Source of the DNA: Fennellomyces sp. T-0311
Lineage: Eukaryota; Mucoromycota; Mucoromycetes; Mucorales; Lichtheimiaceae
Direction: 5' to 3'
Assembly: GCA_025266875.1 (NCBI GenBank)
Contig: JALLLT010000001.1
Coordinates: 1,178,001-1,242,000, forward strand
DNA length: 64,000 nucleotides
The notes under the pieces were generated by a model that made no database searches, was not told where the DNA came from, and was given only the letters and a program-made list of their open reading frames with translations. Below are positions 1-64,000 of this stretch, piece by piece (within the stretch, counting starts at the first letter, position 1; the number at the start of each line of letters is the position of its first letter). Made by a program: the position numbers and the translations under genes.

Positions 1-183
1 TTTTGTGTGAGAAATACACCTTCTTAAGGCTCGAAAATCTACGGGGTGAGTACCGTTATCATGAAAGGGCAGAGAATACCAAGAAACCTGTTTGACTTGT
101 GAGATCTGCTTCAGGAACAGCGCAACTGTAATTTTTTCTTGCGGCTTTATACTTTCTTACTCCAAAAACCATTTTGACTCACT

Positions 184-2248
184 ATGCCAACTGTTGTTCC
201 AAACAGGTTTAATCAAACAAACATCGAAGTGCAATCACGATAATTAACGCGTTCTTTGATCTCTTCAAAGTATGTTTTACAGAAAAATCACAAATCCCGT
301 CGTATACACATTTCCGTGTGATTCTGACGAATCTGACGTGGAAGAATTGTTCACACCGATTCCCCAGTGGTATGCAACGAATGTCGTCGCCGAGAAACAG
401 AGACGCACGATTATTGATATATACACGTAGTAATCCCAATTATAAACGATCGCCGGAATTGGCTTTCCTGGGTAAGCCAACAGATATCTGGGAATCATAT
501 CAAACCGATATATCCAAAGCAACAAGTGAGGTATGATTCTATGGGTGATACACAAGTATCGTACAGCATACTATGGCGCGAGAACTAAACAATCTGTTTC
601 TTCCCTAGCTGACTATCAACCCAGACTTTGCTGTCAAAGAACGCCAACACCATGAGACTTTGGAACAGTTACGGAAGGAGTACGTCGAGAATCAGAAGCG
701 GCAATTACAACAGACCCAAGAGAAGCTTCGTTCCGATATTTCTAAACTGAACAGCACATAGTAAGTTGATGCACCCACTACTGGATCACCTTGTTAACGC
801 ATTTATGCATTAGCACGGGCAAGGAGAAGAAGCTCGAGGAAGAGTATGACAAGTATCTGGAAGAAATGAGAAAGGCAAGTGCTAGCAACAAATAGATACG
901 AACGAATTGGTAAATTGACATACCAGTGGTGCAGCGGGTTGAGCTCGCAATCAAAGCAGACAAACAAAAATTCGCCGCAGAGGCCGCCAAGAAAGAAGCA
1001 GAGAAGAAGGCCAAGGATGCCCAGCAAAAGAAGGACCTTGAGACGAAGAAGAAAGCGGAAGCAGATGAAAAGGCGAGAAAGGAGCAAGAGGAGAAGGAAA
1101 AGCTGAAGGTAATTAATATTTGTTCGCAAACGAAGAGGCGAGGTTGTACCTAATCTTGGTTTTCCAGGCCAAATCATCCTCGGCATCCGTGAGTGGACTT
1201 GAGCTGTATAAAAAGTACTCTGCCAAGCTTGACGTAAGTGCTCCGCATATATTCAAAATGAAGACCGCAGAAGCTCATCCTTTCGCGTAGTATTATCGAG
1301 AGCATTATCGGCCACGACTCCAAGATACAAAGTTCAGATCAACAGTCTTCAAAGAACGGATGCCAATCAAGCGTTTTTTGAAACAGCTGCAGTTTAAACG
1401 AGATGTCGTCGATCAACGCGTATGTGATATTCTGATGAAATACACTGCACACAACTAACACAGCGTTGTAGTTTATCGCCATCCGGGACAGGCTGCTTGC
1501 GGTCAAGACACAATCCGAAGACGCATACCATATACTTCTTAATTACACTGCCAAAGATTTTTTGGTAAGGAGCAAGCTGTAAAACGAAATGCGATGATCG
1601 CCAACTCAAACATATCCACAGCGACAAGCACGATCCGAAATTTCGTCGATCAGCTGGGGTGCATACTTTTACGCACGCTTTGCCATGCTGCTCGGTGCGG
1701 CGATACCGGATTTTTTAGAATACCTTCTTGCCCGTCTCTACAAGCGCTGCCCATACCTGATTCCGGAGTACCATGACGACCCGTCGCTTTCCATCGAAGA
1801 GATCCAGAAACGACAAAGATACGAATATTTGGACGACGAAAAGAAAGAGTTCCAGACCATCGACATGCATTATCTATACCAGTACGCGTATGTCATGTTC
1901 TATGCCGCGTTGGTCCAAATGACGCAGCAACTTGGCAGCGATCCCCAAAACCCACACGGTATCGAATACGGCTGGCTATGGCTCGCACGCATCTGCAATG
2001 TCCCTCCACGAGCAATTACCCCGGGCTTGATACACGGGTTCCTCCAAATTGCTGGAAGGTCGCTTTTGCAAAACTATCCAAGACAAGCCGTCAAGGTCTA
2101 TCAGTTAATATTAAGTGACATTCTGCCCCGCACACCCAAGTCCCGTGAGAACGCAAGTCCGTTGAACGAGCTGCGACGGTTCTTAGAAGATTTCTTTAAT
2201 ACTGGCGAAATGCCCAAAATGCCGGAAAAGGCTGAAACAAAAGTTTGA
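184..2248 (+). CDS. GLE1: GLE1-type mRNA export factor (nucleoporin)
   Basis: GLE1 is a nuclear pore protein that, with IP6, activates the DEAD-box ATPase DBP5 during mRNA export. I resolve ten exons: 184-206, 283-369, 431-530, 609-760, 814-878, 927-1108, 1168-1233, 1291-1419, 1472-1564 and 1622-2248. All phases agree and give 507 aa. The start is the ATG at 184, chosen because the 23-nt first exon (8 residues) splices in frame into an acidic segment (DSDESDVEEL). Residues of about 75-220 are a charged K/E/A-rich coiled coil. The C-terminal half is the GLE1 helical domain, with motifs such as LQDTKFRSTVFKERMPIKRF and FFNTGEMPKMPE near the end, where GLE1 proteins carry a similar F-x-TG-x-P motif. 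It converges tail-to-tail with GCP3, only 35 bp between stop codons. Exon 1 is the least certain part; family assignment is firm. Confidence 0.88.
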
Positions 2249-2283
2249 ATTCCCAACGTAATAAACCATCTTGCTTCAGTGTT

Positions 2284-5200
2284 TTAATTTGCGGAATAGT
2301 ATCCATTATAATTAAGCCGTGTCAGCAGAGATCGAAGATCTTCGTCATGATACGATCCCAAAACATCTAAAAACTCGAGTACTTGGCTCTGAAACTTCTT
2401 TTCCATGTCCGTGTGCTTCGCTCGTATTTTTTTTAGCTTTTCGGCGTCTTGCTGTGATGATGATCCGAACGTATGCAGATTATCCTGTCAATCACGCAGT
2501 CAGAACGTGGTCACTGCGAGCGCTTCACCTTGGGTAACTTACCAATACCGATTTGTAGGCAAGGATGGTTTCAAACAGGGAGCCTAGATGCATTGACAAC
2601 GCTTGATTCTTGGCTCCACTCAAGAACCCTTTCTCAGTAATTTCTGTCAGGTATTGCGTGTGAGCTTCGATAATCGAATCGAGGTCAATGCTTTTGTTGT
2701 TGATATAATCTGCCAGCTTCTCCCACGAGCATTCGAGCACCTTTGAAAAGCATCCATTAGCAAGCGACAAATTGGCGTTCGATTCAGGTAAGTTACCTCG
2801 AAAAGATAATAGTGTTGTAATTGATATATAAAGTGGATCATGCGACTGATGCATAATTGTGCTTGGTGCAGATCCTGTGCCATCTCTTTAACAGAAGCAA
2901 AGTCTCGGGAAGCCATACTCCATCGCCGCCATGATGCTGTAAGGGTATACTCGACGCGTTTTAACTGCCATAAAAAGTTAAACAGGCGCAGGTATTGGTG
3001 CATGGCGGCTGGACTGAAAACAGTATTGATGGGCGAATCGAGATGGTAATCCAGCGTAAAGACGTCCCATCCAAGGTCATTTGCAGAAACCTTTTTATCT
3101 ACAATCTTAGTAGCCTTCGCAACACAATCGGACTCGCGTACATACCTCTAGCAATCGCACATCCAAGCGGTTTAGGATTTCAGGATCATCATATTGTGCG
3201 TTTGACGCACGTATAGCGGTTTCTAATACACCGGTCAAATTGTGACGGAAGAGTTTGTTGGCGGGTTGGTTTAGGCCAGGACTAAGAAGTGAATCAGACT
3301 TTGCATGGCAGCAGCGATACATACATACCCTAAGGTATCCATAAGGTATTGGATAAAGTCACCTTGTCCCAGCAGCAAGTATCTTTTCAGTGCACGTAGA
3401 TGATCCATAAGCTTATACTTGTGTTTAAGAATATTAATTAGTTGTTTGCTTGTTTCTCGGTATGTCTGATCAATCGACCGCTCTACGGCTAGAATGTCTC
3501 CATATTTGAACGTCTGTACAGCTATTAGAAAGCGTCAGTAATTGCCTATTGTGGCCAATAAAAGTATGTCGCTTACGTGACGGATTTGATGATGGATCAT
3601 GGTCTCTGACAACAAAGACGTCGTCCTGACAACTGTATCGAATAAAGTTCAAAGACTTTCCGATCAAGAAGATCTGCAAGAACACCGTTGGTACGATTGT
3701 CACTGATATACTCACATACATACCTTTTGCGCCAATTCACTCGAGATGAAACTTGGAATCATGTTTTCTCGAATAGAATATTTGCTCTGCCAAAGTTCTT
3801 CTTCAGAAACGGTAGGGTCGCAGGCAACAAAGAATTCTTGATAAGGATCATCGAGTTCACCTTCGTAAATCCATCGCTGAAGCATCTCGTAGAATGGCTT
3901 CGAGACCTTATATCAAAGGTTAGTATCAGTTGCTTTTATTCGCAAAAAGTACTGCATACTTCTTCCAGCATGGCCTTGATATACTTTTGGATAAACGGGT
4001 CCCCGTGCTTTGTGTAATTGTGCATAGTCGATACCAGTGCTCCACCCTTTTGATCTGCTTTCTCTTGTTACTGTGTCTGATTTGTTGTTGGAGCACAAAC
4101 ATACCTTTACACACATCGACCAGGACACTCATCAAGCGAAGTCGTTGAGAGCTTTCTCGTGTCCATAACAAAAGCCTGCGCAATGTCAGAGTATGTTCAT
4201 TCGGAATTGAAAATACGGTCGAGGTCTGCTTCTCAATCTGTGCTTCAAGAACTGCGATCAGCTTGTAATAGTCTGTCAATTCATGTTGCAGGGCAAAACA
4301 GAAAGACTAGATGATCACAGTGTCAGATAGCTTGGGTTATCCAAGTGCCTACGGTTTACCTGAGCAACGAGTCCGGTAGAAGGATCATTGAATCTTGGAC
4401 GGATAAACGATTGTATTCGCTGGTAAAGCCATCCAACCTCGGTAAGCCTGTACACAAGGTCTTTGGTAGGCTGTGGAACGTTTGCCTTTTCATTCACAAC
4501 ATCAGATACATAACCATAGCAACATGCACCCTCATCCAGCTTTTTACCTGACTATCCATCACGTACTCTCCTGTTCCAGAATCATATTTGATATACTGAC
4601 CATCGATGCCTTGGAAAATGAATATAAGGTCTCGTAAAAGCGCAGACTCTGGCACAACTGATTACATATTTTAAGTATTCCTGTCGTTATTCATCAATCA
4701 CTAAAATTTACCTGGTTCATAGCCACTGTTGGATATTGAACTCTGATATGCTTCCCGCATTTTTGCCAACTGGGTAGCGGGAGGTAATGATCGGTCGCTT
4801 TCAGGATAATCATCAGCTAAGCGTCGTCGCGTATTGCGCGAAGGTACTGACTCAGATTGCATATCGTAAGGTCGAGAACTAGACGGCTGTAGCTGTGGAG
4901 ACACGCTTGCTAGTCCCAGGGGCGAGTTACCTGTGGGCTGAAATGGGAATTAAAAGCGCTGTCATTTGACGTGATATATCATCCATACCGATAACGGAGC
5001 CGACGACAGATCATCCAGCTCGCTCACAAGCGATAAAAGATAAAGTATAGACCATTTCTTACGCAGAACAGACTGAGAGCAAGATTAGAGCTAGTCATAC
5101 TTTCCACGCTTTCGCTGATCATTTACCTGTGAAGCGAGCTTATTGTACAAGTGTCCAAACCTCGAAGCGTTGCTCGTATCTCGCGAGTCGCGTGTCACTG

Positions 5201-5667
5201 TGAATAAAGCGTGTGAACAATAATAAAAGACAAATAGTGAGATCTTACGCTTTCGACGAATCGTGTTTGCGACATGGTTTTCGTCTTCGAGTACGGAGGG
5301 TGAAGGCTGGCTAAGAATCGATCGATGAATCGCTTTTACAGGCAACAATAAATGAATAAATCTACCTTGTCAGTAGACGCGCGCATTTGTCGTATACTGC
5401 TTCAAAGTGAATTTGATCGTGGGCATTGTTGGGATCGACTTGGATGAAGCGCTGTGTCAGTTTATGGAGTGTCTTTGCCGTGCGTTGATCAAGTGTGGAG
5501 GTGCTGCTGCTGCTATTGTTGCTATTGTCATAGTTATCTGAAAAGCTGCGATAGGAGGGAGTGGTGGAGAGTCGAGTTGGTCGTGAGGATTGTCCGGGAG
5601 GGTATTGATGCGATTGTTGGTTTCCTCCTTCCTGCAGGAATGCGCGCAGGGAATCGGGCATGCTCAT
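2284..5667 (-). CDS. Gamma-tubulin complex component 3 (Spc98/Alp6 family)
   Basis: GCP3 pairs with GCP2 and gamma-tubulin to form the microtubule-nucleating complex at the spindle pole body. The gene has roughly a dozen exons. The N-terminus ([15 protein letters not shown]) is Q/S/N-rich. The first GRIP-type region holds [20 protein letters not shown] and [20 protein letters not shown], both diagnostic of GCP3. The C-terminal gamma-tubulin-binding region includes [19 protein letters not shown], then [20 protein letters not shown], whose last part spans an intron. The last exon ([18 protein letters not shown], then [15 protein letters not shown] and TAA) joins after AYKSVL through a GTAAGT donor. 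The start at 5667 is the first ATG of an open frame that continues by splicing into the GCP N-terminal domain. GCP2 is the main alternative, but the motifs fit GCP3 better. Individual internal exon ends were not all fixed. Confidence 0.85.
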
Positions 5668-5965
5668 GGCGTGAAAGGGGACAAAGACACGAAATTGCGC
5701 GGATTTCTTGAAATATGCAGCGCGCTGTCAAAAAGCCGAAGTTTTGACTTGACCGTGCAGTTGCTATAGAACGATAATGGCTTTCCCATATCAACCTGAC
5801 GCCTCAAGATATTCTTGTGTGGCGTTTGATAGTATTACACTGGCTGTTGCCTTGACTGATCCGACCACAAGTGGTGCTATGTCTCCTAAGAATATGAGTA
5901 ACAGGTCAACGACAGCGAGTGCGACTCGGTACAGATACTACGCTAGTATCCATTGTATATGAGTA

Positions 5966-7720
5966 AGGCACCAGTAGAAGTGTGAGTTTATTGAAATACT
6001 TGAATTACAGCCATTCTTCTTACTCCATCCCAGTCGACTTCTTTCTTGACAGTATTGCCGTATTGGACTTTTCTAATCCGCGTATGCAATCCCCTTTGAG
6101 CTTTCGAAATGGACGGAAACTCTTTCCGTGCCTTGAGGTCATCCGCAAGTGTTACCACTACCTTGCGCGAGCTTTTCTGTAATGAGCTACAGTGCTTCGT
6201 CACCCATTCCAAGTTCTGCGCGCGATTGTCCTGCCGATCTCCGTTGAGGTGCTTGACAACATTTTGTGTTTCACTGTAGCCCTCAACGAATGCGTTGGCC
6301 ACGAGGCGGGAAACAATTACATGATTTCTGCGTATCTTTGTTGTGTCTAAACAACTGCCTTTTACGACTTGCTGATCAGAAGAGATTTTTACGTGAATAT
6401 ACCCATCCGATGTACACCATAACGCAAGAAGTTTAGAATTGCCTATCCTGCGAACGTGGCCCATGTCTGACACTTCGTACTTGCTGAACGATCGCCCGTT
6501 CCAGGGAAGAGTACCAATGGGTTTCCATTTTGTTTCTTCGGTAACTGGTGGCAATGGCCGCTTTGTGACTCTTTTGGGTGCATTTCCTTGTTCCTTCAGC
6601 AGATTACGGGTTTCTGTTTGTACTGGACCATAGCTTCGACTTTGATTTACGGAGCGAGTAACGAACTCGAGGTTTTTGAGAGAATTGTCTGCTTTTTCGC
6701 CGCTGAAATGATCAATCTGGAGATTATCCACTCGGCGTCCTTTAAAAGACTGCAACACGATGCTGTGCACTAAGATATTGAAACTCTCCCTATGCGTTTT
6801 ACCAGTGGCAGCATCTGGAACGAGTTGCACCATTTGATATCCGTGGCTACTATTATTGCGAGGGCTAAGGTGCTTTCGCGTGATAAGGGAATAAATGCCT
6901 CCAGCGTCCGAGACAAGGTATCGCTCGAATGTCGAATCGTCACGCACATTTCTGACCACGGTGTACTTTGTGCCTGAGTGTTTTTCCTGGAGTCTCTCGA
7001 TTTCGATGGCTTGCAGTGTCGGCAAGTCGCACACGACGAGGTTGGCCCACGCACAATTCTTCTGGTTTCCGTCTTTGTGGTAGATGTAGTGCTTGCTCTT
7101 GTCATGCTGCTGGCCGGAGAATGTTGTAGCCATGATTTCATCCAACTTTAAACAGATGCACTTTCTGTCAACATGAAGTCGGTAATTGATAGAATTCGCT
7201 TTTTTATTTGGTTCCAATAGCTTGAGTTTTCCGGAAGTATTTGAACTTATGGCACCCAGCTTGTTGACAAAGTAACGGGGAGGCATGGTGGTTGGCAGCT
7301 TTGGATGACGGATTTGATGCCACTCGAGTTCTTCAGCTGTGCTCGAGGTGGGCGTCTCTAAAGATAATGCGTCAATTTTCGCATAATGATTTCTCCTTCA
7401 CCCATGCTTACCTGCATCGTCTTCTCTTTGCTCACTGTTCTTGCACACGCTGCTCTTCTTTGTATCAAAGTCTATACGCCAATGACTAACATTCAGCATG
7501 GAACGACTTGGCCCATCTCAACATCCTCCCATGGCTTACCATGCAGTTCCTCGTCAACAATTCCTTCTTCTGTTGATAGCTTCCCTTGAGACAAGACGCG
7601 TTCTCTTGTCTTGAAGTTTCGCATTGCGATGAATAATAGTGAAAAAAGAAGGTGCAGTTGTTATGGGAACGCCAGGGGACGGACAAATAGAATTGGTGCT
7701 TTTTGTTTACAGGTGCTGCA
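5966..7720 (-). mobile_element. NUMOD4/HNH element, copy A
   Basis: This block of about 1755 bp recurs inverted at 32387-34144. Similarity starts abruptly on both sides: the promoter-side edge is near a GCAGCAC motif (7714-7720) and the 3' edge is at GGTGCC, just past the stop codon. Inside are 5' flank, a 54-bp intron, the coding region and about 20 bp of 3' flank. The flanks outside the two copies are unrelated. No convincing target-site duplication is visible. A weak similarity between the two edges (CACC-n-GTA) might be a remnant of short terminal repeats, but I would not rely on it. The block sits in an intergenic region and interrupts no recognised gene. Confidence 0.7.
5988..7499 (-). 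CDS. NUMOD4/HNH homing-type endonuclease, copy A
   Basis: Two exons (7412-7499 and 5988-7357) around a 54-bp intron (GTAAGC donor, CTTTAG acceptor) encode 485 aa. The ATG at 7499 is chosen because exon 1 joins in frame to sequence upstream of the internal ATG at 7286. The protein shows three NUMOD4-like plus HNH-like units. Unit 1 has YFVNKLGAIS then HKDGNQKNCAWANL. Unit 2 has RYLVSDAGGIYSL then IDHFSGEKADNSLKNLEFVT. Unit 3 has KYEVSDMGHVRR then VKHLNGDRQDNRAQNLEWVT. NUMOD4 and HNH_3 domains are known from DNA-binding homing endonucleases of phages and large viruses. A nuclear intron shows this copy is adapted to host expression. Activity is not shown: units 1 and 2 deviate at likely catalytic positions, and unit 3 looks most complete. 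It differs from copy B mainly in a few dense patches. Confidence 0.75.
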
Positions 7721-9127
7721 ACGTGATGCAGATGCTCACCAGGCATTAGTATTAAGGCCCTTTACGTGATAGATAGATTTCCGTAAAAGATTTGAGGAAA
7801 TAAAGGCGGGTCACAGGTGACATTTTAAGGTGTATCTAGACATGTCAATGTGCCAAAAGGTTCTTCATCCAAAGTCATATTGCACTGTGGATAACCCTAT
7901 AATGGGAAGGTGCGTAATCGCCAGCGTCCAGACCTTAATCAGTGCCAATATACACTATGTAGAATCTGGCATCTGAATAACAAGTAGCTACCAAGATGCG
8001 TAGATAAGGTGATAACACTGCATGAGTGTATTATTTCCATTTTAGCTGCACCTTGAACTTTGTTATGTACCATTAACTAATAGCACCGTGAGGCACCACT
8101 GCATTGGACCACCAGCGATGAGCCCCCAAAAAGTTGCACGCAGTTACGTGCGTAAAATATTGGGATTGGTTAGCAATGAACAAGCAGTCGATATAGCCGA
8201 AATAGTGCCTTTTCTTTTAAAAATGATTATGCAACAACTTTGCTGGTATATACTATGCATCAACATTCCAGAATTAACATCAAGACCTTGCACTCTATGC
8301 ATATACAAGAAAGACAGCTGCAAAAAGAATAATCCTACTTCATCTAGGTACATATATATACACTCTATACCTCAATTATTGAAGTCAGATATACCAAACG
8401 CATGGAATTTACGACACTTGTCTGTCAGTACATAAGTGCTTTTTTTCGTTGCTTTCGTCTATCTACGTATGTATGTAGCAGCAATCTACTTTACGCATCT
8501 GTCTTATCATTTATTCTATAGCCATTAGATTGCTTCATCAGTACGACGACCAAGGTTATTGATGTTTCCTCAATACGTACTACAAATATGCGGGTGACCA
8601 CTGCATCTGCCGTACGAAAGTATTCGTATATTCAGCCACCTTTGCAATAAAAGAAACTACTGAATTATAGACTACTCTCAAATATGCCAAAGGAACGTGA
8701 CAGAAGGCAAGATGCGTATTATTAGAATTCGCATAATCACATTTTTACTCTGGAACGGCTACGATCATCAATATCTCATCATTCCGATCTTTTCTTCCGA
8801 ACCTATTGTGCGAGCCTTTTGTCTTGTTATGTAAAGTCCCGATGTGTTACCTGTGTAATGATCGATACATTATAATCGGGATTATAAGATGCTTAATCAC
8901 CGTAAATGTCAAGACCGGACCGAACAAAGGCACGCGGATTTTACCAAATCGAAAACGCCACCCCTCGCCCTTAATGCTCCATCCCATAGCCACTGTACAC
9001 TGAATGAGTGGGAAATTGTTTATTTTTTGTACAAACAAGCATGCAAATATCGACTAGATGATAACAAGGAAGCAAAAGAAGAGATAGGGGATTACACGGA
9101 AAGGGTCGATGTCCAATGGGAAGAGAA
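7721..9127. other. Intergenic, no gene seen
   Basis: AT-rich sequence between the NUMOD4/HNH element and the 3' end of 6-phosphogluconate dehydrogenase. It holds only short open frames without recognisable motifs or plausible splice partners. The longest (8088-8435, +) has low-complexity composition. I see no RNA gene or repeat family here. Confidence 0.5.
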
Positions 9128-10837
9128 TTAAGCATCGTAGGTGGAAGCAGAGACGTTACCGCCGCGGCCGGTCCAGTTGGTGTGGACCCACTTGCCGGGA
9201 GCATCCAAAAGTTCGTAAGTGTGGGCACCAAAGTAATCACGCTGAGCCTGGAGCAAGCTAGCGGGCAACAGCTCGTGACGGAGACCATCGTAGAAGTTCA
9301 GAGCGGTGGAAAGGGCGGGAGTGGGAATACCCATGATCACAGCCTGAGCAACAACGTTTCTCCATGCGTCCTGAGCCTTGGCAGTAGCTTCCTGGAAGAA
9401 GGGATCGAACAACAAGTTCTCGAGTTCGGGGTTGTTGGTATAAGCATCCTTGATCTTGCCCAAAAAGACGGAACGGATAATGCAACCGCCGCGCCACATG
9501 AGCGCAATACCAGCGTTGTTCAAGTTCCAGTTGTTGTCCTTGGCAGCCTGGCGCATCAACATGAAACCTTGGGCGTACGACACAATCTTGGCGGCATACA
9601 AAGCCTGACCGAGCTGAGCAAGGAATTCCTTCTTGTCACCAGTGTACTTCTTGTCCTTGGGACCAGAGAGAATCTTGGAAGCACGGACACGCTCATCCTT
9701 CAAGGAAGACAAGCAGCGAGAGTAGACAGCCTCACCAATCAAGGTGACGGGGATACCGCGATCCAAAGAGTCAATGGCGGTCCACTTGCCGGTACCCTTC
9801 TGGCCAGCGGTGTCACGGATCTTTTCAACCAAGGGCTTACCGTCGGTGTCCTTGAACTTGAGAATGTCACGAGTGATCTCAATCAAGAACGAATCCAATT
9901 CACCCTTGTTCCATTCAGTGAAGACTTCGGCCATTTCATCGTGAGTCATGCCGAGACCCTCAAGCATGATTTGGTAGATCTCGCAAATAAGCTGCATGTC
10001 ACCGTATTCTTTTTTTTTTGTTTGGCAACCCCACCATATTAGTTCATTGCTTTACCCTTTACGCGTAACGCTTATTCAGCTTACCAATGCCGTTGTGAAC
10101 CATCTTGACATAATGACCAGCACCGGTGCCACCAACCCAGTCGCAGCAGGGCTCACCGTCAGCCTTAGCAGCAATAGCCTGGAAGATGGGCTTGATGGAC
10201 TCCCAAGCGGCGGGGTTACCACCAGGCATGAGGGAGGGACCGAAACGCGCACCTTCTTCGCCGCCGGAAACACCCGAGCCGACAAACAAAATGCCCTTCT
10301 TCTCCAATTCGGCGCAGCGGCGGATGGAGTCGGGGTAGTGGGAGTTACCACCGTCAATGATGATGTCTCCGTCCTCCAAGAAAGGCAAGAGCTGATCAAT
10401 GAAAGCATCGACAGCGGAACCAGCCTTGACAAGCAAGACGATCTTGCGAGGACGCTTCAACTTGGCGCAAAGCTCTTCGACGGAATGAGCTCCGACAATG
10501 TTGGTGCCTGTTGTCCCATTAGAATCACTTCCGGCGCGTGTGTGTATCAGGTGGCTATTTAATACGTACCCTTTGCCTCGTTGGCCAAGAAGTTGTCGAC
10601 CTTGGAGGTGGTGCGGTTGTAGGCACACACGGTGAAACCGTGATCGTTCATGTTCAGGATCAAGTTTTGACCCTAATACGCTATACGTCAGTCCCGGTTC
10701 AAAGCGAAAGACGCGTGTTTCATATATTACCATGACAGCCAAACCAATGAGACCAATATCAGCGCTAAGCGAACGCGGGTTAGCATGATGGTACATATGG
10801 TGCTGCAGCAAAAACAGACTTACACAGCTTCGACCAT
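9128..10837 (-). CDS. GND1: 6-phosphogluconate dehydrogenase, decarboxylating
   Basis: Cytosolic enzyme of the oxidative pentose phosphate pathway: 6-phosphogluconate + NADP+ gives ribulose 5-phosphate + CO2 + NADPH. Five exons (10824-10837, 10731-10764, 10570-10672, 10085-10507, 9128-10008) give 484 aa, normal for the family. The first exon is only 14 nt (MVEA plus two bases), completed by the second ([10 protein letters not shown]). The NADP-binding start reads [18 protein letters not shown]. The catalytic region has [25 protein letters not shown] sequence and the active-site motif [19 protein letters not shown], which spans the last intron. The helical C-terminal domain follows, ending in [16 protein letters not shown]. 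Strong bias to C-ending codons suggests high expression and explains the long antisense open frame on the other strand. Identification is essentially certain. Confidence 0.96.
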
Positions 10838-11375
10838 TTTTGCAGTTTTCTCTTCTGAGGTAAAAGATGGAGAAAAAGAAAAGTGTGTCGGCAAGCGGGT
10901 TTTGTAGGGGGTGAAAATCCCAACAAAAAAGGCGGTGATGTAAGCAGATGATTAAGCACAGTAGAATTGATCTATCTTGCCGATCGGGGTCCTAGAAGTT
11001 CCATGCCGTTCCCCATCGATTATCATTGGCTCAATCAGTTCACCTGGTCTTTTGCCTATATAAATCCATAGTTTGGATAATCAACCGTTTATTATGCCAT
11101 GACGCCAACCCCAGCTTTCCCGTCGCCCAAAATTTTCCGCGCTTCCCGCCTATTTGGGGTTGAGGCGGGCTCTTACGGGAAAATCCAAGGAAAAGAAGGA
11201 CATCAAACTTTATGTACACTAATCATGCCGATTGGCTGAGAGTTTTTTCGTGCTGGCAGGTGGCGCATTTCTCCGTTTTATCGGCTACATCTTTTGTGCC
11301 TAAATCAAGTTAAAAAAGCCGGTGCATTAATATAAGATTCGATATGATGGATCTCATCATCGCGTCTTTATTTCT
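10838..11375. promoter_or_regulatory. Upstream region of GND1
   Basis: This 538-bp stretch separates the GND1 start codon from the PTRHD1 stop codon (both genes on the minus strand), so it should hold the GND1 promoter. A TATATAAA-like run lies near 11056, about 220 bp upstream of the ATG. That is far for a TATA box unless the 5' UTR is long or spliced. No defined operator was recognised. Confidence 0.3.
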
Positions 11376-11953
11376 CTATCGGTACAATGAGCAGTACTTC
11401 TTGAACACGTCCTTGACCTCAGCTGACCGTTCGCGCAAAGGTGCCGTCGCAAGCGCCGTGGGGATGTCTTCGGGCTGCTCCACCCATTTGTAGTGCGGTA
11501 CCTGATATTCCTTTAGCGCTGCTTCCAGCTTTTCCAGTGAATTAGCGTTTTTGGTCTATTCACATGTTTTTTTCAGCATCAGATTTTTGCCAGGGTCCAA
11601 TAAAGGGGCTTTGCGATACCTCAAGGACTACTTTATGCATTCGTGTGATATCGGTCAGGTATTCCATTGTGTCCGGATCGTTCCTTGTCACGTGTAAAAC
11701 CGCCGTTGCAGCATGACAGGCCTGCGTCATCACACTGCAAAAACGTTGGTTAGTAAGCGGGTCTTACCGATCGTTGCTGTTTTTCGGCAGGATCACGCCG
11801 ATTGTTACCTCCCCGTGTTCCAATTTAAGCTCTGACTAATCGATTAATTCATGATTACAAACAGGAAACGTGCACACACACTCCTACCTTGGCCAAATCC
11901 TTGCGGACTACAATGAACATTGTCAAATGTTCAGTTACTGCTGCTGTTGCCAT
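11376..11953 (-). CDS. PTRHD1-type peptidyl-tRNA hydrolase
   Basis: Four exons (11888-11953, 11809-11831, 11620-11734, 11376-11555) encode 127 aa with consistent phases. The second exon is only 23 nt. The fold is that of PTH2-family peptidyl-tRNA hydrolases, which recycle prematurely released peptidyl-tRNA. The match is closest to the eukaryotic PTRHD1 subgroup: FIVVRKDLAK at the N-terminus, VMTQACHAATAVL (the family's QACHAA core), MHKVVLE, then YKWVEQPEDIPTALATAP near the end. The length fits the family. Human PTRHD1 activity on peptidyl-tRNA is uncertain, so the reaction is inferred from the fold only. Confidence 0.82.
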
Positions 11954-12330
11954 GGTAATGTTGTGCGAATATCGCGACTTGCGGAGAACGGTTTTGACGC
12001 GTTGAAATTGGTTTGTTCGCCTAAAAAAAGAGTGGGGCCCCATATTACATCATAGATCACTCGATTCAGGGCACTTAGGAATCGATGCAGCGGCAATTTG
12101 TTTAGGCTTAGTCGATCCGTGACAGAAATGACAAATCGGCTATGGCAGAACTGATATGCATAAGTAATTTATTTTATACAAATCATGAATGAAGATACAA
12201 ATAGCGATGAAGGTGTGCAAAAGGTGGTTTTTTATATGTCGCGATACAACATGAACAGTGATACAGAAAAATGCAGTGCAAATAATGAAAACAGACCCAC
12301 AAACGCTCACTACAGCCAAATAAAACACAA
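11954..12330. other. Intergenic between PTRHD1 and RhoGEF genes
   Basis: A stretch of 377 bp containing the PTRHD1 upstream region and the RhoGEF 3' flank. Only short spurious open frames are present. No specific element was recognised. Confidence 0.4.
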
Positions 12331-15300
12331 TTACTTTAACCTCATCAACTCAAAAACCAACTCCGAGCCCAGCACAGGATCATCCATGGCACAGTAGATC
12401 GTGTCCATGGCATCAGGTTTCAGGCATCGTATATTTTTGCCAGGTATCACTTGAACAAGATCGCCCTACGAATGGTCAGTACGCTTGATTGCAGTTAGTT
12501 AGAATAGCTCCCCTTACCGTATCGATGTGTCGCACTTCAATAAATGTCGGATCAAACGCAGCAATGTATGGGAAACTCAATGCAAATGTTGTAGGTTGAC
12601 CTTCCCACCGGATCAACCAGTCCGGTCGGGCACGCCGGCCCTTCTTGTCAATGTAAAATGCCATTTCTATACAACGTTATAAGTCTCTGATATCCAGCAT
12701 GCGTCAATGCTTGCTTTACCATTATAGCACAAGAGAATGCTGCCGTTGGGATGGCGGAACATGGATATGGGCTTGATATTTTCGCGATGCAAAAGAACAT
12801 GATGGCTTTCATCGTTTGGATCCAGTACGCCTAATTTAACGATTAGCACGTGTACACGCTTTTATGCAAAATATGTAAACTTACTCTGCACCTCTGTCGA
12901 TTTGAGATCAACCATTTGGAAACCTTTGGGGCTACCGACGCAGATAATACTCTTAAAGTACTGAATCGAAAGCGCCTCGGCGGGGAGATAGAGTTCCTTA
13001 TAGATCTTCAACACCTCTTTAGAGCCCATCAATCGACCAAATTTGGACTTGGACTTTTTCTCGGTGCCCACGTGGGGTTCCAGCACACGGATGGTAGATG
13101 AAATGGCATTATTCCGTACATAGCAGACCAAGGTCTTCTCGGAAGGTGTGCCTTGGAAACTCGTGCCCACTTTGAAGAACGATACATGGCTACTGAGCTT
13201 CCGACCTTTCTTGGCAGGATCTTCAGCGAGTAGACTTTCGATAGAATAGGTATATAAAATCTTCTCGGCAAGCACCAGTATTAACCCGGATGATTCCAAC
13301 ACATCGATCTGGGATACTTTATCCGTCGATAATAGTCGAGTAACATGCTCGCTCTTGCTGTCTTTTCTAATATACACGCCTTGGTTGCTGCCTATTACCA
13401 CAGATTCACCTAGCGAGCACTCGGTAGGTTAGTAAGCAGTCCCTTGCATACAAAAGTATAGTTTACCATATGAGGCAGCACAAGTGACACGGTTGAACGA
13501 ATTGAAGAAGCGCGAGTTGATTGTGCGGATATCAAATACTTTTTGCTTTTCCATGAGTGTTTGCCGTTGTCCCTGAATCTTGTCGACCCATTGTCGTCGG
13601 TTATGAAGCGTGGTGGCATACAGTGTAATTGGATTAATGCCACGTCTGCCGAGGTAATTGAATGTAATGGGGTATCCTTTGTTGGAGGTGCCGGAATTGG
13701 GTGGAGGAGCAGCAGCAGCAGCAGCCACTGTAATGGCGTCGATATTGTTGAGAGATGAGATAGACCCAGAAAGACTTGGCCGCCCGTATGGCAAGATCGA
13801 GCTTCCTCGTCGCGCAGATTGATCTGGGAGTGATATAGATAGCAAAGCTAGAGGTATCGGCTACCATATCGGTGAGTCTCTGCACTTGTGACACCTGCAA
13901 GGTCCTCAATCACTACCTTTTTGTATATTTTGTAACGCTCGAGGCTGTTGACGAACTTTTGCTTGACTATTAATATGCAATGATCCAAGAGGAACACCTG
14001 GAGGTCGGCAGATTCGGACTGGTTGGCTCCCTTCCGCTTCAACGGACCCTTCATCATGATCTCGCGGTTTTCGGCATCCAGGTTCAAGTTCTATAAATTG
14101 ATGCCAATCAATCGGGTGCAATCTATATTTATAGCACACGTAAATGCTGAAAATAACTCTCAGCTTACCGTGAAGCGTTCATCCACGCCGAGAGGAGCCT
14201 TATACGAGAGCTTCTCAATAAGCAATCTGATGTTGAACTTGCTTTCGATTTTGCCCGTTTCGTGATTAACGTCGCTCAGGAATTCCGAGATCACACTCAT
14301 GGCCTTTGGTATATATTCGTGGTCTGGATGGTTCTGGGGCGTGCGTTTGAGGATTTCTCGCAGCAACAGATTGTATCGACCTAATCGCGTGGTGGGTTTG
14401 GTCAAATAACCATTCAACTCCAGCTTGCGCGACTGAGGCAGGCGTTCAGTCATCTAATAAAAATTATCGTTATTAAATTTACTTGATCTGGAACGTCTCT
14501 CAGATTCATTTACCTCGACAAACTCGGCAAACATTGGGTTCGTCGCCTTTTCCGTCTCGAAAACGTGGCGACTGATCATTTGATGCGAACCGTATTGAAC
14601 AAAAGGTCCGAACGACGCAACGTGTTGAAGCATAATGTCGCCCACTTGATCCACCACTGACGATATCTTTTGGCGCTCTTCCAAAGCCGCGGCCAACAGC
14701 ATATTCACCTCGCATACTTCTGAAATGTTCCAAAACACTTCCTCCACGAATTGCTCTCGACGCTCGGCTGGTATGTACTCGCCCTCAAGTAAAGGAGTAA
14801 TCCAGTGCTATCGAAATAGAGCATGTTAGCCTCTTTCTTTTTTTTTACGTAATCCGCTAGTGACGAACCTTTTGTATGTAGGTCAAGTCATCGACAAAGT
14901 CTCGTTCAGTGTATATCAGCTCAAAGATGTTCTCCTGACGCTTCAATTCGTCCTTGGAAAGTTTGCTGGAGATTTGCTTTGGCACGGTATTGATCCAAAG
15001 CCGATCCTCCTAATACAAAAGGTCATTAATGGGCCTCCTCGAATGGCAATATTGCCAACCAACCTTCTCTACCAATGAAGATTTGCTACTGGAACGATGC
15101 AATGTCTTTTGCTTGACCTGTTGCTACGCATCCAAAATGGTTAGCACCGGTTTACCCCTTTTATGTTTGCATGGAACCCACTTGTTCTAGACGCCGTGGA
15201 CAAAAGACACTGTAACAGAGGCTTTCGCGAGTACACGTAGGGGAATAACAGTCGGTAAGAATAGTAAATACACCATTCGGCAAATGGTCATCGTCGTTGG

Positions 15301-16626
15301 CTGCATTGTCCATAAAGTTGAATTCGGATTTTTCATCTTCCTCATCCTCTTCTTCGAGTTCGCCCGAAAAACGGTTTCTTCGCAGGTGCGTTGGGTGTCG
15401 AAACTGATACAGCTCGTTCGACGAATCACGAAGGCGGTGCTCGTAGTTGACGTCGTGAAAGAACTTTTGCGCATCCAAAGCGCGTCCAAGCAAGAGCGCA
15501 AGGTTTCTATCCTTGGTTCCAATGAACCAAGCCAGCTTGTCCTTCGAAGAAAGGAAGGAGTCAGTGTGCGCACGAGAGAGTATTGGAGCAGCACCGACTT
15601 ACCACTGCATCTTTTCCCTCGAATGCGTCCTTGTATTCGATGCTATCCTTGACCTTCTTTGTCACCACAACACGTTCTTGCAACATTTCAGCCACCTTGG
15701 ATAACAGAGCTGCATGGAGCCTCCGTGTCGATGACGAGACATGATGCTGGCCAAGAGCTTTTCTGGTCTCTTCGCTGGATTCTCGTTTCAAATTATCCTC
15801 GTCATGCGAAAACGAGAACGACTTTGCGCGCTCTCCCTTGGACCGTGCTGCCGTCTTCCTTGGAGTAATTGGCATATTGAGCATGCTTTCGGCCGATCGT
15901 CGCAACGGCGTCGAAAACGATGAAGATGACGACGACGGCTCCTCGAACGACCGTAATTGATAGCCTGCCAAAGTGCTTTTTTTAGGAACCATGATCACCC
16001 GTTCAACGGTGCAGTGCAAACTTACTGCTTCCACTACGCGACATGGCCGACAGCTTGGCACGCATAGGTGCGGTTGTTTTGGATAAACGCGACAGTAAAC
16101 TTGCTGCCCCTCGGCTCTTTGTCCGTTTCAGAAACAAGCTCGATGTCTCGCGATGATCATCTTGGTCGAGAACAATCTTTGGCTCTGCGCCGGTTTTGGA
16201 ACGAAACAAGGTATTGGATCGATGGGCCTTTTGTGGCCTTCGGCTGTCGGTCGTTCGCATGCTTGACAGCGAGAGCGTATCATCGGTGCCCAAAATTTCG
16301 GTTCGCAACGACACAATGGAGCCGACCTCGCTGCTGGCAAAACTTCGTATGCTCTTTGGAGAGTCAACAGGTGTCTTGAGCGGTGCGTAGTACGACGTCA
16401 TGGGCCATCCTGAGGTCGAGCTGTCGGCCGGTTCGGTCTCTTTCTCAGCTTCTTCTCGACACTTTTGATAGTATCGGTTGCGAATCGTTGCCGATGGTGT
16501 CAAAGTCACAGTTGGAAGCTTATTGCTTTTCGCAGAATCCTCGGTCGAGTTGTCGAGTGATGGCAATGGCAATAGTTCGGATTCAGGTTCGTTTTGGGCA
16601 TCGACGGTTCGAGTAACGGAATGCAT
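12331..16626 (-). CDS. RhoGEF of the ROM1/ROM2 type (DEP-DH-PH-CNH), paralogue 1
   Basis: Guanine nucleotide exchange factor for Rho1-type GTPases, expected to act at the plasma membrane in cell-wall integrity and polarity. The gene has many exons and encodes roughly 1,100-1,200 aa. In order: a Ser/Thr-rich N-terminus starting MHSVTRTVDAQNEPES; a DEP domain (LLSKVAEMLQERVVVTKKV onward); a Cys motif (CYSPTCTRESLCYSVFCPRR) shared by this GEF family; the DH domain (EEVFWNISEVCEVNMLLAAA, then TRLGRYNLLLREILKRTPQN); the PH domain (IMMKGPLKRKG to LHNRRQWVDKIQGQR); and a CNH domain (MVIGSNQGVYIRKDS to DPTFIEVRHIDT). The last exon ends DDPVLGSELVFELMRLK. A CAG-type run near 13714 encodes an alanine tract in a PH-domain loop. 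A paralogue lies at 22776-26781. Confidence 0.9.
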
Positions 16627-18249
16627 TGTGTTTATTCGATTGGCAAGGGCATAAAAAACGAAAGAGATGGGGAAACTCTATACACGAGTTTGAAGGGAGC
16701 AAGGGGAGAGAAAGAAAGAAAGAAAAACAAGAGGTTCTGGACGCACGACCAGAGCAGTAATAGGTTTGGCATTTGCGGGCACGTTGCCTGACCACCAAAA
16801 AAGCAACTTTGTAATCCTCCAGATTCTCAGTCGCACACTTGAACATAGGAGACGTCCCAAACAGCCATCCGATTGGGTGCTGCACCGCTCTCTCTCGCTC
16901 TCTCTTGGCGTCCTCGAGTGCGGTGGAGCAGTGTTAGCCCGTGATCATTAATTCCAATTCATCGTTTCGTGCAGCGAAATGTAGCACACAATTGTTAGTG
17001 ACAGCACCCACCCCCCAGAGACAAGATCAACGGCAACCACGCATATTTTTTGTGTCTCCGTTAAATGTGTTGATCAGCGCCGCCGAAAAAATGGCCATCG
17101 TTGCACGCAATTCTTCATTTCGCATACTTTTTGTGCTTTCTGCGTCTCCTGGCAACGCAATATCCCTCTACGGATAAATAGACACCGGAAACTTTTCAGC
17201 TGCAACGCCTGCCGACTGTACTGTTCGAATTTCGTGCCTTGGCTATGCTATCCTCTGGCTCACCCCCCACACGATGTGTCTGGCGAACACACCGTCGGTG
17301 CAAAGCAAAAGGAACAGGGTGCTCGTCCCGGTAAACATTGCGACATGTAAAGGTAATGTTGATAAAGCCCTTCTTTCGGAACTTGTTTGAGCATACCCGC
17401 TTTGTACCACCCAAGGGATTGCGGTGTGTATTTTGACAGTTTTCTCGAAAGCGTTATAAAGCGGGTGCAGGCGATTCTTTTTTTGGTTCTGGCATACGTA
17501 TGAAAGACCCAGCGCTATCTCGAATGTATTCATCTCATTCGAGCATCTGAAAGCGAGATTTGACATTAAAAAACAAAGCTTGGCTGATTTGAATAGCTAA
17601 TTATCTTCAGCCCCCTTTTATAAAGTGTATGTGATACGAGGAACGGGGACTTGTCAACTTGGGTTCATCCATATTACAATGAACTGGACAGGTGGCCAAC
17701 GGTTTGTGTTCACTTTGTCCCCAACAAATGCCCACTAACAATCCATGAAGCAACAGCAGCCTGGGGGTTTCGCAAAGAAGTGGAGACACTGGCGTAAAGC
17801 AGCATGTCAAACGATTGAAGCTTATGCGACTTGGTAACCATCTCCATGACTACTGAATGACATGAATTGATCTTGTGCAGAAATGGCGGCGGATCGTGTC
17901 CAAGCTGCCGCTATGGCGAATAATAGGCCAGCGATTGACGAGTTGCCAAAAACACGAGCACGTTGCACCAGAACAATGGCGCCAGGCGATTTCGCACTGA
18001 GCTGTAACGTTCGAAACTTTAAAGTGTTCCGGAAATGGATCACTGGACAGCAGCCATGATGCACTTAAATTAGGCGTGTAATTAGGAGTGGATTATATAT
18101 ATATATATATATATATTTGCAATTGATCCTCATTTATAAAAACATGCACTATTACATCGATAATATATAAGGACGCATGGTATATTTGTGGAAAATAACA
18201 TCACAGCTTCGTGTCCTGCCGAGCATTTGGTGTATCTGCCAACCCTTCA
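16627..18249. other. Intergenic upstream of RhoGEF paralogue 1
   Basis: About 1.6 kb between the RhoGEF start codon and the 3' end of the RING/TRAF gene. Pyrimidine- and purine-rich tracts (for example near 16700 and 16890) suit a long promoter or 5' UTR of the RhoGEF. Open frames near 17.2-18.1 kb have no recognisable motifs. Confidence 0.4.
18094..18116. repeat. (TA)n microsatellite
   Basis: An uninterrupted run of alternating T and A, about 23 bp, just beyond the 3' end of the RING/TRAF gene. It could also act as an AT-rich 3' processing region. Confidence 0.9.
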
Positions 18250-19682
18250 TTAGCCCCACGCCCTCTCTGCATCCAACCGTTCCTTACCTAGCCAACGCAT
18301 CCGACTGAGCGGCCCAGGCGTCGCCCCATTGCCATCTGTGGAAGCATTTATATTGCTGGACGAAGCGGTGTCCGAGCCACTTATGGACGCTGTCCCTCGT
18401 CTATCCATCATGAGATAATGCATCTGCATCCTCATGCCATGGCAGATAGCTCTGACACTTTGCAACTCCTCCTGCAATCGGAACGTTTCCGTCATGAGAG
18501 CCACGTTCTGCTTGAGTTCGAGTGACGCCAGATTGGATGAAACCGTTTCCAAATCATTCTTCAGTCGCTGTGTTTCAGTTAAAATCGACTCGGCGGGCGA
18601 TACTTCCTCCGGACATTCGTTAGCGAAATGGGAGGGGAAGAGCAGCGCCAGTTGATCAGAAAGCGTTTGGAACTGCTGCAGGATGTTGCTTTGCTGTCGC
18701 TTGAGCATGTCATTCTCTTTGCGGATGGACTGGATCTCATCGCGCAACGATTGTTCCTTTTGTTGTTGTTGCACAAGGTAGTACTTGATCCCTTCGTATG
18801 AACAGCTTTTGATGTGCTCTGATTCCAACTTTTCCCGCGCACCGCTCCACGTGCAGCCGAATTCCGAATGCTTGCATGCCACCGGATGCTTGGGACACGT
18901 CAGTAGGTGTGATGTATGTTCAGATCGAGATCGAGATGTTTCGCAATGTGGACACTGTATGATCTCAGCGGGACACAGTCGATGGTGATCCTTCGGCCCT
19001 CCATTTAGCGCATATGTACAGGTGACGCACGCACAACACTTACTTCGAGCTCCAACATTCGCATCTTCTTCTTACACATTTTGCATTCCGCCGGTCGATA
19101 CTTGCACGTGGATACATGAGTGCTCAGATCTTTCTTTAGTACAAGTGCTTTGCATTCATCCAGGTTGCACGCCGCAAACGTATATAGGCAATCGTTCTTG
19201 ACATGGCCTTCGATAAACTGTCGTTGTCCCACATGCTCGCACCCTTCTTCGGATCGTGGACAACGAACACTGAGTTCATTCACCATGTTGCTGACTATCT
19301 TTACTGCTGGTCGAATGTCAGAAAGCGTTATCGACGACCGGTCAATGGGACACACAGGCGATGCTTCATAAGCTTGATGAATACACGTTGCGCAGAAAGT
19401 ATGCCTAAGTTGTGCATTTTGGCTTTCCATGAGTTCTTTCTTTGTTCTCGTTCTCTTGCTTTCTCTGTTTAAAGCAATTTACCCGCATGGAAGTACTACT
19501 GGTTCTACAAAAGGTGCTTGACATATACAGCATATTAAATTGGCATTGATTGTCTCGACGAAATTCAGTGATCGCAGATCTACACTCTCGTCGTCGATGC
19601 TTGTCATTTGAGAAAGGGGAGCAACGACTCTCCGCACGCTCGCTTGGTCATGACTAAAGCATCGGGGTTCTGTGTAACCCAT
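18250..19682 (-). CDS. RING and TRAF-type zinc-finger protein with coiled coil
   Basis: Three exons (19483-19682, 19044-19404, 18250-18990) give 433 aa with matching phases. Residues of about 48-95 are a C3HC4 RING: CCICQAPFVEPVVLPCG joined by splicing to HTFCATCIHQAYEASPVCPID. Then come TRAF-type zinc fingers: VRCPRSEEGCEHVGQRQFIE, FAACNLDECKALVLKKDLST, YRPAECKMCKKKM, CPAEIIQCPHCETS and VACKHSEFGCTWSGAREKLE. A coiled coil of about 130 residues follows (QQQQKEQSLRDEIQSIRKEN onward), then a Ser/Asn-rich tail. The layout is that of TRAF-like E3 ubiquitin ligases, but a TRAF/MATH domain is absent at the C-terminus. Ubiquitin ligase activity is inferred from the RING; the substrate is unknown. 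The RING sequence spans an intron, which supports the exon model. Confidence 0.85.
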
Positions 19683-20380
19683 GTCTCTGCTCGGGCTTTA
19701 TGTCATGATCGCATATCATCGCTTTTGATCCCAACCCCTAGAGAATGAGTATGTGCATGACTGCACAGAGAGTATAGGATTGACTATTTGATGTTTTTTA
19801 CATTTGTATGCTTCCTTATGAAATTGGATTTCAAGTGCATAAAGTGGATCAATTGGTTTTACCAGTCGTGTTACCTTGGATTTAATTGTTTCCACCAATG
19901 TGCGCATCACACTCACCATGTTAACGCTCCCAGTCTGTTTGGCTTTACATACGCAAAATGGGTACCTGGTGACAATTACAAAAGACTCAGTGCAGTTGTA
20001 AACCCGTTCCCCAGGACAACGCTTGTTTCCCAGGTTACCAAATTCGGTATCTTTTTCCCAAAAAAACGACTTCATACGCAAATTGAGAAATGTAACCCCT
20101 GGCAGAGAAAAGCTTATTAGTCACACCGAAAAAGCACTCTTTTAATATATCAGTGACTTCGCGCTAACGGGCGCCGTGTGTAAAGATGACAGCCTCGAAT
20201 ATCAGCCTGACATTCCCTATCTGGTAGCTCCAGTTGTGTCAGTGAAGGGTTGCGTTTATGGACGACCGTCAGGTTTAAGAAATATATTTCGATGGATCGA
20301 GAAGCAAGTTCTGATCCATAAATAGCAGAAGCGCCGTTATATGTAACCGCTCACTTTATGTACAAAAGTCGCATAATATA

Positions 20381-20560
20381 TATTAGGGGAGTTCAATGAA
20401 CTGATTATTTTTTACACAGAAGATTATTATGTCTTCCAAAAGTTACACGACAATTTTAACATAAACTTTTTACAATTACTTTGTTATTGCGCTCACACGG
20501 AAAAAGATTTCTCTTATGTTTATGATTTCATGGACGCTCACTGAACTCCTCTATTATAGT
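20381..20560. mobile_element. Candidate MITE with short terminal inverted repeats
   Basis: A segment of about 180 bp begins with AGGGGAGTTCAATGAAC and ends with the near-reverse complement GCTCACTGAACTCCTCT. The two ends match at about 14 of 17 positions. Both ends are flanked by TA-rich sequence, as expected for Tc1/mariner-type insertion into TA. The interior is AT-rich and has no coding capacity. No second copy was found in this window, so the call rests on the ends only. Confidence 0.45.
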
Positions 20561-21031
20561 ACTAGTTAATAGTTAAACTCGTTTTCTTTGCCCTCTACAT
20601 TCAAAATTTTACATGGAGATGTAGATGTACTTCTTTGGCCATGTTAATGACGACAGGCTATTGTCACTTTGCTGCAGAAAAAAGCAGCTGGTAGACAAAG
20701 TTGCGTAGTCGATTACACTATGACAATGATCAAAGCAAACGGGTATTAACGTGTTTACATCCAAAGCTGCTGCACCATTATTTTTGTGCTCTTGTTGATT
20801 GGTTACTAGCTGGAGTATATTAGCGCTTTGGTTCCTGGTCTAATTTCTTGGATATCTCCATTAAGTCTTATTCCATTACCTCCCTCTTTTATGAATTCCC
20901 AATGACTGTACGTAATGACTTTTGTCAAAGTCGCGCATAAAGCAATAATGGAAGTACTGCTGAATGCGCTAGGTATGTTGCGCTTGCTTCATTTAACTCC
21001 ATCCTTATTGAACAGCTTGAAGAAATGATGA

Positions 21032-21364
21032 ATGAGCAACAGCACCGATGTTGGGCTACAAGCACCGCCCACCTACGAACACTCTGGTCCTTTGGCCTTC
21101 CTGATCGATACGTTTGGCACAATACTTGGGCTATTCAGCTTATATCTAAGTCCTATACTCTCTATATTGGTAAGTATTCTAATAATGAAAATTGTCTGTT
21201 TAAATATTTCAAAAATAATCGCATTGAAGTTTCTTAATCCAGCATCAGTGACACAACTTACGTTGATATGGTTACGTACAATCAACATTGGAAGTACTCA
21301 GTGGCACCATCAACGATTCCTCCTTTACATAGGGTCAAATGTGGCAGATGAGTTTAATACATAG
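21032..21364 (+). pseudogene. Possible truncated stomatin/SPFH-type gene fragment
   Basis: The frame opens with MSNSTDVGLQAPPTYEHSGP followed by LAFLIDTFGTILGLF. This resembles the N-terminal tail and membrane-entering segment I associate with fungal stomatin-like (SPFH) proteins. The resemblance stops after about 40 residues, where the expected Cys/Pro-rich segment and SPFH domain should begin; the rest (NISKIIALKFL and beyond) is hydrophobic and unlike the family. I read it as a gene-end fragment or relic. The alternative is a short unrelated membrane protein. The recognition is from memory and weak. Confidence 0.3.
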
Positions 21365-22551
21365 CTCTATAATCAGGACCTGTGACCTCATCCTATCTGT
21401 CATATCACTTACTTTTTTGGAAGGTCCTAGACTGAAAGTTTTTGTGACTACTTCATATCAATCTCAAAGCATATCGCACCAATAATCATATGATTAGAAC
21501 TGAGTGCAATGGTGTAATCTGATCTTTTTTTTTCCGTGAAGAAAATAACCGCTTACGCATTCCCCTTATGATGGAGTTAAGAAAATCTTATTATTAAAAA
21601 GTACGTGTAGGCCCTCGGCTTTTTTTAATACCGCTGATTATGAAAAAAGCGATGGGATTGACAAGTGAGTCAGGCGATATCCTCGATTGATAGATCAACA
21701 CCTTTTCCTTTGAGTTTAACTTGCATATCAATTTATTTGACTCACAAAAAACAGCAGTGATCTACGCACACTTTCATCACCACTAAACTCAAATACAGAC
21801 ATGGCAATAAGCATAGCATACTTTTGGATAAATGGCAACGGTAAACCCAAGAGAATGGAGTATGTTGGGTCACACAGCTCCCCTATTTTTTGATGATGCA
21901 TCATCCAACGATCATCGATCGGAGAACAAGATGTTTATACAAATATATCATTCGGATCACCAAGAATTCTGGCAAAAAATTAATTACAGGTACCCGGGTG
22001 TCTGGCTAAAGAACTTCAGTTGAATAGTTATATACAGATCAGGAAACCACTGGTCAAAAGAATTGGTGTAGCTTTTCTTTTTTGTTATCCGTTTATGAGT
22101 TCCAAGTTTTACTAACAAGAACATGAAGATCCCCACCTGCGAATGTTACACAGAGAGTGCATGGTGCCTGGATTTAGTCGCGACCCAAGGTTGGGAGAGG
22201 AAAAGAAAACGAGTTGCGTAACCGTCCCGTAGCTAAAAAAAGCGCAGACGATCATTTTTATGTCAACAATAGGATCGAGGCTTAGCATTAAGAAAAGGAG
22301 CCTGCAGAATGATCGAATGCAAGCCCGTTACGCATGAAAGGAAAGGGGGCGACTACTGCATTGGCTCTTTTACAAAAAAAAACCTTATTCTCGGAAAAAA
22401 GAAAAGGTTGCAAAAAAAAAAAGGTGTACTTTTTTTTTGCCAAGACGAATGAGTTGTGCACACGTATTCGAATCATTACAAGGCGGGACGCTGTATACTT
22501 GCTTTTAAATCACCATAGCAATGATAGATGCGTGTGGCTATGACAATAAAC

Positions 22552-22552
<1 letters not shown>

Positions 22553-22579
<27 letters not shown>
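22553..22579. repeat. (TA)n microsatellite
   Basis: An uninterrupted TA run of about 26 bp, roughly 200 bp upstream of the start of RhoGEF paralogue 2. Confidence 0.9.
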
Positions 22580-22582
<3 letters not shown>

Positions 22583-22775
22583 AAAAGAACGCAGGCTGCA
22601 AGCCAAGAAAGCATGTTAATCCAAGTCTTTTGATCATCGCGTGCGCCAACGCGTAAACTCCGGCTATTCTGCTGAACACTCTTCCCAGAAGTACTTTTCT
22701 TCTTTTCTCCAACTCTTTTTATTACTATTGTTAAACAAAAGCCCCCACACCACTCCTTCATGAATTGCGCTTGTC

Positions 22776-25700
22776 ATGTCCCAGCATCATCAAAGAACTG
22801 CTAGTGACTCCCCGAACAAGTCCCCTGCGCTGGAAGCGCTCTACAACGATTTAGATGCATTCATCCATGAGCTGTCAGGAGATGGTCAAGGATCATTTAC
22901 GCTGAACGGCGCGCGAGATGAGTCACCTACTGGCTTGAAAGAAATCGAGGTGAGTATCCTTGTTGCATGCATATATTTTATTCTGTTATCTTGACATGCC
23001 CCATTTTTTTATATGAAGGCTCGGGACCAAGAGCGTAATATAAGTCGAGACTCACTATGTCCCACAGAAGACGAGGAATCTTATACGGGCTATTCGCCGT
23101 TGCTCGAAAACTATGCCTATGCGAGACCTTTTGACGCTCAACAACGAAAATCAATCATCAAACCTGATGAACAAGAGCAAGGAGAATTGCCAGTCAACAA
23201 TTCTCTATCTCCACCCATGTCACCTTCCGTCTTGGGCATCGCTCAAACATCAAAACATCAGCATACTTCATCCATCGATACCGTGTTTATGCCTCGCACA
23301 AGCTCATTGAATAACCAGCACTCGACCCCCTCCTCCCCTACTTCGGGCCTAGGTCCAATGAGTATCCACGATGTTCTCATGTCGCCCACAAACCGAACAC
23401 CCGCAACGGCAGTTCAGGCGCCTCTGTTGTCTTTTCCAGATTACGCAATGTTGTCCCAGCTGGGCGAAAAGTTGGTGCTTGAAGTGCGGGAACTCAACAA
23501 GCACCGTCGGATATTCTGTTCAATTGAATATCCGTTAAGTTTTACCGGTCAAGAGGCGGTGGTAAGTTTGCGTGCAGCCCGGGAAAAAGTAAAGGGTTTA
23601 ACGAAATTAAACGTTTTCCTTCGTGTTAGCAACTCATCCAATCATTCCTGCCAGGCGCAATATCCGATACCAATGCATTGTTGGTGGCACGTGCTCTCAT
23701 ACGCTCTTCTCCCCCTCTCATTGGCCCCATCTCGTACTCGGAAAAGTCGCTCAAGCGAAACACGCTGTACGAGTCAGAGTATGAAGTGTATACCTTGCTG
23801 GAGGAGGATCCCCAGCTGCCTCAGGGCGTTTTTACGCCATTGACACGTTGTTACACCCAATCGTGTTTGCCCGGTCAGGGAGGCTGTTATGCGCCGCTGT
23901 GTCCGAATCGAGACTTGTTGCCGGATGATGAAGACGATGATGATCTCAGTAACGGAGAGGTCCAAGAGAAGAAGGTTAGTACTTCTTGATATTATCCATG
24001 GTCGGCTAACACGGCTACTCGTAGGCATTGAAGGGTACAAAGGTTAATCGAGAAGCTTCGTTGAAATCGGTGACATCTTCTCATGATACGGTAAGCAAAA
24101 GCCACTTGATGCCAAGCTTGAACTGATCAAGTTCCATAAAGACACTTTCGCGTGCCTGGTCGGCTACAATGTCTCGTGAAGTGCTACTGAACACATCCAA
24201 GCAAGAGATTGCTCGACAAGAAGCCATCCACGAGATTATCTACACGGAAGAAGATTACGTACGAGATTTGAATCTACTGGATGAGGTAAGATGAGACATT
24301 TGCAAGCAGACCACCAGAAATATAACACAACAAGCAATCAGCTTTTCGCGAAGCCGTTGCGAACGGCACAATGTTTGGATGCGGATATGCGAGACGAATT
24401 CTGCGACAATGTATTCAACAACTACAAAGACATCCTGACGATCCATCGCGAGCTGTGTCGCGACTTACGTGATCGACAAAGCGAAAGCACGGGAGGCTTT
24501 GTTGACCATGTAGGCGATGTATTTCTCAAACATTTGCCTGGATTCATGGATGCCTACAGCCAATACGGTCCTCATGTGATTCTGGCAGAATACGCAGTGA
24601 AAAAGGAATCAAGCGATAACATTCTTTTCCACAACTTTATTCGCGACACTGAAAAGAAAGCCGAGTGTCGCAAGTTACCGTTTCGTCACTTTTTGATTCT
24701 TCCGGTGACTCGATTGCAACGTTATCCATTGTTGATCGGAGCTATTCAGAAAAAGACGCCCGATGATCATCCCGATAAGGCATATTTGTCTTCATGCACA
24801 GACATTTTGCGTGAAGTGGCGACTTGCATGGATGAAGGTACCGAAGAAACCAAAATGGCATTGCGTATCCGTCAAGTCAACGATATGATTCGATACAAAC
24901 CGGGTGAGGAGGAATCGTATAATCAATTGCAACTGATGGATCCCGAACGACGATTGTTGCATGAAGGTCCATTGACTCGACGGTCCAATATGGGTGTGGA
25001 AACCATCGAGTTGCATGTCTTTTTGTTTGATCACTTACTGCTCATGACAAAACCAAGAAAGGCCGGAGGTGAAATCGAGTACCACATTTCCAAAAAGCCT
25101 ATTCCGTTGATGCTGCTGCAGGTTCAGGAAGCAACGGAAGGTTTTGCCGTCGGTATGCGCTCCATGACCTCGACCACGGCACCTACTTCGCCACATCAAC
25201 AAACAATCACATCACCAACAGGTTTTGGTGTGGGTGTGGGTGTCGTTGGCGGTGGCGGTGGCAATGTTTCCATGACATTGAATCATCTGGGACGACACGG
25301 TGGTGATTATCTTTTGTATGCGGAGAACGCCAATGTTCGATTGCAATGGAAGGAAAAGGTGGTGGAAGCCAAGGCGGCGCTGGAACAAGCGCATCCGGAA
25401 CACCAAGTGTTTGAGATAAGGTCGCTGAGCGATGCACACTTTGCAAGTCCTGGATCCCACCACGCGGCTTTGAACCACGGCAAGGTCACCTGCTCTATTC
25501 CGTTCGGTATGTTTCACTCTTACATAATATTAACGTTCCTGGGCTTTTCTGCACTTACTAAAGAACCTATTTCTATAAAGAGGGAGCCAATGGCATTCGA
25601 ATGATTGCTATTGGTACCAATTTGGGCGTCTACATGGGAGTGGAAGGCGATACAAGTAGCACGCGCCAGGTACTATCTTTGTCAGATGTTCAACAGATCG

Positions 25701-26781
25701 CGGTACTTGAAAATAATCATATCTTGGTCGTACTTGCTGGTAAGTTTTATCGCCCAAACTCTGTAACAGGAGCATTCATGCATATCAAAAAAGATAAAAC
25801 CCTGTACGCCTATGCGCTTCAAGGATTGGATCCAACGGCAAATGGAAGTGGTGGTAGCAACAACAAGAGCAACAGCAATCCGCCTAGCCAGAAGATCGCG
25901 CAGCACATTACCTACTTTTACGCTGGCATTTGTAATGGTCGAACACTTGTGGTTGCTATGAAACGACGTGGTATGGATAGTCATTTCCGCGCATACGAAC
26001 CTGTCTGCGGCGATTTGCGTCATCCCAAAAACGCAAAGTTCCTTGCTGGGCGATCGGGGTTGTTCAATATCAAGCAACCGCCTTCTTGGTTCCATATCTA
26101 CAAGGTAAAAGATAGAAAGGTGGCGGAATTACTGCTTTTGTCTTACATATGGGAATTTTCAATAGGAATTCTACATTGGAGCCGATTCCTCAGCTGTACA
26201 TCTACTAAAGGCACGTGTAGTTGTCGTGTGTGTCCGCGGCTTTGAAATCATCGACCCTGAGCATTTGACCATGAATCGTAACTTGCCGGATGTGAAGCAT
26301 CCAGATTTCGCTCCAATCTTGCAACGTGGTGACGATCTCAAGCCTCTCGGCATGTTCCGTTGTGGTGGATACTATCTGCTATGCTACAATGCATTTGCGT
26401 TCCTGGTGGATAATCATGGCACGCTCATACCAAACTCGTGGATTGAATGGGAAGGTACACCCGAGACAATTGCTTTCTGTTATCCGTATGTGATAGCCTT
26501 TGATTCTCGATTCATCGAAGTGCGACATGCAGAATCGGTAAGGTTTTGTTTGTTTGTTTACAAAAAAGAAAGGGGCAAAAGTTACTCACCTGAAAAAAAA
26601 AATGTAGGGCAAACTGATCCAAATCTTGGCTGGCGAACATATGCGGTGCTTGCAGTTTACGAACAGTTCAGCACCAGGACTATTTGCACCCATCATCCAT
26701 GGCTGTATGGCGCATCCTTTCAAGCCCGAGTTTCAATATGTATTCCAACTTGTTAGCACGTTCCAGCCCACAGGCGTTTAG
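22776..26781 (+). CDS. RhoGEF of the ROM1/ROM2 type (DEP-DH-PH-CNH), paralogue 2
   Basis: A second Rho1-type exchange factor with the same domain order as the gene at 12331-16626 but clearly diverged. In order: N-terminus MSQHHQRTASDSPNKS; a Ser/Pro-rich linker; a DEP-like region (LLSFPDYAMLSQLGEKLVLE to SLKRNTLYESEYEVYTLLEE); the Cys motif CYTQSCLPGQGGCYAPLCPN; the DH domain (IARQEAIHEIIYTEEDYVRD, LPVTRLQRYPLLIGAIQKKT); a PH domain (LHEGPLTRRSNMG) with a Gly/Val-rich insertion; and CNH (MIAIGTNLGVYMGVEGD to YVIAFDSRFIEVRHAES). The last exon (GKLIQILAGEHMRCLQF) ends VSTFQPTGV and TAG at 26779. Several short introns are clear, for example after IEYPLSFTGQEAV and after WFHIYK. Likely role: cell-wall integrity and polarised growth. 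Confidence 0.9.
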
Positions 26782-26814
26782 AAACGAGGAAAATCTCCCA
26801 CACACACATAACAC

Positions 26815-26853
<39 letters not shown>

Positions 26854-27167
26854 TACATACACATTACATATACCACTCAGCAAAACCAAAACTTCACACG
26901 CACACACCAAACAGCAACTCATTATTATTTCAACACTTTTCTAAATTAATATTGGTCGAATTATTTTTTAATTTGCATAATGAACAATAACACTTTTTTT
27001 AATACAACGGGACAATTGGCTCGATGCACGGTTGCACGGAAAACGTTATGCCGTTGGCCGGGATGGTACGTGTAACGTCGAGGCATACACCCACGCTCCC
27101 CCTTTTCTCCTTTGTTGACAGCATGCGCCAGTTACACCAATCTTGTTTGTGGTTGTACAATTCCGTT
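26782..27167. other. Convergent 3' region with AC microsatellite
   Basis: The convergent ends of RhoGEF 2 (+) and the RsfS gene (-) are separated by 386 bp. It holds the AC repeat and AT-rich sequence suited to 3' UTRs. Open frames here are low-complexity translations of the repeat. Confidence 0.6.
26803..26851. repeat. (AC)n microsatellite
   Basis: A run of about 45 bp of CA dinucleotides with few interruptions, in the 3' flank of RhoGEF paralogue 2. It explains the cysteine/valine and histidine/threonine open frames across it. Confidence 0.95.
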
Positions 27168-27942
27168 TTATTCTTCCGCCTCGTTGCTGGGTATCCACAG
27201 GGCTTCCAGATTGTAGTGCTTGCGAACCTCCGGGGTAAACAAATGCACCACACAGCTTCCCAAGTCAATCAGCACCCAACCTGATTGATCGTCCTTTCCT
27301 TCGATATGTGGTGCTGCATATTCTTCCTTGGCCGAAGGATGCTCTCGTATCACCTTGTTCACCTATATATAACCCTGGGTTATAGCGCGCAGACCTCAAA
27401 AAACCCCCTGTCCAAAAATATACACGTACTGTTTGGCGAATCTGCTCAGCAACGTTGGTGAGAAATCGGTCACCTTTGTCACTCTCGGCTACAATCATAT
27501 AGTCTGTCCAATCACATCGTCCTCGTACATCCAACACTTGAATCGCGTCCATTTTGTTTTCGTCAAGTAAATCTCGGATATTCTCGGGTGACAAGTCGCC
27601 GGAATCAATCAGTCGTTTGGAAGCTTCTTGCATTGCCCATCGGCCATTGAGATGATCGTCTACTGCGCGACGTTGCCATAGCGGTACAAATTCTTTGTCC
27701 TCTTGATCTTCAACAAACCATTCCGTGTCAACGGGCTCTTCTTCACTTGGATAAAGCTCGGGATAATCTTGAGGATCGATCGTTTCGACATGTTCTTGAT
27801 CCTTATTTGGAGGTTGCTGCGGCGGTAGGTTTGTTGTCGTCGTTAACCAGCGCGGTTGACATGACAACAGGGATCGTTGTACAGGTCGCAATGGTGGTCG
27901 GACGAACGCGATCCTTGCGAATGATCGTGTAAACTTATGCAT
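27168..27942 (-). CDS. Mitochondrial ribosome silencing factor (RsfS/MALSU1 family)
   Basis: RsfS-family proteins bind ribosomal protein uL14; in mitochondria they assist large-subunit assembly. Two exons (27430-27942 and 27168-27362) around a 67-bp intron give 235 aa. The start [20 protein letters not shown] is preferred over an upstream in-frame ATG because it begins a typical Arg-rich mitochondrial targeting sequence. An acidic linker ([20 protein letters not shown]) follows. The RsfS domain occupies the C-terminal part: [20 protein letters not shown], then after the intron [20 protein letters not shown] with the conserved D-x-G-x-x-V-V-H-x-F motif, and [10 protein letters not shown]. In yeasts this domain can be fused in ATP25; here no second domain follows, so it is a stand-alone factor. 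Confidence 0.87.
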
Positions 27943-28397
27943 ATTTTTGGGGAACAATAAGAGGAGTATGGAGCAAAATTTTCGCGTTCCGCATGTCAAC
28001 CGAAAAAAAAAACGAATTGCAAGGTTGGGTGTTTCACAGAACCAGGCACGGATGACCACCAAAAGTCATCCGATCGTTTGCCATTATTTTTTTAGCTATC
28101 TCACCCACGATCGCCGTGGATAGAGCCGCCCCGTTCTCTCACGCATGACTCATAACTTTTTGAGGTAGTTTCATGGATTTTTTTTGGGGGGAGGATAGTT
28201 TTCATTACAAGAGAGAGAGAGAGAGGGGTATGTATAGTCATATAGTTATATGTATATAAGAGGGAAGAACAGAATTATCTACAAAAAGCCGATAGATAGG
28301 ATAAGGGAGAGAGAAGCTTGGAATGAATATGCAAGTATAATAACACATGATGGATGGACGGGTTTTTTGGGATGTGTGCAGACGGAAAACGAGACAA
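27943..28397. other. Intergenic upstream of the RsfS gene
   Basis: A 455-bp stretch with a short GA-rich run near 28210-28224 and poly-T tracts. It carries the upstream region of the RsfS gene and the 3' flank of the zinc-finger gene. No other element was seen. Confidence 0.4.
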
Positions 28398-28988
28398 TTA
28401 GGTACACTGAGAAGGCCGTGGCTCAATGCACGCAACATTGGCCAGATCCCTCAAGGATTCATAAAAGAGCGGGGTCTCTCGGAAGCGTGCAAACCCCTCC
28501 AGCGCCTCGAATTCGTCCAGGGTCAAATGAATCGGGTTGCACAGATCGGCTACGGATAAACGTCGTTGTTTCGGCACATCCTCGTCGCTTTCGTCGTCTT
28601 CCCAGTGCGGCTGTTCGGGCGAGCCCAGCGAAACCGGCGACATCAAGCCGCCCTGATACGTTTGCTGGTCCTGCTGCTGCTTTCGTTGGTGCGTGGGTCG
28701 ATGTGTTTGGGTGTGCTGCATCATGTTATCGAAACGACTGAACATACGAGTGCAACCAGGCACGACGCATTGGTACGGTTTCTATACAATAGTACGTGAG
28801 CAAAAAAAAAACGTGAAAAATTTTTGCCACTTTTTCTTCCTTACCTCGCCAGTGTGCTTTCGCGTATGCCTTGCCAGATGCTCGCTTCTGGTGAAGACCA
28901 TATGACAGTCGCCAAAGCCTTTGCATTGGAACAGTTTGGGTTTGCTTTCGGTGGAGTGGCTGCTGCGCGATTTTTTGATGGGCGGCAT
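28398..28988 (-). CDS. Small C2H2 zinc-finger transcription factor
   Basis: Two exons (28845-28988 and 28398-28781) around a 63-bp intron give 175 aa. Two adjacent C2H2 fingers lie at residues of about 20-75. Finger 1 is [20 protein letters not shown] followed by RHTRKHTGE. Finger 2 is [20 protein letters not shown] followed by HTQTH. The pair and the TGEKPYQC linker, which spans the intron, resemble fungal two-finger factors of the Rgm1/Usv1/Seb1 type, which bind stress-response-like elements. The C-terminus is acidic and Gln-rich with [20 protein letters not shown]. An upstream open segment (about 29050-29160) could be an additional 5' exon, but no acceptor precedes the ATG at 28988. The target genes are unknown. 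Confidence 0.82.
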
Positions 28989-30174
28989 GTTTTGTGTTGC
29001 AGGTAAAAAAAGAATAAAAAGGTAAAAAAAAAAGGGGGAGCGAAAAAGTTCTCGGCTTTACCTTTTTGTAAGCGCTTTCTGTGGCCCAAACTTCCGTCAT
29101 AGTGATGTTGAGCTTAGGCTGGATTCCATGACGTTCCACACGATCCTTTGACTCATCCACTCTACCCCCCGTTCTTTTTATGGCGCCGACGTATTTTTAC
29201 GCGTCTCTTTTTTTTCCTGGCCCTGCTGCTGCGGCACCCGTCTTTGGTTTTTCAGGCCTTCCATGCGCCGCAGAGAGCAGGAACAATCATCTGATCAACT
29301 CAAAAAAAAAGAGCATCACCTGTTGCAGTGTCGCACAAGTGTTCCGCTTGGTCAGGGCGCGATTCAGGCACGCTCTAAACCCAATTTTGCTGAGCGTTCT
29401 TGGGTCATTGTAACCTCATGCCCCTCATTGTTTCTCATTCTACCACTTCTTTCCCGAACATCGCCGCTGTTCGGCTGCCCTAGAAGCGGGCTCCAGCCGC
29501 GTGTTCTTGCTAAACCCACAACTCCTTGACAGCCCGCCAACCTGTCCCTCCCTTCCTCGCCTCTCTCTCATTATTAATCCCGCCGCCGGCAGCTGCAAAC
29601 CAGTAATACACTTTCAGGTTCGGAGCTGGTACGGCCTTGCTTTTCAGCACTTTATGACATGTGCATCTATGCCGGGAAACGTGATCTCGCTGCACCTTTC
29701 CCAGCCTTCCGCTCGTCCATTTTATCAAAGTGGATGACGAGATCGCTCCTTTTTAGCCCGACAATGCGCTAGTGCCGTCTGCAGTGGCCGTCTGTCGTTG
29801 TGACACTATCGTCACGAGGCACGCGCTCCCCAGATGAGCGATCCCAACGATATCAGCGCCGTTAATATAGATACGCAGCTGTCGGGGCAGCGCTGCGCTT
29901 TCTACGAGCCCAATCTTCTCTTTATTGATCCGTTGGCTTGAACTGGATGATCACCGGCGCCCAGGCCCAACGTGCGGTGCCGTGGGTTGAAGCCGGATCA
30001 ACGATGATCCCAATAATTGAGGATGACATGGACAGCGGCGTTTTCTTCTTTCCACAATGAGCAACACGTCCGTGCCTGAACCCAAAAAATACTCCGATAC
30101 GAAGCAACCACCGGGTGGCTTTGCCCTGGCAACTTGCTTGGGTCTGTTGTATTGCTTTCCAAAACCTTCCAAAT
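28989..30174. other. Intergenic between divergent zinc-finger and uL30m genes
   Basis: About 1.2 kb, more GC-rich than other spacers, presumed to hold the divergent upstream regions of the C2H2 gene (-) and the uL30m gene (+). An open segment at about 29050-29160 (-) might be 5' coding or UTR of the zinc-finger gene. No defined site was recognised. Confidence 0.35.
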
Positions 30175-30459
30175 ATGCATCGGTCATTCAGCAGCAGTGC
30201 CACCGCCGCCAAATTCTACAAAGTCACCCTAACACGCTCGACCATTGGTCTGTCCAAAGACTACCGTGCCGCCGCCAAAACTCTCGGCCTGGTCCGTCTG
30301 CATCAAACCTCATACCAACCCGTCAATCCCAGCACTGCCGGTCTCATTTTGAAGCTGAAGGAAATCGTACGAGTAGAAAATGTCGACCGTGTTCCAGACA
30401 AGTCTGAAACCGTACAAAAGGCTCAGCGCGGTTACAAGGTTGTGGGTCGCATGCTGTAA
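30175..30459 (+). CDS. Mitochondrial large-subunit ribosomal protein uL30m
   Basis: An intronless gene of 94 aa. The N-terminus MHRSFSSSATAAKFYKVTLT combines a short Ser/Arg targeting peptide with the first strand of the uL30 fold. The core reads KVTLTRSTIGLSKDYRAAAK, then TLGLVRLHQTSYQPVNPSTA and GLILKLKEIVRVENV. This matches the L30 pattern (K-V-T-L-x-R-S-x-I-G, L-G-L-x-R-x-x-x-x, G-x-I-x-K-v-x-x-x-v-x-V). Known yeast counterpart: MRPL33. The tail GYKVVGRML is typical of fungal mitochondrial versions. It lies about 2.2 kb from the mitochondrial RsfS gene. Confidence 0.92.
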   Translation: MHRSFSSSATAAKFYKVTLTRSTIGLSKDYRAAAKTLGLVRLHQTSYQPVNPSTAGLILKLKEIVRVENVDRVPDKSETVQKAQRGYKVVGRML

Positions 30460-32386
30460 GACGCATGATGTAAATAATAAAAAAAAACTATTCTTCTACG
30501 GCTATGTTCATGCTACAATGACGTCTGGATATGAATCATGCACGCCATGCTCATTTAGACAGTTGCTGGAGACGCTTCATGATGACATCCGTGATCGTTT
30601 CAGGCACGGTTTGAGATACATATATACTCTTCATGCATATAGTCACATTCCAAATTGAATCTGTAAGTATGCTTATCCGTTGTCATCTTTCGATGTAGCC
30701 TACTTCTGTCCACAGGAGCAGGGTGAGACTATCAGCAGCCGCTGTTTTTCTTTCTTACCGACTAGGCAAATGTTGCTTTGCACACCGTTGCACGGTCAGA
30801 CAACGGACCATCTGACAGACCGCGAAAGTGCGTTCCCATTGGTCTACGAAGCACAGAGCGACACGTTAGTACTGATGGAAGGGAACTCTTGTTTCGCTCT
30901 GGAACCCAGCATCCAGTAACACATGCGGTCTAGTCGTTCAACGTCTGTGCACCACGTGTGATTCATGCAAAGCTTGTCCGATGAACAAAGCCGCCGTTCT
31001 TTGCCATTAATATATGAAAAAAGATACATTTAAGCAAACGCTGCAAGGTAGTGCGCAATGATAAAGCCAAAGCAGTGTTCTATCCAATTCTCATTCACTT
31101 TCGGAAAGACCGATAAGAGCCAAAAGTTGGCGACATCATACTGTTTTCACGACCCCTTATTATCGTCCATGAAACGCCGGATATAAATATTCACGTGTGA
31201 GTAATTTACTTTTTCCAAAGCGTATAACCAGGTCGGGACTCGGTCCGGTTCCCTTTGAATGATCATGAAACGATCGTCCGATTATTCGGGCGTCCTTCCT
31301 CATTTAATGGGATGATCAATGCCCCTCGGACAAATGTTTTCTCCAGGATCACACACGCACTCCTTCGCGAAATAACATTATCTGCTTTAGGCTCTTACCG
31401 AACATCTGAGATCTCGTGTACCAGATTTTTCACAGCTTGAAAGTCATAGTGTCTGGTATTAATAGAAAGTGGTTTGAAGCAAATATAGTAATAGCTTTTT
31501 GGAGTTGATGATCACCTTTGGCATGAATCTTGTCATGCACTATTTAATGGTCGAACAGGTGATATGCTTGTTGTTTGACATGCAGTCAAGGAGCGATGCG
31601 CAGCTACTACGCATACAAGGAATAATGTTATTAGTGCTGTTGGTTTTGCGTGACATCAACATTTTTGTTGTGCGCTATTGGCACTCCATCTAGTTTCTGG
31701 CCATCTAAAACAGGAATACCTCGGTATCGTTGTGATACTATAGCTTTTGTGGGACATGGAATGTTGCAACGAAAGATGAACTACTTAAGTGTTAATGGGA
31801 TCCAATCATAGCCGATATGTAATGTCTTTTATGTCAATCCCAGAGTATATCAATCTTATATGTAACGTTTCTAGTGACGAAAACGTTTACAGCTATTTTC
31901 AAAATTCCCTGGGTAATAAAGTAAGTTGTGGTTGGGTAATAGTACACGACGTTGCATTGCTGACGACAACTGCACTTTTCAGTTTTTTTTTATCAAGTGT
32001 CTTTCCTTCGCCGTTGCTCTCTTGGTGATAGGGCGACATACCACCCTTATATACTTGGTAGCCGACTTTTAAGAAGCTTTGGAGAGTATGATACTTATTG
32101 AAGGGCACTTTTCCGCTGTGTCCAACGCTACTATGCTATATCTGATCGTCTGTTCCATTTGCTTACGGTTAGTTGGTACAAAGCATACTTTTTGATTTTC
32201 TGTTACTGAAATCAGATATTTCTAGCGCTTACATGGATGCAATTGATTGGATACCTAGTAATGTTCAATAAAGATACATTGCAGGTACAACATACAGGTG
32301 TCTCAGATTCTTTTTTTATGTGTATCCATCCGTCGTCCTTCACATAGAGATGTATTATTCAGCTTCAGCCTCACTAGAAACTTATC
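30460..32386. other. Intergenic, no gene seen
   Basis: About 1.9 kb between uL30m and NUMOD4/HNH copy B. Several open frames of 60-80 codons occur, none with recognisable motifs or splice partners. No tRNA or repeat was found. Confidence 0.45.
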
Positions 32387-34144
32387 TGCAGCACATGTAA
32401 ACAAAAGGTACCAATTCTATTTGGACGCCTCCCTGCAGTTCCCATAGCAACTGCACCTTCTTTTTTTACTTTTTTCGTCGCAATGCGAAACTTCAAGACA
32501 AGAGAACGCGTCTTGTTTCAAGAGAAACTATCAACTGAAGAAGGAATTGTTGACGAGGAACTGCATGGTAAGCCATGGGAGGATGTTGAGATGGGCCAAG
32601 TCGTTCCATGCTGAATGTTAGTCATTGGCGTATAGACTTTGATACAAAGAAGAGCAGCGTGTGCAAGAACAGTGAGCAAAGAGAAGACGATGCAGGTAAG
32701 CATGGGTGAAGGAGAAATCATTATGCGTAAATTGACGCGTTATCTTTAGACGCGCCCACCTCGAGCACAGCTGAAGAACTCGAGTGGCATCAAATCCGTC
32801 ATCCAAGGCTGCCAACCACCATGCCTCCCTGTTACTTTGTCAACAAGCTGGGTGCCATAAGTTCAAATACTTCCGGAAAACTCAAGCTATTGGAACCAAA
32901 TAAAAGAAGAAATAATATCAATTACCAACTTAATGTTGGCAAACAGAAGCGCACCAGCTTCAGATTGGATGAAATCATGGCTGCAACATTCTCTGGCCAG
33001 CAGTATGACAAGAGCCAGCACTACATCTTCCACAAAGACGGAAACCAGAAGAATTGTGCGTGGGCCAACCTCATCGTGTGCGACTTGCCGACACTGCAAG
33101 CCATCGAAATCGAGAGACTCCAGGAAAAACACTCAGGCACAAAGTACACAGTGGTCAGAAATGTGCGTGACGATTATACATTCGAGCGATACCTTGTCTC
33201 GGACGCTGGAGGCATTTATTCCCTTATCACGCGAAAGCACCTTAGCCCTCGCAATAATAGTAGCCACGGATATCAAATGGTGCACCTCGTTCCAGATGCT
33301 GCCACTGGTAAAACGCATAGGGAGAGTTTCAATATCTTAGTGCACAGCATCGTGTTGCAGTCTTTTAAAGGACGCCGAGTGGATAATCTCCAGATTGATC
33401 ACTTCAGCGGCGAAAAAGCAGACAATTCTCTCAAAAACCTCGAGTTCGTTACTCACTCCGTAAATCAAAGTCGAAGCTATGGTCCAGTACAAACAGAAAC
33501 CCGTAATCTGCTGAAGGAACAAGGAAATGCACCCAAAAGAGACACAGTGCGGCCATTGCCACCAGTTACCGAAGAAACAAAATGGAAACCCATTGGTACT
33601 CTTCCCTGGAACGGGCGATCGTTCAGCAAGTACGAAGTGTCAGACATGGGCCACGTTCGCAGGATAGGCAATTCTAAACTGCTTTCATTGTCGTGTACGT
33701 TCGGTGGGTGTATTTTCGTATATATCTACTCTGATCAGCAGGTCATAAAGAGCTGTTGTTTAGACACAACAAGCACACGCCGATATAATGTAATTGTTTC
33801 CCGCCTCGTGGCCAACGCATTCGTTGAGGGCTACAGTGAGACACAAAATGTTGTCAAGCACCTTAACGGAGATCGGCAGGACAATCGCGCGCAGAACTTG
33901 GAATGGGTGGATAAAGTGAAGGGCTCAACTAATTTGAACGCGCGCAAGGTGGTGGCAGTACTTGCGGATGACCACAAGATACGGAAAGAGTTTCCGTCCA
34001 TTTCGAAAGCTCAAAGGGGATTGAATATACAGATTAAAAAAGTTCATTATGGCGGTACTGTCAAGAAAGAAGTCAACTGGGATGGAGTAAGAAGAATGGC
34101 TGTAATTCAAGTATTTCAATAAACTCACACTTCTGCTGGTGCCT
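32387..34144 (+). mobile_element. NUMOD4/HNH element, copy B
   Basis: About 1758 bp, inverted relative to copy A at 5966-7720. The conserved block again starts at a GCAGCAC motif and ends at GGTGCC shortly after the stop codon. The upstream non-coding part is also conserved between copies and keeps a short open frame (about 32482-32613, beginning MRNFKTRERVL) open in both, which could be an upstream exon or uORF. Flanks outside the block are unrelated to those of copy A. Confidence 0.7.
32608..34122 (+). CDS. NUMOD4/HNH homing-type endonuclease, copy B
   Basis: Two exons (32608-32695 and 32750-34122) around a 54-bp intron at the same position as in copy A give 486 aa. Exon 1 begins MLNVSHWRIDFDTKKSSVCK and joins through DDAD to EELEWHQIRHPRLP. 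The three NUMOD4/HNH-like units are as in copy A: HKDGNQKNCAWANL, IDHFSGEKADNSLKNLEFVT (with a neighbouring R-to-H change) and VKHLNGDRQDNRAQNLEWVD. Long stretches are identical to copy A. In contrast, residues around INYQLNVGKQKRTSFRLDEI, SLSCTFGGCIFVYIYSDQQV and DKVKGSTNLNARKVVAVLAD differ at roughly half of positions, and one codon is added in the first patch. Both copies being open and spliceable argues for recent activity or selection. Function as a nuclease is inferred. Confidence 0.75.
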
Positions 34145-36629
34145 CTACATTTCTAGGATAACCATGACTGCATCGAATGCAACTAAACCTTTAATGTTCA
34201 GATACATACTCATGTTTTGACCATATGATTTGACAGTGATTGGGTAATTTTTCATGCGAAACTGGATTAAATACATACGTAGGGCGGTCAGACATGAAGT
34301 CGGCTAAAGTATCTCTCTTTCATACAATACTATTTGCTTCATACAAACAAACGCTCTGTATTCTCTTCTCGTTAAGATCCACTGGAAACAACAAGCGTAA
34401 AGATTGGGAAAGAAAGCGCGACACTACGTAAAGTGGGCATGTCCTTGACAGTTGCTCTTTGAAGGATCAAACTATTTCTGTCTGAGTGATGCAATGAGAA
34501 TACCCAGTTTCATCGTTATGTGCATATCGGTAATTGATACACAAGGAGCTCTAGTTACTATCCTTGTAATATTCATGCATGTTACCTTTTGGTCTGTAGG
34601 TAACGATATTCAGAAAACTTATGATCTGCCCCTTCGTTGCTACTGAAGGTGTTATAAAAGTATGACCGAGAGGTGCAGTATATACTTTGCGCTTTAGACA
34701 AACAGGCATACATTCTCCAGCTGCAACTCTTTAAATAACCCAAGAAATCCGCTGGCTTTATTGGATTTTCTTTCGAATTAGCGAACGAAAAAGGATAGTG
34801 GAGAAAGACAAGGGCGACATCGTGGTGACACCGTACGTGCGATATTGGAGACCCTAGTTCCTTTGTGCTTTACCATGCCGTGGGATATCGCGAGTATTGC
34901 ACTGGTAGTCTGTTTGAAAAGTATTTGGCTGAAGCAGCTATCAGAAATACTCCAGTATGCGGTGTGGAGGGCAGCCTTCTCGAAACCTACCACAGGAGTC
35001 TTAGCGATGCAAGATTGAAGATAACATTGACACACTGAGGCTTGACTCCCAATCTAGATCATTGATAAACTTTTTGCACCTTGCTTGTTAGTTCTCGTCT
35101 GTTTCGGCTTTTACGGAGCTGGGCCTCCAAGTTCGAGTATAATTTCAGCAGTTGCTTTTGCTTTTAAAAGAAAGTCGTTCTAAATGCACAAAAGTTTGTA
35201 ATCCTGTAAAACAGAGGCTATACATTTTATTTAATTAATGTATTTATCTTTCAGCGCGTGTATTGAGCCGAAGAGTGTCTCCGGTAGGGGGCATTGTTGT
35301 TGCATTTGCAATAAAGAAATCCAATATGCATGATACCAACGACTATCAGTTTGCCATACAAGAGACTTGGCGGGTAAGACACAATTGCGATTATCGGTTA
35401 TGGATTGTGTATCAACTAAAATGTCTACTTTGTATTTGGTAGGGTTACACATATGTTTAGTAAGAATCAATTAAGCCCTAAATAGACATTACTGTATTTT
35501 TGATGACAGCGGATAGCTCATTTTGGGATGACGACTGTGTATGCTCTGCAATGCTTTCCTAGACACGGGGCAGCCATCCAAGGTAAGAGATAATTACACG
35601 GAAAGCCTGTCATTGTTAAATCCGGTATATTCAGCATGCGTTCAAGCGGTCAAACATGCGTTGATAACGGTCGTCCTATGGACAGTAACTGATCTACAAG
35701 ATGCGGAGTGCTGTAGTTGATCGGCGGTGGCGCGGTCCTATTTTGTTCACGGTTTATGCTTTTCATCCAACAGCACAGCAAGGGCGAGATGGAACGGGGC
35801 CCACACTCTCTGGAACCTAGTACCCAATGCAGACGACGATTAAATATAGATTTCCACGGTTATAAATAAACGGGTGCGATGACCACCCTGGTTGCACTGG
35901 TCCATGAAGCCGGAACCGATCATGGGCAGGTGATGTCATGCATTATTAAATGCAAGACCAGCAAGAGCGCAAGGCATAAAGTGCTCCGCTGCCATGAAGG
36001 AAAGGTTGCACAGCTCCTTCGATCCGCCACCACAGGAGCAGACCTGGGAGGTAAATTCACAGCGCGCTACTATTAATATAAACTATATATATATACAAAG
36101 AACCCCGGTCAACGAGCGAGTGTGTCATGTTCGTTGAGCACACCCATGATCCGGTCCTGCGCCGAAAAAGAAGAGCGGCTACCATTCTCGTTACACAGGG
36201 CCGAAAGGGCAGTCTACATGCGTGGGCTGTCAGTTGGCAACAGTCGCCTTTAAAACGGGGACAAGCGGCCAGACGTGTCGGGAACGGGTGCAGCGCGACA
36301 GGCTGGTTTTGCGGGGCTAGGAGCTGGGCGATCGTTTTCACACGTTGCGATTGGGGAGTGCACGTTCGCAGGTCGCCGATTTGAAAGAAAATGAAAGATT
36401 TCTGCGTTGGCAATTAACCAAATTGTGTGGGTCGAGAGCAATATTAACTGCTTTAGTGTAACGTCTACACTTTTGTAACACCGGCTCTCCGTGCTTTGTT
36501 GGCTTTATTCGGTTTCTCTGCTTTCCCTATTTTTATTCTTTTTGCCTCCTCTCTTTCACTCTTTCTCTTTCTCTTTCTCCCTTTCCCCACACCCAGGTTG
36601 GTGTTGTCAACAATAGAGTAAGCCGCGCC
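34145..36629. other. Intergenic, no gene seen
   Basis: About 2.5 kb. Short open frames only. A frame at about 34822-35022 (+) stays open for some 66 codons but has no ATG-supported context or known motif. The last 200 bp hold a CT-rich tract (36530-36600) typical of a fungal promoter or 5' UTR for the gene that follows. Confidence 0.45.
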
Positions 36630-37641
36630 ATGGCGAACCTTTCGTCATCGAACAACAGCGAGCGGCCGCCCTCGGCATTCCAATGGCCCATTCCATCCGC
36701 CTCATCCGACCTCACCATCAAAGAGATTTTGGACAATTACCAGCATGATCCCGAGCTGCTCAAGCTCGTACTCTCAGCAAAGGCCGAGGAAGACAAAGTA
36801 GGCAAAATGGGAAAAAGCGTCTATTCTGGAAAGTCTAAAATTATCATCATCCACACAGAAACAAACAGCGCAGAGCACTCTGCAAATCGAACGCACGCGC
36901 ATCCAGCAAAGAATCATGGACCTCGATGCGCTTCGGTCGTATCCGCCGCCTGGCGCGGTGGTCTATCCCCAGCAGCAGCACCAGAGCCACCATCAGCCCG
37001 CATCCTACTACAGCCTTCCACCCTTCCAGCAGCAAGTGATTGCACGTGTCACCAGCGACCAGCAGCACCACCAGCCGATATCCCCTGCTGGCTATTACCC
37101 ACACTCTGCACACCCTCTCTGCCCGCCCTCCACCACCGCCGAACCGCAATCCGCCCGCCCGTACTACTACTCCCGAGAACAGACCAGCGTTGGCAAGAAA
37201 CGACCGCATGACGCCAAGCTTTCTCATGATCAGGTTATGGAAGTGCTCAAAGCCAAACTGCAACGCGGCAATGCAGTGGAGAAAAACAAACGTGCCAGAA
37301 CGCTGCCCAATCCGCTGGTGACCACCACGTCCACTACCACCACCACGTCCACCACTACCGCAACCGCAAAGCCGGCGCTGCCACCACCTCCACAGCAGCA
37401 GCAACAGCCCCAGCAGCACCCGCTGTCGACGCCATCACCGCGCTCGGCTCGACCGGTGCTGCCGCCAATCGATACGAGCGTGGGCATGAAGAACCGCGGG
37501 CCACTGTCATCCAACGCATCCCACAAGTTACCGCCCTTCTCGGCGACGGCCGCCCTGGCAGATGCATCGGTCATCAAGGGGGAACGCCGCGTCAAGTCCT
37601 TATCACCGCCTCCCTTTGCTACCACACACCGCAACTCATGA
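36630..37641 (+). CDS. Unrecognised Q/P/S-rich protein with N-terminal helical region
   Basis: Two exons (36630-36797 and 36859-37641) give 316 aa. The N-terminus (MANLSSSNNSERPPSAFQWP) leads to a helical, charged segment of about 45 residues, DLTIKEILDNYQHDPELLKL then VLSAKAEEDK. Through the intron it joins KQTAQSTLQIERTRIQQRIM, likely a coiled coil. The rest is low-complexity: Q/H-rich (YPQQQHQSHHQP), Thr/Pro-rich and poly-Q. A basic motif lies near the middle (VGKKRPHDAKLSHDQVMEVL, then QRGNAVEKNKRAR) and could be a nuclear localisation signal. I believe similar helical N-termini occur in other Mucorales proteins, but I cannot assign a function. A nuclear regulatory role is a guess from composition. 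Confidence 0.65.
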
Positions 37642-37669
37642 TGTTCTTTCTTTATTTTCTTATTATTAT

Positions 37670-37690
37670 TATATATATATATATATATAC
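37670..37690. repeat. (TA)n microsatellite
   Basis: A TA run of about 21 bp in the convergent 3' region between the Q-rich protein gene (+) and the disulfide isomerase gene (-). Confidence 0.9.
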
Positions 37691-37781
37691 AACCACCATC
37701 ACCACAACCACAACCACAGAAGAAAAAGCAACCATAATAAAATGAAAGAGGAGAAGAAGGAGGGGGAAAAGAGGCGCACAC

Positions 37782-39889
37782 TCAGTCTCGTGGCCCTTGT
37801 TTGACGGGTAATATTGACCGGCCTGCTCTGCGGCTCGTCCGCTTGACAAAAACATACAAAATCGCCGCAAACGCCCCGCATGTAATGAGCCAGTGGGCCC
37901 GCAGAATGCCAAAGCCGTGCTGCACACTCTGGCCCACGCGTGCATGGAAGGGTAACGTGGATACGCCAATCAGTGTCTTTTCCGGGATGTCCACCTTGAG
38001 CGCCTGCAGCACACCCTCCGCATCATCCACCGAGAACTTGTTGCCGCTTACATCGTGTGCATAGTACTGGTGAGCCTACAAAACGCTGTTTACTCCACCG
38101 CGGATGACAAAGAGACCCACCAAAGAGCTTACCACCGGGTCGACGATGATCACCGCGGGCAGTCGGTTCGGATGTACCGAGTAGGCGGTCCGTGCATAAT
38201 TGCCCCACGTTGTGCCTTCAAGCATGCCAAACAGGACCCGGTCCGATTTGCTTGCCTTCTGCTGCTTGCTCTGCATTTCCGCGATTGCCCGAAACTTGTC
38301 CACACTGTCCAGATCGCCCTTGTTGATCACCCCCACCACAACCCTGTGCCGCCCTTCCAGAATCTCCGCCGCGTTGCCCGGATTGATGTCGCTCACCAGA
38401 GGGAACTTCTCGCTCTGGATCCACCCCGCCAGCGACTTGCGCACCGTGTCCGTGTTGGTGAACTGGTGCGACGGGTAAATGACATGCTTGCCGTCCTTGG
38501 CAATCAATACTGCAGGCAGGTCTGCAGGCCCAAGATTGAAGTGGCGAACGGCTTGCGAGTCACTTGTCAAGTAGAATCCGAGGCTGCCGGCAAACTGCTG
38601 TGCGACTTGCTGCAACAGACGCTGCGAGTCGCATTATTAAACCAGCATTAGCGAACGGCGCTCTCCCCTTCCCCACTTCCACTCCTCTTTCTTCTGCACC
38701 CTTGAGACACATACCGTCGCTGCATCACGCTCGTCGGCGTACAGGTAGACCAAAGCGACAGGCTCCTGGAACAGTCGGGTCTCAAGCTGACCCCAGTTGA
38801 CGTTGATCACCGTGGGACTAAATGGTTTGTTCGTTGGCGCTTCTGTCTTTTTTCCTAATATGTCTGGTTTTTTCTTACCCAGCCATCTTGGTTGCAAAGC
38901 TAACCAGGCTAACCAGGGACCGGTCGTTGTGGTACTCATGTTCCGCTCCAGCCGTGTACCTAGTGCATCGGTGTTGGCCCGCTATCCCCCAGTCAGCCCA
39001 TTCAAACTTACAGTTTCAGAGTCGGGAATCCGTGGACGCCGTTATTGACACAAACATCTGTCACCAGCTCGATTTAAAACACGTATCGAGTCAACAATCC
39101 ATCAAAAATTACCTCGATGGTTTTCGCAGTTCACCTCGCCGACATTGACTTGTCGCCGAAGATCCTTGGCCATCTGCTCCCAAGCAGGCGCGAGGTTTTG
39201 GCAGTGGCCACACCAGGGCGCATAGTACTTGATAAACCATGTCTGTCCTGACTGTTTCACAGCCTCCAATCCGTTCCCATCCAGGTCAATGGAAACGCCG
39301 TCAGGGTTAGGAGGAACCAGCGTATCGTCAGCTTCTGAAACAGCGTTAGGGTCGTAGTCTCGAGCTTGCTGCTCCACGAATGCCGTCAGCTTCTCCCAAC
39401 TGCGGTCTGCTACCGGATACTCGTCGGCCGGTGCTTTGCCGTCAACAAACAGCTGCAGCGTGGGGAAGTGCTGAACGTGATGCTCGTTGCAAAGGTCCGA
39501 TTGTAAGGTACAGTCGACTTTGGCGAAATGAAAGTTTTCTAGCGATTCGTACTCATCGGCAAGCTGTTGCCACGTAGGTGCTACGTTTATACCCTCGTTA
39601 CCAACGGCGCTTATACTTTAAGAGGAATGCAGAGCTTTTTTCCCTACCGAATCGTTTGCAATGAGGACAGAACGGCGAAAAGTGATTTACGAACCTAGCA
39701 CAGAAATAAAAAGCGCAGTTTAGTAACGCAATCTCGAAAAGCATACCAATGCTGATTGTTTTAAGAGTACCAGAGTCCATATCGAGTGGTAGCTTCAAAG
39801 TCGCCTCCAGTGAGATCTTTCACTTCGGCAGCTGTTGTGTCCCACGGAAAGAATACGGCAGCAATGCACCATGCCCACCAAAAGGTCAT
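37782..39889 (-). CDS. Transmembrane protein disulfide isomerase with two thioredoxin domains
   Basis: A multi-exon gene. The start at 39889 gives MTFWWAWCIAAVFFPWDTTA, a signal peptide for ER entry. Thioredoxin domain 1 has FSPFCPHCKRF (a CPHC active site), then HFAKVDCTLQSDLCNEHHVQ and HFPTLQLFVDGK. Domain 2 has WFIKYYAPWCGHCQNLAPAW (CGHC) and GVHGFPTLKL. Redox-inactive thioredoxin-like regions follow (TVINVNWGQLETRLFQEPVA and HFNLGPADLPAVLIAKDGK). One membrane helix is near the end (HWLITCGAFAAILYVFV), with a short basic tail ending KQGPRD. Layout and anchor fit TMX3/Eps1-type membrane PDIs that help folding or quality control of secretory proteins. A classical KDEL signal is absent. Exon boundaries in the first 400 bp of the coding region are not fully resolved. 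Confidence 0.84.
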
Positions 39890-40445
39890 CGTTGTGTCGT
39901 AAGAAAGGTCGGCAGTAGCTAAATCCGGTCTTGCTTTAAATTATCCGCGAGTGTAACAAACTATCTTGAGGCTGAGGCGTACTACTGCTAGTTTGCGTAG
40001 CATCGAATAGGATTGCTCCATGCACTCACAGAGAATGTCACTCCTTATAGCTGATACTTACAATGGCTTCAATATTGAAACGATTTCTGCGTGCTATAAG
40101 AAAACCTCGTCTGACTACTATGCTCGCGCAAAATTCTGTCCTTAAAGCTATTGATAAGCCATATGATACATTTTTTATATTTAAAACGAGCTATAGAAAG
40201 AGCAACCATGACTAAGTAATAGTGGATCAGTCCCTAATCCAAGAAGAGCTATGAGCTTGTTACTAACGGCCATTATTCGTATCAAAAGGATCCGGCACCA
40301 GTTTCGAACGCTCAAGAGTGGTAAGATCCTCTCGTTTTGGTAGTAGGGTGATACAGGTCTGTATCTGCATAAATCTTGATATAGAGAACTCACACATGCC
40401 AAGGCATGGACTGCTTGGCCGTGATGTGCGTTCGATAATGTTCTA
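39890..40445. other. Intergenic upstream of the disulfide isomerase gene
   Basis: A 556-bp AT-rich segment between the PDI start codon and the left arm of the large inverted repeat. No gene or recognised site. Confidence 0.4.
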
Positions 40446-41291
40446 CAAGTGCATCAGCGCAAAGGAGGACAACCACGATGCTTGAGTATCGGAGAAAGAT
40501 GACGGTTTACTTGCGGAGCAGCAGAAAATTTAGTTGTTGGAGCACTTGGGTGTCAACATGGTCAGGAGTGTACATTGCCTGATAGAAACATTCTGTTGCA
40601 ATGCGCAAGGAACATAGGCGCTGAATGCGAACGGGTCAATACACCCATATATTCGCTTCTACTGCGCACAACTCCTCGTTGGCTCTGTATTGATGGGGCG
40701 AAACAATGCTGTTCTACTATGCGCGAACACATATCGAACCATGCGGCTGCGCATCTCTTAATGAAGACGTTCATTTTTAATGACGGACAGGTGGTTAACA
40801 GACATAATCACTGGATACTACAAGCTACTCAGGGTTTCGAGGTAGAAATGGGACGATAGACATTGATTTTTGGCAATGCTTTCCCAAAACTTAAGGAAGT
40901 GCCTGAAAACGTTTGATGCACCTTGCTCAAAACTCTGACTCTGACTCTCAAAAACTGATACGCCTACTTCAAAAATCGGCATATCTACTACAAAAGATAT
41001 GTGTATGCTTCAAAACAAAATCGCGACATGATCATATCAACAAAGCTCGTACACATTATCAAAAATTTAAACCAAGGATGGAGCATCACAGCTACATACG
41101 TGTGGTGATACATATTATAGTGCAAAAGTTCTTATTTATTTTATGGAGGTAATAAACCTACTCCTAAAGGTATCAGATCTCTCTCTTACGGTTCGAATGT
41201 TTCGCTACATTATTCAAAAGTACGATGAATTACATGCTTGGAAAAAAAGCCATATAGGCTTAAAAAAAGCAGGTTCAATGTAGTTAGAGAC
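40446..41291 (+). repeat. Large inverted repeat, left arm
   Basis: About 846 bp recurring in reverse complement at 42013-42853 with only scattered differences. The outer edge is CAAGTGCATCAGCGC; the inner edge is GTAGTTAGAGAC. A 94-codon frame (40575-40859, beginning MPDRNILLQC) is open in both arms, but the three amino-acid differences between arms (L/P, F/L, G/E) give no sign of protein-level constraint. Antisense frames over the same segment are equally open, so I do not call a gene. Confidence 0.85.
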
Positions 41292-42012
41292 GGAAGATAC
41301 GTAGCGGGAATGCCCACTGTCATAGTTCCCTTGAGAGCCTTGCAGAATCACATATTTTATATGTGACTTCCTTGGAGGGAAGTGGTCAATTCTGGAATGA
41401 GCCGAGCGTTGCTTGATTCACCGTTTTGCTCGCTGTGATCTTACGAGTGGATCAGGTTGTCGATCCGGTGCAGTCCTCGGAGTAGAGGTGGCCCATTTAC
41501 TACGGGTGAGACCAACATCTGAACGCGGGAGGCAGTTCAGTGTATAGCCTATCGAGTGGATGCGGGGATCGAGTTGGGAGACTGCACCGAACGCTTCCAG
41601 CAACTCTTGCATTTGTATATACATACTATAATTTACAGGAGTCCTCTTTTTAAAACTCCAATCGGCGATGTTATCCACTCTGCTGACCTTCTGCGTGTGA
41701 TGACAGCCCTTTAGTAACCTGGTGATACCCGGTGAGTTAATTGTGATTAGAGGAACCGACAATAGCAAACGCATTTAGAAGAGCTATGTGGCAACTCGTA
41801 ATAAAATAACACCCTTAAATGATATGTACTTTGACATTAATGCCCTTTGAACGATGGATAGCGAGTACGAGTCATTTACGATGACAACGAAATCCACTAA
41901 TAGAAAAAGGTAATCTAGACTGAGTGTTTTTCATGGGTGTTTCTAAAGAGAAGAAACATATCTTCCTTACGCATGAAATCACGCTGGAGTTTGTCATACT
42001 TATTTCAGTCTC
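41292..42012. other. Spacer of the large inverted repeat
   Basis: About 720 bp of unique sequence between the arms. It holds a perfect 8-bp hairpin with a 3-nt loop (TCACATAT, loop, ATATGTGA) near 41349-41367. A minus-strand frame of 118 codons (41418-41774) contains SPGITRLLKGCHHTQK and ends LVRSQRAKR. This faintly recalls tyrosine-recombinase or retroelement fragments but is not assignable. No tRNA-like or terminal-repeat motif was found. Confidence 0.4.
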
Positions 42013-42853
42013 TAACTACATTGAACCTGCTTTTTTTAAGCCTATATGGTTTTTTTTCCAAGCATGTAATTCATCGTACTTTTGAATAATGTAGCGAAAC
42101 ATTCGAACCGTAAGAGAGAGATCTGATACCTTTAGGAGTAGGTTTATTACCTCCATAAAATAAATCAGAACTTTTGCACTATAATATGTATCACCACACG
42201 TATGTAGCTGTGATGCTCCATCCTTGGTTTAAATTTTTGATAATGTGTACGAGCTTTGTTGATATGATCATGTCGCGATTTTGTTTTGAAGCATACACAT
42301 ATCTTTTGTAGTAGATATGCCGATTTTTGAAGTAGGCGTATCAGTTTTTGAGAGTCAGAGTCAGAGTTTTGAGCAAGGTGCATCAAACGTTTTCAGGCAC
42401 TTCCTTAAGTTTTGGGAAAGCATTGCCAAAAATCAATGTCTATCGTCCCATTTCTACCTCGAAACCCTGAGTAGCTTGTAGTATCCAGTGATTATGTCTG
42501 TTAACCACCTGTTCGTCATTAAAAATGAGCGTCTTCATTAAGAGATGCGCAGCCGCATGGTTCGATATGTGTTCGCGCATAGTAGAACAGCATTGTTTCG
42601 CCCCATCAATACAGAGCCAACGAGGAGTTGTGCGCGGTAGAAGCGAATATATGGGTGTATTGACCCGTTCGCATTCAGCGCCTATGTTCCTTGCGCATTG
42701 CAACAGAATGTTTCTATCGGGCAATGTACACTCCTGACCATGTTGACACCCAAGTGCTCCAACAACTAAATTTTCTGCTGCTCCGCAAGTAAACCGTCAT
42801 CTTTCTCCGATACTCAAGCATAGTTGTTGTCCTCCTTTGCGCTGATGCACTTG
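42013..42853 (-). repeat. Large inverted repeat, right arm
   Basis: The reverse complement of 40446-41291. The arm starts at GTCTCTAACTAC and ends at GCGCTGATGCACTTG. Sequence immediately outside the two arms is unrelated, and no target-site duplication was recognised. High identity between the arms implies either a recent origin or ongoing homogenisation. Confidence 0.85.
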
Positions 42854-43660
42854 CATGTATTCTTTTGTAACTAAACAGCGATTTCGAATGCTTTGAATCC
42901 TTCTTTGATTGCTAGTACATACCACAGTATGTACGTACGCTGTGTAGAAAGGCTTGCGCATTTTTTAGGCGACCATGCGTTGTGGTTAACCTAGAAGTCA
43001 GGCCATCATATTGTCTCTTTATCTGCATTAGCGCAGTGCTGAATTAGCATTATTACGTATACTGAGCGCCGATATTAGTTCTATGTTCTGAATGCTTGGC
43101 AGACACACTTCGAGATACAATCGGTGAGTGATATCGCTCCACAGTGGTACATATAATACTTTCAAACAACGATAGACCAGGAGTTGATAACAGCATGCCA
43201 TGGTCAAATTATGGTCTACGTACGTTATTTATTTTTATGGAAGGTAAGTGACCTGTTATTGAAGGTAATTATGTTTCTTTACACATATACAAGATTATCT
43301 CTGAGAATACTGAATTGGAAACGGAGGCAGATACTTTGATGGATGAGTCATGAATGTTTGTTTATACGGAACATCATCAATTAAGTATACTTCAATGTCG
43401 GAATAAATACTCATCCTACATTGGAGTGGATTTCCGAATGCCACTTCCAAACGGATATACTACGTACCTATTTGTTATTTCTTATACTGATACCTGGGCC
43501 GTCGTTAAGTAACGCTTTTTTTTTTATCTTTATCATCTTCAGTAAAAGTGTTTCATCTATGACAATTAAGGAAAGACGCGTGTATCGACATTAAAGAAGA
43601 TGTGCGAGGTGCCGTAATTTCCCACCAATGATTGACATACTGTGAATATGAGGGGGCGAA

Positions 43661-43737
43661 ACCCCCAACCCAAGTTGGTAGAGCGTCTGTCTCGTAAAAG
43701 AGAAGGTAGTTTTTAATGCCGCACGATCCTTGAAACC
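43661..43737 (+). pseudogene. Degenerate tRNA-Thr(CGT)-like sequence
   Basis: The 5' half reads like a real tRNA: acceptor-like ACCCCCAACCC, D-arm AAGTTGGTAGAGCG (a good A box), and an anticodon arm beginning TCTGTCTCGTAA with CGT in the loop. After this the sequence breaks down: the 3' side of the anticodon stem does not pair well, and the T-arm is reduced to CGATCCT without a proper B box. It is a relic or a tRNA-derived repeat head rather than a working gene. Confidence 0.5.
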
Positions 43738-44248
43738 TATAATATCTGTTGACTGTCCTGTTTTCCGCTGAGTCCACTAGATACCCTATCTAGTTTCTCT
43801 CTACTCTCCGTTACTCCTCACCAGGGCCACAAGGGCGTTCACTCGAAAAATCCTACCAGCAAAATTCTAGCTTAGTCTTCATTTCCCTTATAATTCATTG
43901 TATTCTGTATGCTTTCCTCTTGATATCTCAAACTACGTACCGCAACTAGTCAGCAACCATGCCCTACAGGGATATATGCTAATTACGACTAGAAATAAAA
44001 AAAAATGTTTGAACTACTGTGAATATGATCACGTGTTACTACTTCTCTTACAAAAAAGTAATCAGAAGCATTACGGCACAGCTACGTATATAGTCAACAT
44101 TATACATCTATCTATAATATAATAGACAACTCCCGAAATTCATCATAAATCTCCTTACTTATTTGGAATACAACACTTTTATTTTTTATACTGTATCCTG
44201 GGTCTCTATGCTGAAAGTCTTTCTAAGAATCCTTTAACTGCCTATGCT

Positions 44249-45100
44249 ATGAGCGAAAACTTCCTTGAGAACACTGCTACCGAGAACCTGAAGCATAATG
44301 CTGAAATCAATACTGTGAGATCTACTCATCACTCAAATGCCTCGAATGCGAACATGAAAAAAAATGATTTGGTTGGACTCATCGAAGTAAGCATTGCCCA
44401 GAAAAATCATGTGGAAGACCATGTATTCCCCTTTGGAACCTCATAATCACGCTCAACGTGGCTGTCACCTTCGCAGGGTATCTCAAACACTCGCGGCTAA
44501 TCATAGCCAGCTTGCTGTCGCCTGTATCGCTGGCGCCAATGTTGTCGATGATAAGGAATCGACCAACTATCAAAGACATGTTTTGCCAGTAATGTATGCC
44601 CAGTGTGATGCGTGTGGTGCGTGTGCCTGGCCCTGAGAAGATAGTCGCGTGAATGAAGAAATAGGTCGAGCCTACCAAATCTGCGTCAGCTATGATATTG
44701 TCGACCTTCCTCGCATCCCTGCCCCACCTCAACTTCTTCTTAACTTGCTGGATGACTCTGGTCTACTGAGAAATCATTTTTTAATAACATCTGCAAGTTT
44801 AACACTGTATTTCGGACTGCGTCTTTGGGTGCCACGGTCGATCATAACGATCAATGCTCCCGATTGAGCATATGCGTTTCACATCCAGGATGTCATATAC
44901 CACCGAATTAGTCCATTGGCGCCTGAAGGAACGCCCCTCCCCGTTTCACGGAAATTTACATCTATGACACTGCTGAGCAGCAAGTTAATGGACGCGCCGA
45001 TATTTTTGAAAGTTAGTTGTATGCAACTTCGAATGAGAATTGAGAGTTCAGCAAAAATCCAAGTGGCAAAAATACTTGGCTGTCAATCAAAATCCTGACT
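44249..45100 (+). pseudogene. Possible decayed coding segment
   Basis: A frame starting MSENFLENTATENLKHNAEI is open for 65 codons with a soluble, charged composition. In a neighbouring frame a hydrophobic stretch follows (ITLNVAVTFAGYLKHSRLII then ASLLSPVSLAPMLSM), and further open pieces occur up to 45100. This would fit a frameshifted membrane-protein gene, but no family is recognised and the pieces could be chance. Confidence 0.2.
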
Positions 45101-45646
45101 TATGAATCTTTTCTTCCTTTCGCATTGATGATAATTGTCGATAGCGGACACCATTTGCAACAATGTATTCAGCATCATTCCACAAGGCAAAAGAAAGATT
45201 TGTACTTCCTATATATGTATAGCAATGTGCTAACTTATTTTCTAATAATAAAATAACTGGACGGATGTATGCTACCTCAGCATAGGTGCAGTAATACCAT
45301 GTTACACTGGGCAGATATGTAAGTTTACGTTAAATATTAGTGGCTCATAGGTAATGGCCACATTTCTTACAGGCGCTCAGCTATCTTCTGTTTGCGTTTG
45401 CCTACGCAGAAAAGGTAGAGGAGTCAGGGAGGAATATATATATATGAGTCGACTATACTTCATCCAAGATGACTACACTCAGGTACTGCTCACCCATCAG
45501 ACCGGGATAGCAAACTTTAACAAGGGCGATACACGATACGAGGAATTACTATACCATTGCTCCTATATAATAAATTCAGAAACTTATTCCAGCGAGCGGT
45601 TGTCTCCAAGCAATAATATAAATATGTGTATGCTGTATACTTAGTG

Positions 45647-45661
45647 TTAGGGTTGTTAGGG
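45647..45661 (+). repeat. Two telomere-like TTAGGG motifs
   Basis: TTAGGGTTGTTAGGGTTTAG contains two TTAGGG units separated by TTG. It lies directly upstream of a GC-rich structured segment in an otherwise AT-rich region. Two units are too few to call an interstitial telomere with confidence. Confidence 0.35.
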
Positions 45662-45691
45662 TTTAGTAGTGTCCGGGTGTAATATAGTATT

Positions 45692-45790
45692 TAAGATGGC
45701 CGAGTCGGCTCACCGTTGAATGACCCGAAGCATAGCGTAGGGGCTCATTCAGTCGAGCAAAGCGAGACAGGTGACGTGCTCGTTATGTAT
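45692..45790. other. GC-rich segment with stem-loop potential
   Basis: In AT-rich surroundings this stretch carries nested inverted repeats: GGCCGAGTCGGC, then TGAATGACCC pairing with GGGGCTCATTCA around a 15-nt loop, then GTCGAGCAAAGCGAGAC. It may be a small structured RNA, a SINE piece or a subtelomeric fragment. No known family was recognised. Confidence 0.35.
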
Positions 45791-46025
45791 AATTACAATA
45801 AAAATGAGGTTACCAGTTGTGATTTTATGGGACTTACTACCGCCGATGCAATGCTAACTAGTTTATGGAAAATGAACCCTGCGGAGTAGCGTACCGATGG
45901 GTTTTGATTTGTGAGTTTGGTGATCTGCTAGACCCAATTAGTATATCTGGCGCCACAAATACCAAGCATTTAAAAGCGAATAGAGTAGCTATATGCCCAT
46001 GAAATAGATAGTTCTCTTGATCCTC

Positions 46026-47325
46026 ATGGGCTTTACATTTCAGGATATCCCCGATCTTACTGGCAAGACAGCCATCGTTACCGGTGCTTCTCAAGGTGTA
46101 AGTCGCCTAGAATGCTCTTGGATATGAATGTATAACTTAGCCGCATTAACAACGCGCCAGATTGGTAAATTATGCGCTCGAGAACTTTCTCGTAAAAACT
46201 GTCAAGTGTAAGTACAAAGGGAGACTTTTTTTTAAGAAAAACAAAAGCCAAACTAGCTGTACTTTAGCATTCTTGCATGTCGCAACGAAGAAACCACGAC
46301 ACCTGTTGTCGACGCCATTAGAAAGGAAACCGGCAATAGCAGAGTCAATTTGATCGTTCTGGATCTTGCGTCCCTTCCTTCTATTAAAAAGTTCGCTGAC
46401 ACGTTTACCGCAAGGTACGGTCAGCTACATATTCTAATCAACAATGCGGCTATTCAGGATGCTCCTGAATATGTAGCGACAGAAGATGGTATGTATTATT
46501 ATTTGTGTATCGTATTGGGGCGTGTTTAACATGGCTTGAATGTAGGGCTCGAATCGATGTTTGCAGTAAATAATGTCGGGCACCATTATCTTACTGTTCT
46601 GCTCTTGCCTTTGCTGAAAAAATCTGCCCCCAGCCGTGTCGTCAATGTCTCGTCTTTGGCACACAAGTTTACAGCACTGATAACTCCTAATTTTGAACAC
46701 ATGAATGACGAGAAAAAATTCCGTAGGTCCACACGCTATGCCGCATCCAAGGCAAGTACCATGTGATAGCCGAAGGTTACCAAATGTACCTAACAATCAG
46801 CAAATTTACCAGGCGGCCAACATTCTCTTTACCCTTGAACTTGATAAGCGACTGAGAGCAAACGGAATCAATCACGTAATGTATCATTTTGGGATTGGTG
46901 TTACACAAATCACTCATCTGCCATGTTGTGTGTGCAGATTCTAGTTAACGCGAATCATCCAGGCGCAGCAAGAACTCAAATGTACCACTCAATTATCCCG
47001 GAGAATTCTTTCATCGATAAATTCTTTGGCAAATATGCCTTTGGTACATCAGAGACTGGGGCAGTTACACAACTTTATCTTGCCACGAGTCCAGAGGTGG
47101 AAGAAACTGATATTCATGGAAAATACTATGTACATATTGCATTCTCCAATGGTATTGTATAAAACGCTTATTCTGATATTTAACTATTATCCATAGGTTC
47201 CTCCGGGAAAGCCGGGTTCAGTAACCAGCTTTTGCAAGTCAGAGGACCAGGCGCAGAAACTTTGGGACATTGTCGAAAATCTGCTCAAGGAAAAAGCCCC
47301 TGGATATGCTGGGGCTGGACTGTAG
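46026..47325 (+). CDS. Short-chain dehydrogenase/reductase (retinol dehydrogenase-like)
   Basis: Seven exons (46026-46097, 46161-46207, 46268-46488, 46546-46751, 46813-46875, 46938-47129, 47197-47325) encode 309 aa with consistent phases. The start is MGFTFQDIPDLTGKTAIVTG. The NADP-binding TGASQGIG motif spans the first intron. Next come NNAAI (in place of the usual NNAG), then SRVVNVSSLAHKF with the catalytic Ser, and RYAASKAANILF with the catalytic Tyr-x3-Lys. The fourth intron has a GC donor (AAG then GCAAGT), a rare but known variant, placed exactly inside the catalytic motif. The C-terminal part (NANHPGAARTQMYHSIIPEN) resembles the RDH/WWOX-like SDR subgroup. Substrate is unknown; likely an alcohol, retinoid-like or lipid carbonyl compound. 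Confidence 0.88.
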
Positions 47326-48229
47326 ACGACACCGCAAAACACCCATACCCACGCTTATGCTCTTTTCGGATAGTTACGCTTATTAGAATTTGTACTAAAT
47401 ATAAATATTTTGAAACGCACGTAGCTGAGTCAGCCTCGTTTTTTATTGCTGTGGAGAAAGATTTACAATACATATTTTGCTGCGTTTCTAGCACGTCTTT
47501 CGTACAGACTCGTAAGTAAAATAAAACATAAACGCGCTGAAACAGTGTGGTGCGTAGCAGCTGATAAATATTCAAGAGGGATTATTTTGACGATATAATG
47601 ACATCATGGCAATAACGTCCTCAGCTATGCATATTCAAAGCAAAAACCCTCAACGTGGGTGGCTAACATCAATGAAGTTATAAAAAGCACCTAATAAAAA
47701 TCTAAGTAGTCACGTACACAGCTATATCTAATATCGCTATTACAAGAAAAGCAGGCTTGAACGAAAATTAAGTCGATCTTTATGCTACCAAGTTCTCTGG
47801 CTGAAATTGCTGCAATCAAATGGGGGTAGTTGTTATTGGATTTGGATCGGCAGCGGTCAATTGTACGCGTATAGTAAGATCGTCCAACTTCACAAGTAGC
47901 ATATATACCGACGTTACTGATTTTAAACGTGCCGTACATGCTAACCTTATAAGCGCATGTTATACAAGGCATATGAATTTAGTGATTGATTACGCAATGA
48001 AGCAGCTGTAGCATCAAAGCTATGCGTAAACGAATAAGCAAACAGACGATTAGTACGTGTCTGCTGATCACTTCGTGCATGATTGTTGTTCCTGGACACG
48101 GACTTTCTGTATCACATCATTTAAAATCTGATTTATCAATAATATTGAAAGGGAGAAAAAAGAAAGGAAGTGGTGTATGCAATAAATACTTGTATGTTAT
48201 GAAATATGGTATTATAAAGAAAAAGGTTT
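47326..48229. other. Convergent intergenic region
   Basis: About 900 bp between the SDR (+) and Rab6 (-) gene ends. Short open frames only, no motifs. Confidence 0.45.
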
Positions 48230-49302
<1,073 letters not shown>

Positions 49303-49630
49303 GGCAACACGGAGGGAAGGAAGGGGGGTAAAAGAGAAGAGAAAGCTTGCGAGAAAGCAGCAGAGGCATTTGGTGCTTTCCCGCATCTGAGATGGAAAGT
49401 CTGGGGTTACACACGACCGGATCGATCACCCGGAGGAGAGACTAGCAGAAAGAGTGAGATAACGGTATATTAAAGGATATTAGTAGTGCTACGGATAAGA
49501 GAGAGAAGAGAGAAGTAAAGAATGAAGTAAAGAAAGAATGTACTATTCATCAACTTATTCTTTTCTGTTGCGTGTTCTAATCTTCCAAGTGAAGACGGAG
49601 CTAAACGTAAGAAAGCAAAAACATATAAAC
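49303..49630. other. Rab6 upstream region / septin 3' flank
   Basis: A 328-bp purine-rich stretch (GAGAGAAGAGAGAAG-type sequence) upstream of the Rab6 start codon and downstream of the septin stop. No other element was seen. Confidence 0.4.
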
Positions 49631-51451
49631 TTAAGCATCGGCTATTTGAGCCTGTGCCAACCGCGACTCCAAGCTGCGCAACGCTTCCTCCTTGCTCAGC
49701 AGCTCTTGTCTCTTCTCCTGGATTTCTCGCTGAACCTTTAACTCGATGTCGCGGAGCTGAAAACGAGTGAGTTAGCGCATCGGATTGGCGCCTAGGAAGG
49801 CAAGCTTACCTTTTCTTCTTCCTTCCTCAGCTGCTCTTCCTTCAAGCGAACGCTTTGACTCGCCATGTCTTCGGCGTTGAGGGCAGCGTCCCTAATCGTT
49901 GGGATTAGACTTTAAGGCTCGCGTTGCACAGCTGTTTTCTACTAAGTTCAAACTTACTCTGCCTCACCGCCACTGACGGTGCGGCTGAGCTTCTCGGTAC
50001 GGTAATTCTCGTACAAGAAGTCATGCGTGATCTCCTTGAGATCCTGTAGGTGTGAGCTACAAGAACTTAAATAATTGATATCATTGCTTGGTAAATTACA
50101 CGACACTGAAGCGCCCTTTAGGGACTCACCTGAGCAGCGCAGACCTGAGTCTGGCGAAGTCAGAGTGCTGCGGGTTATCGACTGTGTAGAACAATTTAGT
50201 ACAACCCTGTGTAATCGTCGCGCTTCTTTACCTTCCACAGCACCCCATGGGTACTGGCGGCCACGCACTGTGCGACCGCCCACGTGGATCTCTTCGTCGC
50301 TGCCAATGATGGCGAACGGCAACAAGGCTCGCAGCTCACTGTTTTCTTCGATGGTATCTTCATCGTCTTCTTCCACGTCGTACGGGAAGTTGTATATGGG
50401 GATATTATAGTGTTCGATATCCTCCATGATCTGATTGTTCATTGGGATGAGCTATAAGAAGGAGCAGCGGAAATAGCTACGGAGACTTACTCTTCTCTTG
50501 AAATCCTTCAGTTCTTGTGGGGTTAGCGAATCTGCGCGACCGACGACTGGAATGACATTGACACGTGGACTCAGACGACGCATCAACTCAATGTCGATTT
50601 CCCTCAACCTGCCCTGAACTTTTAGCCACGAATGCAGGTAAATGAAACTCTGTGTCTGAACTTACGCATGACCCGTGGGGGAGATGAAGTACAGCAGAGC
50701 GTGGACACGGTTGTCACGGAAGCGGGGGTTACGCTTGATCCGTGACTCTTCTGCCAGAATATCGTCGTACTGCCGCTCCAGGTAGCCTACGATTTCTTGG
50801 AAGCTGGCATCGAGCATGAGCCAACAGAGATAGGGTACTTTAGTGTACAGCTTACCATCGCTCGTTGTCAATGTTGTCACCAAAGCCAGGTGTGTCGACG
50901 ATGGTTAACGAGATTCTGGTGGCCGGAATGTTTTATATATATAGGTGAAGTGGGGAGGATGCGTGCGTAAGCATAACTTTATCTGTCTCCTTGATGCGTA
51001 GGTCCCTTTTTCAACTCCCTGGGATCCCTAAATTTCCCACTCGAGCTACGTACCTGACACCATCTTCGTCCAACTCTATACCGGACATGGACAAGTTTTA
51101 GTCATTTGCGACGTGCCCGTCGAAAGGGGGATAGCTTACCGACAGAGACAGGCTTGATGGTAATACCCTCTTCGTTATGCGCCTCTTCTGGGTTGTCACA
51201 CACTTTTTTGTTTAAGACGCTAGAGTTGCACAGAGTATTCACAAAGGTTGTGCGACCAGTGCCCGAAGCACCTATTTAATTTTGTTAGTCGCCGAATTTG
51301 CCTTGCTCTCTTTGACATTAGATACGTACCGACAACCATGAGCGTGAATTGGAAACCCTTCTTCACGTTCTTTCTGCGTCCGCCAAGCCGCTAACAGCAA
51401 CGCAGATTAGCATTCATCGGAACCTTTCATGTGCAATCTTACATGTGCCAT
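49631..51451 (-). CDS. Septin, CDC11/AspA class
   Basis: A filament-forming GTPase that organises septation and polar growth. The gene has around ten exons. A 9-nt first coding exon (MAH) is followed by RLGGRRKNVKKGFQFTLMVV. The P-loop is GASGTGRTTF, with Arg where Lys is usual in the GKT/S motif. Then come TIVDTPGFGDNIDN, HALLYFISPTGH and the G4-like VVGRADSLT (AKAD in most septins). The septin unique element contains LLPFAIIGSDEEIHVGGRTV and GRQYPWGAVE, followed by DNPQHSDFARLRSALL and HLQDLKEITHDFLYENYRTE. A C-terminal coiled coil ends LAQAQIADA. The GRT P-loop and GRAD motif suggest weak or absent GTP hydrolysis, as reported for CDC11-type septins. CDC3 class is less likely. Confidence 0.88.
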
Positions 51452-54076
51452 TTATAACAAAGCTTAAGTGAAAAAGAAGAGAGAAAAAGCAAGAAAGAAG
51501 GGAGAAAGAGAAAGGAAGCCTTTGGTTGTAGGAAAAAACACGGGGCGATTTCGAGCTAGTTGGAGGAGCAAATAAAGGGAGCTTTTTTTTGAAGGGGAAG
51601 CCAAGGGGATTGTAGACACTATTCGACTTTTACTTTATTAGGCATACTTGATATTTTCGACTGTCCGTCGTTGACAGTCTAAGACAATTGGCCGCGTCCT
51701 ACGAACCCGAAGCCAAGCTCGTAGGGTGCTGTGGCTATCTCCATTGCGACTTGTTTAACGAAAGGCGAAGTATGTCTTTAAAGATAAAGGTTGTGAGCGA
51801 ATAGCAATCATACCACTTCCATCACCTTGTTTCTTGCTTGTGGGTCAGTATCCGCAGCTTTGAACCCAACTGCAACAAGATACATACGGCACGTAGGCTC
51901 ATTTGTAAGAGTTGGTACAACAGGTGTCCCGGCGCCAAGCTGCCATCCAGCAGTTGCTACAAGGGGGCAACAGCTCAGGAAATACCGGAGCTCCAGGCGC
52001 TCTGCACGATTAATCCATGCGGCCGCATTATGCGTGGTAAGCGTTTCTAACCCTCCGCGGGTTTATGCCTACTCCGGGCCATGGACTCTATGTGCAAACA
52101 CTTTCTGACGACAAAACCGAGGTGCTAGTAGACTGATGTTGGCCGTTATCTAGTATATGTTACTCCCCTCACCTGCTGCACTCCCTCGAGCAGAACTTCA
52201 TTTCTCCGGGGCAAACATCAGGAGGACATCTCTCTTATTCAGCTACAATATGCTACGTACTGTCCATTTGTTAAATCTGTTTAGTCTTCCCTTGCTATCT
52301 TGCTGTCGGAGCACTAGAACGAGGAAGAATTTTCTCCTTGCTCAATGACATTCGCAATTCGGTATTTCATGTTTTAAATGCTATGGCCGATGGCTCATGT
52401 AAAAATACCATTGTTACGAGGGCGGAAAATCTTTCCCTCGAGTATAATATATCTGTAGATCAAAATGTCGCGATACCTTATCGACTAATGTAACGCTGCA
52501 AAAGACAATTTGAGATGCATGCCCTGCCTTTTGCCGCACCACCTCAGGTCCATACAAGTGAGTCGTTTCTTGTAACATTCCGCCGCTGGAAGGCGGCGGG
52601 AACCCCGGATCAACGTATCAGCATCAATCACAGCGACATAACTATAGCAACAGTTATTGCAACAGCCAGTGGAATCGACTCAATATTAGCAGCAGCCGCG
52701 ATCTAGCAACCCCTATTGTAACCCTGCAGTAAGACCGCTAGTCATTTTTTATCACGTACGAGCACTTTTATCTAAGCGCACATACGTACATCAATGAAGC
52801 TGCTAACGATAATTCTGACATCTATCATCTCATTTCATATTGGAGCAGTCGATATACCGCTTTTACTGATATATGTATATTTCCAGCTCTAACGGAATTT
52901 GGTTGATATGTACACGCTACCCAAAAGCGCATAGTCTCTGTCCATGATTGTAGCCAACTTTCATTTTTAATGGAAGTTATGCTTCAAGAGAGAGTTACGG
53001 AACTAAAAAATGGAATACGGTAAATTGAATTACTGTGGTATCGCTCAATTGGAAAACTTCAAATGACGAGACCAAAAATAAGATAATGTTTTATTGAGAA
53101 AAACTACTCTCCATTTATAATGATGATGAGTCGGGACGGAGAAGGTGAATGCTTTTCTATCAGAGCCGAATCCGTGTTATCGCCATAATCCCTAATGACC
53201 ATACTGCCTTATTACGAAGGAGCGGATAATCATGCAGAGACTGAGTTAACGTGAATGGTCCTTCTTGAAGTCTGAACCCAGATCAAGGTCTCACTGACAC
53301 ACAAGCCAGTGAACAGGCCAATAGATAACTGTGCGGTTGTTGATGTCGAAATAAAGGAACGGATGTAACAAAGGCTGAGATGGAAAAGTATGTAGACAAT
53401 GGATGACTGGTATGTCAGGATACGACAATTACTCAGACTCATGTGTACCAATTCCTGAAGGAATGGTCATTATGTAACCAGCTGAATCTTTGTCGTCTCT
53501 TACAACTCCCAAGCAAGTAGGTCGATCATACAAGAAGTCCGAAACAAGATGCAGTCAAAGGTTTATCTCTCAAAAGAGATACACCAAGGAAACAAGACGC
53601 TACCTCACTATATACAAGTTAATCACTTGTATTCTTTGCTAGATATTCCAGCCAATATGTAAATGAAGATAAGTTTTGTTTATGGCCCTGGACTACGCTG
53701 GCCTATCAACATATGTACTGCAATGATTTATATCAATTTCCTTCCGTAAGCAAGCAGTATGAACAGGCCTTGACGTGTTAATTTGCTACTTTTAACAGAC
53801 AACATCCAAACGTACAGAAAGTCTTAGTTGAGAACTTTCTGATGAACGGCCATGTATACATCCACGAACGCACTCAACCGTTAATTAATTCGGAAGTTCT
53901 GAAACGTCATTTTGAATGACGGACAAGTCTCGTCAACGTGCAAAATAGTAAGTCAAAATCTTGCTTATTTTTATTCTTTTTACTGTACCCTGCATGGGTT
54001 ACTTGAGACAGTGAGGCTATAAAGGTCTTCAAAAGAGATATATAATGACGGCGTACAAAGGATCCAATAAACAAGT
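51452..54076. other. Intergenic between septin and PPR genes
   Basis: About 2.6 kb. Two perfect hairpins lie near 51659-51725. A short stretch near 53894-53935 resembles part of the 40-43 kb inverted repeat. Remaining open frames (for example 51827-52108 and 52515-52706) have no recognisable motifs. Confidence 0.45.
51659..51725. other. Two adjacent perfect hairpins upstream of the septin gene
   Basis: The first is GACTGTC, a 7-nt loop, then GACAGTC (51659-51679). The second is CCTACGA, a 14-nt loop, then TCGTAGG (51698-51725). They lie about 210-275 bp upstream of the septin start codon. They could be paired binding sites or a small RNA structure; no family is recognised. Confidence 0.4.
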
Positions 54077-56305
54077 CTATAACAACTCCTTCTTCCATGC
54101 TTCTAATTCCTCCACTTCTTCAGGAGCAAAACCCTTTTTCCGTGCGAAACTGATCAAGGTATTAATCGTCTTTTCTTCAACTGGTGGACGTGGATCGGCC
54201 AGCGTGGGCGGCCGCATTTCCTCTTTGACTACGCGCCGTGCCTCGTCCCATCCTGCTCGACCCTTGGCTCGGCATAGACATTCGATGTATGAGTTGTAGT
54301 TGTTGGTGTTGAGCTCGAAACCTGCTCGTTTGACCCTTCGCCATATGTCTCGTGCACGATGACTATATCCATTGTGTCCACAACTGTCTAACACGACGGA
54401 GATGGTTACTTGATCGATAGCAGTCTTCGGCGCCGATGATAGCATCAGAATATCCCACAGCTGCATCACAATATGTCCATCTCCCACGCGATTGTAGGCA
54501 TCCATCAAGGCATTGTAGACTGCTGTATCCGGGTCAAAGTATAGATCCATACGGATGAGCCGATGTACTTGCTCTAGGGCATAAGCGTCGCGATATTGCG
54601 CACATGCATGCAACATCGCAGTATACACGTGTGCATTTGGCCGAATAAGGAGTCGTCGCATATCGTTGAACAAGGTCAGGGCTCGCATAAGATTGGGTTG
54701 CGATGTGCCGTCTAAATTCTCCACGTAGTCTGGCTTATCATCGACCATGTACGCGTAGTTGGGAGCAGTTTGGTTCCGTTGAATTTCTTGTCCCGGAAGC
54801 GCTGTCATTGCTGATATCAGTGTTGTATAGAATGTCGTGTCGAGAGTCACTTTAGCCTCGCCTGGTTCAGCATTTTGACAGTGTTCACGCAAGACATAGT
54901 AGATATCCATCGCATCATCCAGTTGGTTATCGTTGATGTAGGCCAACATCAAGTTGGTGTATGTTGCAATGTCAGCATCCCGTGAATTGTGTCGAAACAC
55001 GTCATCGTAGAGCTTCTGTGCCTGCGCAGAACGCCCATGTTTTGCCAGCCCGCTCAGCAGTCCGTTGTACGCTTTTGAATCCAGTCGATATTTTTCGCTA
55101 TAGCGTTGGACAGTATCACACACTTTCGTCAGCAGCTTTGGATCCGTTGCCTGGGCAGCCAAGTTGGCTAGCGATGACAACACGCGTTCATTGGGTTCGA
55201 TGGCTCGATAGGTCATATCATCAAACAGTTCAAGCGCTCCTTTTGTGTTGTTCTGTCTTGCCTCAGCATCAATCAGAGTACCATACGTGATTACATCAGG
55301 TACGTGGCCTGCGCTGATCATATTGTTGAAGATGGCGAATGCGCGGACAGGCTGATTATGCTTGAGACATGCATCAAGCATCGTGTTATATGTTGCCGTG
55401 TCTGTCTTGACTTTCGGAAAGCGCTTGGGTAGGCTGTCATAGAGATTGAGCGCGCCGTTGAAATCACCAGCTCCGTTGGCTTGGTAGGCGAGCATGCTGT
55501 TAATGGTAACTGTGTCCACGGCTTTCGGGTTGGCGAGTACTTTTTTATATACACTGTCACCGATTTTGGTGTTTTTGTCCCGTGTCGCGATGCTGAGAAT
55601 GGTAGAATAGGTATATCCATCGGCTGTGATGTTGTCGCGCTGCATTTGGTTGTACAGTTCGAGCGCCTTTTTTTGGTTGACGAAATGGAGCAACGTGTTG
55701 TAAGTAACCAAGTCGCGTTTCACGCCCTTTTGCTGCATTTCATTGAATATCCGTAATGCAGCTGCTTCGTCGTTCACCCGTTTGTAGCATCCTAGCAGCG
55801 TATTGTACGTGTGGGTGCTTGGCTTCAGTCCGCGTGCACCCATCGATTCCAGCACATATTTCGCGTCTTCCGGTCGCTGATGCACTCCATAAGCATAAAT
55901 GAGCGCGTGGTATTCAAAGTGTTGAGGAGTAATGCCGAACTGAGACTCCATGGTGTCAACCACTTCATGAACAAACACCAGATCGGAATGCTTTTTGCCC
56001 TTACGGACTAGCATGAGTAATTTCTGAATCGCTTCACGGTCGATCGCTTTAGAGTCTGTGTTTCGAAGGATCGCAAACGATTTCCGTGCTTGCGGCACAT
56101 TGCCTTGCTCGATCGCTCGTAACATTGTTGTGAGTTCCTCTGGGCGACGTGGGGCGGTTGCGAAATGACGCGCACAGCCATAGTCGATAGGGGTCAGATA
56201 CGGTTTCTCGGCGATCTGTGGAGGCTGAGGTGCATGGCGCAGCGACGCGGGTATACGTCGTCGTCCAACAGCCAAGCATACTCTTATGCCTGTTCGTGAA
56301 AGCAT
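54077..56305 (-). CDS. Mitochondrial pentatricopeptide repeat (PPR) protein
   Basis: A single exon of 742 aa. The N-terminus MLSRTGIRVCLAVGRRRIPA is Arg-rich and lacks acids for about 30 residues, a good mitochondrial targeting signal. From residue of about 95 onwards there are at least a dozen 35-residue PPR-type units, for example HTYNTLLGCYKRVNDEAAAL, VTYNTLLHFVNQKKALELYN, ATYNTMLDACLKHNQPVRAF, ITYGTLIDAEARQNNTKGAL and ATYTNLMLAYINDNQLDDAM. PPR proteins bind single-stranded RNA, so a role in mitochondrial RNA maturation, stability or translation is expected. The absence of introns contrasts with most neighbours. The exact RNA target cannot be predicted reliably here. Confidence 0.9.
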   Translation of the reverse strand: MLSRTGIRVCLAVGRRRIPASLRHAPQPPQIAEKPYLTPIDYGCARHFATAPRRPEELTTMLRAIEQGNVPQARKSFAILRNTDSKAIDREAIQKLLMLVRKGKKHSDLVFVHEVVDTMESQFGITPQHFEYHALIYAYGVHQRPEDAKYVLESMGARGLKPSTHTYNTLLGCYKRVNDEAAALRIFNEMQQKGVKRDLVTYNTLLHFVNQKKALELYNQMQRDNITADGYTYSTILSIATRDKNTKIGDSVYKKVLANPKAVDTVTINSMLAYQANGAGDFNGALNLYDSLPKRFPKVKTDTATYNTMLDACLKHNQPVRAFAIFNNMISAGHVPDVITYGTLIDAEARQNNTKGALELFDDMTYRAIEPNERVLSSLANLAAQATDPKLLTKVCDTVQRYSEKYRLDSKAYNGLLSGLAKHGRSAQAQKLYDDVFRHNSRDADIATYTNLMLAYINDNQLDDAMDIYYVLREHCQNAEPGEAKVTLDTTFYTTLISAMTALPGQEIQRNQTAPNYAYMVDDKPDYVENLDGTSQPNLMRALTLFNDMRRLLIRPNAHVYTAMLHACAQYRDAYALEQVHRLIRMDLYFDPDTAVYNALMDAYNRVGDGHIVMQLWDILMLSSAPKTAIDQVTISVVLDSCGHNGYSHRARDIWRRVKRAGFELNTNNYNSYIECLCRAKGRAGWDEARRVVKEEMRPPTLADPRPPVEEKTINTLISFARKKGFAPEEVEELEAWKKELL

Positions 56306-57469
56306 GTTGTGTGTAATTGAACCTTTGAAACAGGTCCTGGCCCCGCTGCTGTAAGCAAATTAAGCGGTCACGGGCATCATTGTGAAGTTGCTGTGTATGT
56401 ACTCGGAAGAGTATAGTGGCAAAACGTCCCAACACTGGGGAATGCAAGGCACGTAATGCTTTTTTTTTCACCTGTCAATCACATTTACAAAAGGGAGCGC
56501 GCGAAAAATTAAGGGCAATGGTTACGATTTAGCCAAAACGGACGAGGCGATTCACCAATCAGATTTTTTTGACGTGTAAAGTAAAAAAAATGCGCTACGA
56601 AGGTGGGAAAACATCAAGCTGTGATTCATTTTTAAAGTATACGTTCATCGAGCCCACAGACGCCCGTTCCTATTTTTTCACACAGCTGACAAAGCACCCT
56701 CGGAACGTTGATCAGTTGCTATTTTATATATCGGCCGTGATAGCCCGCCAGATTGCACTGCTAATCGGCAAAGCCATGGCATGAGCAGAAAGTGACGTTT
56801 CGGTATAAAATAGCGCACCACATGGGCCGAGATAACCAAATAAATGTCCAGTTGGAAATGAAGATAACAAATGCTACTGTGCGCCCCCAAGTGATAAGAT
56901 TAGGAGCCTTCAATCCAAATCGAGCAAGTTCGCTGTTAAAAAAGCCAATCATGGACGGTGGATGACAAATAAAGGGTATGACAATAGACACTTTCGGCCC
57001 TCCGCTATCAAACAAGTAACTCTAATGAATCCTGTGGTCACTATAGACATTTTCCAAGGGTACAGGTCCTCGTTGTTGGCGCGTTCCATACGTAGTTTTG
57101 ACTAGAGAAACATGGTACAACATATATTTAGGGATACCCACGCCGGCCCGTACTGATCGCTTGCTTTTTGTTTGCGTTCTTTGTGAGCAGAGCGTGTTAA
57201 AAATCATGGGAATCGATCTTGTCCCACGCTTGCCCAATACAGGGTTTATGTTCCTAATCTTGCAATCCCGGTCCCCATTTTTTATCTACAATTACGGCCT
57301 GTTTGTAACTGATAACTCGTCAAAGCTAAATCGTATAAAAGAGAGCACTTTTTCCTTCTCACAGTTTGCTTCTCTTTATACAGTTTTCCTTGCACGTGAC
57401 ACCCGTGCCTTGTTTTGCAAAAAATTAAACACACACAACAGCCAATCGTTCTTGTTTTTCATCCAACAC
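56306..57469. other. Intergenic between divergent PPR and permease genes
   Basis: About 1.2 kb carrying both upstream regions. CT-rich and TATA-like sequence (TATAAAAGAG near 57334, about 135 bp before the permease ATG) fits a promoter for the permease. No other gene was recognised. Confidence 0.4.
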
Positions 57470-59650
57470 ATGGCACTTGGATTCCTCAAAAAAAATGTCA
57501 CAGAAAAGCAGGTTGAAGCCGGCAACCCTGGTGTCGACGCTGACGAACAGCTTTTGCGTGAACTCGGTTACACCCAGGTAGAAAACAATATCTTTTTTTA
57601 TCCCTCACGTTCGATCAGTTTTATGCATTGATGCTGAACGATATACTTAGGACTTGAGTCGTTCGATTTCTGCTTTCTCTAACTTTGCTATTGCATTCTC
57701 ATGCTGTTCGGTTTTGTCCGGTTTAACTCCTGTTAGTTTGCTTTCTATTTGATCCGTTTGCAATGCTTATTCTTACTATCTAATAGATGTGGGGTGATGC
57801 CATGAATGACGCCGGAAGTCTGGGTGTCATCTGGGGCTGGTAATGCTTCTGAATCGAACCCCCAACATACATGCTAATTAATCTATGACAGGTTCATCAC
57901 TGGTATTTTCACAATGATCATCGCCATGTCACTTGCCGAAATTTGCTCTGCATATCCTACTACCGGAGGTAACACAGGCACTGGCTTCGCTTATACACTG
58001 TTGCTTATAATTTTAACCAGGCCTTTACTTTTGGGTTTCCCGGTTGGCTCCACCCAAATATATGCCCTTGGCATGCTGGTTGACTGGTTGGTTCAATTGG
58101 ATTGGTCTTACTTTCGGTATTACATCTGTCGATCTTGGTCTCGCTCAATTCATTGCCGGTGTCATCAACGTCTGGTGAGTTTTTTTTTCTACAGATTACT
58201 GATCCGCTTTATGCAAAAAAGGGAAGTCTAACAAATATTATCAATGCTTAGGCGTCCTGAAGTTGATACATCTGTTTATATGCAATACGGTATCTACATT
58301 GGTATCCTTCTTATTCACGGTGTCATGAACTCGATTGCCGTCAGTTGGAACGGCGTTATGAACCAATTCGCATGTAAGATTTCTGCATATTTCTATATCT
58401 GCTTGCTCATATAACATTCTCAACCTGCATTCTCGTGTAGTTTATGTCAATATGCTCGGTATTCTATTCATTGTCATTGTGGGCCTTTCAATTACCCGAC
58501 CACTCGCTACTGGTGACTTTGTGGTATATTTTGCTATACCAAAAATACCTCTTTCAAGTTAACGCTGATCTGATTTTTTTTAGTTCAATGAGTTCTACAA
58601 TGGATCCGGATTTTCAAGTGATGGATATGCCTTCTTGCTCGTCATCCTTCAGAGTCAGTACACTTTGAGTGGTTATGACAGCGCTGCCCACATGGCTGAG
58701 GGTACAGTAACTATCAGCTCATAAAATTCATAGTAGCTCATTCCATTATTACTCAATACAGAAACCAAAAATTCGCAACACGGCTCGCCTTTCGGTATCT
58801 TGACCGCTGTCGCCGCCAATGCTACGTCTGGTTTCATCTTTTTGATTGGCATCAGTTTTATGGTCAAGAACTTTGCTGCTCAAATCACCAGTGAAGACGC
58901 CATCCAGCCTCAAATGGTTCAGGTTTTCGTCGATGGTGTCGGTAGCGCATGGACCATGGTTTTCTTGATCTTTGTCATGCTTTCCATTTTCTTTTGCGGT
59001 AGTAGTCTTACCCTCGGTTCGTCGCGTATGGTCTACGCTTTTGCTCGTGATGGCGCCATGCCTCTTTCCAAGTACTTGCACAAGCTTGACAAGCGCACCA
59101 ATAACCCCGTCAATGCCGTCTGGTTCAACATTATTGTCGCTGGTATCGTTGGTGTGCTTTATATGATCAACAGCACCGCATATGAGTCTATTGTGTCCGT
59201 CAACACTATTGGTTCCCAGCTTTCTTACTTGGTCCCTATCGTGCTTCGCATTACCATTGCTCGTGACAAGTTCAAGCCTGGTAAGTCACTATACACGTTA
59301 TTAAATTTGATGACAAAATTTAATGTATCTCAGGTCCATGGAATTTGGGTCGCTTTTCGACCATCGTTGGCGTTGCCGCATCTTGCTGGCTCATCTTTAC
59401 TTGCTGCCTGTTCATTTGCCCCACGGAAGCACCGATTACGGCTGATAACATGAACTACGCCATTGCTCCTTTCGCTTTTATCATGATTTTGTCTGGTGGT
59501 TACTTTGCCATTTGGGGTCGCAAGTGGTTCACTGGTCCTGTTCGTATGGTTGATGGTCAAGAAGTTGTTCTGGGTGACGACGATGACTCCATTCCTTCTA
59601 TTACAAAGGAGAAGGTTGAAGAGCCTGTCGCTCTTCCTGATCAGAAGTAA
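57470..59650 (+). CDS. Amino acid/GABA permease (APC superfamily)
   Basis: A multi-exon plasma- or vacuolar-membrane transporter. The start is MALGFLKKNVTEKQVEAGNP. Then comes LLRELGYTQ joined to DLSRSISAFSNFAIAFSCCS, the conserved entry into helix 1 of the GABA/choline permease group (UGA4/HNM1-like). Further segments are IWGWFITGIFTMIIAMSLAE, ICSAYPTTGG joined to LYFWVSRLAPPKY (intron in the middle of the motif), GWFNWIGLTFGITSVDLGLA, SQYTLSGYDSAAHMAEETKN, GSSLTLGSSRMVYAFARDGA and NTIGSQLSYLVPIVLRITIA. About 12 membrane helices are expected. The tail is acidic (VVLGDDDDSIPSITKEKVEE), possibly for sorting or ubiquitin control. Substrate among GABA, choline or other amino acids is not settled. 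Confidence 0.9.
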
Positions 59651-62600
59651 CACTTTATATTTATCAGTGTACACGCATATATATATCCTCCCTTCGTCGA
59701 TTGTACCATTATTTAACGTCTCATATATATATATATTACTCCTTATCGCCCTCTCACTGCATTATCACTCCTATACCGTGGTTCTAATAGCTATTTCAGC
59801 AGTCAACGAATAAATTATTTTTCACTGACAGACGCTTGTTACTGTTCAGTGTATCACAGTGTACGTAGTAGTAAGCACACAGAAGATATTGTTATACAAT
59901 TTAAGAATTACGTAGCAGCTACATCTCTCTCCCTCATAAGTACTTGATGGTTTTTTAAGTGTAGAACGCATAGCATAATACATGGTGAGCCAAAACAGTA
60001 CCTGTGTCTTTTGAAAAGAATGGCGAAGTATATATATTATCGTAATAGCAACTTTAACGATATGATATGATACGATGTGATGTCGTGATCTATTGTGCTT
60101 CTACATTTTCTTACACAGGCCAATGAAGTGTATGCTCATTGGGATAGCCCACATTAAGTACCTCGTCGCTTTACGTATACGCAAAGCTATATACCTACGC
60201 CACACTCTAGCTGAACTCTACGCTTGTTGTTTCCAAAACTTGAATATATATGACGGTAATGCCCATATCATTGCTTGTTCTTAAATGGTATGAATCTTTA
60301 TATACTCTCTATCGATAGAAACAAGATGACTGAGATGCCGCTTTTTAATTATTACAGCGTGCTATCGTCATAAGTACTACATCTCTTCCCAAAACTAATT
60401 TACAGCGTAGCACTTCACCGATCTGTGATAATATTCAGACGGAAACACAAAGTGTTTGTTCAGCAATTGATCAGATGTCATGTATAATGTGTACAAGAAA
60501 ATATAACGTGACCGTAAAAAAGTGTTGAGCTCCTCCAATTTTTTTTTTGATAATACTCGAACTTGCTTTTTGTCTGTAAACTTTTTCATTTTAAAATCGA
60601 TGACCATTACCTAAAGGTGCTTGGGGCTACACCATCAACGAAGCATAATATGATGTCTTGAGGCTTGAGTTTCTTCAATGGCTGAGGAACCTATCCAGGT
60701 TAGCTCTTGCCGTCGTATATGAGCACATTATCACTTGCAACGCTAAATCATGAAGCAAAAAATTGTTCTGCTTTATACACTATCAAGTTCTCATTTTTTT
60801 GTAATCCTTCTTTACGCGCGATCTTCAGTCAAAAGCATATCGTTTCACTATACGAAAGCAACATCGATCATCTTGAACAACAAGGTACCTGTTTGCAAAA
60901 AGGCATTTACGCAAGTTTAGGATCCTAGACATCCACAGGGAATTGCTACCGGTCATCTTCCAAGTTCAAGCGGAAAGGTGTACGGCTACCTCTTAGATAT
61001 AACGATCACTACAGACAAGTCAACAAGAGTTTTATATCCGTTACACCGTGCTCAAACGTGACCGTCTCATTAATCACTTTTTGCACACGCGGTCCATATG
61101 TTCGCGAAGCAAAATCGCTACAATATAATTAGCATGTCTCAAATGCCATCGAAAGGCAGTTTGCTGCCGAAAAATAACTACACTGACTAATGATTACGTT
61201 CATTTCCACTAGGAACCGTAGACTTCAATATTTACTACTGATTTGGAATATGCACACAGTCGCAACTTAACTTCATCGCTGATGTTTATACTGTTACCCA
61301 CAATCCTTCAATAAACGTTATTACGCTTTTTTGCTTCCACTATACATGTAAAAATGTAATCTCGTCAGGCCGTTCTAGCTTTTTGCTTCTGAGTCCGGTG
61401 ATGTGCCTGTGGGTGATCTCGGCAAGAACCCGTAGCATAATCTACAGGCATATTATAGTACAACGACAGCCACTATAATCACGGCATTGGCATATGCGGG
61501 TAAAGATACTGACAACTGCAGAATCTCATCACACGTTCACCGTACACTGGTGTCCTTACGCACATCAAGAAACAAATCGAAGCATATCAAACAGTTCGAA
61601 AGGTCAAACGATTGGTACAGTACCGCCAGTGTCATATACTAAAAAAATCTTGATACGCACGTACTTGCGGCAACGGCCTGATTCTCAGGAATTTATATTC
61701 CACATCCTTGACGGGCATCGTCGATCATGAAAGCCTGTCGTCTGCTGGTGTTTCATAGCTTCACTAAGCACTGTTGTCGCCAACTTATGTCCATTCTATT
61801 ATTCAAATATTTACTCGTTTACTATATACATACATACGTGCTCGTTCAATAAACGAGTGATGTGGAATGTCGCAAAGAAAAGATACGTAGAGCGATAGTC
61901 GGCACTTGTTCTCTATGTACAGCAGATGAGATATCATCACATACAATGTTGCATTTTTATGGATTAAGCAGCGTAGGGTTTGTCAATGTGTGTTCTGGAT
62001 AGCTGTGTGGTGATATACTTCTAGGCTATTATAGCTTGTCCTACCAAGCGCGTTGCTACTTCAGTGTACATGCGCATATCGAACATAGTCGCAGATGGTG
62101 ACATTTTTAAATTTAACTGTGCTACCTTTCACCAGCAATATTGCGGAATAAAAATCCCGTTGATCGGCGTATTAACAGTCGTCTACTATGCTATCTCGCA
62201 AGAAAGAGCTGTAAGCCAGTGACAGGATTGTTTAAACAGTTCAAGCTTGCTCATTGCAAGAGTGATGTTTCAGAAATTCATAAAGTATCGCCTCGTTGTC
62301 GGCAGCCTATACTTTTAAGCGCTGCGACAAACAAAGAATCTGTACCCAGTAGAAAGCTCTATAAATATCAAGAAGTCTGTGCAACACTACTTGTGGATGC
62401 ATTATATTTAGCAGGGTGATAGACTAGGTGGAACAAGCTGGATAATGCGATCATAGTCTCAAAGATGTGAGAGAATGAGATTGTGAGTGATATATATATA
62501 TAAGTAGATCATTAAAGAGACGCCGGGACGGTTACTTCATTGTAATTAGTGGCAATTCGCTTGGCAGAGCATGGTTAAGGAGGAGTAATTCATTTATTGC

Positions 62601-63286
62601 AGCGATCTCAGGCCGATATCTTGTATGCATTCAAATTGCAGCAAGCTGATCTGCAGGCTTTTATGGATAAACATGGCGATCATTTATACAAGCCATGGTC
62701 CGGAATAGCTGTGGTTCTGAGACTCTCCTGGCGCTTCATTAGGCGGGTTCCGAGACAGCAATAGATAAGGGTCACACAAGGCTGGTCCACGAATAGAAGT
62801 CAGAGAAAGGAGCACAGTTGGCAGGCCGATGGGAGGCTTGGGATGATTGCGGCATTGGAGGGTTAGTGGACAATGCAGCCGATGGGATCTTCCGAGAAGC
62901 TCAAGTGAATGTGAAACAGGGTTCACGGTCGTTCTGTCCGACTGAAAATAAAAAGACTAGCGCATGGCTGGCGACCCCTTGCATATGGAATATCATGCGG
63001 GCTCAGCAAGCGCAGTGGAGGCTCACGAAGCCGGACAGTGGGTCGAGGGGAGGCGGTTTTGGGTTCATAGCACCGCAAATAGACTTTTTTAGTGCGACGA
63101 TTCGAATGAAGAAAGACCCATGGACACTCACACATCCAACCACATTTTGAAAGTCAACTCGTTCTCGCCTTCCCAATTCGCGCTTCTCTTTCTTTTTTCT
63201 TTCACCCCTTCCAAGCCCAAACGGTCGTTTCCCCGCCAAATTATCTTTTTCGGTCGTTCCTTTCTTCCGCAACAGACTAGAAAGTC
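59651..63286. other. Gene-poor AT-rich region
   Basis: About 3.6 kb between the permease 3' end and the last gene. It includes short TA-rich runs (for example 59722-59736 and 62491-62503) and a small hairpin near 61842-61858 (CTCGTT, short loop, AACGAG). Open frames of 60-110 codons occur but lack motifs. From about 63120 a pyrimidine-rich tract precedes the last gene and is probably its promoter and 5' UTR. Confidence 0.45.
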
Positions 63287-64000
63287 ATGGAACACGACCT
63301 CGAAACTCTGGAACATCAAACGGCTCCAGAGAGCACCCGTGGTCTGTTTGACCCTCCAGAACAGAACGTAAGTTTTTCGAGCGAGTGGGAGAATTGGGAA
63401 TGGGAGCACAAAAAAAAGAAGGCGAATGCTCATTGCAACACTCCGCATGGCCCCACTTGCAGCCCCCACCCCCTTTATCTACTCGCAGTGCCGATAAGCG
63501 TCGCTCGTTCCATGTCCTTGGCCCGGTCGACAATTCCCGGTCGAGACAGCAGCAGCAACACAACCACCAGCGTGGCCATCAGCGTAGCAAGTCCGCTATC
63601 ACGTCCGATATGCTGTCCAATCAAAACGGAAGCCGTCGGAATACAAACTTTGGGTTACATACCTTGGCGGAGGAAGAGGATGGCCATCACAGGAGAAGGC
63701 AGCAGCAACAACAGCAGCAGCAGCGCGATGAGCAGTCGGTCACCGTGGACTCGCTCAAGGACATGATCAACACCCTCAAGACCCTGCCCGCCTACTCGAA
63801 CGAGGAGAGCAGCACCGCTGGAAGTCGCAGAAACAGTCGGAAGCATCAATCACTTAATAATTTCGGACTTCCTCAGGGCACTAGACGTTTGTCGTACAAC
63901 GGCTCGAGCAACTTTCGCAACAGCAGCAATGGCATCGACATCCAGTCCGTCTTGCCGATCCCCTCAGCCGAGGAGAAGGCCGATCGTCGTCGCAGCAGTG
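63287..64000 (+). CDS. Unrecognised Q/S/R-rich protein, 5' part only
   Basis: Exon 1 (63287-63367) begins MEHDLETLEHQTAPESTRGL and ends in a GTAAGT donor. It joins in frame to exon 2 (from 63463, after TTGCAG), which starts PPPPLSTRSADKRRSFHVLG and runs off the window. A later acceptor at 63488 would shift the frame, so the 63461-63462 AG is preferred. The visible part of about 205 aa is low-complexity: poly-Q (HHRRRQQQQQQQQQRDEQ), many RRxS-type sites (SGSRRNS- and KRRSF-like motifs that basophilic kinases such as PKA favour), and a short conserved-looking helix SVTVDSLKDMINTLKTLPAY. No domain is recognised. A regulated cytoplasmic or RNA-binding protein is only a guess. Confidence 0.65.

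Follow-up and report, generated by a model that had tools for sequence, protein, structure and literature searches.

Copies A and B are members of a family of NUMOD4-HNH proteins, each with three units, that has expanded in the nuclear genome of a Mucorales fungus, and family members have exchanged patches of sequence in which the two copies differ. We explain the whole, with moderate confidence, by a recombining family whose patches would be DNA-reading modules, swapped between genes to give new targets. Copies keep a similar core, with the C-terminal region and the hairpin patches before the HNH helices matching other paralogs; in other subfamilies, amino acids change faster at the equivalent places, under purifying selection elsewhere. 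The patches would be DNA-reading surfaces, as in I-HmuI, and each exchange would combine recognition modules anew and give the copy a new DNA target. Most copies (29/40), having no full catalytic set, would serve as sequence-specific DNA binders. Their targets might be transposons, rival copies or host sites, and our favored guess for their role is genome defence against changing mobile DNA.

A sequence-only reading had reported two genes in the window (that is, the whole stretch of 64,000 nucleotides analyzed). Both are present where it placed them, but both start 125 bp further out (Table 1). The deposited model of copy B supplied the first exons that set their 5' ends (7624 and 32483); read from an internal ATG, the proteins have 432 (A) and 433 (B) residues. 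The gene has two GT-AG introns of 68 and 54 bp, and the two A/B differences reported in the latter were confirmed, counted by eye on the alignment. Copies A and B belong to the NUMOD4/HNH_3 protein family, as a unit has the I-HmuI-type fold and their Pfam scores for HNH_3 and NUMOD4 (84.3 and 37.5 bits in A, 78.5 and 35.6 bits in B) exceed the curated cut-offs of 24.8 and 23.4 bits, respectively.

The family comparison covers one genome, in which copies are spread over 24 contigs. We used 44 of 61 family places; L001, L004 and L015, which were partly fetched, were left out. The 42-row alignment omits C160_0 (contig end, stop) and C103_90 (broken), and counts over 40 copies further omit C150_1000 (truncated) and C100_187 (near-duplicate).

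Table 1. Features of copies A and B, in window positions. Residues follow the 433-aa numbering of B; the structure model is numbered 23 higher.
Feature	Position	Strand	Residues	A/B dN	A/B dS	Comments
Copy A gene	5988..7624	-				Exons 7624-7540, 7471-7412, 7357-5988; introns 68 + 54 bp; 504 aa; spliced translation by analogy with deposited protein P0003
Copy B gene	32483..34122	+				Exons 32483-32567, 32636-32695, 32750-34122; 505 aa; deposited model P0003
B patch 1, beta-hairpin of unit 1	32902..32964	+	28-48	0.364	0.321	Model strands 57-62 and 66-71
B patch 2, beta-hairpin of unit 3	33682..33789	+	288-323	0.258	0.424	
B patch 3, just after unit 3 HNH	33910..33978	+	364-386	0.630	0.323	
B patch 4, C-terminal region	34021..34080	+	401-420	0.206	0.226	
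Unit 2 equivalent hairpin	33238..33336	+	140-172			No A/B patch; hypervariable in C128 subfamily; group III omega 2.18
B unit 2 catalytic equivalents	33397..33465	+	D193, H194, N206, N215			Alignment to I-HmuI positions 74, 75, 87, 96
A patch 1	7146..7205	-				Codon alignment
A patch 2	6321..6428	-				Codon alignment
A patch 3	6132..6200	-				Codon alignment; inside tract shared with C1_857
A patch 4	6030..6089	-				Codon alignment; C1_857-like

The bounded, dense patches seen earlier between A and B are real. The densest 60 nt hold 25 of the 101 differences among 1308 aligned coding nt, a number that none of 5000 shuffles reached (maximum, 17). When five copies are aligned, A and B are distinguished at 82 of 108 variable sites inside patches, versus 20 of 158 outside. 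The 3-nt indel in patch 1 also holds, with Q42 missing from A. On the codon alignment, the differences are not mainly synonymous; mostly synonymous differences had been named as counting against the original interpretation. However, the patches also diverge strongly at synonymous sites, with dS raised tenfold (0.336 in patches vs 0.031 outside). Synonymous A/B changes are enriched in patches (Fisher p 4.7e-6, five-patch definition), and dN equals dS when the A/B patches are pooled.

Some of the patches can be traced to other family members. Copy B is identical to C24_803 at 29 successive variable sites that reach into patch 2 (residues 275-311; 0 of 10,000 shuffles), and copy A is identical to C1_857 at 40 consecutive variable sites that cover patch 3 (residues 352-394), as well as at all 11 A/B-separating sites within residues 402-419. 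Since copies share segments that conflict with a single tree, sequence has been exchanged by ectopic recombination, probably through gene conversion. The earlier proposal of patch exchange is thus upheld by conflict among trees, shared tracts that reach significance, a PHI-type test and the tenfold patch dS. Synonymous excess in patches was significant for A/B only, among seven pairs. Searches of the genome found no close donor for B patch 3, and no donor for B patch 1 was identified among the genome copies.

Two explanations dispense with exchange. Targeted hypermutation would raise dN and dS alike in the patches, as in the pooled A/B values, and would suit a B patch 3 for which no donor was found in the genome. 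We regard it as very improbable, given tracts identical to C1_857 and C24_803 that run across patches; moreover, three pairs from groups III and IV show no significant rise of dS in the patches (p 0.35, 0.17, 0.65). The patches of the same groups, rich in replacements without a significant rise in dS, speak for the second explanation, in which diversifying selection acted solely through point mutations once a single gene had recently been duplicated into A and B. This second explanation is scarcely credible for A and B, whose patch dS is tenfold higher and whose patches match other copies.

Divergence of the other copies is not uniform, as the original interpretation required: patch dN is raised in 7 of 7 pairs tested, and patch dN/dS is approximately 1 in several pairs. 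The patch 4 region is the most variable stretch within the C117 subfamily. Groups III and IV, which have no full catalytic set, are under purifying selection outside patches. Nonsynonymous profiles match between groups I and III and between groups I and IV (0/409 shifts each) and match weakly between groups II and IV (31/409); no agreement was found for groups I-II, II-III or III-IV.

Diversifying selection, the other process proposed earlier, fares less clearly. Site models with one tree per segment significantly favor a class with omega > 1, but the pooled ratio of hairpin-face pN to whole-gene pS is just 1.24 (1.00-1.50). This ratio is 1.06 (0.80-1.35) without A/B and 1.05 (0.62-1.53) for groups III and IV. 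The codon models were run with our own script, not PAML or HyPhy, and the segment-tree models fix branch lengths per segment up to one multiplier. Omega significantly exceeded 1 in 3 of 24 patch tests (20 single, 4 pooled), uncorrected for multiple tests: group I patch 1 (omega 3.51, 2dlnL 5.88), the group III unit-2 hairpin (2.18, 5.11) and the pooled patches of group I (1.51, 4.18). The remaining 21 tests gave no significant excess over 1, and some values were below 1 (group III patch 3, 0.41). The p-values for the unit-2 hairpin and for the lists of outward and inward residues are optimistic, because that hairpin joined the patch list after group III was seen, and the lists were picked after the alternation was seen.

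In the structure model, variable residues occupy one face of the predicted strands and alternate with conserved hydrophobic residues. With a pTM of 0.62, it is uncertain how the three units are arranged, and pLDDT falls below 50 at model residues 333-340, which lie in patch 2. Judged by likeness to I-HmuI, the patches are presumably not loops away from DNA, and their structural position fits the suggested retargeting of DNA recognition. Exchange of patches probably changes the DNA sequence that each protein grips. Positive selection may act on the residues presumed to contact DNA: the site models support selection, and the pooled hairpin-face ratio is 1.24 (1.00-1.50). A competing account is conversion under relaxed constraint, in which segments are exchanged at random and patches are a tolerant surface where old differences persist, with no retargeting. 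We think this account unlikely, but it keeps some weight because hairpin faces, when pooled, evolve at a nearly neutral rate; the rate without A/B, the pairs with patch dN/dS near 1 and the low pLDDT in patch 2 also speak for it. Against it stand variability that lies on one strand face, site models that favor omega > 1, and replacement positions of group I that agree with those of groups III and IV. Diversifying selection and patch exchange, originally offered as alternatives, seem to operate jointly, with moderate support for the former.

We take D74, H75, N87 and N96 to be the catalytic set of I-HmuI. In A and B, the full set is found in unit 2 alone, and by this measure (a complete set in at least one unit) both copies may still cut through unit 2. 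Among the 40 copies, unit 2 has the full set in 11 (A and B included), units 1 and 3 in none, and 29 have no unit with a full set. Copies might be selfish free-standing homing endonucleases that cut a target and spread by repair, with patch change following target loss. The NUMOD4-HNH architecture, the I-HmuI fold, the dispersal over 24 contigs and the 11 intact copies are in keeping with this idea. We nevertheless consider it improbable, because groups III and IV are under purifying selection outside patches although 29 of 40 copies have no full set, no clear terminal repeats occur at the ends of A and B, and no Rfam family reaches its gathering score within the window. The Rfam result and the gene's own short GT-AG introns (68 and 54 bp) indicate that A and B are not encoded in a self-splicing intron.

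NUMOD-HNH proteins are familiar as homing enzymes from phages and phage introns. I-HmuI, an HNH homing endonuclease encoded by a group I intron in a Bacillus phage (PDB 1u3e), shares its fold type with a unit of A and B. Unlike I-HmuI, the A/B family has three tandem units, two of them (1 and 3) without the full catalytic set in 40/40 copies, and is encoded by nuclear genes with short GT-AG introns, not within a self-splicing intron. In a viral library, the best whole-model fold matches are giant-virus HNH endonucleases of Klosneuvirus KNV1 (A0A1V0SJK4, E 4.1e-24) and Marseillevirus LCMAC101 (A0A481YQZ2, E 8.6e-21), at 17-18% identity and TM-scores of 0.27-0.37. Marseillevirus LCMAC101 P0031 is also a sequence match (E 4.2e-5) with two HNH_3 stretches, and additionally has NUMOD1 and an I-HmuI-type domain according to Pfam. 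These are viral genes, whereas A and B belong to a fungal multigene family. The free-standing mob endonucleases of phage T4, which an extract of PMC2988022 describes as HNH domains fused to distinct C-terminal regions, resemble the A/B family in this design; they are five phage genes, and nicking and biased inheritance were shown for MobA and MobE.

No description of such a family appeared among the matches listed in the open-licence PMC literature, and the main text of PMC8778642, on protein-family expansion in early-diverging fungi, does not contain NUMOD, endonuclease, homing or Fennellomyces. A nuclear family of this size, kept under constraint while its members recombine, would illustrate how a NUMOD-HNH module can turn into an evolvable DNA-recognition repertoire. 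Some natural pairs agree in one patch but not in another, and comparing them would make the link between hairpin sequence and DNA target directly readable.

In mode of evolution, the A/B family may resemble PRDM9 and KRAB zinc-finger genes, for which an extract of PMC6116924 describes modules homogenized by conversion and positive selection on DNA-contacting residues. The fold is different, and exchange occurs between dispersed genes, not between fingers of one array. Tentatively, the family might be a non-zinc-finger counterpart of that diversification: a fungal nuclear combinatorial DNA-recognition repertoire derived from a virus-type endonuclease. Its dozens of proteins, each of three units and most lacking a complete nuclease site, would read DNA grooves with hairpins that gene conversion passes as cassettes from one dispersed gene to another and that selection tunes, with new specificities continually arising. 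No C2H2 family exceeds its Pfam cut-off in A, B or five further family proteins. One of these five, P0012, has a sub-threshold match to zf-met.

The two three-unit NUMOD4/HNH genes A and B (table below) carry NUMOD4 and HNH_3 domains that score over the Pfam cut-offs, and by domains and fold they represent a NUMOD4-HNH family. A protein search of the 45.6-Mb genome, in which the window is part of contig C1, found at least 86 family matches at no fewer than 61 places on 24 or more contigs, with at least 12 places on contig C117, seven on C100 and six on C128. At least 36 of the 86 matches extend over 400 or more query residues without a stop. The deposited protein for copy B (P0003) has only 357 amino acids, apparently because of extra predicted introns; exon 3 is one open exon in the DNA. 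P0004, deposited for a further close copy, is likewise short, at 365 amino acids.

Coordinates of the features discussed, in window numbering
Feature	Position	Strand	Description
Copy A	7624-5988	-	intact, three exons, 504-residue protein
Copy B	32483-34122	+	intact, three exons, 505-residue protein
Inverted repeat	40446-41295 and 42004-42853		850-bp arms, 99% complementary, 708 bp apart
ORF between repeat arms	41418-41774	-	stretch MQELLEAFGAVSQLDP...LPRSDVGLTR

A and B are nearly identical except in dense variable patches. The sequence-only reading held that differences in four such patches far exceed those in the 54-bp intron, and this is the case: dN is 0.341 and dS 0.336 in the patches (100 codons), the intron differs at two sites, and the remaining 344 codons have dN 0.016 and dS 0.031. 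Divergence over the 400 bp upstream of the internal ATG is 6.0%. The patches are not rich in replacements alone, because silent sites are raised too, by about 10-fold over the rest of the gene (Fisher p 4.7e-6, with the unit-2 hairpin added as a fifth patch). Point mutation under selection as the sole cause is thereby ruled out, and either the patches hold sequence of different descent or the rest of the gene was made alike.

Exchange of patches among family members, proposed in the same reading, is well supported, and we regard it as very likely. A and B were compared with three other close family copies named by contig (C1_857, C24_803 and C127_40). Trees that lack an A-B pair fit the patches better, the best of them leading the best tree with the pair by 40.9 lnL; for the rest of the gene, the A-B pair leads by 74.0 lnL. 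Analyzed individually, patches 1, 3 and 4 support ((A, C1_857), (B, C24_803), C127_40); the tree for patch 2 is ((A, C127_40), (B, C24_803), C1_857). The longest identical run of variable sites was then compared with 10000 shuffles for each of the 10 pairs. Runs reached in none of the shuffles were found for A/C1_857 (40 sites, residues 352-394), B/C24_803 (29 sites, residues 275-311), A/B (29 sites, residues 122-155) and B/C1_857 (25 sites, residues 191-244); for the other six pairs, the runs were matched in 472 to 4708 shuffles. None of 1000 shuffles reached the PHI-type statistic observed for the five copies.

Judged from this one genome, A and B could be either recent duplicates given foreign patches or old paralogs homogenized outside the patches. 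Four genes on C117 (copies at 1232855, 1275652, 1308710 and 1338188; L023-L026) show segment exchange more sharply than A/B do. Their cores are 92-99% identical, the 5' flank, 3' flank and C-terminus are particular to each gene, and divergence starts at about the same point; no similarity was found among the flanks compared. Because near-identical cores are joined to distinct flanks and C-termini, homogenized old paralogs are probably the better-fitting reading for this subfamily. Two copies on C100 (185786 and 187702; L028 and L029) form a near-identical pair (dS 0.007) in inverted orientation, less than 1 kb apart.

The patch pattern extends beyond A/B, and divergence is not uniform: in each of the seven close pairs (14 copies), dN in the five patches exceeds that in the remaining sequence (p 0.0018 to 2.6e-23), although the A/B comparison is circular, four of the patches having been defined on it. 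Only in A/B is dS also significantly higher. Outside the patches, all four subfamily groups (I-IV) are under purifying selection (omega 0.38-0.62). The suggestion of diversifying selection holds in part. M2a improves on M1a by 51-57 in group I (two trees tried) and 39.5 in group III on one tree, and still by 17.4 and 14.6, respectively, when each of nine segments is given a separate tree. However, with each patch on its own tree, omega significantly exceeds 1 in only 3 of 24 tests (patch 1 in group I, the unit-2 hairpin in group III, and group I pooled patches, the last with omega 1.51 and 2dlnL 4.18) and does not in the other 21. The pooled hairpin face changes 1.24 (1.00-1.50) times as fast as silent sites, or 1.06 (0.80-1.35) times without A/B, which counts against a strong claim of positive selection and makes relaxed constraint in the patches a possible explanation, set against the site models with segment trees. 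Positive selection acting on some of the sites is thus moderately supported, and we consider it fairly probable.

The variable places partly coincide across groups. Agreement of smoothed nonsynonymous profiles beats all 409 circular shifts for groups I-III and I-IV, is weak for II-IV (matched or bettered by 31 of 409 shifts) and is absent for I-II, II-III and III-IV (138, 74 and 108 shifts). Synonymous profiles show no such agreement for I-III and I-IV (235 and 30 shifts).

In an AlphaFold model of B (24 sequences, mean pLDDT 87.5, pTM 0.62), three beta-hairpin-plus-HNH units precede a C-terminal domain. Patches 1 and 2 are the unit-1 and unit-3 hairpins, patch 3 comes just after the unit-3 HNH, and patch 4 consists of a loop and strand past the C-terminal helix; of the patches, the unit-2 hairpin changes fastest in group III. 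Along the strands, highly variable residues (36, 38; 153, 155, 157; 299, 301, 303) are interleaved with mostly hydrophobic residues that are better conserved, and 67% of the variable set versus 19% of the conserved set are polar, charged or Tyr. Unit 3 superposes on residues 1-96 of the DNA-bound HNH homing endonuclease I-HmuI, whose N-terminal strands reportedly, from work of 2004, sit in the major groove. In such enzymes, according to a review (PMC3943268), tethered NUMOD regions make contact with targets of up to 30 bp. DNA retargeting by the patches would best fit their modeled position, a reading we hold with slightly more confidence than doubt. The family would resemble PRDM9 or KRAB zinc fingers (PMC6116924) in its mode of evolution, not by descent.

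In an alignment to I-HmuI, 11 of 40 copies, including A and B, have the complete catalytic set in unit 2 (D74, H75, N87 and N96, with D or N accepted at 74 and 96); none of the 40 has it in unit 1 or unit 3. The His 75 equivalent is kept far more widely (unit 2, 37/40; unit 3, 38/40; unit 1, 33/40), which suggests that loss of the metal ligands has left the fold in place. In the viral library searched, the best whole-model fold matches of B are HNH proteins of giant viruses, which points to a possible viral origin for the family; the gene introns and an Rfam search of the window gave no sign that the genes are intron-encoded.

The inverted repeat has a third arm copy (89%) elsewhere on its contig, and arm segments of up to about 180 bp recur at no fewer than 37 further places (at least 40 matches in all). 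The ORF between the arms has no Pfam match. By eye, its stretch resembles the tail of P0029, a deposited protein of the family, and a dispersed repeat may thus be joined to a single family copy or to its gene model. Another family copy (C160:1-1274; L037) is cut by the contig end. Upstream of it, in inverted orientation, lies a 79-bp piece that matches, at 89% identity, the stretch 85-163 bp past the B stop.
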